A stretch of 44,115 bases of DNA, taken from assembly GCA_003132445.1 (NCBI GenBank), contig PKXU01000088.1, positions 1 through 44,115 on the forward strand. The letters run 5' to 3'. This document shows positions 1-44,115 of this stretch, piece by piece. Source of the stretch: Acidobacteriaceae bacterium. Its GTDB lineage: Bacteria > Acidobacteriota > Terriglobia > Terriglobales > Acidobacteriaceae. The number at the start of each line of letters is the position of its first letter. Position 1 is the first letter of the stretch. The notes under the pieces are model-generated. The model had not been told where the DNA came from. It ran no database searches and saw nothing but the letters and a program-made list of their open reading frames with translations. The translations under genes and the position numbers were made by a program.

Positions 1-243
1 ATCCGTGAAACAAAGGACTTAGGGCTCGACGATTTGCGCTGGAACGAACCGTCATGGCCTCGGCCATAATTTCAGACTTGAATTGTGGAAGGCAAGGGCA
101 GATGTCACAAATCCCGTTGTGGAAATCTTAAGGTTCTCGCGAGGTGCGCGGCGCGGCGGAAGAATGTGGAACGTCGCGTCTGTCCCAGGATTTTCCCTCT
201 CTAGTTTCTGTTCGTAATCCAGATTCACCGTTGAACTCCTACG

Positions 244-2374
244 CTAGGTGCGTTCCGCACGGCAGGGGAAGAGGAGGCGAAGACGATTATATGAACGACC
301 ATTCATATTTATCATCCTTGGTCGAAAAATGATGAGTGCTTTGCAAACCCATTGATCGCGGGTTGAAGTTGTTTTCACTTCATAAAGTGTGGGAACAAAG
401 AAATGATTCTCTACTCGCACGTGATAGAGCGAGGCGGCGGGAAAGAAATTTCTCTGTGTGACATTGTTGGTGTAGTTGCTGTCGAGGCCGTAGGCAATCG
501 AAACCTGGATGCACTGGTGGCTGTCCATGGAGGGTAACCAAGCTTGGGAGACTGTGATGGTTTGTCCGGGATTAATGGTCGCGATAACCTGGGTGCCGAC
601 GTGGTAGAACTCCGGCGTGCTGCTCGTGTAATCATATACGCCGAAATTTACCAGGACGTTTGTGGCTACGTTTGGTCCGGCATTCTTGACGGGTACGCTG
701 ACCGTGGTTAGCACGCCCTGCTGTGGGGTCGAGGGAGTGGTGATATCCACTTCGTTGTCCCAGACGGGAGCGCCATTGGCAAGATTGCAGGGCGTCCCGA
801 TTGCGGCGCCGGTGGTGCAGTTGGGAAAGGTAAGATCCGTAGCTTGGCCCGCGGCGGCTTGCAACGCGCCGCCGACATTCAAAATTCCCCAGCCGAACGC
901 CTTGTCCCAATTGCCCCACGGCCCGGCCATGGTTCCGTAAGGACTATTGTGCGAGGAATCGGCGCCGGTCAGCAGAAGCTGCTTAAGGCTGTCGGGAGTT
1001 ATCTCCTGATTAAATTTTTGCAGGAGAAGCGCGGCCGCGCCGGAGACGATGGCGGCTGCCGGGGATGTGCCGGAGACGCCAGTGAACACCTGAGTGCCGC
1101 TCTGATAGACGGTCAGGTTCTGTGCGGGGGAAGCGATGTCGGGCTTGAGTGCCAAGACATTGGGAGTTTGAAAGTTGAAGTCGATTCGCGGACCGGTAAT
1201 GTAATTGCTCCAGATTGCATCATCGGTGCGAGTTACGGTACCCTGATCATTGCTTCCTGATCGCTTGGATGGTGAAAGAACCGGAACCGGGAGCCGTGAC
1301 CCATTGCTGGCCCGGCGTGAGGGTGAGAGCAGGAGTGCATCCTGATTTCGATCCGGAACTTTCCGAAGACGCGACGACGACCATGCCAATCGCGGCCATG
1401 TAATTTGCGTGTTGCGCTTCGGCGCTCGTTCCGTCGTCGCTCACGCAGCTGGCGGAGAAGGCCATGTTGACCACGCAAATATTGAACTTTTGCGCGTTGA
1501 TCGTGACCCAATCGAACGCGTTCGCCACATAGGTTGAGGCGCAACCTAACGCCGCCGAGCACTGGCGAACGTTCACGTATTTCGCGCCCGAAGCGATGCC
1601 AGCGCAATTGGCCGGGGAACCGTCGTTGGGTGTTCGGCACGTAATTCCGGGCGGGGCTGCGGCGCCCACGATCATGGCGGCCATTACACTTTCGTGATAG
1701 GTGTACACATCCGGCGGATCGGTCGTGCCGTCGCCGGGATCATTCGGGTTGGTCGCGTCGTAACCGGCGACAAGTTTCCCGGTCAACTGCACGAATCCGT
1801 TGCTGCCTGAGTTTGCTGTATCGCTCACACCTGTACCGATTACGGCGACGACCACGCCCGTCCCGTCGAGGTTATTATCCTGGGCCGACAGTCCGGGGTA
1901 GGTGTTGCTGGAATGCGCTTCGACGGCGCGCGAGGCAACGTCGATCGCCTCCGGCGTCATGGGCGCCTGCCACTGAATCATCGCGATTTCAGGGCGTTCG
2001 GAAAGCTTGTGCAGAGAGTCAAACGGCACATCGTTCAAATACACAGTTGAAATCGTCTTGCCTATATAGGCAATTCTTCCGAAGCCCCCGAATGTATCTT
2101 TGATCTGGCCTGGAGTCATGCAGCGATTTAGATCGAGAATGACGTTGAGGTGATCGCCTGGTCTGAAGCGACGCTCGATCTCGTCATCGATGAAATTCCG
2201 GTTCAGGTCGCGAATCCAGGTGGTGTGCTTTCGTTGACCGACAAACCTGGGGTTGGAGTGGTGCTTGATGAGTTGTTGCCACTCCAGAGGAGTGAAAGTC
2301 GAAGCAAAGACGCTGGTGGGCGTCCATGCCAGCAGAAATGCAGAAGCCATGAGGAAGCGCAGGTGCAGTCGCAT
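244..2374 (-). pseudogene. Frameshifted subtilisin-like (S8) secreted protein with degraded active site
   Basis: The gene begins at ATG 2374 with a GGGAG ribosome site and a signal peptide (residues 1-24, ending SVFA). A subtilase fold follows: the strand VVVAVIGTGV (about residues 174-183) has Gly180 where the catalytic Asp belongs. The usual HGTH is HESV around His227, and the segment VVVASSES lacks the usual oxyanion-hole Asn. The first reading frame stops at 1247. The fold continues in another frame from about 1262, with an intact nucleophile motif (GVSGTSPAAA) and then a CARDB-like beta domain. One extra base near 1250-1265 explains the break. Only the Ser and one His of the triad survive, so even a repaired frame would probably be a pseudoenzyme. 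The C-terminal 40 or so residues look like read-through. The 243 bases beyond the stop (1-243) show nothing recognisable. Confidence 0.8.
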
Positions 2375-2617
2375 TGGGTCTCCCTGTATGGACCGAAGGC
2401 GGAAGGTTAGTTCATGAGGAGGAAGTGATGCGGCCCCGTGGAAGCGCGGTCGTTCTGACCCTCCAGGTACTAACCTGCCCACTTTTTGACAACTCAGATT
2501 TTGACTTTGGCCCAGATTCGGGAGGAATAGGATTGCCAAGATAGCAGACTTTGATTCGTTGTCAAGAATTGAATTTCCAGCGTTACGAAAACCGGAAGCC
2601 TTCCTTTGGCGCTAGCG

Positions 2618-3232
2618 TTAGCGCTTGCGCGTTGCTTCGAGCTTGGCTTTTACTTCTGGCCACTCGTCATCCAGAATGCTGAAATACACTGTGTCGCGAA
2701 CGCGGCCGCTCCACGTGATCAGATGCCGACGCAGGGTGCCCTCTTCTTTTGCACCGATGCGCAGGATCGCGTTGCGTGACTTCTGGTTCAGCGCATCCGT
2801 CTTTAGTTCCACGCGAATGCATTTCCACACTTCGAAGGCATGACGCAGCATCAAGTATTTCGCTTCCGTGTTCACACCTGTTCGCTGCCAGGTGGGTGCG
2901 ATCCAGGTCGAGCCGATCTCGACTCGGCGGTTGGTGCGGTCGATATTCATGAAGCGGGTGCTGCCGATGACGCGAGCCGAACTCTGTTCGACAGTGGCGA
3001 ATACGACGGATTCTCCGCGTTCCTGCTCCTCGAAGGCCTTCTCCACCACTCGTTCGAAGTCCTGTGGAGTTTTCATGGAATGGGGAATCCAACGAAAGAT
3101 GTCTTCGAGATCGTGCTGCGCAATCTCCCAGAACAGCTGCGCGTGTTCGCGGCGAAGCGGCTCGAGTCGGACGATTGCGTCTTCCAACGTCACCGGCAAA
3201 ACAATCTGAAGAAGGCCAGGAACGGAAATCAT
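2618..3232 (-). CDS. GNAT N-acetyltransferase, RimJ/RimL type (Acetyltransf_3)
   Basis: This 204-residue protein is a single GNAT domain. The N-terminal strand VRLEPLRREHAQLFWEIAQ is typical of the RimJ/RimL/YdaF branch. The acetyl-CoA loop is the QRTGVNTEAK segment (about residues 116-125), a variant of Q/RxxGxG/A. The DALNQKSRNAILRIGA stretch is the usual C-terminal helix region, which in this family reads N-x-x-S-x-x-x-x-x-x-x-x-G. The family transfers acetyl groups to ribosomal-protein N-termini or to small molecules; the substrate cannot be told here. ATG 3232 is preceded by a GAAAGGGA-like ribosome site. It lies alone, in line with the broken subtilase but 243 bp upstream of it. Confidence 0.85.
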   Translation of the reverse strand: MISVPGLLQIVLPVTLEDAIVRLEPLRREHAQLFWEIAQHDLEDIFRWIPHSMKTPQDFERVVEKAFEEQERGESVVFATVEQSSARVIGSTRFMNIDRTNRRVEIGSTWIAPTWQRTGVNTEAKYLMLRHAFEVWKCIRVELKTDALNQKSRNAILRIGAKEEGTLRRHLITWSGRVRDTVYFSILDDEWPEVKAKLEATRKR

Positions 3233-3269
3233 GTTTCCCTTTCACCTCGCGGCTTTAGGTTATTGCCTC

Positions 3270-3348
3270 GCATCTCGATTATCTTGCATTTCGATTATCT
3301 TGCCTCGATTAACGAGCATCTCGATTATGCATTTCGATTATCTTGCAT
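3270..3348. repeat. Degenerate ~16-bp tandem repeat, unit GCATYTCGATTATCTT
   Basis: Units start at 3270, 3286, 3302 (shortened and diverged), 3316 (shortened) and 3329, each close to GCATYTCGATTATCTT. The repeat lies in the 345-bp gene-free stretch between the GNAT gene and bshC. That stretch also holds the palindrome at 3405-3426. No coding signal is visible in it. Function is unknown; replication slippage is a sufficient explanation for its origin. Confidence 0.8.
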
Positions 3349-3404
3349 CGCACCGGCTTTTCAGGCATCTCAACAGAGACGCATGGGCTAAAACAGGCAA
3401 GCGC

Positions 3405-3426
3405 CCCCGGACGAATGCGTCCGGGG
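3405..3426. repeat. Solo palindromic repeat (CGGACGAATGCGTCCG family)
   Basis: A perfect 9-bp stem (CCCCGGACG / CGTCCGGGG) closes an AATG loop and is followed by CTACGTG. The same core, GGACGAATGCGTCC followed by CTACG, recurs twice in inverted orientation at 26258-26362. It is therefore a dispersed element rather than a chance hairpin. It lies 150 bp upstream of bshC and has no T-run, so it is not a typical intrinsic terminator. Confidence 0.75.
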
Positions 3427-3577
3427 CTACGTGTTTCGGGGCGCTGCTTTGCCTTGGCTCGGTGCTTTGACTGGCGAGACCGGCGTGAAATAGTAAGTAT
3501 TAACTTGAGATGACTCTAAACGTCCAGCAGACAGCCGAGCGATGTGCGTTCGAGCGATGTTGTCAGGAGAACCTTCA

Positions 3578-5206
3578 GTGAAGGCGCATTGTCTTCCATT
3601 CTCCCAGATCCCCCATACCACGCGGCTTTTCACCGACTTCCTCGCATACGCCCCCAACATACGTCAGTTCTATCCGAAGTCCCCGCATTTTGCGGAATGG
3701 CTCAAAGAGGAAGCTTCGAGAATTTCCTACGATGCGGAGCGCCGCGAACGCGTTACTACAATTCTTGAGCGCCAGAATAAATCGTGGGACGCTTCTGCGC
3801 TGACGCTAGCCAATCTTGCACGATTACGTAAAGGTGCAGCCGCGGTCGTCACCGGACAGCAGGTTGGACTTTTCGGCGGCCCGATGTTCGCCATTTACAA
3901 GGCCCTCACCGCGGTCAAGCTTGCTGAGGAGTCCACGGCGGCTGGAGTGGATGCGGTCCCAATTTTCTGGCTGGCCACGTACGACCACGATTTGGCGGAG
4001 GTAAATCACGTTGCTATCCCTGGAGCTGAGGGCGGTGCGCAAGTTCTTACCACGCCCAGCCGCGATGTAGCAGGCGCTCCGGTGAGCGCGGTGCGACTTG
4101 GGGAAGAAATTCTTCCGTTGGTCGAACAGGCCGCGAAGTTGCTTGGCGATTCTGAGGCGACGCAATTCTTGCGCGAATCTTATCGTCCTGGGGAAACTTT
4201 GGGAACGGCGTTCGCTCGTCTGTATGCCAAGATCTTCGCGGAGTGGGGGGTAATTCTTCTGGATGCCTCCGATGGCGAACTGGATCGCATCGCAAAGCCT
4301 ATGTTTCGTGCTGCCATTGAGCGCGTCGACGAGCTGGATGCGGCTTTGTTGGCTCGTGGCAAGGCGCTGGATGCAGGCGGCTATCACCAGCAAGTGAAGG
4401 TTACTTCGTCGTCGACGCTGCTGTTTACGATTCGGCAGGGCGCGCGCGTGCCGATTCACCGGCGAGGCAATGGCGGCGCGGCCGAATTTGTGATTGGCAC
4501 CGATTCCGAAGCGGAAAAGCTTTCGCAGGCTGAGTTAATCAATCGCATCGATTCGACTCCGGAGCAATTCAGTCCCAACGTGCTTTTACGTCCGATTGTT
4601 CAGGATTATCTGTTGCCGACGTTTGCTTACACCGGCGGCGCTGCCGAAGCCGCGTATTTTGCGCAGGCTGGAGCGGTGTTTGAGGCTCTGCTTGGCCGCG
4701 TCACTCCCCTCGTGCCGCGCTTTTCCGCGACTATCCTCGAGCCGAAGATGCAGCGCTTACTCGAACGGCACGGGGTCAGCTTAACGGACGTCTTCAACGG
4801 CCCCGAAGCATTACGCCGGCAACTTGCGGAGCATGGGCTGCCCAAGGACCTGCAATCCGCGTTTGAAGCGGCAAAGAAATCCTTCGACTCTCATCTTTCC
4901 GACATCAAGGAGAAGCTGGCAAAGCTCGACCGCACGCTGGTGGATGCGGCGGAAACTTCGCGCTCCAAAATCGAACATCAGCTGGAGCGGTTACATTCTC
5001 AGGCGGCTCGGGCAGAAGCGCTGAAGAGCGAACTTGTCAGTCGCCATGCGGCACTTTTGAGCCAGAGTCTTTATCCTGACAAAGGTCTGCAGGAGCGCGG
5101 CATTGGCGGCATTTATTTCCTGGCGCGATACGGCGCGGAATTTCTGCGCGAGTTGCACGATGCAATGCAGACCGATTGCCACGATCACCGGATTCTGGAG
5201 TTGTAA
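3578..5206 (+). CDS. bshC: Bacillithiol biosynthesis cysteine-adding enzyme BshC
   Basis: The 542-residue protein matches BshC, the putative ligase that joins cysteine to glucosaminyl-malate in the last step of bacillithiol synthesis, in both length and landmarks. Near the N-terminus it has CLPFSQIPHTTRLFTDFL. The hallmark TGQQVGLFGGPMFAIYKA lies at about residues 93-110, and PIFWLATYDHDLAEV follows. A coiled-coil segment rich in Lys/Glu (about residues 430-510) precedes the conserved C-terminal LYPDKGLQERGIGG-type block. GTG 3578 is chosen over the upstream ATG 3542 because AGGAGA lies 7 bases before it and family members begin near KAHCLPF. No bshA or bshB is in the window. It is convergent with the LysE-type gene. 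Confidence 0.93.
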   Translation: MKAHCLPFSQIPHTTRLFTDFLAYAPNIRQFYPKSPHFAEWLKEEASRISYDAERRERVTTILERQNKSWDASALTLANLARLRKGAAAVVTGQQVGLFGGPMFAIYKALTAVKLAEESTAAGVDAVPIFWLATYDHDLAEVNHVAIPGAEGGAQVLTTPSRDVAGAPVSAVRLGEEILPLVEQAAKLLGDSEATQFLRESYRPGETLGTAFARLYAKIFAEWGVILLDASDGELDRIAKPMFRAAIERVDELDAALLARGKALDAGGYHQQVKVTSSSTLLFTIRQGARVPIHRRGNGGAAEFVIGTDSEAEKLSQAELINRIDSTPEQFSPNVLLRPIVQDYLLPTFAYTGGAAEAAYFAQAGAVFEALLGRVTPLVPRFSATILEPKMQRLLERHGVSLTDVFNGPEALRRQLAEHGLPKDLQSAFEAAKKSFDSHLSDIKEKLAKLDRTLVDAAETSRSKIEHQLERLHSQAARAEALKSELVSRHAALLSQSLYPDKGLQERGIGGIYFLARYGAEFLRELHDAMQTDCHDHRILEL

Positions 5207-5255
5207 GCGTCGCTTTCACGCAGATTGCGAGCTGCACATCAAGACGGAACAAGCG

Positions 5256-5897
5256 CTATTTACTTTCGCTCGCCGCCACGTAAGCTCCCAGCCCAATCAG
5301 GACCGCGCCAGTCATCGTCCTTTGGCGTCGGCGGAAGGTTGCCGACGCGCGAATCCGTTTCCCAATCGGCCCGGCTAGCGCGATCACAATTAAGTCTGCG
5401 GTCGTATTCATCGCGACTGAGATCGTGCCCAGCGTCACGAACTGCAAGAAGACATGACCGCTCGCACGGACTACAAACTGGGGAATAAAGGAGAGAAAAA
5501 ATAAGGCGGTCTTGGGATTGAGCACTTCCGTGGCTACGCCCTGCCAGAGTGGATTGCGGGCGTTATTGAGGTCTTGGAGAGTCGCATCGTTGAGGGCTTG
5601 CGAATCTTTCCGGGCGTCCACAATCATGCGCACTCCGAGGAAACATAGGTAAGCCGCGCCCACATACTTCACTGCGGCGAAAACCACTGCGGAACGAGCC
5701 AGAATAATCGACACGCCCATCGCCGCTGCGAACACATGCACCATGCCGCCGAGAAACGTCCCCAGCGCCGAGAGCACGCCCTCGCGCTTTCCGCCGGCAA
5801 GACTGCGAGCCAGAACGTACAGCATTCCAGGGCCGGGTGCGACTGCCAGCAATAAGGCCGCTGTTAGAAAAAGAAGGAAACGCGTCGAATCAAACAT
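5256..5897 (-). CDS. LysE/RhtB family amino-acid exporter
   Basis: The 213-residue, strongly hydrophobic protein has the LysE/RhtB pattern. The signature APGPGMLYVLARSLAGGKREG falls in the first third (about residues 20-40). Several membrane segments follow, and TEVLNPKTALFFLSFIPQF lies in the middle. The family exports amino acids or homoserine lactones across the inner membrane; the substrate cannot be assigned. The start of the HAD gene product's neighbour is close: the HAD gene ends in upstream DNA only 25 bp away, and both are on the reverse strand, so they may be co-transcribed. Confidence 0.9.
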   Translation of the reverse strand: MFDSTRFLLFLTAALLLAVAPGPGMLYVLARSLAGGKREGVLSALGTFLGGMVHVFAAAMGVSIILARSAVVFAAVKYVGAAYLCFLGVRMIVDARKDSQALNDATLQDLNNARNPLWQGVATEVLNPKTALFFLSFIPQFVVRASGHVFLQFVTLGTISVAMNTTADLIVIALAGPIGKRIRASATFRRRQRTMTGAVLIGLGAYVAASESK

Positions 5898-5922
5898 AAA
5901 AGCAAGCCCCTCGATCCGCGAA

Positions 5923-6588
5923 TTACTTCCGCAACCAGTCTTCTAATTCGGCGAGCGATTCCACGCGCGGAAAATTTCGTGCGCGATAGGCCCCAGCCAC
6001 GTCGAACAACACGGCGTGCATTCCCGCCTGGCGTGCGCCGACATAGTCGACGGAATACATGTCGCCGACGTAAAGGCTATCGGCGGGATTCGCCTTCATC
6101 GCGCGCAGTGCCGCTTCAAAAATAGCCGGATGCGGCTTTTCGCATCCCACCTTCCCGGAGTCTGTGATGCTCTGAAAGCAATCCAAAATCCCGCAGCGGT
6201 GCAGAACTGCTTCTATCTTTCCATCAGCATTAGAAACGACTGCAATCTCGTATTGCTTTCGCAATCGGTCCAGCGCCGCGCGAGTGCCGGGCAAAATCTG
6301 ATCCCAGTTGGCGGAGTGCCGGGTATTCTCCACCAGAGTGTCGCGCACACCATCGTCCATCGCGTCCAGCCCTTGGAGCAAGTGTGTATGGAACGTCCAC
6401 CAGAAGCCAGGATCGACCTTGCCTTCGAGAACGGTCTGATCGAATTCCTGCTTCGTACGCCGTTCCAGTGCTTGCCAGGCTTCGAGCGTGGGATGGCGCT
6501 CCGCAGGCAGCGGCGCCAGCATGCGGCTTCGGTTAGGAAACAGCAGAGTATTACCTACGTCGAAGAAAATAAAACGATGTTTTGCCAT
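5923..6588 (-). CDS. HAD-superfamily hydrolase (HAD-IA type)
   Basis: This 221-residue protein has a Rossmann HAD core with a helical cap. Motif I is FFDVGNTLL (residues 8-16), where the nucleophile Asp is present but the usual second Asp of DxD is Gly. Motif II is VVSNAD, motif III Lys is in GCEKPHPAIF, and motif IV is YVGDMYSVDYVGA. The family removes phosphate or halide from small molecules. The missing second Asp, normally the acid/base residue, makes a classic phosphatase role less certain. It is upstream of and in line with the LysE-type gene. Confidence 0.88.
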   Translation of the reverse strand: MAKHRFIFFDVGNTLLFPNRSRMLAPLPAERHPTLEAWQALERRTKQEFDQTVLEGKVDPGFWWTFHTHLLQGLDAMDDGVRDTLVENTRHSANWDQILPGTRAALDRLRKQYEIAVVSNADGKIEAVLHRCGILDCFQSITDSGKVGCEKPHPAIFEAALRAMKANPADSLYVGDMYSVDYVGARQAGMHAVLFDVAGAYRARNFPRVESLAELEDWLRK

Positions 6589-6804
6589 GATCGAAATAAA
6601 TCACAAAACCGATTGGTAACCCAACAGAGTCGTGCATATTTAAGACTGTCTCATATAAGCACGAGTCGATCGTCTGAGTCAGTGTAGAGAGAGTTCGACA
6701 GCCGAGAAGTTTGCCGCAAAATTTTTCCTCGCGGCGAAAAAACATGTAAGATCAATGCGGCTCAAAACCCCAACAAATCAGGGTCCCGGGACTTGTTCTA
6801 ACCT

Positions 6805-7152
6805 ATGGCGCTCTCTGCGGTATCGTTCATTGCGGGCTTCACTCGAACCACGCGCGCCGTGCTCTTGGTCTATCCAGTGGCGCGAGCCTACGCCGCTATG
6901 ATTGTAGCGATCGCTGCAACTCTGCTTTACCGCGGTTCGCAGCAGGATGTCTACAACATTTTGTGGGCCGTCGTGTTCGGCTTCGCAACCCTCAATATTC
7001 TGAGCTTGGCCGCCCGGCGCCTTGAGTCGACTCGCCGCGGCTTGAGTTTCGGGGAACTGATGGCTGTGATGGTCGTGCTATTGTCCGTCTTCCTGCTGGG
7101 TTGGGAAATGCTGAACCTGTTCCATGTATTTCCGATCAGGCTCAAGCACTGA
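6805..7152 (+). CDS. Small membrane protein of unknown function
   Basis: The 115-residue protein has about three or four hydrophobic segments (around residues 10-40, 48-66 and 84-105) separated by short basic loops (RRLESTRRG). No known domain is recognisable. It is divergent from the HAD gene across 216 bp that hold no other feature I can name. Its TGA is followed 3 bases later by the first heptamer-repeat arm. Coding is supported by an uninterrupted hydrophobic pattern and by typical codon use. Confidence 0.65.
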   Translation: MALSAVSFIAGFTRTTRAVLLVYPVARAYAAMIVAIAATLLYRGSQQDVYNILWAVVFGFATLNILSLAARRLESTRRGLSFGELMAVMVVLLSVFLLGWEMLNLFHVFPIRLKH

Positions 7153-7155
7153 AAA

Positions 7156-7294
7156 CAGTTCTCAGTTCATAGTTCTCAGTTCTCAGTGAAATCCTGAAGG
7201 GACTGGCATTGATGAGACCGCAATTACAACATGCCTTGGCTATACGATGTTGCGGGATTGGAACTGGGAACTGGGAACTGGGAACTGAGAACTG
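7156..7294. repeat. Heptamer repeat locus A: inverted arms of CAGTTCT / GAACTGG units
   Basis: The left arm has CAGTTCT-type units at 7156, 7163, 7170 and 7177 plus a partial one (CAGTG). The right arm has GAACTGG at 7261, 7268 and 7275, GAACTGA at 7282, and GAACTG at 7289. All units are exactly 7 bp, and the arms are reverse complements of each other across a 72-bp spacer, so the transcript could form a long imperfect hairpin. It fills the gap between the membrane protein and the CxxC protein. Confidence 0.9.
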
Positions 7295-7317
7295 CTTTTG
7301 CGGTATCATTCGCTCAA

Positions 7318-7626
7318 ATGGCGAAGAATCCCCCAAATTTCGAAGTGACCTGTCCCTGTTGTAGCGCGGTGCTTAAAATTGACACGGAGACCCGCGCCGT
7401 GATCGCGCATACCGCGGCCGTCAAACCGAAAATGTTCAACGACATGGAAGCGGCAGCCAAGGCAATGCGAGAGCAGGACAGCCGGCGCGAGTCGATCTTT
7501 CAGCAGTCGGTGGAAGCTCAACGGAACGCCTCGGACCTGCTGGAGAAAAAATTTCAGGAAGCCGTACGGAAGGCGAAAGAGACTCCTGACACCGGCAAGC
7601 CGATTCGGGATTTCGATCTCGACTGA
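7318..7626 (+). CDS. Small CxxC (zinc-ribbon-like) coiled-coil protein
   Basis: The 102-residue protein starts at ATG 7318 (MAKNPPNFEV). An earlier in-frame start would translate the heptamer repeat arm and is rejected. The N-terminal EVTCPCCSAVLKID contains a CPCC knuckle, too short for a full four-Cys ribbon. A highly charged helical segment (about residues 40-90, with many Glu, Arg and Lys) is probably a coiled coil. Function is unknown. GDPD follows 11 bp downstream, suggesting co-transcription. Confidence 0.75.
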   Translation: MAKNPPNFEVTCPCCSAVLKIDTETRAVIAHTAAVKPKMFNDMEAAAKAMREQDSRRESIFQQSVEAQRNASDLLEKKFQEAVRKAKETPDTGKPIRDFDLD

Positions 7627-7637
7627 TTTTTCAGCGC

Positions 7638-8321
7638 ATGACTCGTACGAGCATGACTGGCCCGCGCAGGAGCCCGCGTCCGCTTCTTCTTGGTCACCGG
7701 GGTGCACGCGCGCTGAAATCGATTCCGGAAAATACCCTGGCATCGTTCGAGCGGGCGTTGGCCGACGGTTGCGACGGTTTCGAATTTGATGTGCGGCTGG
7801 CGGCCGACCATCGGCCGGTGGTTTGCCATGATCCGCAGGTTGGCAGCTTTGAGATTGCGCTCGCAACTGCTGAACAGTTGACCGCGCTGCCGCAGTTGCA
7901 GGATGTACTTGCCCGCTACCAGGAGTCCGCATTTCTCGATATTGAACTCAAAGTGTCTGGGCTAGAAAAAATCACCGCAGCCTTGCTGCAGAAGTTCCCA
8001 CCCCGACGCGGCTTTGTGGTGTCGTCGTTTCTGCCAAGCGTGCTTCAGACCATTCATGATCAAGACGCCGAAGTTCCTCTGGGCTTAATCTGCGAAACAG
8101 AAGCGCAATTGGGTCTTTGGAGCGAACTCCCCATTGAATATGTGATCCCACACCACAAACTTGCCGACAGGGATTTGGTTCGGCGGATTAAACTCGCGGG
8201 CAGGAAAATTATCGTTTGGACGGTCAACACTCCCGCCGGCATGCGGCGTTTGGCGAAATACGGCGTCGACGGGATTATCTCGGACAACACTCGCCTGCTC
8301 TGCAGGACGTTGGGAGAATAG
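7638..8321 (+). CDS. Glycerophosphodiester phosphodiesterase
   Basis: The 227-residue protein is a cytosolic-type GDPD, with no signal peptide. The enzyme hydrolyses glycerophosphodiesters to sn-glycerol-3-phosphate and an alcohol. Visible catalytic and metal motifs are LGHRGA followed by PENTLASFERALADG, FEFDVRLAADHRPVVCHD (Glu, Asp and His ligands), the strand FLDIELK, and near the C-terminus VWTVNTP and GVDGIISDNT. A second in-frame ATG lies at 7653, and either could be the start. The product could feed the glycerol-3-phosphate dehydrogenase encoded 2 kb downstream. Confidence 0.92.
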   Translation: MTRTSMTGPRRSPRPLLLGHRGARALKSIPENTLASFERALADGCDGFEFDVRLAADHRPVVCHDPQVGSFEIALATAEQLTALPQLQDVLARYQESAFLDIELKVSGLEKITAALLQKFPPRRGFVVSSFLPSVLQTIHDQDAEVPLGLICETEAQLGLWSELPIEYVIPHHKLADRDLVRRIKLAGRKIIVWTVNTPAGMRRLAKYGVDGIISDNTRLLCRTLGE

Positions 8322-8457
8322 AGTCGCATACTCTTTGCTGTTAAGGTTTGGATCGTCCTGCGATCGAGCTCGTGGCCCGCATGGTACGGCATTCGAATCA
8401 CGCCGTTCTCTGCGATATACTTCCGAAACCTCATTCTAAAGATAGGGATCGCTCCGC

Positions 8458-9474
8458 ATGGCCGTTGGTGTTCGCACTCAAGATCTGCGCAAGGTCTATA
8501 ACTCCGCTCCCCCGTTAGGGGCTGCGGGAGGTTTTATCGCGCGTGCCGACGCCAAGGGCGGCAAGCAGCCCAAGACTCAAATCCCGGCCCTCGATGGGCT
8601 CTCGCTGGAAGTTCATCCGGGAGAAATATTTGGTTTGCTCGGCCCCAACGGCGCGGGCAAATCAACCACCGTCGGAGTGCTCACCACGCGCGTGCGTCCA
8701 ACTTCAGGGCAAGCCTGGATTGGCGAGCACGATGTATGGAAGGAACAGGCTCGAGTCAAGTTGCTGATTGGAGTGGTGCCGCAGCGTCCGAACCTGGATT
8801 TCTCTTTGACGGCGCGCGAGATTCTGGTTTTTCACGCTGCCTACTTTGGAATCGCGTCCAAGCTGCGAAACGAGCGCGCCGACGCGTTGCTGGAAAAGTT
8901 CAAACTTACCGAGCGCGCCCATCAAATGGTGCGCGGTTTTTCGGGCGGCATGATGCAGCGGCTTTCCATTGCCCGCGCCATGATGCACGATCCGCAGGTT
9001 TTATTTCTCGATGAGCCCAGCGCCGGGCTCGATCCTCAAACGCGCATTCTGTTGTGGGAGATCATTCGCGAATATCACCAGGCGGGCAAAACCGTGCTGC
9101 TGACAACTCACAACATGGAGGAGGCGGACGCGCTCTGCGAGCGGCTGGCTATTATTGATCACGGCCATGTAATCGCCGTGGGTACGCCTGGGCAGTTGAA
9201 GGCTTCGATACCCGGAGGCTTCGTGCTGCGCCTTCGCTTCGGGAATCAAACGGCGGAGTTGCTGGAGCGACTAAAGTTGCTCGCAGGCGTCCGCGAGGTG
9301 CGCGCTAGCGACGGCGCTGGGGCCGACGTGTATGCAGATCGCGGTGGTTCACTCATTCCCGAGATCGCGAACTTGGCTTCCGCGGCAGGCGCTGAATTGT
9401 CCGACGTTCACATCCTGGAACCGAGTCTGGAAAATCTTTTCCTGCACCATACCGGAAGGAGCTTGCGCGATTGA
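8458..9474 (+). CDS. ABC transporter ATP-binding protein (DrrA/CcmA-like)
   Basis: The 338-residue nucleotide-binding subunit has Walker A GPNGAGKST, Q-loop region VVPQRPNLDFSLT, signature FSGGMMQRLSIARA, Walker B VLFLDEPSAGLDP and the switch His in LLTTHNMEEAD. The C-terminal 100 or so residues form the extension seen in DrrA-type ATPases. A Gly/Ala/Lys-rich stretch of about 25 residues (around residues 20-45) interrupts the usual N-terminal strand pair. The next gene overlaps its stop (TTGA), so the two form a translationally coupled exporter. Substrate unknown. Confidence 0.93.
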   Translation: MAVGVRTQDLRKVYNSAPPLGAAGGFIARADAKGGKQPKTQIPALDGLSLEVHPGEIFGLLGPNGAGKSTTVGVLTTRVRPTSGQAWIGEHDVWKEQARVKLLIGVVPQRPNLDFSLTAREILVFHAAYFGIASKLRNERADALLEKFKLTERAHQMVRGFSGGMMQRLSIARAMMHDPQVLFLDEPSAGLDPQTRILLWEIIREYHQAGKTVLLTTHNMEEADALCERLAIIDHGHVIAVGTPGQLKASIPGGFVLRLRFGNQTAELLERLKLLAGVREVRASDGAGADVYADRGGSLIPEIANLASAAGAELSDVHILEPSLENLFLHHTGRSLRD

Positions 9475-10241
9475 ACTGGAAAACTTTTTTCGCCATGCTG
9501 GCGCGCGACGCTCATGTGGCGCGGCGGAATGCCATCCAACTTCTGATGCAAACTTTCCTGCAGCCGCTGCTATTCGTCTTCATTTTCGGCAAGGTAATGG
9601 TGGGCAGCGGATATATGCCCCAGGCATATAAGAGTCTTCTGCTCCCCGGCATTATCGCGATCAGCATGGTCTTCACCGGAGTCTGGGCGGTGGCAATGCC
9701 GCTGATCGCCGAATTTCAGTGGACCCGCGAAATCGAAGATCGCCTGCTCGCGCCCATTGACGTGCAGTGGCTGGCCGTTGAGAAAGTCATCGCGGGAATG
9801 CTGCAAGCGCTGGTGGCTGGGCTGGTTGTTTTGCCTCTGGCGTGGCTGGTGCTTGGAAGGGGAGTTCAAATCAGCATCGGTACTCCCTGGACCTTCGCTC
9901 TGATGATTTTGCTGGTTGCCGGTTTTTCCGCATGCGGAGGACTGGCCTTAGGCTGCAGCATCGATCAGCAGCATATTGGGCTGATGTTCAGCATGGTGAT
10001 GACTCCCATGATTTTCTTTGGGTGTACCTACTATCCATGGAGCGCGCTGAAACCTTTTCCGATTCTGCAAAAAATCGTGCTCATCAACCCGCTGGTCTAT
10101 GCCAGCGAAGGATTACGCGCCACGCTGGTTCCGCAGTTCCAGCATCTGTCACTCACTGCTGTCCTGATTGCGTTGCTTTTCTTTGACGTGCTACTGCTGG
10201 TTGTGGGATTGCGGCGCTTCGAGAAGAAGGCTGTGAGTTAG
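9471..10241 (+). CDS. ABC-2 type transporter permease
   Basis: The 256-residue membrane subunit has about six hydrophobic segments. The cytoplasmic loop EFQWTREIEDRLLAPI between the second and third is typical of the ABC-2 family. So is the late motif FGCTYYPWSAL with INPLVYASEGLR. The TTG start at 9471 overlaps the ATPase stop as TTGA. The 3' end overlaps the convergent glpD by 4 bp. With the ATPase it forms a two-gene DrrAB-like exporter of drugs, lipids or glycans. Confidence 0.92.
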   Translation: MNWKTFFAMLARDAHVARRNAIQLLMQTFLQPLLFVFIFGKVMVGSGYMPQAYKSLLLPGIIAISMVFTGVWAVAMPLIAEFQWTREIEDRLLAPIDVQWLAVEKVIAGMLQALVAGLVVLPLAWLVLGRGVQISIGTPWTFALMILLVAGFSACGGLALGCSIDQQHIGLMFSMVMTPMIFFGCTYYPWSALKPFPILQKIVLINPLVYASEGLRATLVPQFQHLSLTAVLIALLFFDVLLLVVGLRRFEKKAVS

Positions 10242-11878
10242 TCGGCGGCGGCTTCCAACGCGGAAGTTGCGCGGGACGGTTGTTTTAGGAATGCTGTGCG
10301 TTCCATTTCAAACGATTCCAGATTCGCTCCCAGGTCCTGCTCTTTCCAGCCCAGCACGGCTCCAATGCGTAACGCGGCTTCGCGGCTGCAGGATTCCGAC
10401 CAGCAGGCTCCCAGCGCAACCGGAACCCGGCGCAGCAGCACATCACCCAGGGTGACGGCAAACTCTTTGCGGTAAGCCTCCACCACTTCGGCCACAATGT
10501 GCGAGCTATGGGGACAGATCGGCGCCCGCAGTTCCGCGCTTACCAGCGCCATCCTGGCAATCGCCATGGCATTGCGGCCGTGCCACTCCATCATTCCTCG
10601 CGCAGTTTCTTCGCTCACTGAGCCGGCGCGAGCGATTTCCAGAACTTCCTGATCGAGCATGGGATCGAGCGAGGGTCCCGGACCCATGGCTAGCATCTTT
10701 GGTTCTGCGACCGCGAGGCCAATCTTACGAGCGCACTCGCGCGCCAGCGAAGATGCCGTAGTCAATTTGCCGCCAATGAGCGAAATCATACGCGACGCGC
10801 CTTCGGGCGCATGGTCGTGCAGAAAATGACGCCGCGTAACCGCGGAAGCCTTGTTTCCGGGAGAGTTCGGAAGGGGACGAACTCCAGCAAACGCATATTT
10901 GATGTCTTGTGCCGAAAGCTTCGCCTTCGGAAATAACTTTGCCGCGGTGCGCAGCAGATATTCGATTTCTTCATCCGAAGGCGCCGTTTTTCCCGGGTCG
11001 CCACTGTCTGCGACTTCGGTGGTGCCTACCATCACTTGTTCGTTCCACGGCAAAACAAAGACGGGACGGCCATCCGCTGCCTCGGTGTAGAGCGCCGCCG
11101 TCGGAGCGCCGGAAAAACGAGGCAAAACAATATGCGAGCCGCGTACTCCGCCCAACATTGGTTTGGTGGTGCGTATTGCGGAACGCTGGCAAATGCGGTC
11201 GGCCCACGGTCCGGTGCAATTGAAAATCCAGCCGGCATCGACGCGCTCATCTTTTCCGGAAATCCGGTCGCGCAGCAGCACGCCGCGAGCCCTTCCTTGC
11301 GCCACGTCCACGGCGAGCACTTCACAGTGATTGCGCAAAACCGCTCCCGCCTCGGCGGCTTCCGTCATCCACTCGGCTACCAGGCGTTCGGGAAATTCGC
11401 ACTGCGCGTCTTCGTAATTAAAAATTGACCATTGATGTCCGGCGTCGAGCGCCCGCTCCACGCGCATGAGCTCCATCTCACTCAATGCAGTGGATTTTCT
11501 TCCCGCGAATCGCTGATAGAGCCACAGTCCGGCGCGCACTTTCATGGCGCTGCGCTGACTGTGTTCGTTGAGCAGAAACAAAAAATGCACAGGATGGACC
11601 AGGTGCGATCGCTCACGCAGAAGGCGCTCCCGTTCCCGCACAGATTCGCGAACCAGACCAATCTCGCCATGTTCCAGATAGCGCAAGCCGCCGTGAATGA
11701 TTCGCGTCGATCGGCTGGTCACACCGGAGGCGAAATCGTTTTGCTCAACCAGAAGCGTGCGTTTCCCAGCGCGGGCGCATTCGCGCGCTACGGCCACGCC
11801 GTTGATTCCCCCGCCAATGACCACGACGTGGAAGTGCTGTCCATCCACCGGCGGTCGAGGTTTAACGGCTAAACTCAT
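10238..11878 (-). CDS. glpD: FAD-dependent glycerol-3-phosphate dehydrogenase
   Basis: The 546-residue protein oxidises sn-glycerol-3-phosphate to dihydroxyacetone phosphate and passes electrons to quinone at the membrane. The FAD-binding motif VVVIGGGINGVAVARE is at residues 18-33. The family signature GVTSRSTRIIHGGLRYLE and the later block YAFAGVRPL with SLIGGKLTTASSLARE are all present. Length and the C-terminal helical DAO_C domain agree with GlpD. No other glp gene is adjacent. The start ATG 11878 has only a weak ribosome site. Confidence 0.93.
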   Translation of the reverse strand: MSLAVKPRPPVDGQHFHVVVIGGGINGVAVARECARAGKRTLLVEQNDFASGVTSRSTRIIHGGLRYLEHGEIGLVRESVRERERLLRERSHLVHPVHFLFLLNEHSQRSAMKVRAGLWLYQRFAGRKSTALSEMELMRVERALDAGHQWSIFNYEDAQCEFPERLVAEWMTEAAEAGAVLRNHCEVLAVDVAQGRARGVLLRDRISGKDERVDAGWIFNCTGPWADRICQRSAIRTTKPMLGGVRGSHIVLPRFSGAPTAALYTEAADGRPVFVLPWNEQVMVGTTEVADSGDPGKTAPSDEEIEYLLRTAAKLFPKAKLSAQDIKYAFAGVRPLPNSPGNKASAVTRRHFLHDHAPEGASRMISLIGGKLTTASSLARECARKIGLAVAEPKMLAMGPGPSLDPMLDQEVLEIARAGSVSEETARGMMEWHGRNAMAIARMALVSAELRAPICPHSSHIVAEVVEAYRKEFAVTLGDVLLRRVPVALGACWSESCSREAALRIGAVLGWKEQDLGANLESFEMERTAFLKQPSRATSALEAAAD

Positions 11879-12069
11879 GGATGTTTAATTCGATGACAAG
11901 TATGGAGTTCCTGCAGGCTCGGCCGCGGAGATACTCCCAGATGATCTTAATTGTCCACGCAAACGGCTGGGACTTGAAGGTCACGATAGTCCACGGGTCG
12001 CGCGGCCATTCGAGGTAACATTCTAGGTAACATGCGCACGATGCCCAAAGTAATCTCGCGCATAAAATG

Positions 12070-12103
12070 TCACCCGGCTGGGCCTGAGGGCCGAACCGGG
12101 TGA
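12070..12103 (-). terminator. Nested inverted repeat downstream of the PfpI gene
   Basis: TCACCCGG (12070-12077) pairs with CCGGGTGA (12096-12103), and an inner GGCC-TGAG-GGCC hairpin lies between. It begins 37 bp past the stop of the reverse-strand PfpI gene, a suitable place for a terminator. Only a weak T-rich stretch (ATTTTAT) follows on that strand, so intrinsic termination is plausible but unproven. The rest of the gap 11879-12140 shows only a short direct repeat (AGGTAACAT). Confidence 0.45.
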
Positions 12104-12140
12104 AATGAAAGTGCAATCCATCGCGGCTTGCGAATGTCAG

Positions 12141-12743
12141 TTACGCCGTTTTCCGCAGCGGATCGGATGAACTGCTGGCTGGACCGCGGCCTTCTTTGTG
12201 GCCTTCGCCAAACAGCTGAATCATCTCGCGGTTGAAGGCGGGAATATCGTCCGGCTTCCGGCTGGTCACCAATCCCTGGTCGTTCACTACTTCCTTGTCG
12301 ACCCAATTCGCGCCGGCATTTTTCAGATCAGTTTTGAGCGATGGCCACGACGTAAGAGTGCGCCCGCGAACCGCGCCAGCTTCCAGCAGCGTCCATGGCC
12401 CGTGGCAGATTGCCGCGACGGGCTTGCCGGCGTCCGTGAAGTGTTTCACAAATTCGACCGCTTTCGGATTCATGCGAAGCTGGTCAGGATTCATCACCCC
12501 GCCGGGCAGCAGCAACGCGTCGAATTCGTCCGCATTGGCCGAGTCGAGCGAGATATCTACAGGGACTTCGTTGCCCCACTCCTTGTGATTCCAGCCTTTG
12601 ACTTTCTTGCCTGCCGGGGAAACGACCTGCGTTTTTGCGCCCGCCTCGTCGAGCGCCTTTCTCGGCTCGAGCAACTCCGATTGTTCGAAACCGTCGGTTA
12701 CAAGAATTGCAACTTTTTTTCCTTGAAGAGTACTGGTTGTCAT
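12141..12743 (-). CDS. DJ-1/PfpI family protein (class I glutamine amidotransferase fold)
   Basis: The 200-residue protein has the DJ-1/PfpI fold: KKVAILVTDGFEQSELLEPRKAL with the conserved Glu, DALLLPGGVMNPDQLR, and the nucleophile elbow AAICHGPWTLLEAG with Cys followed by His. Homologues such as PfpI and YhbO are described as proteases, glyoxalases or deglycases in stress protection; the specific activity cannot be told from sequence. A Ser/Arg-rich tail of about 20 residues follows the domain. The start has a strong AGGAGG ribosome site, and a heptamer repeat lies 38 bp upstream. Confidence 0.92.
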   Translation of the reverse strand: MTTSTLQGKKVAILVTDGFEQSELLEPRKALDEAGAKTQVVSPAGKKVKGWNHKEWGNEVPVDISLDSANADEFDALLLPGGVMNPDQLRMNPKAVEFVKHFTDAGKPVAAICHGPWTLLEAGAVRGRTLTSWPSLKTDLKNAGANWVDKEVVNDQGLVTSRKPDDIPAFNREMIQLFGEGHKEGRGPASSSSDPLRKTA

Positions 12744-12780
12744 TTCTTCCTCCTGAATGAATTTGGGATTCGATCGTTTA

Positions 12781-12803
12781 GCTAAGAGCTAAGAGCTAAG
12801 AGC
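12781..12803. repeat. Heptamer repeat locus B: (GCTAAGA)3
   Basis: Three perfect copies of GCTAAGA start at 12781, 12788 and 12795, followed by GC. Read on the other strand the unit is GCTCTTA, which matches the units at 23764 and 27822. It is a single arm between the divergent PfpI and mazG genes. I see no clear inverted partner. The rest of the 240-bp gap shows no other feature. Confidence 0.85.
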
Positions 12804-12983
12804 AAAAACGAAGAGCGCGAAATTGTTCGGTAGAGCTAGGATGCCATCTGGCCGTCGACGGTTGGCGTAAAGCATTTGTCGAGTTTCCCCGCAGCCGCAT
12901 GACTTTTGTAAAGCTCAGGAGCGCGGAACTCGCCCCGGCCCGCGTTGCTTCCTGCCTCGACCGTCATTTACATTGGTTGCCGA

Positions 12984-13886
12984 ATGTCCACCACAGGAGA
13001 GCGTTTTGAGCGGGCGGTCGCTATTATGGAGCGCCTCCGCGCTCCCGGAGGCTGTCCCTGGGATCGCGAACAAACTTTTGACTCCATCAAGCCGTATACG
13101 CTCGAAGAAGCTTACGAAGTGATAGAGGCGATCGACAATCGCGACTGGCCTGAACTCGCCGGCGAACTTGGCGACCTGCTTCTGCAGGTATTGTTTTACG
13201 CGGAAATGGCGAAGGAGCAATCGTCATTTTCCATCGACGATGTTCTCGATCGGCTTTCCACCAAGCTGATCAATCGCCATCCCCACGTGTTCGGCGACGT
13301 GAAGGCCGACACTTCCGCTGAAGTCAAACGCAACTGGGAAGCTTTGAAAGTTGAAGAGAGAAAGAAGCGAGAGGCAGAAGGGAACGCGGCGGAGGCAACT
13401 AAGAAGGATAAAAAAGATTCCATCCTGGCCGGGGTTTCGTCGGCCATGCCTTCTTTGCTGGAAGCGTACAAACTCAGCTCCCGCGCGGCGCAGGCCGGTT
13501 TCGACTGGCCGAATATCGAAGGGCTATTTGACAAGTTGAAGGAAGAGACGGACGAGCTTCGGGAACAACTCAATCAATTTCCGCCGCCGGGCCCGCGTCC
13601 TCAAGGTCGGGGCATGGCAGGATCAGGACGGACGCCAGTGCCGGAATCTCTTCAAGCTCGACTCGAAGATGAAGTCGGAGACCTGTTTTTCGTTCTGGTG
13701 AATATCGCGCGATACCTATCTCTCGATCCCGAATCAGCGCTGCGCAAAACCAACCGCAAGTTCAAGCGCCGCTTTCAGTGGATGGAGGCCCGTCTCCGCG
13801 AATCCGGCCGCGCCGCGGATCAGGCCACAATGGAAGAACTGGAATCGCTGTGGCAGCAAGCCAAGGTCGAGGAAAAGTCCGCGTGA
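12984..13886 (+). CDS. mazG: Nucleoside triphosphate pyrophosphohydrolase MazG
   Basis: The 300-residue protein has the two-domain MazG layout. The first domain has PGGCPWDREQTFDSIKPYTLEEAYEVIEAI and the metal-binding ELGDLLLQVLFYAEMA. The second has KLKEETDELREQL and LEDEVGDLFFVLVNIARYL, again an EExxE plus ExxD arrangement. It hydrolyses NTPs to NMPs and pyrophosphate, cleaning up unusual or damaged nucleotides. ATG 12984 matches family starts. A Pro/Gly-rich linker of about 22 residues (coded near 13580-13645) is inserted within the second domain. The GNAT gene overlaps its stop (GTGA). Confidence 0.94.
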   Translation: MSTTGERFERAVAIMERLRAPGGCPWDREQTFDSIKPYTLEEAYEVIEAIDNRDWPELAGELGDLLLQVLFYAEMAKEQSSFSIDDVLDRLSTKLINRHPHVFGDVKADTSAEVKRNWEALKVEERKKREAEGNAAEATKKDKKDSILAGVSSAMPSLLEAYKLSSRAAQAGFDWPNIEGLFDKLKEETDELREQLNQFPPPGPRPQGRGMAGSGRTPVPESLQARLEDEVGDLFFVLVNIARYLSLDPESALRKTNRKFKRRFQWMEARLRESGRAADQATMEELESLWQQAKVEEKSA

Positions 13887-14656
13887 CCTCCGACTCCGTC
13901 ACGTTGCGGCGCTGCCACAGCATTGAAGACTTCCGCGCGTGTGTCGCGCTGCAGAAGGAAGTCTGGAACTTCTCCGATGCCGAACTCGTGCCGCTGCGCA
14001 TGTTCGTTGTCGCCGACAAAGTTGGCGGCCAGGTGATGGGCGCATTTGACGGCCACGAAATGGTCGGATTCGCGCTCTCCGTTCCTGGCACCCGCACCGG
14101 CCATGTCTATCTTCACTCGCACATGCTGGCTGTGCGCAAGGACCATCGCAACGGCGGTTTCGGGCGCCGTCTGAAGCTGATGCAGCGCGAAGACGCACTC
14201 GTCCGCGGCATTGAACTGATTGAGTGGACTTTCGATCCGCTGGAAATCAAGAATGCTTATCTCAATATTGAAAAACTCGGCGCGATCGCGCGACGCTATA
14301 ACATCAATCAATACGGCATCACGTCGTCGCCTCTGCAGGGAGGATTGCCGAGCGACCGCCTTATCGCGGAGTGGTGGCTGAAATCGAAGCGCGTGGAAAC
14401 ATTACTCGCTACGGGAAAGAATCCAAGAGTTGTCGCCGAGTCCAGCATCGAAGTTCCGGCGCAGATCTACGAATGGAAGGCTGCGCCGGAAACCCGCATA
14501 AAGGCGCAGCAAGTGCAAGAGCGCAATCGGGAACAATTTCTGCGGGCGTTCTCCCACGGCCTCGCCGTTTTGGGTTACGAGCGCGATGCGGAAGGCAACG
14601 GTAAATTCTTACTAGGCCACTGGGACGAAAAGTGGTCGTACGCGTCGGAAGGTTAA
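13883..14656 (+). CDS. GNAT-family acyltransferase (COG3375-like), partner of the NSAR/OSBS gene
   Basis: The 257-residue protein starts at GTG 13883, overlapping the mazG stop. An upstream ATG would run 35 residues inside mazG and is rejected. The N-terminal half is a GNAT fold: LRRCHSIEDFRACVALQKEVW, the strand SHMLAVRKDHRNGGFGRRLKLMQRE with the acyl-CoA loop RNGGFG, and WTFDPLEIKNAYLNIEKLG. The second half carries SDRLIAEWWLKSKRV, typical of this subfamily. Relatives next to NSAR/OSBS genes in other bacteria succinylate D-amino acids. The next gene here is such an enzyme, so N-succinyl (or acyl) amino-acid formation is inferred. Confidence 0.85.
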   Translation: MTSDSVTLRRCHSIEDFRACVALQKEVWNFSDAELVPLRMFVVADKVGGQVMGAFDGHEMVGFALSVPGTRTGHVYLHSHMLAVRKDHRNGGFGRRLKLMQREDALVRGIELIEWTFDPLEIKNAYLNIEKLGAIARRYNINQYGITSSPLQGGLPSDRLIAEWWLKSKRVETLLATGKNPRVVAESSIEVPAQIYEWKAAPETRIKAQQVQERNREQFLRAFSHGLAVLGYERDAEGNGKFLLGHWDEKWSYASEG

Positions 14657-14672
14657 TTCGCAAGACGATTCA

Positions 14673-14781
14673 CACAGAGGCACAGAGACACAGAGAAAAC
14701 CACAAATCATGCAAAATGAAAACATCGAGCTCCGGCGGTCTCTAAATTTCACTTCATGGCCCTTCTCTGTGTCTCTTGGTG
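14673..14781. repeat. Inverted arms of an 8-bp tandem repeat (CACAGAGA)
   Basis: The left arm has CACAGAGG, CACAGAGA and CACAGAGA at 14673, 14681 and 14689. The right arm (14763-14781), read in reverse complement, is CACCAAGAGACACAGAGAA. The arms are inverted across a 66-bp spacer that contains no gene. The layout resembles the heptamer loci but with an 8-bp period. It fills the gap between the GNAT and NSAR genes, so a transcript covering both would carry the hairpin. Confidence 0.75.
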
Positions 14782-14800
14782 AAACAAGGTTTTATCCTCT

Positions 14801-15910
14801 ATGAAGATTGAAGCCATCACGCTGCGTGAGATTCACATGCCGCTCGTCCACTTTTTCGAGACGAGCTTCAGCCGCACCTACAGCCGCCGTATCTTGCTGC
14901 TCACCGTTCACACTGAGGGTGTCGACGGCTGGGGCGAATGCGTTGCCGGCGAAGATCCCTTCTATAGCAGTGAATGGATCGAAAGCGCCTGGCCAACTCT
15001 CACGCAGTACCTGATTCCATCGCTGCTTGGAAAACGCATCGAGTCTGCTCGCGATTGTCCTGCACTTTTCGCAAAAGTGCGCGGCCACCGCATGGCCAAA
15101 GCGGCGCTCGAAAACGCTCTGTGGGACGCTGAAGCGATACAGAAGCAGCAGCCGTTGTGGAAATTATTGGGCGGAACGCGCCGGGAAATTCCCTGCGGCG
15201 TTTCCATCGGCATTCAGGATTCAGTCGAACAATTGCTGGAAAAAATCCAGATCGAACTGGCCGCCGGCTACCGCCGCATCAAGGTCAAAGTGAAACACGG
15301 GTGGGACGTAAATGTGCTCGAAAAAATCCGCTCGCGCTGGGCTGACATTACCCTGAGCTGTGACGCGAATTCCGCGTACACCCTTGATGAGGTCGAGCAC
15401 CTGCGAAAGTTCGATCAGTTCAATCTTCTGATGATCGAGCAGCCGCTATGGAACGACGACATCTACTATCATGCGCGCCTGCAGAAAGAGCTCCGCACCT
15501 CGATCTGCCTGGATGAATCGATCGTCAATGCGCGCAGCGCCGCTTTCGCGGTCGAGATGGGCGCTTGCCGGATCATCAACATTAAAGTCGGCCGCGTGGG
15601 CGGATTCTCCGAAGCGTTAAAGATTCACGACGTGTGTGCGGCACAAAAAATTCCCGTGTGGTGCGGAGGGATGCTCGAAACCGGCATTGGGCGCGCGCAC
15701 AATATCGCTCTCTCTACGAAGGAGAATTTCAGTCTGCCCGGCGACGTTTCGGCGTCGAAGCGATACTGGAAAGAAGACATCATCGATCCGGAAGTGGAGG
15801 TTTCACCGCAGGGTATGATCGCCATCAGCGATCAGCCGGGAAGTGGGTACCGCGTGAAGACAGATTTAATCGAGAAGCTAACAGTACGAAAAGAAACGCT
15901 ACGCGCTTGA
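14801..15910 (+). CDS. Enolase-superfamily NSAR/OSBS (N-succinylamino acid racemase / o-succinylbenzoate synthase)
   Basis: The 369-residue protein has the muconate-lactonising subgroup barrel. Catalytic features are the KVKVK strand (Lys161/163), metal ligands Asp188 in SCDANSAY, Glu213 in MIEQPL and Asp238 in CLDES, and the opposing Lys262 in NIKVGRVGG. GGMLETGIGRAHN is the NSAR/OSBS-subfamily tail motif, and EDPFYSSEW is the N-terminal capping loop. Such enzymes can dehydrate SHCHC in menaquinone synthesis (MenC) or racemise N-succinylamino acids, and many do both. The adjacent GNAT gene favours a racemase role, but no M20 hydrolase or men gene is in view, so the physiological role is open. 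Confidence 0.9.
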   Translation: MKIEAITLREIHMPLVHFFETSFSRTYSRRILLLTVHTEGVDGWGECVAGEDPFYSSEWIESAWPTLTQYLIPSLLGKRIESARDCPALFAKVRGHRMAKAALENALWDAEAIQKQQPLWKLLGGTRREIPCGVSIGIQDSVEQLLEKIQIELAAGYRRIKVKVKHGWDVNVLEKIRSRWADITLSCDANSAYTLDEVEHLRKFDQFNLLMIEQPLWNDDIYYHARLQKELRTSICLDESIVNARSAAFAVEMGACRIINIKVGRVGGFSEALKIHDVCAAQKIPVWCGGMLETGIGRAHNIALSTKENFSLPGDVSASKRYWKEDIIDPEVEVSPQGMIAISDQPGSGYRVKTDLIEKLTVRKETLRA

Positions 15911-15919
15911 GGACGGGAG

Positions 15920-16888
15920 TTAATTCGCTCCTTCTCTTTTTGCCTCGGTCGCCTCCGCCGCGTGGTTGATGTGCGCCAATTTTATTCCTTCGGTTTTCAA
16001 GATTTCCACGCCTTGGGCGAAAGTCAGCTTATTGGGAAGGCGGTGAAAATCCGTCAACACTTCGTCCGACACAATGCTGAGGCTCTTGAACATCAGAATC
16101 TTTCCGGTCATGTTCAAGTTCATTTCGGTAATGCCCCAGTCTCCATCGCCCAGCCCTAAATCCGCTTGTTGCACGCGGAAATGCCCGCCCTGATTCAGAT
16201 GGCCTAGAATTCCCCACCCGAAGGTGACATCCTGAAAAAGAGTTCCGTCAATCCGAGCCAGGCGGCAAGTTTGCGTGTCAATTAACAACTCCCCTTTCAT
16301 GCCCGTCAACACTTGTTCGACATGAGTAGGGGGATTGTAGTTTGGATTGGGTTTGAAGCTTAACTTTACGAGCGTGTCTCCGGGTCTTCCTAATCCCGGC
16401 GCGCTGTTTTCCGTGCCGGCATATTCATAAAGGAAGGCGTAGGGCAGCGCCTTTACGATGCGCAAACTGCGATCTTCATCTTCTTTCTCGCGCGCCGCTT
16501 TCCGGCGAAGCTGGTCGGGATTATTGATCAGCGAGGCCAGTCGATCCGTTTCAGCCTTTTGCTGGGCGGGATTCAGAGGCCGATTGTTGGCAGCAACCAG
16601 CATTCCTGCGATCGCGTCGCTGGTCTCTACATAAATCCGGGTTTGCGACCCCTTTGGAGTTTGTCTGCGCGAGCAGAAAAGGTGGTGAACCTCCGGGTGG
16701 TTTGCCGCAGCAAGCTCATTCGCCACGGTGACCCGAACCAATTCACTGGGCGACAGGTCTGGCGTCTTTTCTTGAGCCCGGAGGACAGTGCTTCCCGCGA
16801 GCACAACAACAAAGACAAGGCCGACGGCTACACCAGTGCCTTTGAGCCGCCGTACCGTTCCCGGGCCGAGGTGGTTCGCACAATGCAT
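15920..16888 (-). CDS. Secreted protein of unknown function
   Basis: The 322-residue protein has a basic N-terminus, a hydrophobic stretch (about residues 19-36) and a likely signal cleavage before QEKTPD (LRA/Q). The mature part has a charged segment (LRRKAAREKEDEDRS) and then beta-rich sequence with GELLIDTQTCRLARIDGTL. That last motif recalls outer-membrane lipoprotein-sorting or YdaP-like beta folds, but I cannot assign a family. It is convergent with the NSAR gene and divergent from the bactofilin gene. Confidence 0.75.
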   Translation of the reverse strand: MHCANHLGPGTVRRLKGTGVAVGLVFVVVLAGSTVLRAQEKTPDLSPSELVRVTVANELAAANHPEVHHLFCSRRQTPKGSQTRIYVETSDAIAGMLVAANNRPLNPAQQKAETDRLASLINNPDQLRRKAAREKEDEDRSLRIVKALPYAFLYEYAGTENSAPGLGRPGDTLVKLSFKPNPNYNPPTHVEQVLTGMKGELLIDTQTCRLARIDGTLFQDVTFGWGILGHLNQGGHFRVQQADLGLGDGDWGITEMNLNMTGKILMFKSLSIVSDEVLTDFHRLPNKLTFAQGVEILKTEGIKLAHINHAAEATEAKREGAN

Positions 16889-16988
16889 CCTAATTAATTA
16901 GTGTAGCAATCGGGCTGCCGGGTTGCAGCGGGGTTGTCGGTCGTTCACCCGATAAGCTATTTTTCGTTGGTTACGAAAGTACCGTCGC

Positions 16989-17018
16989 TTGCCCGGTACT
17001 CTCCTAGTTGGGTATAGT
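16989..17018 (+). promoter_or_regulatory. Possible sigma-70-type promoter for the bactofilin gene
   Basis: TTGCCC (16989-16994) and TATAGT (17013-17018) are separated by 18 bases and lie 75 bp upstream of the bactofilin start. Both hexamers are close to the bacterial consensus. The assignment is by eye only. Confidence 0.35.
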
Positions 17019-17093
17019 CGAATTGAAGCGACGCGGCCGCCTCTATACAAAAATCTTGAAAGCACAGTTTCCGCTTACCTAAGGAGAAAATCC

Positions 17094-17453
17094 ATGAGTG
17101 CTCCGTTGTCGGCAGATTTAGCGCAGATTGGCAAGTCGGTGGTCATTAAAGGCGAACTATCGGGTAGCGAAGACCTTTATGTCGACGGTCAGGTGGAGGG
17201 CAGCATCTCCCTCAAAAACAATAGTTTGACGGTGGGGCCGCATGGCCAGGTAAAAGCCTCGGTTGAGGCCAAGGGAGTGGTCGTCCAAGGCAAACTCGAC
17301 GGGAATGTGCAAGCCAGCGACCGGGTGGAATTGAGAAAGTCCGCCATAATGAATGGCGATATCTCGACGGTCAGGATTTCGATTGAGGAAGGCGCGTTCC
17401 TGAAAGGAAAGATTGATATTCAGGGCAGGGCGGAGAAGGCGGCAGGAAAGTAA
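17094..17453 (+). CDS. Bactofilin (cytoskeletal polymer protein)
   Basis: The 119-residue protein is a short bactofilin. The DUF583 beta-helix core runs from IGKSVVIKGELSGSEDLYVDGQVEGSI through ISTVRISIEEGAFLKGKI, with repeated strand-turn units containing V/I-x-G patterns. A short tail ends in AEKAAGK. Bactofilins polymerise without nucleotide and help shape, polarity or cell-wall placement. ATG 17094 is preceded by AAGGAG. An upstream in-frame ATG lacks a ribosome site. A methyltransferase gene follows 100 bp downstream on the same strand. Confidence 0.93.
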   Translation: MSAPLSADLAQIGKSVVIKGELSGSEDLYVDGQVEGSISLKNNSLTVGPHGQVKASVEAKGVVVQGKLDGNVQASDRVELRKSAIMNGDISTVRISIEEGAFLKGKIDIQGRAEKAAGK

Positions 17454-17553
17454 CTTTTCCCGCCGCATGCCGATGAGTTAAAGTGTTGCTTTTAGAGGTT
17501 GATATAAGGCATTGCGTTACTAGTCGCCCGGGCAAGGGCGAAGTATCGGTCGA

Positions 17554-18273
17554 ATGGCATCAGTCACCCATAATTTCATGAAGCTCTTTCGCAGCTCTTC
17601 GGGCGGGTCGGAAACGACTACACCCGCCGCCGCGCAGAAAATCGCACGCCGCTCCAGCGGCTTGGGCGAGCTCTCGCGCTTCTGGGAGGCTGAGACTCCG
17701 CTGTGCGTGCTCGACCTGGGTTCGACATCGGCGTCGAATATTCGATTTTTCACCGAACGCAGCCACAAAATTTACAGTGAAGATTTGCTCGTCGCTTCGA
17801 CGGATCCGAGTTTGGCGACGAAAGATGAACAGGGCAATCCCATCCTTGACAGCCGTAGGTTTCTGGCCGACAACGTGGTTTATCCCGCAGCCCATTTCGA
17901 TGTCGTGCTGTGTTGGAATCTGCCAGACTATCTGGACGAGAGCCTGGTGCGGCCGGTTATGGGACGTTTGTGGTCGGTGCTCAAGCCGGGAGGAATGATG
18001 CTCGCGTTTTTTCATACCAAAGACGCTGGGCCCGATTCTCCCTGCTACCGCTTCCACATTGTCGGAAAAGATACGCTTGAAATGCAGCCCATCGTGCTGC
18101 GCCGTGAAACCCGCCGCGGGTCGACGGGAGCCGTGCATACCGCTGTGGGCGAGGGTTTCCGCCTGCAGCGCGTTTTTAATAACCGCCACATTGAAACTCT
18201 CTTCCGCGATTTTGCCTCTATCAAATTCTTTTTGGCCCGCGACAATGTGAGGGAAGTGTTGGTCGTGCGGTAA
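17554..18273 (+). CDS. Class I SAM-dependent methyltransferase-like protein
   Basis: The 239-residue protein has a methyltransferase Rossmann pattern: LCVLDLGSTSASNIRFFTE as motif I (LDLGS with a degenerate glycine loop), AAHFDVVLCWNLPDYLDE as the motif IV region, and WSVLKPGGMMLAFFHTKD. The Gly-rich SAM loop is weak (GSTSA instead of GxGxG), so catalytic activity is uncertain. Substrate unknown. A short Ser/Thr-rich N-terminus precedes the domain. Following a bactofilin suggests shared transcription and perhaps an envelope-related role, which is inference only. Confidence 0.8.
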   Translation: MASVTHNFMKLFRSSSGGSETTTPAAAQKIARRSSGLGELSRFWEAETPLCVLDLGSTSASNIRFFTERSHKIYSEDLLVASTDPSLATKDEQGNPILDSRRFLADNVVYPAAHFDVVLCWNLPDYLDESLVRPVMGRLWSVLKPGGMMLAFFHTKDAGPDSPCYRFHIVGKDTLEMQPIVLRRETRRGSTGAVHTAVGEGFRLQRVFNNRHIETLFRDFASIKFFLARDNVREVLVVR

Positions 18274-18282
18274 CGGCGGGAG

Positions 18283-18384
18283 AATTACTGATTGCTGATT
18301 TTTGATTGCTGATTGCTGATTGAAAACCACTAGCCGCTTTTTGATTCTTCAATCAACAATCAAAAATCATCAATCAACAATTTC
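18283..18384. repeat. Heptamer repeat locus C: inverted arms of GATTGCT / CAATCAA units
   Basis: The left arm has GATTGCT, GATTTTT, GATTGCT, GATTGCT and GATTG from 18290 to 18322. The right arm has CAATCAA, CAATCAA, AAATCAT, CAATCAA and CAATTTC from 18350 to 18384. Even the variant third-from-outside unit is matched (GATTTTT with AAATCAT). The spacer is 27 bp. It lies between convergent methyltransferase genes, and the right arm supplies the last codons and TGA of the reverse-strand gene. It could act as a bidirectional terminator. Confidence 0.92.
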
Positions 18385-19051
18385 TTCCCTTCCACGCAAT
18401 GACTCCCATGCGAAACAGAAAGTGCCGCGAGATTTCTACCCGCAGGCTTGGTGCGGCTCTCAATAGAATCTGGCGTATCTCTTTCGGAACATAGGCCTGG
18501 CGGACGGAGGCAAGGCCGTCCACGCGCGATACATAGCTGCGCATCAGCGGGAAACCCGCATACACCAGCGCGAGGTGCAAGGGATGCCGAACAATGTCAT
18601 TGATTAAGATCGCGCAGCGGCTCACACGTAATGACTCAGCCGCAAAGCGCGAAAGTTCGACAGGCCCCAAGTGGTGGGCAAACAGGCTGCAACTCACCAG
18701 ATCGAAACTGCCATCCGGAAAGGGAAGCGCCAGCGCATCCGCGACCACGGCACGATTGGTGCGCAACAAATGAGTGCGCACTCGATCAAGATCGGTGATG
18801 TCGAGAGTGATTCCCTTACCCGCCAATTGCCGCGCCGCGAGTCGGGGTACTTCACCCAGACCCGCGCCCACTTCCAGGAGAGAGAAAGTTTTTGTTCCGG
18901 TCGCGGAAGCAACGCGCTCAATCAGATTCCGCGTGGTGGCAACTCCGCCGAACCAACGATTGATGCGGCACAGATCACGCAGCGAAGTTTCCACCTCGGC
19001 GGGAGGACATGTATCCGAATCGAGGACTTCAGTTTGACTGATTCGCTGCAT
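18374..19051 (-). CDS. Class I SAM-dependent methyltransferase
   Basis: The 225-residue protein from ATG 19051 has motif I SLLEVGAGLGEVPRLAA, the acidic strand ITLDITDLDRVR, VVADALALPFPDGSFDLVSCSLFAHHL (motifs II-IV) and a hydrophobic helix region RHPLHLALVYAGFPLMRSYVSRVDG. The upstream 30 in-frame codons (19052-19141) lie inside the MITE-like element, so the inner ATG is preferred, though its ribosome site is weak. The family resembles methyltransferases found with polyketide or lipid-modifying genes, but no such partner is adjacent. Its stop codon is formed by heptamer repeat C. Confidence 0.82.
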   Translation of the reverse strand: MQRISQTEVLDSDTCPPAEVETSLRDLCRINRWFGGVATTRNLIERVASATGTKTFSLLEVGAGLGEVPRLAARQLAGKGITLDITDLDRVRTHLLRTNRAVVADALALPFPDGSFDLVSCSLFAHHLGPVELSRFAAESLRVSRCAILINDIVRHPLHLALVYAGFPLMRSYVSRVDGLASVRQAYVPKEIRQILLRAAPSLRVEISRHFLFRMGVIAWKGRNC

Positions 19052-19068
19052 GTGCGCATCGCGAAGAT

Positions 19069-19229
19069 ATGTGGAGACAGCCGCCCCCGGCTGTCCGTCG
19101 AGTACAACTCGACAGATTGTTTCAGGGCTACAAACCGACACATTCCTCGCTGCTGGAACTGTCGTCGCGTGCCCACAGAGAGCGTCGAGCTTCGCTCGAG
19201 TGGACAGCTGGGGACGGCTGTCACCACAT
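19069..19229. mobile_element. MITE-like element with ~29-bp imperfect inverted ends
   Basis: The left end (19069-19097) begins ATGTGGAGACAGCCG. The right end (19200-19229), in reverse complement, begins ATGTGGTGACAGCCG. The two ends agree at most positions. Inside lie two further hairpins, TCGAGTACAACTCGA and TCGAGCTTCGCTCGA. There is no coding sequence and I see no clear target-site duplication. The element separates the methyltransferase and the ABC exporter. It could equally be a BIME-like palindromic repeat pair. Confidence 0.7.
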
Positions 19230-19238
19230 CACCCCGCC

Positions 19239-21068
19239 TCAGACTTCGGCCAATTCTTCTTCCAGCAACTGCTTGTTATACAGGTCGCAATAGTAGCCGT
19301 TCAAGGCCAGCAGTTCGTCGTGCGTGCCCAGTTCGACGATGCGCCCGCCATGCAGCACGGCGATGCGATCCGCATTGCGCACGGTGGAGACCCGGTGGGA
19401 AATGAAGATGGTGGTGCGGCCGCGCATTACATCGCGCAAGTGCTTAAGAATTTTGTCTTCAGTGTGGGTGTCGACGCTCGAGAGCGCGTCGTCAAGGATC
19501 AGAATCCGGGGGTTGCGAATGAGTGCCCGCGCGATTGCAGTGCGCTGCTTCTGTCCGCCGGAGAGTGTGATGCCGCGCTCTCCCACCATGGTGTCGTAGC
19601 CCTCGGGAAAACTCTCGATATCAATTGCAATATTCGCGGCGTCGGCCGCTCGGTGAACTTCTTGATCCGACGCGGAATCGACGCCCAGCGCAATGTTCTC
19701 GCGGATGCGATCGCTAAACAGGAAAGTTTCCTGGGGAACGAATCCAATCTGTTTGCGCAGCGATGCAAGCAGATATTCGCGAACCGGTCGTCCGTCGATC
19801 AGAACCATTCCAGGTTCTGCATCGTAAATGCGCGGGATGAGGCTCACCAAAGTGGTCTTACCGGAACCGGTTGGGCCGACAATCGCCAGGCTACTGCCTG
19901 CGGGAATGCGCAAGTTCACGTCGTGCAGAACTTGTTTTCCCTCGTAGCTGAAATTGAGCCCGCGGAATTCGATCTTGCCCGCGATTTCCAGGTTTTGCGC
20001 TGCGGGAGCATCCTGAATCTCGGGCTGCTCATGCATGATTTCGTTGATGCGAATCAGCGACGCAGTGCCGCGCTGGAAAAGGTTGATGACCCAACCCAGC
20101 GCGATGATTGGCCAGGTGAGTTGCATCATGTAAGTGCTAAAGGAAACGAATTGTCCCACGCTCATGGAGCCGGATAGGGACAGCGTGGTCGTGATTGCGG
20201 GAAGTGTAATCCCCGGACGCAAGATGGCTGGAGTCCAAACGAAATTCACATGCGAAAGTCCGTGAATGACTTCCCGTCCGCCCAGCCACAGCACCAGCAC
20301 TACGGCACATCCCAGCATTAGTTCGAGCGTCGGCCACAGCATTCCCATGAGCCGTACCAGGCGTAAACTCCGGCGAATGTATTCCTGATTCTCGGCTTCG
20401 AAGGCCCGGATCTCGGCCTCTTCCTGCACGTAGGCGCGGATCAGGCGCGCCCCGGAAAAGTTCTCCTGGGCGCGAGCGGAGATGTCGGAGAACATCGCCT
20501 GAATTCTTTCGAAGCGTTCGTGAATTCGCCGACCGAAAGTCTGGATCACGATGCTCACCGCGGGCAGCGGCAAGAATGTATACAGCGTGAGCCATGGGCT
20601 GATGGAAATCATGAGAGCCAGCGCGCCGGCGGTATAAACGAGCGTGTTGGCCGAGTACATGATGGCCGGCCCGAGCAACATGCGGACTGCATTCAAGTCA
20701 TTGGTGGCGCGGGCCATGATGTCGCCGGTGCGATGCCGCTGGTAATAGGAGTAAGAAAGGACTTCCAGGCGCGCGAACAAATCGTTGCGCAAATCGAACT
20801 CGATGTCGCGTGAGATCCCGATCACGATCCAGCGAGTGAGGAACTGGAAGATTCCTTTGGTGGCGGCAATGGCAAGCAACAGTACGGCATAAATCAGAAG
20901 CTTGTGCCGGGTGACATCTTCGTGGAGATCGTCGGCGGCCTTGCCGAGTACCAGCGGAAACAGAATCCAGATGCCATTCGTTAGCAAAACGCAAAGCGTG
21001 CCGGCAACGTAACTCCAGCGGTAGCGTTTTAGATAAGGCAGCAGCGGGCGTAAAATCGTCAGCAGCAT
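19239..21068 (-). CDS. ABC exporter, fused membrane and ATPase domains (MsbA-like)
   Basis: The 609-residue half-transporter has six membrane segments in about residues 15-320, with the family block LRNDLFARLEVLSYSYYQRHRTGDIMARATNDLNAVR. The ATPase domain follows, with Walker A VGPTGSGKTT, signature LSGGQKQRTAIARA, Walker B ILILDDALSSVD and the switch His in FISHRVST. It functions as a dimer exporting lipids, peptides or drugs. The substrate is unknown. It is divergent from hemW with 119 bp between. Confidence 0.93.
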   Translation of the reverse strand: MLLTILRPLLPYLKRYRWSYVAGTLCVLLTNGIWILFPLVLGKAADDLHEDVTRHKLLIYAVLLLAIAATKGIFQFLTRWIVIGISRDIEFDLRNDLFARLEVLSYSYYQRHRTGDIMARATNDLNAVRMLLGPAIMYSANTLVYTAGALALMISISPWLTLYTFLPLPAVSIVIQTFGRRIHERFERIQAMFSDISARAQENFSGARLIRAYVQEEAEIRAFEAENQEYIRRSLRLVRLMGMLWPTLELMLGCAVVLVLWLGGREVIHGLSHVNFVWTPAILRPGITLPAITTTLSLSGSMSVGQFVSFSTYMMQLTWPIIALGWVINLFQRGTASLIRINEIMHEQPEIQDAPAAQNLEIAGKIEFRGLNFSYEGKQVLHDVNLRIPAGSSLAIVGPTGSGKTTLVSLIPRIYDAEPGMVLIDGRPVREYLLASLRKQIGFVPQETFLFSDRIRENIALGVDSASDQEVHRAADAANIAIDIESFPEGYDTMVGERGITLSGGQKQRTAIARALIRNPRILILDDALSSVDTHTEDKILKHLRDVMRGRTTIFISHRVSTVRNADRIAVLHGGRIVELGTHDELLALNGYYCDLYNKQLLEEELAEV

Positions 21069-21187
21069 GTAATTCAGTAGATGAAATTTTAGCAGCGGCG
21101 GTGCAGGCAGAGTAGGTTGTTTTCACGGCCAGGAACTGAACAAGGTTCATTAGGAACACCAGCGTTAGGTCAGCATCCAAGACTTCA

Positions 21188-22381
21188 ATGGCTTTAGGCA
21201 TTTATATTTCCGTGCCGTTCTGCCGCACCAAGTGCAGCTACTGCAACTTCGCTTCCGATGTATTCTCGCGCGTTGTTTTTGAGCGCTATGTCGATCGCGT
21301 GTGTGCTGACATTTCCAGTGCAGAGCAAACCGCGAATGAGATGGATGGAATTTATGAGCACGAAGTGGACTCGATCTATCTCGGCGGCGGCACGCCCACT
21401 TTGCTTGAGCCCGGGCAGTTGAAGCGCATTTTCGAGGCTGTCCGGCAACAATTTAAGGTGGCGCGGGACGCGGAAGTGACGGTCGAGTGTGCTCCCGGAA
21501 CGCTTGCATCTCCGGTGATTGAGGGACTGCAGCGTTGCGGTGTCAATCGTGTGAGCCTGGGCGTGCAATCTTTTGTTGACGCGGAGGCAGCAGCGGTCGG
21601 GCGGTTGCACAAGCGAGACACCGTCTTCGACGATATCGCGCGCCTTCGTGCGGCGGGCATTCGCAACATCAATATCGATCTGATCGCCGGACTTCCGCAC
21701 CAGACCGCGGAAACCTGGCAGGAATCGCTCGAACAGACGCTTGCCGCTGGGGCGCCGCACGTCAGCGTCTACATGCTTGAGGTGGATGAAGATTCGCGTT
21801 TAGGCCGGGAAGTGATCGCGGGCGGAACGAAATACCACGCGCATTTCGTGCCAGACGAAGAGGCTACTGCTGATTTCTACCTTGCGGCGTGCGAAGAGTT
21901 GGAAGCGGTAGGGATTGCGCAATACGAAATTTCCAACTTTGCGCGAGCGGGCTCCGAGTCGCGGCATAATCTTAAGTATTGGACGCGGCATCCGTATCTC
22001 GGTTTCGGCATCGACGCTCACTCAATGCTGGTCTCGGCGTCGCCAGAAGCTGAAGGGGTGCGCTTTGCTACACCAGATGTGCTGGAAAAATATGTTGCGG
22101 CAGCAGCCTTGCAACGAACTCTGGTTTCGTCCGCGGCCGCTTTAGAAGAAAGTTTCTTCCTCGGGCTGCGTTTGAATCGCGGCGTCGATTTGCAAGAAAT
22201 TTCAGCAACGTTCGGCCAACAGGCGGTCGAAAATCTCAAGCCGGTGATTATGGGATTAATTGCGGACGGACTGATGACTCGAAACGGCGAAGTCATTCGG
22301 CTTACATCGCGCGGAAGATTGTTTTCCAACGATGTTTTCCAGGCGTTTCTCGCGCCGGCTGACTTATCGATGAGGTCCTGA
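21188..22381 (+). CDS. hemW: Radical-SAM heme chaperone HemW
   Basis: The 397-residue protein has the radical-SAM cluster motif CRTKCSYCNF (Cys12, Cys16, Cys19), which carries the extra Cys-Asn-Phe typical of HemW/HemN relatives. SIYLGGGTPTLLEPGQL, VSLGVQSFVD and the SAM-contact region NINIDLIAGLPHQT follow. The C-terminal HemN_C-like domain ends with LTSRGRLFSNDVFQAFL. HemW proteins insert heme into respiratory proteins and lack the coproporphyrinogen oxidase activity of true HemN. The 234 bp downstream show nothing recognisable. Confidence 0.92.
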   Translation: MALGIYISVPFCRTKCSYCNFASDVFSRVVFERYVDRVCADISSAEQTANEMDGIYEHEVDSIYLGGGTPTLLEPGQLKRIFEAVRQQFKVARDAEVTVECAPGTLASPVIEGLQRCGVNRVSLGVQSFVDAEAAAVGRLHKRDTVFDDIARLRAAGIRNINIDLIAGLPHQTAETWQESLEQTLAAGAPHVSVYMLEVDEDSRLGREVIAGGTKYHAHFVPDEEATADFYLAACEELEAVGIAQYEISNFARAGSESRHNLKYWTRHPYLGFGIDAHSMLVSASPEAEGVRFATPDVLEKYVAAAALQRTLVSSAAALEESFFLGLRLNRGVDLQEISATFGQQAVENLKPVIMGLIADGLMTRNGEVIRLTSRGRLFSNDVFQAFLAPADLSMRS

Positions 22382-22615
22382 AGAGCCAGTCAGGTCCGCG
22401 GTGCAAACCATGCGGTCGGTTGGGCTCACTCTACAGAACTACGAAATCGCCAGCATTGATGCCGTGTCCGGCGTTTTGCTATTTCATTTCCAGCAGTAAC
22501 TTCTGCGCTGCTGCGGAGCTGTGTTCTAATCGAATTTCGCAGAAGTTAGAAGTGTCCTGAATGTGAAGCGCTTTCGTCTCAAGTATGCCTTGGAGAGCGT
22601 AGTCTCGGAGGAACC

Positions 22616-23758
22616 TTGGACTTCCAATTGAACGAAGAGCAGTTGCATTTGAAAAAAAGCGTGCGCGAGTTTGCCGAGCGCGAGATTAAGCCTAACGTCA
22701 TGAAGTGGGACGAGGCTGGCGAGTTCCCACTCGCAATCATCAAGGAACTCGGCAAACTAGGAATGCTGGGAATGATTTTTCCTGGCGAGTACGGCGGGGC
22801 TGGCATGGGCTACGTAGAATACGTAACCGCTATCGAGGAACTCTCGCGCGTAGACGGGTCGGTGGGAATCATCGTTGCGGCGCACACGTCCTTGTGTTCG
22901 AATCATATTTTTCTTGCCGGCAACGAGGCGCAGAAAAAGAAATACGTCAGCAAACTCGCGACCGGCGAATTCATTGGCGCATGGGGACTCACGGAACCGT
23001 CGTCAGGGTCAGATGCCGGGAGCGCGCGCATGACGGCGATGCGCAAGGGCAACAACTGGGTACTGAACGGCACCAAGACCTTCTGCACAAACGGGCACTA
23101 TGCGGATGTAGTTGTCGTGCTCGCAGTGACCGATCGCGCGGCGCACACGCATGGGATTTCCGCGTTCGTGGTCGAAAAAGATACCAAGGGATTTCGTCCC
23201 GGCAAAAAAGAAAACAAACTGGGGCTGCGCGCCAGCGACACCGCCGAGTTGATCTTTGAAGATTGCGTCATTCCTGCGGAGAATCTGCTGGGCGGCGAAG
23301 GCCAGGGGTTTCCCGACGCCATGCGCGTACTCGATGGCGGCCGCATCTCGATTGCGGCGCTGTCGCTCGGCATGGCTGAGGGCGCTTATGAAGCGGCGCT
23401 GAAGTATTCGAAACAGCGGCGTCAGTTTGGCAAAGCTATCAGCGATTTTCAGGCGATCCAGTGGAAATTGGCCGACATGGCCACGGAGATCGACGCGGCC
23501 ATGCTGCTCACTATGCGCGCAGCGTCGATGAAGGATTCGGGGATGAAGACCACACAGGAATCTTCCATGGCGAAGTTATATGCCAGCGAAGTGGCCGTGC
23601 GGTGCGCTAACGAAGGCGTGCAGATTCACGGCGGCTACGGCTTCATCAAAGATTATCCCGCAGAAAAATTTTATCGCGACGTGAAGCTGTGCACCATCGG
23701 CGAGGGCACCAGCGAAATTCAGCGGCTGGTGATCGCGCGGCAGTTGCTGAAGGACTAG
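22616..23758 (+). CDS. Acyl-CoA dehydrogenase (short-chain type)
   Basis: The 380-residue flavoprotein oxidises acyl-CoA to trans-2-enoyl-CoA, passing electrons to ETF. Landmarks are [39 protein letters not shown] (FAD contact), [19 protein letters not shown], and the C-terminal catalytic region [40 protein letters not shown]. The Glu in IGEGTSEIQ matches the catalytic base position of short-chain and butyryl-CoA enzymes. The start is TTG 22616 with GGAGGA 4 bases upstream. The position near meaB-mce fits branched-chain or propionyl-CoA catabolism. Confidence 0.93.
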
Positions 23759-23763
23759 TCGGG

Positions 23764-23800
23764 GTTCTTAGCGGTTAGCTCCTAGCTTTTCGTTCTCAGC
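23764..23800. repeat. Heptamer repeat locus D: GTTCTTA/GCTCCTA units
   Basis: Units GTTCTTA, GCGGTTA, GCTCCTA, GCTTTTC and GTTCTCA start at 23764, 23771, 23778, 23785 and 23792. They are degenerate but keep a strict 7-bp period and share the GCTYYTA consensus of loci B and E. The repeat lies between the convergent acyl-CoA dehydrogenase and membrane-protein genes. It supplies the TAG stop (23782-23784) and last codons of the latter. Confidence 0.8.
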
Positions 23801-24231
23801 CACACTTGCCACACAAACAGCGCCCAATAGCTGGTCATGAGTGCAACAAACAGGCACGTCAACAAAAAGTGGCCAATTACGAACTGCCTTCCCTGGGGCC
23901 AATCCTCGTGTGAAAAATAGAATGCATCGATGATAATGCGCGCTGTCCAGTAGCTTCCTATAAAGCAGACCAGGCCCATCGCAGCGCGGTCGCCGCGGAG
24001 CATTTCGCCGTGCAGCGCGAGCGTCAGGGTGCCAAATGCCATGATGGTCAGGACTGTGAAGCCTCCCTGCACCCAGAGCAATTTTCGATTGAACGCCATA
24101 AGTTGAGCCAGATCCTGTTTCCAGCGCAGGCGGTATGGCACCTGAAAGCTGGCAAACAGGATTAGAAAATGCCCGGCGGCCGCCAGCCACAGAATGGAGT
24201 CGAAGAATCGTTCTGTCAGAAGTTGAGTCAT
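23782..24231 (-). CDS. Small multi-spanning membrane protein of unknown function
   Basis: The 149-residue protein has about four hydrophobic segments and conserved-looking charged spots (LRWKQDLAQLMAFNRKLLW, DAFYFSHEDWPQG). No family was recognised. Its ATG overlaps the stop of the MBOAT-like gene (ATGA at 24228-24231), so the two are translationally coupled and probably act together in the membrane. The 3' end, TKS plus stop, is written in heptamer repeat D. Confidence 0.8.
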   Translation of the reverse strand: MTQLLTERFFDSILWLAAAGHFLILFASFQVPYRLRWKQDLAQLMAFNRKLLWVQGGFTVLTIMAFGTLTLALHGEMLRGDRAAMGLVCFIGSYWTARIIIDAFYFSHEDWPQGRQFVIGHFLLTCLFVALMTSYWALFVWQVWLRTKS

Positions 24232-25130
24232 AGGGCATGGATCGCGTGCATAAAGGGAACGATTACACGCAGCACAAACGGAGGATGAAAAAGCCAGAAG
24301 ACGGGAGCTGCGATCACAACCAGCATGAAGATCCAGGCCGTTGGGCCCGTATGCATGCCGAGGCGCCTGCCGAGAGAAGAACGTTCCAAACTCACCCCAA
24401 CGCCTTGCAACAAAAAGTATCCAGTGGGCAATCCGTACCCGCCACGAGCGGGCAGCGAGATCACCAAATCATGAATTAGCCCGGATGCTAAGAAGACTAG
24501 TAACCCGGCAATGGCCGCGCCAGTGCGCCTGTGAAGTGGGCGAAAGATCAGGTCATGGGCCAGTTGGCGAAAACCCAAATTCCAGCGCTTGCCCCAGAAC
24601 TCGCCGAGAGACTTCGAGAGTAATGGCTTCGACATGATTGGTTCCGCATCGACGCCCATGGTCTGCCAAAACAGAGCGATCAGATGGAAGGTGCCAAAGT
24701 GGAGGAGCAAGACCAAGCCGAGAAGCGCGATCCAACCCTGGACGAGAGGTTGTTGTGCGGGGATCCTCCGAGCGACCGACCAAAGCAGAAGTATTCCCAA
24801 ACAAGTCTTCAGACTTGCCCATAGCCACTCCTGTAGCCCGGGCACCGGGGTCCTTCTGCGCGAATCGAGGAAGTTTTCCGCGTTCATACCCGGCCACGCC
24901 GCAACGTAGGCTAGCGAACGCCACGAGTCATGAGGAATACGGTCCCGTGCTTGCCACCATGTGATCCACTTGAGTCCGAGAAAGATCGCGAAAGACAGTG
25001 TCCACATAAACAGCCATGCGGGCATCCGATTGCGAAAAAGAATGGTGACTGCCGTAAGAACAGGGAGCGGAAGCCAGCCTGGCCAGGATGCGGTGGAGAC
25101 GCGAGGCGCGATCTGTAATTCGCTTTCCAA
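24228..25130 (-). CDS. MBOAT / wax-synthase-like membrane acyltransferase
   Basis: The 300-residue protein has about eight hydrophobic segments. The block SLSEFWGKRWN-like (here KSLGEFWGKRWNLGFRQL) and a later conserved His in ASGLIHDLVISLP match the MBOAT_2/wax-synthase pattern, FWGRRWH followed by a buried His. Plant-type wax synthases of this family esterify fatty alcohols with acyl-CoA. In bacteria the acceptor is unknown. The family call is by motif only. It is divergent from meaB and coupled to the small membrane protein downstream. Confidence 0.72.
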   Translation of the reverse strand: MESELQIAPRVSTASWPGWLPLPVLTAVTILFRNRMPAWLFMWTLSFAIFLGLKWITWWQARDRIPHDSWRSLAYVAAWPGMNAENFLDSRRRTPVPGLQEWLWASLKTCLGILLLWSVARRIPAQQPLVQGWIALLGLVLLLHFGTFHLIALFWQTMGVDAEPIMSKPLLSKSLGEFWGKRWNLGFRQLAHDLIFRPLHRRTGAAIAGLLVFLASGLIHDLVISLPARGGYGLPTGYFLLQGVGVSLERSSLGRRLGMHTGPTAWIFMLVVIAAPVFWLFHPPFVLRVIVPFMHAIHAL

Positions 25131-25320
25131 GCGAGCCTTGTGTTCTTTTTCTGCGCGGAACTGGCCTTCACTCTACAAGGGACGCCGCAAGCGGGCAATA
25201 ATTCATGTTATTCAGCCGGTTTTAAAATTCTGTCCGAGGCCATTTACTCGGCAACGCGCAGTTTCGCAGACCCCGCTCCTGCTTTACACTGTTCGTTTGG
25301 ACACCGGCTTGAATCACGAC

Positions 25321-26262
25321 ATGCAGAAATGGATCGAGCCGCTGCGCTCGGGAGATGTGCGGACGCTGGCGCGGGCGATTTCTGTTGTCGAAAATCGTGC
25401 GCCCGGATGGTCCGATCTGCTGAAGGCATTATTCCCGCATAGCGGTCGGGCTCGCGTCATCGGCATGACCGGCGCCCCCGGAGCGGGGAAGAGCACGCTG
25501 GTCGATCACCTGGCGCGCTTCTATCGCAAGCAGAAGCATAGTGTGGGAATTGTCGCGGTGGACCCGACGAGCCCTTACACCGGCGGAGCGATTCTGGGCG
25601 ACCGCATCCGTATGCAGGAACATTTCGCCGACCCAGGAATTTATATTCGCAGCATGGCGACTCGCGGATCGCTGGGCGGGCTGGCGCGCGCTACCGCAGA
25701 CGTGACCGCGGTGCTCGATGCATCGGGACGCGACATAATTCTTATCGAGACCGTTGGCGTCGGTCAGGACGAAATCGACATCGTGCGCCTGGCCGACATC
25801 ACGGTCGTTATCCTTGTTCCGGGCATGGGCGATGATGTGCAGACCATCAAGGCGGGAATCATGGAGATTGCCGACATCTTCGTGATCAACAAGAGCGATC
25901 GCGAAGGCGCCGAGCGCGTGGAACGGGAGATTCGCGCCCTGCAATCGCTGGCGTTACGCCAAGATGGTTGGACGCCTCCGATCGTGAAGACGGTTGCGAG
26001 CGACGGGACTGGAGTCGACGACCTGGCGGCCGCGATCGCTGGCTATGAGGCTTACCTGCAAAAAGAAAATTTGGCGCTGAAGAAGAGCGTGCAAAACTGG
26101 CAGGAGCGCCTGGTGGAAATGCTGCGCGATGTCATGCTAGAGAAGGCGCGCGCGCAACTCGACAATGGAAACATGGCCCGGCTGGCGGCGGAAGTTGCTG
26201 AACACAAGCGCGATCCGTATACGTTAGTGGAAGAGATCGCGGCGAACGCAAGAAATTCGTAG
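25321..26262 (+). CDS. meaB: Methylmalonyl-CoA mutase-associated GTPase MeaB
   Basis: The 313-residue G3E-family GTPase has Walker A GAPGAGKSTL, the switch segment VDPTSPYTGGAILGDRIRM, IETVGVGQDEID (G3-like) and NKSD (G4). GSLGGLARAT is the family's switch III region. MeaB protects and reactivates B12-dependent methylmalonyl-CoA mutase, acting as a gate for cofactor loading. ATG 25321 fits the family length; an upstream in-frame extension would be about 120 residues of non-homologous sequence. Its TAG lies inside the left end of the palindromic element. The epimerase gene follows, but no mutase gene is in the window. Confidence 0.94.
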   Translation: MQKWIEPLRSGDVRTLARAISVVENRAPGWSDLLKALFPHSGRARVIGMTGAPGAGKSTLVDHLARFYRKQKHSVGIVAVDPTSPYTGGAILGDRIRMQEHFADPGIYIRSMATRGSLGGLARATADVTAVLDASGRDIILIETVGVGQDEIDIVRLADITVVILVPGMGDDVQTIKAGIMEIADIFVINKSDREGAERVEREIRALQSLALRQDGWTPPIVKTVASDGTGVDDLAAAIAGYEAYLQKENLALKKSVQNWQERLVEMLRDVMLEKARAQLDNGNMARLAAEVAEHKRDPYTLVEEIAANARNS

Positions 26263-26362
26263 GCGCGGACGCATTCGTCCGGGGGATTGTGGCGAGTCCA
26301 CAGTTTTCGCCGGCCCAGTGAGACCGTTTTTGCCCGGGCGGACGAATGCGTCCGCCGCTACG
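26258..26362. repeat. MITE-like element with inverted CGTAG...GGACGCATTCGTCC ends
   Basis: The left end (26258-26285) starts CGTAGGCGCGGACGCATT. The right end (26333-26362) closes with GAATGCGTCCGCCGCTACG, its reverse complement with few mismatches. Each end is itself a palindrome around GGACGAATGCGTCC. The enclosed 47 bp show no coding. The meaB TAG is the TAG of the left CGTAG end. A solo copy of the end lies at 3405-3426. Confidence 0.8.
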
Positions 26363-26380
26363 TGAGCAGAATTGAAATCA

Positions 26381-26773
26381 ATGTTTCAGATCGATCATCT
26401 CGGGATCGCAGTGAAGTCGCTGGCGGCGGCCAAGGCGATTTACGAGAAACTCGGACTCAGCGTTTCGCCTGAAGAAACCGTGGAGCACGAGCAGGTGCGG
26501 CTGGTGATGGTTCCCGTTGGCGAGAGCCGGTTGGAGTTGCTCGAAGCCACGTCGGAGGATTCGACGATCGCGAAATTCATCGCCAAACATGGTGAAGGGC
26601 TGCACCACTTGTGCCTGAGGGTGCCGGACTTGTCAGCGGCGGTCGAGCGACTGAAGAAAGACGGAGTTCGCTTGGTCTCCGCAGAGATCAAAGTGGGCGC
26701 GGGCGGACACCGGTATGTGTTTGTGCATCCTTCGAGCACAGGCGGAGTTCTGCTCGAGCTGGTGCAGGGATAA
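26381..26773 (+). CDS. mce: Methylmalonyl-CoA epimerase
   Basis: The 130-residue protein is a vicinal-oxygen-chelate fold epimerase that interconverts (2S)- and (2R)-methylmalonyl-CoA. The N-terminal FQIDHLGIAVKSLAAA gives the first metal His. EGLHHLCLRVPDL gives the second, and VLLELVQ the C-terminal Glu. Length and order match the family. ATG 26381 is chosen because family members begin at this Phe/Ile-Asp-His strand. It is the natural partner of the MeaB encoded just upstream. Confidence 0.94.
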   Translation: MFQIDHLGIAVKSLAAAKAIYEKLGLSVSPEETVEHEQVRLVMVPVGESRLELLEATSEDSTIAKFIAKHGEGLHHLCLRVPDLSAAVERLKKDGVRLVSAEIKVGAGGHRYVFVHPSSTGGVLLELVQG

Positions 26774-26858
26774 AAGACAAGAAAGCCGCCACGGATTTCA
26801 CGGATGGCAGAGAGATGGCACTCAAACGAGAAATCCATGAAATGGTGCTGCAAGGTTT

Positions 26859-27122
26859 TTGAAAGGATGGTTCCAAAACGCCGGCAAACGAGGGCTTGGT
26901 GTCTTTGCAACAAATGGGAATTCTGAGATTGCCTTTATTCTGCAGTTTCGGGCGTTGGATCCCGAGGTTCCATCGCCGCTTTCGACGTCTCCATTTTCTT
27001 CTGTCTCGGACGTACACATTCATTTCTGCCCGTGGTGTGGCGCCAACTTGAGGAAAACCTACGGCGACACGCTCCGCGAGCTCGACCGGTCTGAACTACG
27101 GGTCCGTTTACTGAGAGAATGA
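26859..27122 (+). CDS. Possible small CxxC protein, or gene remnant
   Basis: This 87-codon frame overlaps the tsaB start (ATGA, 27119-27122). Its second half reads VHIHFCPWCGANLRKTYGD and then a charged helix, which looks like a genuine CPWCG zinc-knuckle end of a conserved small protein. The first half (GWFQNAGKRGLGVF and the Ser/Pro-rich part) looks unlike coding. It may be a decayed gene or start later than 26859. The preceding 26774-26858 contains GCCACGGATTTCACGGAT, a sequence type common in bacterial intergenic repeats. Confidence 0.35.
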   Translation: MKGWFQNAGKRGLGVFATNGNSEIAFILQFRALDPEVPSPLSTSPFSSVSDVHIHFCPWCGANLRKTYGDTLRELDRSELRVRLLRE

Positions 27123-27829
27123 TACCGAACAGCATCGAAATGCTTCTTCTCGTCACTGACACTTCCGGCAAGCAGGGCAGTGTCGCCTTGGCGCGGACAA
27201 ACGACCCCGGTCGCGTTGAAGTAGTCGAAGTAGCTCTGCTTGCAGGAGGGATGTTCTCTGCGCAACTGGTGCCGCAGATCGCCGGGTTGCTTGCCAGGCA
27301 TCATTTCGCTAAATCCGACATCGATGTCTTCATTGTTGTCTCTGGGCCCGGGTCATTTACTGGCCTGCGCGTGGGACTTGCCGCAATTAAGGCGCTGGCT
27401 GAGATTCTGAACAAGCCCATCGTCCCCGTGTCGCTTTTGCAGGTGGTCGCTGTTGCGAGCGGTACTCAGGGGAGGGTTGTCGCTTTGCTTGACGCTGGGC
27501 GCGGGGATGTTTATTTCGGGGCGTACGAAATTGCCGGAGAGTCGGTCGAGGTTCAGGAAGAGCGATTGATGTCGAAAAATGAATTTCTATCCACTGAATT
27601 TTTGTCTACGGCCCGCGATGCAACTGTCGCAATTCCCGACGCGGCTTGGGCCGCAGTGGCGCGGGAAGCCGGGCTTTCTGTGGTCGAGTTCGACCCGCCC
27701 GAAGCTGGAACTATCGCAAAGGTGGGTTTGATTAGACTCCGCGCCGGAGGAACTGTCTCGCCCGAACGCCTGGAGGCAAACTACATGCGACGCTCCGACG
27801 CCGAAATGTTTGTGAAGAAGAGCTCCTAG
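27119..27829 (+). CDS. tsaB: tRNA threonylcarbamoyladenosine biosynthesis protein TsaB
   Basis: The 236-residue protein has the ASKHA-fold start LLLVTDTSGKQGSVALAR and the family hallmark VVSGPGSFTGLRVGLAAIKALAEIL, then VVALLDAGRGDVYFGAYE. TsaB is the non-catalytic partner of TsaD in making t6A37 on ANN-decoding tRNAs. A second in-frame ATG is at 27140, so the N-terminal seven residues are uncertain. RimI follows 29 bp downstream, an arrangement widely seen. The stop TAG lies within heptamer repeat E. Confidence 0.93.
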   Translation: MIPNSIEMLLLVTDTSGKQGSVALARTNDPGRVEVVEVALLAGGMFSAQLVPQIAGLLARHHFAKSDIDVFIVVSGPGSFTGLRVGLAAIKALAEILNKPIVPVSLLQVVAVASGTQGRVVALLDAGRGDVYFGAYEIAGESVEVQEERLMSKNEFLSTEFLSTARDATVAIPDAAWAAVAREAGLSVVEFDPPEAGTIAKVGLIRLRAGGTVSPERLEANYMRRSDAEMFVKKSS

Positions 27830-27854
27830 CTCTTGGCTCCTAGCTTTTAGCTCG
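27822..27854. repeat. Heptamer repeat locus E: GCTCCTA units
   Basis: GCTCCTA, GCTCTTG, GCTCCTA, GCTTTTA and GCTCG start at 27822, 27829, 27836, 27843 and 27850. The first unit encodes the last Ser and the TAG of tsaB. The repeat fills the 29-bp gap to rimI completely. It belongs to the same GCTYYTA family as loci B and D. No inverted partner is present. Confidence 0.88.
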
Positions 27855-27858
27855 AACA

Positions 27859-28410
27859 ATGAAACCACGCCATCCCGATAGTCGCGTAAATATTCGTCCT
27901 GCAAGTCTGACTGACATTCCATCGATAATTACTCTGGAACGGCAATCTGCTACTGCCGGTCATTGGACCGAAGAACAATATCGTAAAGCGTTTCAGGCCG
28001 AAAGCGGGAAGAGGCTGATGATCGTAGCGGAAGCGTCGGACCTTGCTGCAGCGGACGCGCAGGCCGTCGTACCGGAAGACTTGGCATCGAGCCACAATGG
28101 ACTAAAAAACATTCTCGGTTTTCTGATCGCCCAGCAAATTTCTTCCGACTGGGAATTGGAGAACATTGTTGTGGGATCGCAAGTTCGCCGCAGGGGAATT
28201 GGCGGGCAGTTGCTCAATGCCCTCTTCGCCGCCGCTCGTGAAACCGCTTGTAAAACAAAGATCAGTTGCGTGTTTCTGGAGGTACGCGAATCCAACTTAC
28301 CTGCGCGAAGACTTTACGAAAGTGCCGGATTCGAGCTGGCTGGGCGCCGTAAGTCCTACTATTCCAATCCGTTGGAAGACGCGATTTTGTATCGGCGACC
28401 TATTAGCTGA
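27859..28410 (+). CDS. rimI: Ribosomal-protein-alanine N-acetyltransferase RimI-like
   Basis: The 183-residue GNAT protein has NIRPASLTDIPSIITLERQSA, the acetyl-CoA loop VGSQVRRRGIGGQLLNALF, and the C-terminal FLEVRESNLPARRLYESAGFELAGRRKSYY, all typical of RimI. RimI acetylates the N-terminal Ala of ribosomal protein S18. An insertion of about 25 residues (around LAAADAQAVVPEDLASS) sits between early strands. The tsaB neighbour supports the name. I infer rather than prove the S18 substrate. Confidence 0.87.
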   Translation: MKPRHPDSRVNIRPASLTDIPSIITLERQSATAGHWTEEQYRKAFQAESGKRLMIVAEASDLAAADAQAVVPEDLASSHNGLKNILGFLIAQQISSDWELENIVVGSQVRRRGIGGQLLNALFAAARETACKTKISCVFLEVRESNLPARRLYESAGFELAGRRKSYYSNPLEDAILYRRPIS

Positions 28411-28506
28411 AGTGATTATCAGTGGAGATTGCACCACTTTTTTGGCATTGAACCCACTTTTGGCCTGTGCTAGCCTGAGTCCATATCCCGGTTGGAGGTC
28501 TGCTGG

Positions 28507-28740
28507 ATGCTGACTTCGAGAGACACACTCCTAACCAATCACGAAGAATTCCGCAGATTGGCTCATGAGCACACGCAGTATGCAAAACGCCTCGATACAC
28601 TCACCCAAAAACGTTATCTCAGCGAAGATGAAAAGCTGGAAGAAGTCCGGCTCAAAAAGCTGAAACTGCGCCTCAAGGACCAGATGGAGTCCATTGAGCG
28701 CGAGTACCGGCAGCAGCATTACGGCGTTAACGTAGCGTAA
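28507..28740 (+). CDS. DUF465/YdcH-like small helical protein
   Basis: The 77-residue protein from ATG 28507 is nearly all helical and charged. [49 protein letters not shown] is the pattern of DUF465/YdcH proteins, which are short coiled-coil hairpins. No function is established. It is convergent with the BNR protein, with a strong hairpin between them. Confidence 0.85.
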
Positions 28741-28752
28741 TTTCTGGCAAAA

Positions 28753-28780
28753 CTCCCAACGGCTGCGACCGTTGAGGGAG
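28753..28780. terminator. Bidirectional terminator-like hairpin between convergent genes
   Basis: CTCCCAACGG (28753-28762) pairs with CCGTTGAGGGAG (28769-28780) around CTGCGA, with two unpaired bases. It lies between the stops at 28740 (+) and 28804 (-). Short A/T tracts flank both sides rather than a clear T-run, so the strength is uncertain. Confidence 0.6.
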
Positions 28781-28803
28781 AAATCTACCCTGCAACAGGT
28801 CGG

Positions 28804-31800
28804 TTATTCTTTCTTCGCCGGCTCGGCATTTACCGGCGCAACCAGCACAGTCAAGTTGCTATCCGCAAGCGAGCGATTCAGCGCGGGAAGTTCCTCTTTC
28901 ATCACTTTCTGGTAATCCGCATCCACTCTCTCCAGTTCTGTTTCAAATCCGTTCAGTAATCCCAGTTGGGTGTCGGTTGGGGCGAAATCAGCGCCGCCGG
29001 CCACGTCGCCGCCTCCGGTGCCGACCTCGGCGTTCAGCCAGATCAGGTCAAGATAAACCTTATAGGGCTCGACGAAGTACTTATCATCGCTGTTGAGCAA
29101 TGCCGGCGACGCCAGTTCGCATTCCACGGTATAGAGTTTTTTGTCCACATCCTCTGTGGCCTTCAGCAGTTCTGCTTTGCGTTTTGTTTGAGCTTCGTCC
29201 AATACTGGTGGAGGGGCGGGCGCAGGTGCTCCTCCTTCGTCATCGTCCTCATCCACGCTTACCTGTTCCTTTTCTTTTTTCTTGGGCGGTCGCAGCATCG
29301 CCTCGATTACTTCGATCTGTTTACGAAGCCATTCGATCTGATTGACGGTGTCGGAAACTTGATCGATGTCGGCGGTGATACGGCGCAAAGTTTTCACAGA
29401 CAGTTCAATGTCTGCATCCGATCCGGGTGCGCGAGGGTCGCGCAAAATGGTGAGTGGTTGAGTGTAGGATTGGTCTCCGATCTTCAAGCGAACGGTGTAT
29501 TTTCCCGGAGCGACAATCGAACCAGCTTCGGCCGGTTTCGTTCCCCAATGGGTAATCGGCCGCGAATCGGAATCGCGGAAGCGCGGTTCCTGCCAGATGT
29601 GCGAGTTGTTTGGGGCCGTGGTTCGCAATGCGATCAATCGCGGAGATTCGTAGCGCAGATCCCAGTGCACCCGGTTCATGCCAACGCGAGCCTTCGCTTC
29701 GAGCGTTCGGATTACCTTGCCGTCCGAGTCGAGAATCTCCACGTGGATTGGATCTTTTGGCGCGGTTTTCAGCGAAAAGTTCAGCATCGCCTGGCCGCCG
29801 CGAGTGAAACGATACGTATTGCGCGGTTCAAACAGAATAACCGGTGCATCCGAACGATTCTTTGCCATCTGCTCCAGCGGCGAAATGTCATCCAAAATAT
29901 AAAGCCCGCGGCCGTATGTCGAAATCACCAGATCATGAAACTCTTTCTGCACCACCGCCCACGTCACCGGCGCGTGCGGCAAACCCGTTTCCAGCGCGGT
30001 CCAATGGCCGCCATCATCGAGGGAGTAGAACAGGCCGTTTCCCGTACCGGCAAACAGCAGGCCTTCACAATTAGGATCTTCCGCAATGGTACGGATGTAA
30101 GACAATTCATGTTTCGGTAGATTGCCACTGATCTGCTTCCAGGTTTTTCCGAAGTCTGTGGTTTTGTAGATAAAGGGATCGCGATTATCCATGAGATGGA
30201 AATCAACGCTGATGTATGCGGCCCCGGGATTGAAATTCGAAGGCGCAATGCTCGTGATCGTGCCCCACGGAGGCAGCCCAGCAATATTCTTAGTGACATT
30301 GATCCAGTTCGTCGCATCTTTCGTATTCCATACTTGACCATCATTTGTTCCAGCCCAGATCAGTCCTTTCTGAATTTTCGAAGGCGCGATCGCGAAGACT
30401 ACTTCTCCATAAAATTGTCCGAGGTTGTCTCCGACGATTCCGCCGGAAGGCACGATGCGGGAAGGATCCTGCGTAGATAAGTCAGGACTGATGACCGACC
30501 AGCTCTGGCCGCCGTTGGTAGTTTTGAAAATTACCTGGCAGCCGTAATAAACCGTGTTGTGGTCGAAGGGATCGATGGCAAGCGGCGCGGTCCAATGGCA
30601 GCGATACTTAATATCGCTTGGTGGTGAATCCAGAGTATGCATCCACGGACTGACTGAGCGCGCGTGCTTGGTCCGGGCATCCCAGCGCGTGACTTTATTC
30701 CCGTAGCAAGTGGCCCAGACGACGTTCGTATCGGCCGGATCGGGAACCGTGAAACCGGATTCGCAACCGCCCATTTCGCGGTCCCAGCCGGTTTCCCGAG
30801 AATCCACCGGCAGACTTGGGCCGCGCATGTTTCCGTCGTCTTGCATGTTGCTGTAGAAGTAGTAGGGAATCTGATTGTCCACGTCGACGTGGTACATCTG
30901 CCCGATGGGCAACGTGGCCCGATGAAAGCCGCGCCCGTGTACGGTGGTGATGTTCATGCCGCCATCGTCGGTAATCACAAAGCGATCGGCATTTGTGGGG
31001 TCGATCCAGATGTCGTGCGTATCTCCGCCCCAGGGGACTTCCTTGAAATTTTCTCCTCCATCCAGTGACTGGTGGAAGGAGCTGTTAGCCACGAAGATTT
31101 CATTGTCGCTCTCCGGTGAAACTGCCAAGCGAATGTAGTAGCCCGCGCGTCCGATCAATGCTCGTTGATAATTGATCGCCTTCCAATGCACTCCCACATC
31201 GTCGGATCTCCAGACTGAACCTTGGTCCTTGGTCTGAATCAGCGCGAAGACGCGATTCGAATTTGTCGGAGCGACCGCGACGTCGATCTTCCCCAGCGGT
31301 CCCTTGGGCAGACCATGTTCTTCGATCCGGGTCCATTTTGTTCCGCCATCGTGAGAAACGTAAACTCCGCTCCCTGGACCGCCGCTGAATTCACCCCAGG
31401 TATGCATTTCCACCTCCCACATACCCGCAAATAGAGTGTGCGGATTGTGAGGATCGATGGACAGGCCGGAGCAGCCCACGTTTTCTCCGGCAAACAGGAC
31501 ACGTTCCCAGTGCTGCCCACCGTTGGTGGTGCGGAAGACGCCCCGATCTTGTTGAGGCCCCGTCGTGCGCCCCAGAACGCAGGCGAAAACGATGTCGGAA
31601 TTGGTTGGATGGATGACGATGCGCCCGATGCGCCCACTTTCCGGCAGCCCCATGTTTGTCCACGTTTTACCGGCGTCGGTGGATTTGTAGATTCCGTTGC
31701 CCATCACGTCGCTGTCGCGGATCGCCCATGCCTCGCCAGTTCCCGCCCAAACCGTGCTCGGATCAGAAGCAGCCACGGCCAGAGCGCCGATCGCGGTGAC

Positions 31801-32064
31801 CGGTTGCTTGTCAAAAATTGGCGTCCAGTGGTTGCCGCCATCAATCGATTTCCAGACTCCTCCCGAGGCAGCGCCCGCGTAATAGGTGCTCGCATCCCCG
31901 GGAACGCCAGCGATGGCAGCGACGCGGTTCCCGACCTTGGGGCCAACAAAGCGGAATCGAAACTGTCCTTCGTCGTCTGAGTCCGGTTGTTGCGCGTGCG
32001 CGGGAAGCATACTGCCGAGCATTGCAATCGCAGTGAGAAAGAACGTCAGTTTCCTGATGGCCAT
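28804..32064 (-). CDS. Large secreted BNR/sortilin-like beta-propeller protein
   Basis: The 1086-residue protein has a signal peptide (residues 1-24, ending AHA). The first 700 residues hold many BNR/Asp-box-like repeats, such as SIDGGNHWTPI, STDAGKTWTNMG and TTNGGQHWERV. These form beta-propellers as in sortilin (VPS10) domains and sialidases. The C-terminal part has a beta-sandwich region (VHWDLRYESPR) and a charged, acidic-and-proline linker (SVDEDDDEGG, then PAPAPPP). No catalytic residues are recognisable. Such proteins are frequent and often multicopy in Acidobacteria. A role in binding surface polymers or proteins is inference. Confidence 0.9.
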   Translation of the reverse strand: MAIRKLTFFLTAIAMLGSMLPAHAQQPDSDDEGQFRFRFVGPKVGNRVAAIAGVPGDASTYYAGAASGGVWKSIDGGNHWTPIFDKQPVTAIGALAVAASDPSTVWAGTGEAWAIRDSDVMGNGIYKSTDAGKTWTNMGLPESGRIGRIVIHPTNSDIVFACVLGRTTGPQQDRGVFRTTNGGQHWERVLFAGENVGCSGLSIDPHNPHTLFAGMWEVEMHTWGEFSGGPGSGVYVSHDGGTKWTRIEEHGLPKGPLGKIDVAVAPTNSNRVFALIQTKDQGSVWRSDDVGVHWKAINYQRALIGRAGYYIRLAVSPESDNEIFVANSSFHQSLDGGENFKEVPWGGDTHDIWIDPTNADRFVITDDGGMNITTVHGRGFHRATLPIGQMYHVDVDNQIPYYFYSNMQDDGNMRGPSLPVDSRETGWDREMGGCESGFTVPDPADTNVVWATCYGNKVTRWDARTKHARSVSPWMHTLDSPPSDIKYRCHWTAPLAIDPFDHNTVYYGCQVIFKTTNGGQSWSVISPDLSTQDPSRIVPSGGIVGDNLGQFYGEVVFAIAPSKIQKGLIWAGTNDGQVWNTKDATNWINVTKNIAGLPPWGTITSIAPSNFNPGAAYISVDFHLMDNRDPFIYKTTDFGKTWKQISGNLPKHELSYIRTIAEDPNCEGLLFAGTGNGLFYSLDDGGHWTALETGLPHAPVTWAVVQKEFHDLVISTYGRGLYILDDISPLEQMAKNRSDAPVILFEPRNTYRFTRGGQAMLNFSLKTAPKDPIHVEILDSDGKVIRTLEAKARVGMNRVHWDLRYESPRLIALRTTAPNNSHIWQEPRFRDSDSRPITHWGTKPAEAGSIVAPGKYTVRLKIGDQSYTQPLTILRDPRAPGSDADIELSVKTLRRITADIDQVSDTVNQIEWLRKQIEVIEAMLRPPKKKEKEQVSVDEDDDEGGAPAPAPPPVLDEAQTKRKAELLKATEDVDKKLYTVECELASPALLNSDDKYFVEPYKVYLDLIWLNAEVGTGGGDVAGGADFAPTDTQLGLLNGFETELERVDADYQKVMKEELPALNRSLADSNLTVLVAPVNAEPAKKE

Positions 32065-32195
32065 TCCTGGGACCTCCGCTAAAACAGGCTGTCAAAACAA
32101 GCGTGCATCTTACATGTCCGCGGGCGACGGGCCAAGTCGGGCGGCGCGGAAATCGTCCAGCGCCCGTGCAGCCTGCTCTATAATTGAAAGCTCTC

Positions 32196-32858
32196 ATGGT
32201 TCGTGACGGATACTTCTATGCTTTGGGCCTGATTGCCGCCGCCATTCTGCTGGGCTGGCTGACCCGCCCTGCATGGGCCATCATCCCATGCTTGCTGGCG
32301 CTTTTCTTTCTCTGGTTTTTTCGCGATCCCGAGCGGGCGATCCCGCAGGACGAGGGCGCCGTGGTCTCACCTGGCGACGGTAAGGTCACCGACGTTTCGA
32401 CGGTGATGGTGGGGAACGAAAAGCTGATTCGCGTCAGCATTTTCCTCAGCGTATTTGATGTGCACGTGAACCGCTCTCCAGTCGCGGGAGTGGTTAGCAA
32501 TGTGCGCTACCAGCGTGGCAAGTTTCTGAACGCCATGAACACGGTTTCAGCGGAGAAGAACGAGCAGAATATTGTCACGGTAGAAGGCGAGGGTCAGAAG
32601 GTTATCTTCAAGCAGATCGCGGGTTTGCTGGCGCGCCGAATCGTTTTCACTCCAAAGGTTGGCGACCGGCTGCAGCGAGGTCAACGGGTGGGTCTGATCA
32701 AGTTCGGTTCGCGCGTGGACCTTTTGTTCGATGCCTCAGCCCACATGAACGTGAAAGTGGGAGATCGCGTGAAAGGCGGCGCCAGCGTGCTGGCCTACTT
32801 ACTCCCGCAAGGCGGGTTGGCCACCACGAGCGCTCAGACCACCGAGAGGGCACGGTGA
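32196..32858 (+). CDS. psd: Phosphatidylserine decarboxylase, short archaeal-like type
   Basis: The 220-residue proenzyme makes phosphatidylethanolamine from phosphatidylserine. Two N-terminal membrane segments (about residues 7-40) precede [24 protein letters not shown]. The central block [11 protein letters not shown] holds the conserved His/Asn. The self-cleavage site is in [11 protein letters not shown], where the Ser becomes the pyruvoyl group. The ATG lies 11 bases after TATAAT (32179-32184), so the leader may be very short. The next gene overlaps by one base. Confidence 0.93.
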
Positions 32859-33724
32859 TGGATCAACCCGCGCGCACACCGCGAGGCCGACAGAGCAAGG
32901 GGATGTACATCCTGCCATCGCTGTTCACCACCGCTAACATGGCGCTCGGTTATTACGCCATGCTCGAGGTGATGCGAGCCACGCTCACCGATTTCTGGCA
33001 CCTCGACAATGCGGCCAAAGCGATCGGTTTCGCGGTGCTGTTCGACGGGCTCGACGGGCGCATCGCGCGCATGACAGGAACCAGCAGCGATTTTGGCCGT
33101 GAACTAGATTCTCTGGCCGACGTAATCACCTTTGGCGTGGCTCCAGCCATGTTGGCGTGGACATGGGGCTTTTACCTGATGCCCCCGGTTTTGCTGACCG
33201 ATTGGCACAATAATTGGCACATTAAGCTCACGCAGCTCGGCGCCATCGCTTCCTTCCTTTTCTTGATTGCCGGTGCCAGTCGCCTGGCGCGCTTCAACAT
33301 AACGAGCAATCCCCAGCCTTCGAATCCCGGCCGGCCCGGCAAGAAATATTTTGTCGGTATGCCCATCCCGGCGGGCGCGGGCGTTGTGGCGGCAGTAGTT
33401 CATTTCACCGCGGGGGATCCATTGGTCTCGTGGTACACCTCGCTGATCTGGTTTGTGATGGTCACGACTGTCGGCTACTTGATGGTGAGCACGTGGCGTT
33501 TTTACAGCTTTAAAGATATTGATTTCCGTTCGCGCCATCCCTTTCGCCTGATTCTTTTTCTGGCGGCGCTGTTCGCCTCCATCTGGTTTTTTTCTCGGCT
33601 CATGCTTTTCGTCATTGCCCTGCTCTATATGGTTTCCGGGGTCTTTTGGAGAGTGCAATGGATGTTCCGCCGACGCGGCGATCGACCGCCTCCTTCCTAC
33701 AAGGAGGCTTCGCAGACGTCATGA
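32858..33724 (+). CDS. pssA: CDP-diacylglycerol-serine O-phosphatidyltransferase PssA
   Basis: The 288-residue membrane enzyme carries the CDP-alcohol phosphotransferase signature DGLDGRIARMTGTSSDFGRELDSLADV, with all three Asp of the D(x2)DG(x2)AR(x8)G(x3)D(x3)D motif. It makes phosphatidylserine, the substrate of the Psd just upstream. About seven hydrophobic segments follow. ATG 32858 overlaps the psd stop (TGATG, with a GTG just before). The stop overlaps the next start as ATGA. Confidence 0.94.
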   Translation: MDQPARTPRGRQSKGMYILPSLFTTANMALGYYAMLEVMRATLTDFWHLDNAAKAIGFAVLFDGLDGRIARMTGTSSDFGRELDSLADVITFGVAPAMLAWTWGFYLMPPVLLTDWHNNWHIKLTQLGAIASFLFLIAGASRLARFNITSNPQPSNPGRPGKKYFVGMPIPAGAGVVAAVVHFTAGDPLVSWYTSLIWFVMVTTVGYLMVSTWRFYSFKDIDFRSRHPFRLILFLAALFASIWFFSRLMLFVIALLYMVSGVFWRVQWMFRRRGDRPPPSYKEASQTS

Positions 33725-34797
33725 GCGAGATCGCCAAATCACCGTCTGCTTCGCATCCGTTAGCCGCTCGCGGAAAACTTTACCGCGCAGCGGTTGTGGG
33801 CGCAGCCTCGCTCAAGGGCAAAGAAGTTGCCGAGATGCTCAATGAACGTAATTTTCCGGCGGCCGATATTCGCTTGCTCGACGATGACGAATCCATGGGC
33901 CAGCTCGAAGCCATGGGCGACGAGGTTAGTTTTATTCAGCGCGTGCGTGCGGAACAGTTTGAAAATGTGGACTTCACTTTCTTCGCGTCCGACGAGCAAA
34001 CGACGCGCAAGAACTGGAAAGATGCCCGCGATGCCGGCAGCGCCATCATTGATCTCTCCGCCTCTCTGGAAAGTGAACATGGAGCCAGCGTGCGCTCACT
34101 GTGGATTGAGCGTGAACGTGGCCAGATCCCCGCTCCAGAATTGCAGCCGGGCCCATGCGTAACCGCGCATCCAGTTGCGGTAACGCTGGCACTGGTTCTG
34201 TTGCGAGCAAAGAAAGCGGGCGAGATTCGCCGCGCGGTGGCCACGATTTTCGAACCTGCTTCCGAACATGGGCAGCGGGGGATGGATGAGTTGCATCAGC
34301 AGACCGTGAACCTGCTTTCGTTCCAGTCGCTGCCGAAAGACATTTTCGACGTGCAGGTGGCCTTCAACATGGTAGCCCGCTATGGCCAGAAGTCGCAGCC
34401 CGCGCTCGATTCCGTCGAAGCTCGCATCCAACGCCACTATCAGAAAATTGCGGGCGCAGATGCGCCGCGTCCGTCTCTGCTGTTGTTGCAGGCCCCCGTC
34501 TTCCACGGTCACGCGTTTGCTGTCTACCTTGAAATGGATCGTGCTATCGAGATTCAGGGGATCTCGTCGGCGCTAGCCGGCGATCACGTCTCCATTCCAG
34601 GCGCGGACGAAGACGTCCCGAGTAATGTCAGCGCCGCGGGACAGCCCGACATTCAGCTCTCGTTAAGAATCGATTCCACGCAGCCCAATGGCATCTGGTT
34701 GTGGGTGGCCGCGGACAATCTTCGCATCTCTGCGCTCACTGCGGTCGAATGCGCAGAGAGCATGACCGCGACCCGTCCCACGGGGAAGATTCAATGA
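33721..34797 (+). CDS. Aspartate-semialdehyde dehydrogenase-like protein (Usg-type paralogue)
   Basis: The 358-residue protein has the ASADH fold: AAVVGAASLKGKEVAEMLNERNFP near residues 22-45, IIDLSAS (109-115), a Cys in PGPCVTAHP (Cys146), and PVFHGHAFAVYLEMD (His262/264). True ASADH has a PNC-x-T motif and a conserved Arg before the VPVF...GHS segment. Here PNC is PGPC, the Arg is absent, and GHS is GHA. Similar proteins such as Usg are non-catalytic homologues of unknown role. It is coupled to pssA and lptE by ATGA overlaps. Confidence 0.82.
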   Translation: MSEIAKSPSASHPLAARGKLYRAAVVGAASLKGKEVAEMLNERNFPAADIRLLDDDESMGQLEAMGDEVSFIQRVRAEQFENVDFTFFASDEQTTRKNWKDARDAGSAIIDLSASLESEHGASVRSLWIERERGQIPAPELQPGPCVTAHPVAVTLALVLLRAKKAGEIRRAVATIFEPASEHGQRGMDELHQQTVNLLSFQSLPKDIFDVQVAFNMVARYGQKSQPALDSVEARIQRHYQKIAGADAPRPSLLLLQAPVFHGHAFAVYLEMDRAIEIQGISSALAGDHVSIPGADEDVPSNVSAAGQPDIQLSLRIDSTQPNGIWLWVAADNLRISALTAVECAESMTATRPTGKIQ

Positions 34798-35333
34798 ACA
34801 GGTCGCGTCTGCGGGCGCTTCCATCGTTCGCAGTTTTGCTGTTCGTGCTGTTTACTCTGGGATGCGGTTATCACACCGCCGGTCATGTGGCGCAGCAGCT
34901 TCCCGAAAATGTTAAGACTATTGCCGTTCCGGCATTCAAAAACGAAACCCTCACGTACCGCATTGAGCAGATGCTCACCGCCTCCGTGGTTCGCGAATTC
35001 ACCACGCGCACACACTATCGCATCATCAGCAATAGCGGCGACGACGCGGACGCAACCCTGCGCGGCACCGTGCTCTCCACTGCGGCTTCTCCGCTCACCT
35101 ACGATACGGCCACGGGGCAGGCCGCCAGCATCCTCGTGGTGGTGAGCATGAAAGTTACGCTTACGGATCGCGGCGGCAAGGTACTTTATCAGAATCCAGC
35201 CTACGTATTTCGGGAGCAATACGAAGTTTCGCAGGATTTGGCCAGTTTTTTTGAGGAAGATTCCCCTGCGTTCCGCAGGCTTTCGCAGGATTTCGCACGG
35301 ACCCTGGTCTCTAATATTCTGGAGGAATTCTAG
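34794..35333 (+). CDS. lptE: LPS-assembly lipoprotein LptE
   Basis: The 179-residue protein has a signal peptide with lipobox LFTLGC (Cys after LTLG, at about residue 24). GYHTAG follows directly, then IAVPAFKNETLTYRIEQMLTASVVREF, all typical of LptE/RlpB. LptE plugs LptD in the outer membrane for LPS insertion. ATG 34794 overlaps the preceding stop (ATGA). The following gene is holA, a linkage also common in proteobacteria (lptE-holA). Heptamer repeat F starts 17 bp after its stop. Confidence 0.92.
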   Translation: MNRSRLRALPSFAVLLFVLFTLGCGYHTAGHVAQQLPENVKTIAVPAFKNETLTYRIEQMLTASVVREFTTRTHYRIISNSGDDADATLRGTVLSTAASPLTYDTATGQAASILVVVSMKVTLTDRGGKVLYQNPAYVFREQYEVSQDLASFFEEDSPAFRRLSQDFARTLVSNILEEF

Positions 35334-35350
35334 ATGCTAGAGTTGCAGGA

Positions 35351-35457
35351 GGTCGCCGGTCGTTGGTCGGTGGTCGTTAGCCAATCGTTTACTATGCATG
35401 CGTTCGCTCGTGAGTTGCGAGTGTTTGGCCGACGACCAACGACCAAGGGCCAACGAC
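35351..35457. repeat. Heptamer repeat locus F: inverted arms of GGTCGTT / CAACGAC units
   Basis: The left arm has GGTCGCC, GGTCGTT, GGTCGGT and GGTCGTT from 35351 to 35378. The right arm has CGACGAC, CAACGAC, CAAGGGC and CAACGAC from 35430 to 35457. Both arms keep a strict 7-bp period and are reverse complements. The spacer is 51 bp. It lies between lptE and holA, and a transcript through both would contain the hairpin. holA's ribosome site GGAGAG is immediately downstream. Confidence 0.9.
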
Positions 35458-35476
35458 TCAGTATGGAGAGTTTTTG

Positions 35477-36601
35477 ATGCGAGCATTTGCCCAGGCCGAG
35501 CGCTTTGTCAGCGAACTCGAATCGCGCAAGCTTCGTCCCGCTTACGTTTTCGTGGGCGATGAGGCATTCTTTCGCAAACGCTTTCGCGATGCCATTCTCC
35601 AGCATCTGGTTCCCGCCGACCTGCGCGACTTCAGTTTCTTCGAATTCGATCTCGCTGAAAACGATTTGGCGGAGGTTCTCGACCGCGCCCGCACTCCATC
35701 GCTGATGGCGCCCTTTCAAGTTTTCTTCGTGCGCGGAGTGAAGAATCTTTTTGGCCGCGGCTCTAACGAAGAAAAGTTGGCCGCCATCGAAGACTATTGC
35801 AAGAATCCGAATCCCGACGCCATGCTGGTCTTTGTTGCCGACCACATCAGCATTCCCGCCGACGTTCGCCGCATGGAGATGCAGGACAAGGAACGCTACC
35901 AGCGCATTCGAGAAACGATGGGCCAATATTGCGGCATCGTCGAATTGGCGCGGGTGGAAGAGGGCGAAGCCGTCCGCTGGATTTCTGATTTCTGCGCCAG
36001 CCGCGAAGTGAAGATCGAGGCGGACGCCGCCCGCGAGTTAGTCGACGCGCTGGGCGGGGATATGATGATGATCTCCAATGAACTGGAGAAGCTGATGTTG
36101 TATGTTGGCGAAAAAAAGCGCATCACCCTGGGTGATGTTGAAACCATGGTGCTGGCGGCCAAGCAGCGCTCGCTCTATGAGTTGACCGACGCCATTTCTG
36201 CGAAAGAACGGGTGCGAGCGCTTGAAATTCTCGATGCGATTCTGATGACAGGCGACGGCGAAGAGGCGGCCATCGGACACATTTACATGCTGGCCAAAAC
36301 TTTTCGCCAGATGCTGGTAATTCTCGAGCGCAACGTCCGCGACCAGCGCATGCTGTGGGCCGCGCTCTGGCAGGGTTTTCGCGTGCCTCCGTTTGCTGCC
36401 GACGACATCATCAAGCAGGCCCGTCGCTACAAATCCCGCCGCGAACTCACGCGCTCCATCCGCCTGGTTGCGAAGGCGGACCTGGCTTTGCGCTCCAATC
36501 CTGTGAGCAAGCGCATGGTTCTGGAACGGCTGGTCATGGACCTGACCACCGAGCCCAAACCCGAAACTCCGGGCTGGATGCAGGATCAGTTGCCGGTTTG
36601 A
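35477..36601 (+). CDS. holA: DNA polymerase III subunit delta
   Basis: The 374-residue protein has the delta-subunit order: AYVFVGDEAFFRKRFRDAIL, LAEVLDRARTPSLMAPFQVFFVRGVK, LVFVADHISIPADVR, a central AAA+-like lid with SNELEKLMLYVG and TLGDVETMV, and the C-terminal collar helices KTFRQMLVILER and the like. Delta opens the sliding clamp and loads it with the clamp-loader complex. ATG 35477 is preceded by GGAGAG. Confidence 0.92.
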   Translation: MRAFAQAERFVSELESRKLRPAYVFVGDEAFFRKRFRDAILQHLVPADLRDFSFFEFDLAENDLAEVLDRARTPSLMAPFQVFFVRGVKNLFGRGSNEEKLAAIEDYCKNPNPDAMLVFVADHISIPADVRRMEMQDKERYQRIRETMGQYCGIVELARVEEGEAVRWISDFCASREVKIEADAARELVDALGGDMMMISNELEKLMLYVGEKKRITLGDVETMVLAAKQRSLYELTDAISAKERVRALEILDAILMTGDGEEAAIGHIYMLAKTFRQMLVILERNVRDQRMLWAALWQGFRVPPFAADDIIKQARRYKSRRELTRSIRLVAKADLALRSNPVSKRMVLERLVMDLTTEPKPETPGWMQDQLPV

Positions 36602-36608
36602 GCGTTCT

Positions 36609-38300
36609 TTAGAACGGAGCCGGAACCATTGCGTCTTCCGGATACCCCGGCATGCCAAATTCGGGCACATCCAAACCTTCCTCTTCCGACTCCGCCGATA
36701 CCCGCATGCTTTTCACTTTGTTTACAACTGCGAACACCACGAAAGTTGCACCGAACGCCCAAACCGCGTACAAAGTTGCACCCATCAGCTGACACCAGAA
36801 CTGCCGGGTGTCACCGTGAATCAAGCCGGTCACGCCTTGGCCTGCGCGCCCTAGATAACTGCTTGCTCCCACTCCATTCCATCCGGAGCCGTAAGTGCCG
36901 TCGGCAAAAATGCCTACACAAACCGCCCCCAGCCAGCCACAAAAGCCGTGAACGGAAACGGCGCCACAAGGATCATCGATCTTAAGAACACGCTCATTGA
37001 ACAAAACGCCGCCGCAAACCAGGCAACCGGCGAGCAGCCCAATGATGACTGCGGAAGTGGGAGACACGAACGCGCATGGCGCGGTAATCGCTACCAGGCC
37101 GGCCAGCATTCCATTGCAGGCCATCGTGATATCGGGCTTGCCAAACAGAAAATACCAGATCAGCATAGCCGCAGCCGATCCTGCCACCGCTGCCAGATTC
37201 GTGTTTACCGCGACCACTGAAATGCGAAGATCGGTCGCTCCCAGCGTTGAACCTGGATTAAATCCCATCCACCCGAAAAGCAGAATGAAAGTGCCCGTCA
37301 CGACGTAAACCACGTTGTGCGCGGGGAAGGCGCGGATTTTTCCTCCCGGGCCAAACTTGCCCAAACGCGGACCGAGAATGATGGCCAGAGCCATGGCGCA
37401 GAAACCACCCACTGCGTGCACCACTGTGGAACCGGCAAAGTCGACATAGCCGTGGCCAAGGTTCATGGTTGACCCAAGTTGCGACATCCAGCCTCCACCC
37501 CAGGTCCAACAACCGGAAATCGGATAGAGTATCGCGCCGATGAAAAGTTCGCACAGCAGAAACGCCCAGAAACTGATGCGCTCACAGATAGCGCCGACGA
37601 TGATGTAGCCGGCAGTCTCCATGAATACAACTTCGAACAAGGTCAAACAATTGCTGCCGGCGTCATAAGCCGGACCAACGAGAAAGAAACCCTTTCCACC
37701 CACGAATCCCCATTGGCCGCTACCAATCAAGAAATGATTCAGCGTAGGGACGCCGCCCAGATTCGTGGGAGCGGCGTTGACGGCGACGGCCCCAAACTGG
37801 AATGCATATCCGACGGCGTAGTAAGCAAGAAACGCGAAAACGTAAGCCGCGAAGTTCAGCATCATGAGGTGGGCAGCATTTTTCTTTCGCACCAGCCCAC
37901 ATGTAAGCAGGGCAAAACCCGCCTGCATGAAAAGCACCAGGTAGCCCGTGTTTAACGTCCACGCAAAGTTGGTTGCTACGCGAACATGCCCTACGCTGTC
38001 GGCAAGTTTCACTGCCAAAGGCTCTTTCGCTGCCTGCGCCTGATACTCGTCGAATGCCTTTTTGTTCTGGATATAGTCGGGAGCATTTTTATCCGTTGGT
38101 TCAGGAACGACAAATGGATTTCCAGCGGCGTCGACGGCCGTGGTTTTGTCACCCGTCGCCGTGCCCGCCGGATCGGGCTTCGCGCCATCGTCAGCAAAAC
38201 CGAGAGCGGAGAATGCGACTAACAATCCAGCCAGCAGAACAAATGCGGTTCCGGCGGCCAGCAGTGACCTGCGCAGAGAGATCCCTGCCCGTTGTGTCAT
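36609..38300 (-). CDS. amt: Ammonium transporter (Amt family)
   Basis: The 563-residue protein has an N-terminal hydrophobic signal and a periplasmic extension of about 120 residues rich in Asp/Ala/Pro. The Amt core follows: NTGYLVLFMQAGFALLTCG, FDFAGSTVVHAVGG-like YVDFAGSTVVHAVGGFCAM (with the conserved His), and GLVAITAPCAFVSPTSAVIIGL. It moves ammonium across the inner membrane. No glnK/glnB gene is adjacent. ATG 38300 is chosen because upstream in-frame codons fall in the 15-bp repeat. Confidence 0.92.
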   Translation of the reverse strand: MTQRAGISLRRSLLAAGTAFVLLAGLLVAFSALGFADDGAKPDPAGTATGDKTTAVDAAGNPFVVPEPTDKNAPDYIQNKKAFDEYQAQAAKEPLAVKLADSVGHVRVATNFAWTLNTGYLVLFMQAGFALLTCGLVRKKNAAHLMMLNFAAYVFAFLAYYAVGYAFQFGAVAVNAAPTNLGGVPTLNHFLIGSGQWGFVGGKGFFLVGPAYDAGSNCLTLFEVVFMETAGYIIVGAICERISFWAFLLCELFIGAILYPISGCWTWGGGWMSQLGSTMNLGHGYVDFAGSTVVHAVGGFCAMALAIILGPRLGKFGPGGKIRAFPAHNVVYVVTGTFILLFGWMGFNPGSTLGATDLRISVVAVNTNLAAVAGSAAAMLIWYFLFGKPDITMACNGMLAGLVAITAPCAFVSPTSAVIIGLLAGCLVCGGVLFNERVLKIDDPCGAVSVHGFCGWLGAVCVGIFADGTYGSGWNGVGASSYLGRAGQGVTGLIHGDTRQFWCQLMGATLYAVWAFGATFVVFAVVNKVKSMRVSAESEEEGLDVPEFGMPGYPEDAMVPAPF

Positions 38301-38355
38301 CTTGGAGTGCTCCTGTTTTACGAGTCGTGCTGCAATCTTGGTGCTGAAATCCAGC

Positions 38356-38406
38356 TCTGATAATCCAGGTTCTAATAATTCAGGTTCTAACAATTCAGGC
38401 TCTAAA
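38356..38406. repeat. 15-bp tandem repeat upstream of amt (TCTAAYAATTCAGGY)
   Basis: Units begin at 38356, 38371 and 38386, plus a partial one at 38401, each close to TCTAATAATTCAGGT. They lie 56-106 bp upstream of the amt start in the 389-bp gap 38301-38689. The remainder of that gap shows no gene. The 15-bp period keeps a reading frame, and the reverse strand would read LEPEL repeats, but no ribosome site supports translation. It could be a regulatory-protein site array or slippage. Confidence 0.75.
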
Positions 38407-38689
38407 GCGATCGCGCATATAGACTTGTCTCGCCTGCGCTCACGATCTCCTGGCGCGTCGATCATTTAGTGGCGTATAAACAGTCGCGAGCAAGCCCGAA
38501 TCAATCGCCGACGATAAATGCGGCTATTGCCCCAGTCCAATACAAATTTCTTATAGCAATCATCAGAAAAGTGTCGTCCGAAAGCGCAGCCCTGCAGCGA
38601 AGCGCTCGCTAATAAAACGATATCGCCATTGACTCGCTCATACCTTATTCCCGTCAGCGGCAAGAGTTTCCTTCTCGAGATCATTTAAA

Positions 38690-39667
38690 ATGCCAATGCC
38701 TCGTAGAGAAAAAATGACCGCTGGCGACGCCCAACGAGTTCGCGTGATTGACTCCCACACGGGTGGGGAGCCGACACGCGTAGTCTTCGGCGGAGGTCCC
38801 GACCTTGGCGGCGGCCCGCTGGCCGAGCGTCTGGATCGCTTTCGCATCCAGCACGATGCTTTCCGCTCGGCAGTGGTAAACGAGCCTCGCGGCTCGGACG
38901 TTATGGTCGGCGCCTTGTTGTGTGAGCCCGCCGATCCTGCCAGCGCCGCCGGCGTAATTTTTTTTAACAATGTTGGCTATCTGGGCATGTGCGGACACGG
39001 AACCATCGGCCTCGTCGCGACGCTCTCATTCCTGAAGCGAATCGAGCCCGGTGCACACCGCATCGAGACGCCGGTGGGAACCGTGAGCGCCGTCTTGCAC
39101 TCCAACGGCGAGGTCACGGTGAACAACATTGCCAGCTACCGATTGGCCACAAACGTTGAAGTTGATGTGCCGCACTACGGCAAGGTTTTCGGTGACGTGG
39201 CCTGGGGCGGAAACTGGTTTTTTCTGGTGCGTGAACAGACCCTGGAACTTTCGCTCCAGAATATCGAGAGCCTGACGAATTTCACTTGGGCGATCCGCCA
39301 AGCGCTTCGCCAACAGAAAATTACCGGAACCGGAAATCAAGAGATCGACCACGTGGAGCTCTATGGCCCGTCTGACCTGCCTTCCGTCAATAGCAAGAAC
39401 TTCGTGCTCTGTCCTGGAAAGGCCTACGATCGTTCTCCGTGCGGAACTGGAACCAGTGCAAAACTAGCCTGCCTCTATGCGGACGGAAAAATCCGTGAGG
39501 GAGAAATTTGGAAACAGGAGAGCATTGTCGGAAGCGTCTTTGAAGCCAGCATTTCCGTGCGCGACGGCAAGGTCTACCCCAGCATTAAGGGTTCTGCGTT
39601 TGTGAACTCGGAAGCTGAACTGGTGCTCGATCCAAGGGATCCCTTTTGTATGGGCATTCGGGCCTGA
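38690..39667 (+). CDS. Proline racemase-superfamily enzyme, likely 4-hydroxyproline 2-epimerase
   Basis: The 325-residue protein has both catalytic cysteines: Cys101 in NNVGYLGMCGHGTIG and Cys251 in DRSPCGTGTSAKLA. Two Cys indicate racemase/epimerase rather than the trans-3-hydroxyproline dehydratase variant with Thr. The family converts trans-4-hydroxy-L-proline to cis-4-hydroxy-D-proline; which substrate applies is inferred from the motif. Later in-frame ATGs at 38696 and 38714 are possible starts. galK follows 9 bp downstream, but the two have no obvious pathway link. Confidence 0.88.
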   Translation: MPMPRREKMTAGDAQRVRVIDSHTGGEPTRVVFGGGPDLGGGPLAERLDRFRIQHDAFRSAVVNEPRGSDVMVGALLCEPADPASAAGVIFFNNVGYLGMCGHGTIGLVATLSFLKRIEPGAHRIETPVGTVSAVLHSNGEVTVNNIASYRLATNVEVDVPHYGKVFGDVAWGGNWFFLVREQTLELSLQNIESLTNFTWAIRQALRQQKITGTGNQEIDHVELYGPSDLPSVNSKNFVLCPGKAYDRSPCGTGTSAKLACLYADGKIREGEIWKQESIVGSVFEASISVRDGKVYPSIKGSAFVNSEAELVLDPRDPFCMGIRA

Positions 39668-39675
39668 ACAAAATA

Positions 39676-40839
39676 ATGAAGGCACGCGATCTTACAGAAC
39701 ACTTCCGGAAACTCTTCCACGAACATCCTCGGATCTTTCGTGCGCCCGGTCGCGTCAACCTGATTGGGGAACATACCGATTACAACGACGGCTTCGTTTT
39801 GCCCGCGGCCGTCGCTTTTTCAACATACGTGGCCGTCGCCGCGCGTCCGGATTCGAAATTAGTCATCCATTCGGAGGAGTTTCCCGGCAATTTCGACTTT
39901 GATCTCGATCACCTGCCCGCGCAGCGGACCGGCTCATGGTGCGATTATGTGCTGGGCGTAGCCAGCGTACTTCGGCAACGCGGGCATCAGCTTCGTGGCG
40001 CGAACTTGCTCGTACACGGCGAAGTGCCGATCGGAGCGGGACTCAGCTCATCCGCAGCTCTTGAAGTTGCGACCGCGCTGGCTCTAATGAGTCTGGACGA
40101 AACTCAACTACCGCTAACCGAGGTCGCTCAACTCTGCCGTCAAGCGGAAAATACTTTTGTCGGCGCCCGCGTCGGAATCATGGATCAGTTTGTCGCCTGT
40201 ATGGGAAAAGCCGGGCACGCTCTTCTTCTCGATTGCCGATCCCTGAAATTTCAGTTGATCCCGATTCCTGCGGGCATTGAGCTGGTGGTCTGCAATACGA
40301 TGACGAAGCACGATCTGGCTACGGGCGCGTATAACACGCGCCGCGAGGAATGTGAGGAAGGAGTGCGTTATTTTCAGAAGTGGAATCCCGCAATCCGCGC
40401 CCTACGCGATGTTCCGGTGGAACTGCTGAATGAACACATCAGCGATCTTCCCCCGACTATTGCGAAACGATGCTCCCATGTGATCCACGAAAATCAGCGC
40501 ACGCTGGAGACGGCGCGCGCGCTCACCGCGGGCGACTTGGACGAGGTGGAGAAACTGATGCGCGCGTCCCATGACAGCCTGCGAGATCTCTACGAGGTAA
40601 GCTGCAGGGAACTCGACGTGATGGTTGAGTCAGCCGAAGGCTTGCCCGGTTTTTGCGGCGGACGCATGACCGGCGGGGGCTTTGGCGGATGCACAGTGAA
40701 TCTCGTGCGCCAGGAACATGCCGCAAACTTCGCCCGAGAAATCGCGGAGCGCTACCAGCAAAAGACGGGAATTAATCCCCGGACATATTTGTGCACAGCG
40801 GAAGACGGTGCCGGCGAACTTCAGCGCGAGCCTGACTGA
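39676..40839 (+). CDS. galK: Galactokinase
   Basis: The 387-residue GHMP kinase phosphorylates galactose to galactose-1-phosphate in the Leloir pathway. The signature RAPGRVNLIGEHTDYNDGFVLP is near residue 25. The ATP-binding motif is GAGLSSSAALEVAT, and GGRMTGGGFGGCTVNLV is motif 3 near the C-terminus. Length fits. ATG 39676 is chosen. The other gal genes are not in the window. Its 3' end overlaps the convergent NAGS-like gene by 19 bp. Confidence 0.94.
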   Translation: MKARDLTEHFRKLFHEHPRIFRAPGRVNLIGEHTDYNDGFVLPAAVAFSTYVAVAARPDSKLVIHSEEFPGNFDFDLDHLPAQRTGSWCDYVLGVASVLRQRGHQLRGANLLVHGEVPIGAGLSSSAALEVATALALMSLDETQLPLTEVAQLCRQAENTFVGARVGIMDQFVACMGKAGHALLLDCRSLKFQLIPIPAGIELVVCNTMTKHDLATGAYNTRREECEEGVRYFQKWNPAIRALRDVPVELLNEHISDLPPTIAKRCSHVIHENQRTLETARALTAGDLDEVEKLMRASHDSLRDLYEVSCRELDVMVESAEGLPGFCGGRMTGGGFGGCTVNLVRQEHAANFAREIAERYQQKTGINPRTYLCTAEDGAGELQREPD

Positions 40840-41366
40840 TCTTCCATATTTGGCGACCATCCTTGGAGCTTGACCAGCCAATTCGCCGGCTCCGGCAGAA
40901 TCGCGAACCTGGGCAGTTTCCCGCGCACCATCGCCACTTCATCGCAGCAATGAAACCGTGGACAAGCATGGCAGTCTTTGTAGATCTTATCCGGAAGATC
41001 TTCGCGCTGAGCGACCGAAAATCCCTGGCCCGCAAAGAACTCGGGCTTGCGCGTGAACAGGCAAATGCAAGCCACACGATGGCGCTTCGCCTCGGCCAGC
41101 AAAGCTTTCACCAGCCGGCCACCACCACCTTTTCCCTGGGCCCAGGGGGCAACTGTGATGGAACGAATTTCCGCGAGGTGCGTGCCATACAGATGCAACG
41201 CTCCACAACCAATGATGCGGCCGCCATCTTCCAGCACCACGAAGTCTCTGACGTTCTCGCAGAGTTCCGGCATCGTGCGCGGCAGCAGAGTGCCGTCGCC
41301 GGAGTAGGCTGCGATCAGCTCGTGAATCTGTTCTGCGTCAGGCAAGATTGCTTTACGCGTGCGCAT
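40821..41366 (-). CDS. Short ArgA-like GNAT (probable N-acetylglutamate synthase)
   Basis: The 181-residue GNAT protein has ILPDAEQIHELIAAYSGDGTLLPRTMPELCENVRDFVV, the acetyl-CoA loop SITVAPWAQGKGGGGRLVKALL, and PEFFAGQGFS. The Cys-rich insert YKDCHACPRFHCCDEVAM is characteristic of short ArgA-type acetyltransferases that acetylate glutamate in arginine synthesis. It starts (ATG 41366) 14 bp before the end of argH. It is the last gene of the arg operon. A longer upstream ATG would run into argH and is rejected. Confidence 0.85.
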   Translation of the reverse strand: MRTRKAILPDAEQIHELIAAYSGDGTLLPRTMPELCENVRDFVVLEDGGRIIGCGALHLYGTHLAEIRSITVAPWAQGKGGGGRLVKALLAEAKRHRVACICLFTRKPEFFAGQGFSVAQREDLPDKIYKDCHACPRFHCCDEVAMVRGKLPRFAILPEPANWLVKLQGWSPNMEDQSGSR

Positions 41367-42752
41367 GAGCCTCCTCGCGAAGAGAGTCGATTTTCTGTTT
41401 AGTGATTGCGATCGCCTGCCGCACGCGGCTGGGCGCGGTTCCTCCCGCAACGTCGTGAACCGCCAGCACAGAAGCCAATTTCAGCGATTCATAGAAATCC
41501 TCATCGAACGCCGGACTGAGCGCTTGCAGTTCCGCGAGCGGCAAGTCCTGCAATTCGCAACCCCGCTCCATGCACATCTGCACCGCTTTGCCGATCCGTT
41601 CATGCGCCAGCCGCGAAGGCACACCGCGTTTCACGAGATAAGTGGCCGCTGCCCAGGCATTCATAAATCCCGACTGCGCCGCCTCGCTCATACGATCCTC
41701 ATTGAATTCGACTGCCTTCATCCATTCGGTTGCCAGAGGCAACATTTGCATCAGCGTGTCCGAAGAATCGAACAACGGCTTCTGCGTTTCCTGCAGATCT
41801 TTGTTGTAGGCCAGAGGCAAACCCTTTAGCGCAACCATCAGCGCGGTCGCATTTCCCAAAATTCCTGCGCTTTTGCCCCTTACCAATTCGAGCAGATCGG
41901 GATTCCTCTTCTGCGGCATCGCGCTGCTGCCGGTGGAGTACGCCTCCGGCAGAATCACGAAGCTGTATTCCTGCGAAGAAAATAGGATCATCTCTTCCGC
42001 CCACCGGCTGAGATGCAGAGCAACGAGTGACAAAGCGTTAACAAATTCAAGCGCAAAATCCCTGTCGCTGGTAGCGTCAATACTGTTTCCGGTTGCGCCA
42101 TCGAATCCAAGACTGTCAGCCATGAATGCGCGATCCAGCGCGATCGTCGCGCCGGCAACAGCGCCGGAGCCCAAGGGGCAAACGTTCAGCCGCTTCCGGC
42201 AATCGGCCAGCCGGTCCGCATCCCGCAAAAACATTTCGACGAAAGCCAGAAGCCAATGTCCCAGCAGCACCGGTTCCGCTCTTTGCAGATGCGTGTATGC
42301 GGGCATGGCTGCATCCGCAGCCCGTTCGGCGCGATCGACCAATACGCTGCACAAGTCGGAGAGTTCCTGCCGCAACTGATCGATCGCTGCTCGCACATAG
42401 AGCCTGAGGTCGGTGGCAATCTGCTCATTGCGGCTGCGGCCGCTATGCAGCTTGTATCCCGTTTCCCCAATCAGCGCGACGAGCTGCTTCTCCACGAAAT
42501 GATGCACGTCCTCCGCCTCATCGTCGTCGAGAAATTCAGCTGAGCCGGCCGCCTTCTCGCCAATCTGTTTGAGTCCCTGCAAAATGCTGATCAGTTCGTC
42601 GGACGAGAGAATGCCCGCCGTTTTCAGCGCCCGCGCGTGCGCGCTGCTGGCCAGAATTTCACACTTCAGCAAACGTCGATCGAAGCCAAACGATCGCTGC
42701 CAGCGTTCGAATTCAGGATCCAGCGCTTGCCGGAATCTTCCCGACCACATCT

Positions 42753-42756
<4 letters not shown>
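41353..42756 (-). CDS. argH: Argininosuccinate lyase
   Basis: The 467-residue protein cleaves argininosuccinate to arginine and fumarate. The family signature GSSAMPQKRNPD is present, with the catalytic Ser in the flexible loop. MWSGRFRQALD at the N-terminus and TGYKLHSGRSRNEQIATDLRLY also match. ATG 42756 overlaps the argG stop (ATGA), and the NAGS-like gene overlaps its 3' end. It is the third gene of the argF-argG-argH-NAGS operon. Confidence 0.96.

Positions 42757-44115
<1,359 letters not shown>

Follow-up and report, generated by a model that had tools for sequence, protein, structure and literature searches.

Intergenic heptamer excess in bacteria has so far been ascribed to polymerase slippage and, in Xanthomonas, to G-quadruplexes. 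Cyanobacteria, too, carry intergenic heptamers in more than one family per genome, known as short tandemly repeated repetitive sequences. By unit count, pairing and position, the closest known system to the arrays described here is that of the Xanthomonas GGGAATC repeats, (GGGANTN)n, in which positions 1-4 and 6 are conserved and the others are free (Rehm et al. 2015, PMC4692102). According to that study, four units are preferred, 70 and 75 neighbouring pairs are convergent, and 89-93% of the heptamers are intergenic, near stop codons, with 7-8% between divergent genes. The units point away from genes, being on the sense strand after a stop codon and on the antisense strand before a start codon, and a tie to mobile elements is described as generally absent. 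That study examined one G-rich family in each genome and tied it to G-quadruplexes (PMC4692102). The arrays analyzed here share the 7-nt unit with free positions, the preference for four units and the convergent pairs. However, their main words, with AGCT, GATT, AGTT and GTCG anchors, lack G-tracts, several families occur in one genome, and one orthologous gap holds different families across species. Rehm et al. also mention heptamers of Calothrix and GGGGA(C/T)T repeats of Nostoc, the latter differing in that inverted pairs are, by their account, few (PMC4692102).

Heptamers of comparable design are described in other phyla. Geobacter metallireducens has 49 elements with four heptanucleotide repeats GGACCGG, found also inside genes, and 15 of its 16 class 3 sites consist of five heptanucleotide repeats MTYCTGA; the putative regulator sites are mostly paired, on opposite strands (PMC2700814). 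They differ in being termed putative regulatory elements or global regulator sites, and in that other classes comprise octamers or three repeats. In marine Beggiatoaceae, TAACTGA direct repeats form intergenic heptamer arrays that are scattered over phyla. They use a single word, however, of which the main genome has 169 direct sets but one indirect repeat, and they lie mostly just upstream of start codons (PMC4679880). REP elements with GTAG or CGTC tags pair as inverted dimers between genes, for the most part on the downstream side, and for the CGTC type no transposase is known (PMC3733652). The present elements resemble REP in their intergenic position, mostly downstream of genes (33 of 34 pairs have a gene 3' end on at least one side). 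Nevertheless, the REP unit is a palindrome of 20-40 bp (PMC3733652), whereas an arm here is made of directly repeated heptads, and inversion arises only between the two arms of a pair. Among the titles and abstracts listed in searches of the open PMC literature, none contains a description of paired heptad elements in Acidobacteria; the Solibacter genome paper mentions short repeats in general.

Six heptamer loci fall into four word families

In the window (the whole stretch of DNA analyzed, 44,115 nt), a preliminary description had named six loci of degenerate heptamers, with A, C and F as inverted arms around a spacer. All six were found and the three inverted pairs confirmed. Loci D and E are weak, both falling below score 11 in the host scan, and Tandem Repeats Finder omitted D and listed E with period 14. 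The six units, which had been thought unrelated, are covered by four family templates: CAGTTNY for A, TAGCTNY for B (minus strand), D and E, TGATTNY for C, and TNGTCGY for F.

The first arm of locus A (7156-7187, plus strand) has 4.5 heptads and starts 3 nt past the stop codon at 7150-7152; a 72-nt spacer (7188-7259) separates it from the second arm (7260-7294), which carries 5 heptads on the minus strand. Locus B is a single minus-strand array (12780-12803) between divergently oriented DJ-1/PfpI and MazG genes. The first arm of locus C (18284-18321, plus strand) lies 10 nt past a stop codon ending at 18273, and the second (18351-18381, minus strand) overlaps the called 3' end of a convergent, minus-strand methyltransferase-like gene (18374-19051). 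Locus D is a degenerate single array (23766-23790, plus strand) in the convergent gap after an acyl-CoA dehydrogenase gene, and the array of locus E (27821-27852, plus strand) contains the stop codon of its upstream gene (27119-27829), which has a Pfam TsaD match. Locus F is flanked by genes for an LptE-like protein and for DNA polymerase III delta. Its first arm (35352-35380, plus strand) reads GTCGCCG GTCGTTG GTCGGTG GTCGTTA G, and its second arm (35429-35457, minus strand; scored segment 35432-35457) reads C CGACGAC CAACGAC CAAGGGC CAACGAC. The spacer in between (35381-35428) is edged by CCAA (35381-35384) and TTGG (35425-35428), in line with a tendency of the TNGTCGY family to CC(A)A at the inner arm end. 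No Rfam model matched the window at gathering score.

Period-7 arrays are intergenic and far above chance

The heptamer arrays are confirmed and greatly exceed chance expectation. Within 540 kb of host DNA (41 stretches including the window, about a tenth of the 5.12-Mb assembly), 31 intergenic and no coding period-7 arrays were found at score 11, as divided by our own simple gene caller, which called 77% of bases coding. Periods 4-6 and 8-13 gave 0-4 arrays per class, intergenic or coding. At score 13, 20 real period-7 arrays compare with none in a single set of first-order Markov sequences modelled on this DNA. The peak was seen again in sampled genomes of the genus, order and class. An excess at lag 7 had been set beforehand as the test of the preliminary description, and on this sample it is sharp, restricted to intergenic DNA and present in relatives. 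A separate, smaller excess occurs at period 15 in the host 540 kb, with 12 intergenic and 14 coding arrays.

Architecture of the heptad module

The arrays belong to a class of intergenic elements built of an oriented module of ~29-32 nt, that is, four heptads plus 1-4 nt. Each module contains a short anchor in four to five copies at 7-nt steps, with partly free linkers, and about half of the arrays form convergent pairs around an unrelated spacer, often no more than 10 bases from a stop codon. Of 86 TNGTCGY arms, 52 contain exactly four units (three units in 11, five in 11, other numbers in 12), and the arm ends of this family keep one phase in 62 of 88 arms on the outer side and 65 of 88 on the inner side. 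When arms of all families are binned by length, the largest bin is that of 31.5-35 nt, with 22 of 68 arms, and the preferred arm comprises about four heptads plus 4 nt. Conservation depends on the position in the unit: in AGCT-N-CT units GCT is kept in 28 of 28, whereas N is T in 11, C in 8, G in 8 and A in 1. At the upper end of copy number, arms of 8 to 19 units exist, and in some long arrays, such as that of L156, the unit changes base by base.

Several word families coexist in a single genome, and families recur at many loci and in many species. The free letter of CAGTTNT, among the matches listed, is G throughout in G115, G236 and G065, mostly C in the own genome, and mixed in G170 and G300; the 120 loci chosen by three copies of CAGTTCT (80 among the matches listed) are biased to long arrays. 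Read from the words, CAGTTNY, TAGCTNY, TGATTNY and TNGTCGY contain no GGG on either strand. Minor arrays with G-tracts are GGATTAG and CGGGGTT in the own genome, CCCTGAC in G018, CTGGCCC and TTCCCTT in G025, and CTCGGGC in G039. Of the 14 families, 10 conform to a purine/pyrimidine code YRRNYNY when read on the first-arm strand and 2 when read on the opposite one, against 22% of random heptamers; the code is not claimed because it was thought of after some words had been seen and because 12 of the 14 conform to the looser YRRNNNY on both strands. All-frame stop codons were also rejected as a function, for TGGTCGT, a word of the commonest family of G018, has none on either strand.

Paired arms are inverted, with one polarity within families

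A reverse-complement partner lies within 200 bp of 52 of the 104 intergenic arrays, compared to 7 complement, 0 reversed and 3 same-word partners among the same arrays, which bears out the inverted pairing of the preliminary description well above controls. Pair polarity is constant within families, by 76 comparisons to 0 over 34 pairs of 14 families. Neighbouring TNGTCGY arms show one polarity in 44 cases against 1, the lone exception being the junction between two near-identical element copies at L461, and exact double words give 15 to 0. Under loose family templates, the opposite polarity occurs as well. The pair frequency in our 60 small loci is not a genome rate, since 54 were picked for a TNGTCGY match (among the matches listed) and 6 for CAGTTNT.

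Shared families, one polarity, a preferred copy number and position-specific conservation do not support the proposal of a process that measures length and is blind to sequence; they are the features of a recognised element that comes in several sequence families. The null explanation had been replication slippage, by which the arrays would be simple sequence repeats arising from an intrinsic 7-nt preference, as proposed by Mrazek 2007 (quoted in PMC4679880). The 7-nt dominance in most genomes of that study, as quoted there, and the long arrays drifting base by base are in its favour. Simple slippage nevertheless leaves the inverted partners, the one polarity, the sharp end phases, the preferred copy number and the same families at scattered loci unexplained. 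We consider slippage alone very improbable; it may act secondarily on long arrays.

The two arms of a pair do not covary. Their N letters match in register at 0.464, compared to 0.488 ± 0.038 with units permuted (28 pairs), and folding of the 34 pairs against unit-permuted arms gave a mean z of -0.11. Both tests thus gave no covariation signal of selection for a hairpin, and, as paired units do not covary, each arm behaves as a linear site of its own.

Elements at gene boundaries

Only 1 of 34 pairs lies in a divergent gap, although 170 of the 932 gaps are divergent (p = 0.009). The element is no more than 10 nt away for 23 of the 39 neighbouring 3' ends, four of which overlap it; since 8 of 29 neighbouring 5' ends are also that near, closeness is not special to stop codons. 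The scarcity in divergent gaps and the near 3' ends would fit selection at the RNA level, by transcript-end hairpins for termination or by REP-like protection or stalling at mRNA 3' ends, as would the predicted fold energies of the pairs, taken as raw values (-26 to -87 kcal/mol). However, the scarcity is also expected if insertions break promoters, the arms do not covary, and a scan around locus F gave no terminator-like match. Moreover, arrays that stand alone in tandem gaps lean to neither strand (8 with transcription, 11 against, 13 more not orientable), which favours the DNA rather than the RNA level. Selection on RNA is in our estimate improbable.

Spacers, flanks and orthologous gaps

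Orthologous gaps contain the same element, nothing or another family, depending on the species, so that the comparison of gaps revealed gain, loss and family exchange, those gap states that were called by eye, the exchange included, being unscored. Counting the own copy, 7 of the 23 orthologues of locus E in the genus carry its family. Locus F persists, being scored as present in 8 of the 23 species, which fall on both sides of the root of a midpoint-rooted tree; this count comes from a scored version separate from the presence labels entered by hand on the tree. Over the same comparison, the gene next to it matches the own copy at 39-66% of four-fold sites. The threefold TNGTCGY pattern occurs in 18 of 25 genus genomes and in none of 16 outside the genus, and matches to one family pattern range from 0 (7 of 25 genus genomes) to 44 per genome.

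This lineage-specific copy number, together with the exchange of families in one gap and short empty sites at loci F and C in relatives (by eye), is what would be expected of non-autonomous, REPIN- or MITE-like mobile elements, whose ends for a putative transposase would be the convergent modules. The fixed convergent polarity, the sharp ends, the genome-specific free letter (among the matches listed) and the near-identical adjoining copies at L461 point the same way. Against mobility, the spacers are unrelated. That of locus A matched only itself in 41 genomes, alignments among 27 spacers from the 34 pairs do not exceed 14 nt, and in the comparison of 38 spacers from 44 TNGTCGY pairs the L461 duplicates alone match, followed by an alignment of 11 nt (E 0.024). 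At the ends as we set them, a target-site duplication of at least 3 adjacent bases was found in 0 of 42 flank pairs, and one of 2 bases in 3, so the two hallmarks of MITEs, target-site duplication and a conserved interior, are both lacking. In 440 kb of G018, spacers of 160-4000 nt were not found in any convergent TNGTCGY pair; among the matches listed, G003 has a candidate with arms ~425 nt apart.

A link to Y1 transposases (RAYT) was also not found. Sampling 30 of many RAYT loci gave 2 arrays in 91.7 kb, the array density per 100 kb being 5.7 in the own genome and 9.8 in G018, and the 98%-complete G025 has arrays and no PF01797 match. On these results RAYT/TnpA-REP was rejected as a general generator, and the mark of REP/REPIN systems, a cognate Y1 transposase flanked by repeats, was absent from the 30 loci and from G025. 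Altogether, we regard mobile elements as a somewhat unlikely explanation. Independent arms, unrelated spacers and the lack of target-site duplication would follow from repeat-adding repair, in which a telomerase-like enzyme extends the two 3' ends at a break by the word, giving word and reversed word in one polarity. It does not predict the preferred copy number or the preferred inner end and would require several templates per genome. To our knowledge no such enzyme is known, and we rate this the least probable of the readings.

A putative reader of 7-bp steps

The arrays are best read as REP-like intergenic elements of oriented ~32-nt heptad modules, often convergent, whose 7-bp steps are probably read by a putative DNA-binding protein. 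The ribbon-helix-helix protein Omega of pSM19035 places one dimer on each non-palindromic 7-bp repeat and activates its partner fully only on four or more adjoining repeats (PMC9499535); the likeness of its parS heptad sites to the arrays here is in architecture only. We propose that the putative protein oligomerises along DNA in 7-bp steps and reads the anchors one way. Such a reader would set the period and the orientation and require some four units at least, but would tolerate any letter at one or two positions of each unit. Where two modules face each other at gene boundaries, mainly on the downstream side of genes, two protein stacks would be able to meet over the spacer. Sites and readers would drift together, by which words change over time, whereas the period could not change because 7 bp would be the step of the protein. 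To this explanation as a whole, with module elements, oligomerising reader and joint drift, we give a probability of about 45%.

Some observations speak against a reader. Matches per genome (0-44) vary more than expected of essential sites, and the genome-specific free letter of CAGTTNT, among the matches listed, looks like copying. The base-by-base drift and the arms of 8-19 units are slippage-like. In addition, 17 of 68 arms in the family-agnostic set are off-length (<24 or >39 nt), and loose templates admit the opposite polarity.

Since the same count, pairing and position occur here with words without G-tracts, a quadruplex is disfavoured as the general reason, and such words point to a putative trans-acting reader. 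It is possible, although doubtful, that the heptamers of Xanthomonas, Geobacter, cyanobacteria and Acidobacteria form one widespread class of oriented DNA modules, in which a conserved putative machine stepping by 7 bp would set the period and the count of about four, while the word would have been rewritten many times, even within one genome or site. If so, G-quadruplexes and slippage would be the wrong explanations for these modules.

Heptad arrays in the window and in related genomes

The window derives from a 182,872-base contig of a draft assembly (GCA_003132445.1, 5.12 Mb, 87% complete). Re-examination confirmed period-7 arrays at the six loci named in the preliminary description (A, 7156-7294; B, 12780-12803; C, 18284-18381; D, 23766-23790; E, 27821-27852; F, 35352-35457), of which D and E are weak. 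Its reading of six unrelated unit words did not hold: the units fit four word families, CAGTTNY (A), TAGCTNY (B, D and E), TGATTNY (C) and TNGTCGY (F), because B, on the minus strand, shares its word with D and E.

The shared 7-bp period holds beyond the window as a sharp peak. In 41 stretches of the same genome (540,608 bases), arrays were scored per period and assigned to coding or intergenic sequence with a simple gene caller. At period 7, 31 arrays were intergenic and none coding, compared with between 0 and 3 intergenic and between 0 and 4 coding arrays at each of the periods 4-6 and 8-13; the excess at periods 14 and 21 is a consequence of period 7. One set of Markov copies of these stretches, scored more strictly, contained no period-7 arrays. 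Counts in related genomes peak at 7 as well: 41 intergenic and two coding arrays in 440 kb of G018, from the same genus; 10 and one in 338 kb from eleven further members of the genus; 12 and two in 180 kb of G025, from another family of the order; and 10 and one in 171 kb of G039, from the class. Period-15 arrays form a separate excess in the own genome, with 12 in intergenic and 14 in coding sequence over 540 kb (window example 38356-38405), and G018 has smaller peaks at periods 16 (15 intergenic arrays) and 15 (11).

The words differ in their spread. Among the matches listed for three tandem copies of CAGTTCT, on named contigs, 40 of 80 belong to Acidobacteria or Terriglobia, and the others are scattered over further phyla. 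In a sample over the phylum, triple CAGTTNT occurs in 25 of 297 genomes and 20 of 166 genera, and its backward control in four genomes with one match each. Triple TNGTCGY was present in 18 of the 25 genus members searched and in none of 16 genomes outside the genus; counts per genome, with overlaps included, ranged from 0 to 44. Its backward control gave 11 matches in five genomes, five of them in the own genome, against 11 for the true pattern there. The Bacteroidetes species Fulvivirga imtechensis (loci L079, L098, L108 and L168) has 113 triple CAGTTNT matches, with some arrays longer than 60 nt. Contig ends or N runs lie in or adjoin arrays at the ends of G001:C54 and C196, at L023 near 2026 and at L434; draft assemblies may therefore break at arrays, and the counts may be lower bounds.

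Inverted pairing and polarity of arms

The inverted pairing first described at three window loci proved widespread: 52 of 104 intergenic arrays have a reverse-complement partner (score at least 13, within 200 bp), versus 7, 0 and 3 for the complement, reversed and same word, respectively. Merging partnered arrays at score 12 gave 34 pairs in 14 families, and strand order within a family is constant in all 76 comparisons between pairs. With exact double words, neighbouring arrays stand 15 times as word-then-reverse, never in the opposite order and 20 times in the same direction. For TNGTCGY, 60 small loci together with 22 stretches of G018 (82 stretches in all) gave 44 word-then-reverse cases and one opposite case among arms no more than 160 bp apart, with 39 arms unpaired; the sole opposite case, L461, is the junction between two near-identical element copies that share their spacer and stand 23 nt apart. 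Looser templates, in which same-direction neighbours occur too, gave word-then-reverse to opposite ratios of 44:5 (CAGTTNY), 9:1 (TAGCTNY), 13:3 (TGATTNY), 8:2 (AGATTNY), 8:1 (CRGACNT), 10:4 (CGGCTTY) and 6:1 (CAGCNTT), in addition to 16:11 (YGAGTNC) and 13:51 (TGAYNRC), the listed hits of the last two containing chance matches as well as sequences from other families. Among the matches listed, a stretch of another genome, G003:C139:148220-148693, carries TNGTCGY on each strand, convergent and ~425 nt apart, possibly a long-spacer element.

Anatomy and independence of the arms

Alignment of 86 of 88 TNGTCGY arms gave the consensus (GTCGTTN) x4, then G, then a tendency to CC(A)A, with a weakly A-rich outside flank; at the free position G, A or C is usual and T is rare. 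Locus F shows this design: GTCGCCG GTCGTTG GTCGGTG GTCGTTA G CCAA ... TTGG C CGACGAC CAACGAC CAAGGGC CAACGAC. Four units are present in 52 of the 86 arms, three in 11, five in 11 and other numbers in 12, and the outer and inner ends keep one phase in 62 and 65 of the 88 arms, respectively. Over families, the length bin that holds most arms (22 of 68) spans 31.5-35 nt; 36 arms measure 29-36 nt, 12 exceed 39 nt and five fall below 24 nt. The commonest count is 4.5 units in six of nine pair-giving templates, which overlap. Several families admit all four letters at the free position between near-invariant neighbours, e.g. AGCT-N-CT, and others two or three. Along the long arrays L156, L139, L183 and L193, the unit drifts by single bases while the 7-nt step is kept.

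Paired arms are not mirrored. Across the 34 pairs, arms folded no better than unit-permuted arms (mean z -0.11, 15 below 0), and in 28 pairs the free letters of paired units matched in register at 0.464, versus 0.488 (sd 0.038) after permutation. Since permuted arms fold and match equally well, there is no sign of either foldback copying or selection on exact pairing. No relatedness was found among the spacers of 27 of the 34 pairs or of 38 of 44 TNGTCGY pairs, except the L461 duplicates, and the locus A spacer had no relative elsewhere in 41 genomes searched. With the ends as delimited here, there was no target-site duplication (flank pairs sharing at least 3 bases, 0 of 42), and genome profile matches and 30 transposase loci revealed no link to a Y1 transposase.

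Position relative to genes and turnover in orthologous gaps

The 34 pairs lie in 27 tandem, six convergent and one divergent gap, against a background of 627, 135 and 170 (p = 0.009). Of the gene ends adjoining pairs, a distance of at most 10 nt to the element was found for 23 of 39 3' ends, including four that overlap it, and for 8 of 29 5' ends. Orientation could be assigned to 29 of 46 unpaired arrays, and 22 of these are directed away from the closest gene boundary; within tandem gaps, eight run with transcription and 11 against it.

Gain and loss were followed in intergenic regions orthologous to window loci, and presence, absence and family exchange were all seen among species of the genus. 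In gap F, which separates an LptE-like gene from the DNA polymerase III delta gene, 8 of 23 species carry TNGTCGY arms (best arm scoring at least 12), five of them with both arms at least 12; a short, empty gap was seen by eye in G006, G010, G017, G004 and G008. The eight species with arms are spread over both halves of a midpoint-rooted tree, and at four-fold sites the adjacent gene shows 39-66% identity to the own copy; some elements have outlasted silent-site conservation or were regained. Gap C has TGATTNY arms in 3 of 20 species and, by eye, a CGAGTNC-like pair in G015 and a short gap in five species. Gap A holds its CAGTTNY pair in the own genome only (1 of 23 species); as judged by eye, G001 and G005 may retain traces of a different word. 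Arrays score in 7 of 23 species in gap E and 4 of 17 in gap D. One further gap, also by eye, bears TAGCTNY arms in four species, an AGATTNY pair in G022 and a short gap in G002. These patterns indicate that elements come, go and get replaced by another family.

By visual inspection, a thioredoxin-like (TlpA-like) gene replaces the element or empty gap at gap F (window 35334-35476) in 8 of 23 species (loci L045-L048, L053, L055, L059 and L060); the L060 copy matches Pfam AhpC-TSA and Thioredoxin_8. Other interspersed repeats seen by eye share these gaps: a repeat containing GTCATCCTGACCGGAGCCGTTCTTCAGGCG and the palindromes GTGGGGACAGCCGCC and GGCGGACGAATGCGTCCGCC.

Discussion

The heptad arrays constitute a class of elements with a recurring design written in several words. 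As to their spread, the genome-specific free letter, seen among the matches listed, speaks for copying; the unrelated spacers speak against copying of whole elements.

The nearest known case, compared by its published description, is the Xanthomonas heptamers. The relevant passages report free letters, a preference for four units, convergent pairs, a location close to genes (with the unit on the sense strand where it follows a stop and on the antisense strand where it precedes a start) and scarcity between divergent genes, and the authors link four units to G-quadruplexes (PMC4692102). Unlike those of Xanthomonas, the main words here lack G-tracts, which a few minor words have. The main words nonetheless keep the four-unit count, which argues against the quadruplex as its general cause. 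In Geobacter metallireducens, four- and five-heptad elements are described, and putative regulator sites are mostly paired, according to the corresponding passages (PMC2700814). On these published descriptions, a unity of the Xanthomonas, Geobacter and Acidobacteria heptamers would be a hypothesis, not a result.

Given that period, direction and usual count are fixed, anchors are conserved, linker letters are partly free and arms carry no pairing constraint, we infer a putative protein reader of the elements. The plasmid protein Omega, as portrayed in the pertinent sections of PMC9499535, places one dimer on each non-palindromic 7-bp repeat, whether the repeats are direct or inverted, and four contiguous repeats give full activation of its partner; its likeness to the putative reader would be one of working only, and no kinship is claimed. 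A protein stacking along DNA every 7 bp would need such arrays.
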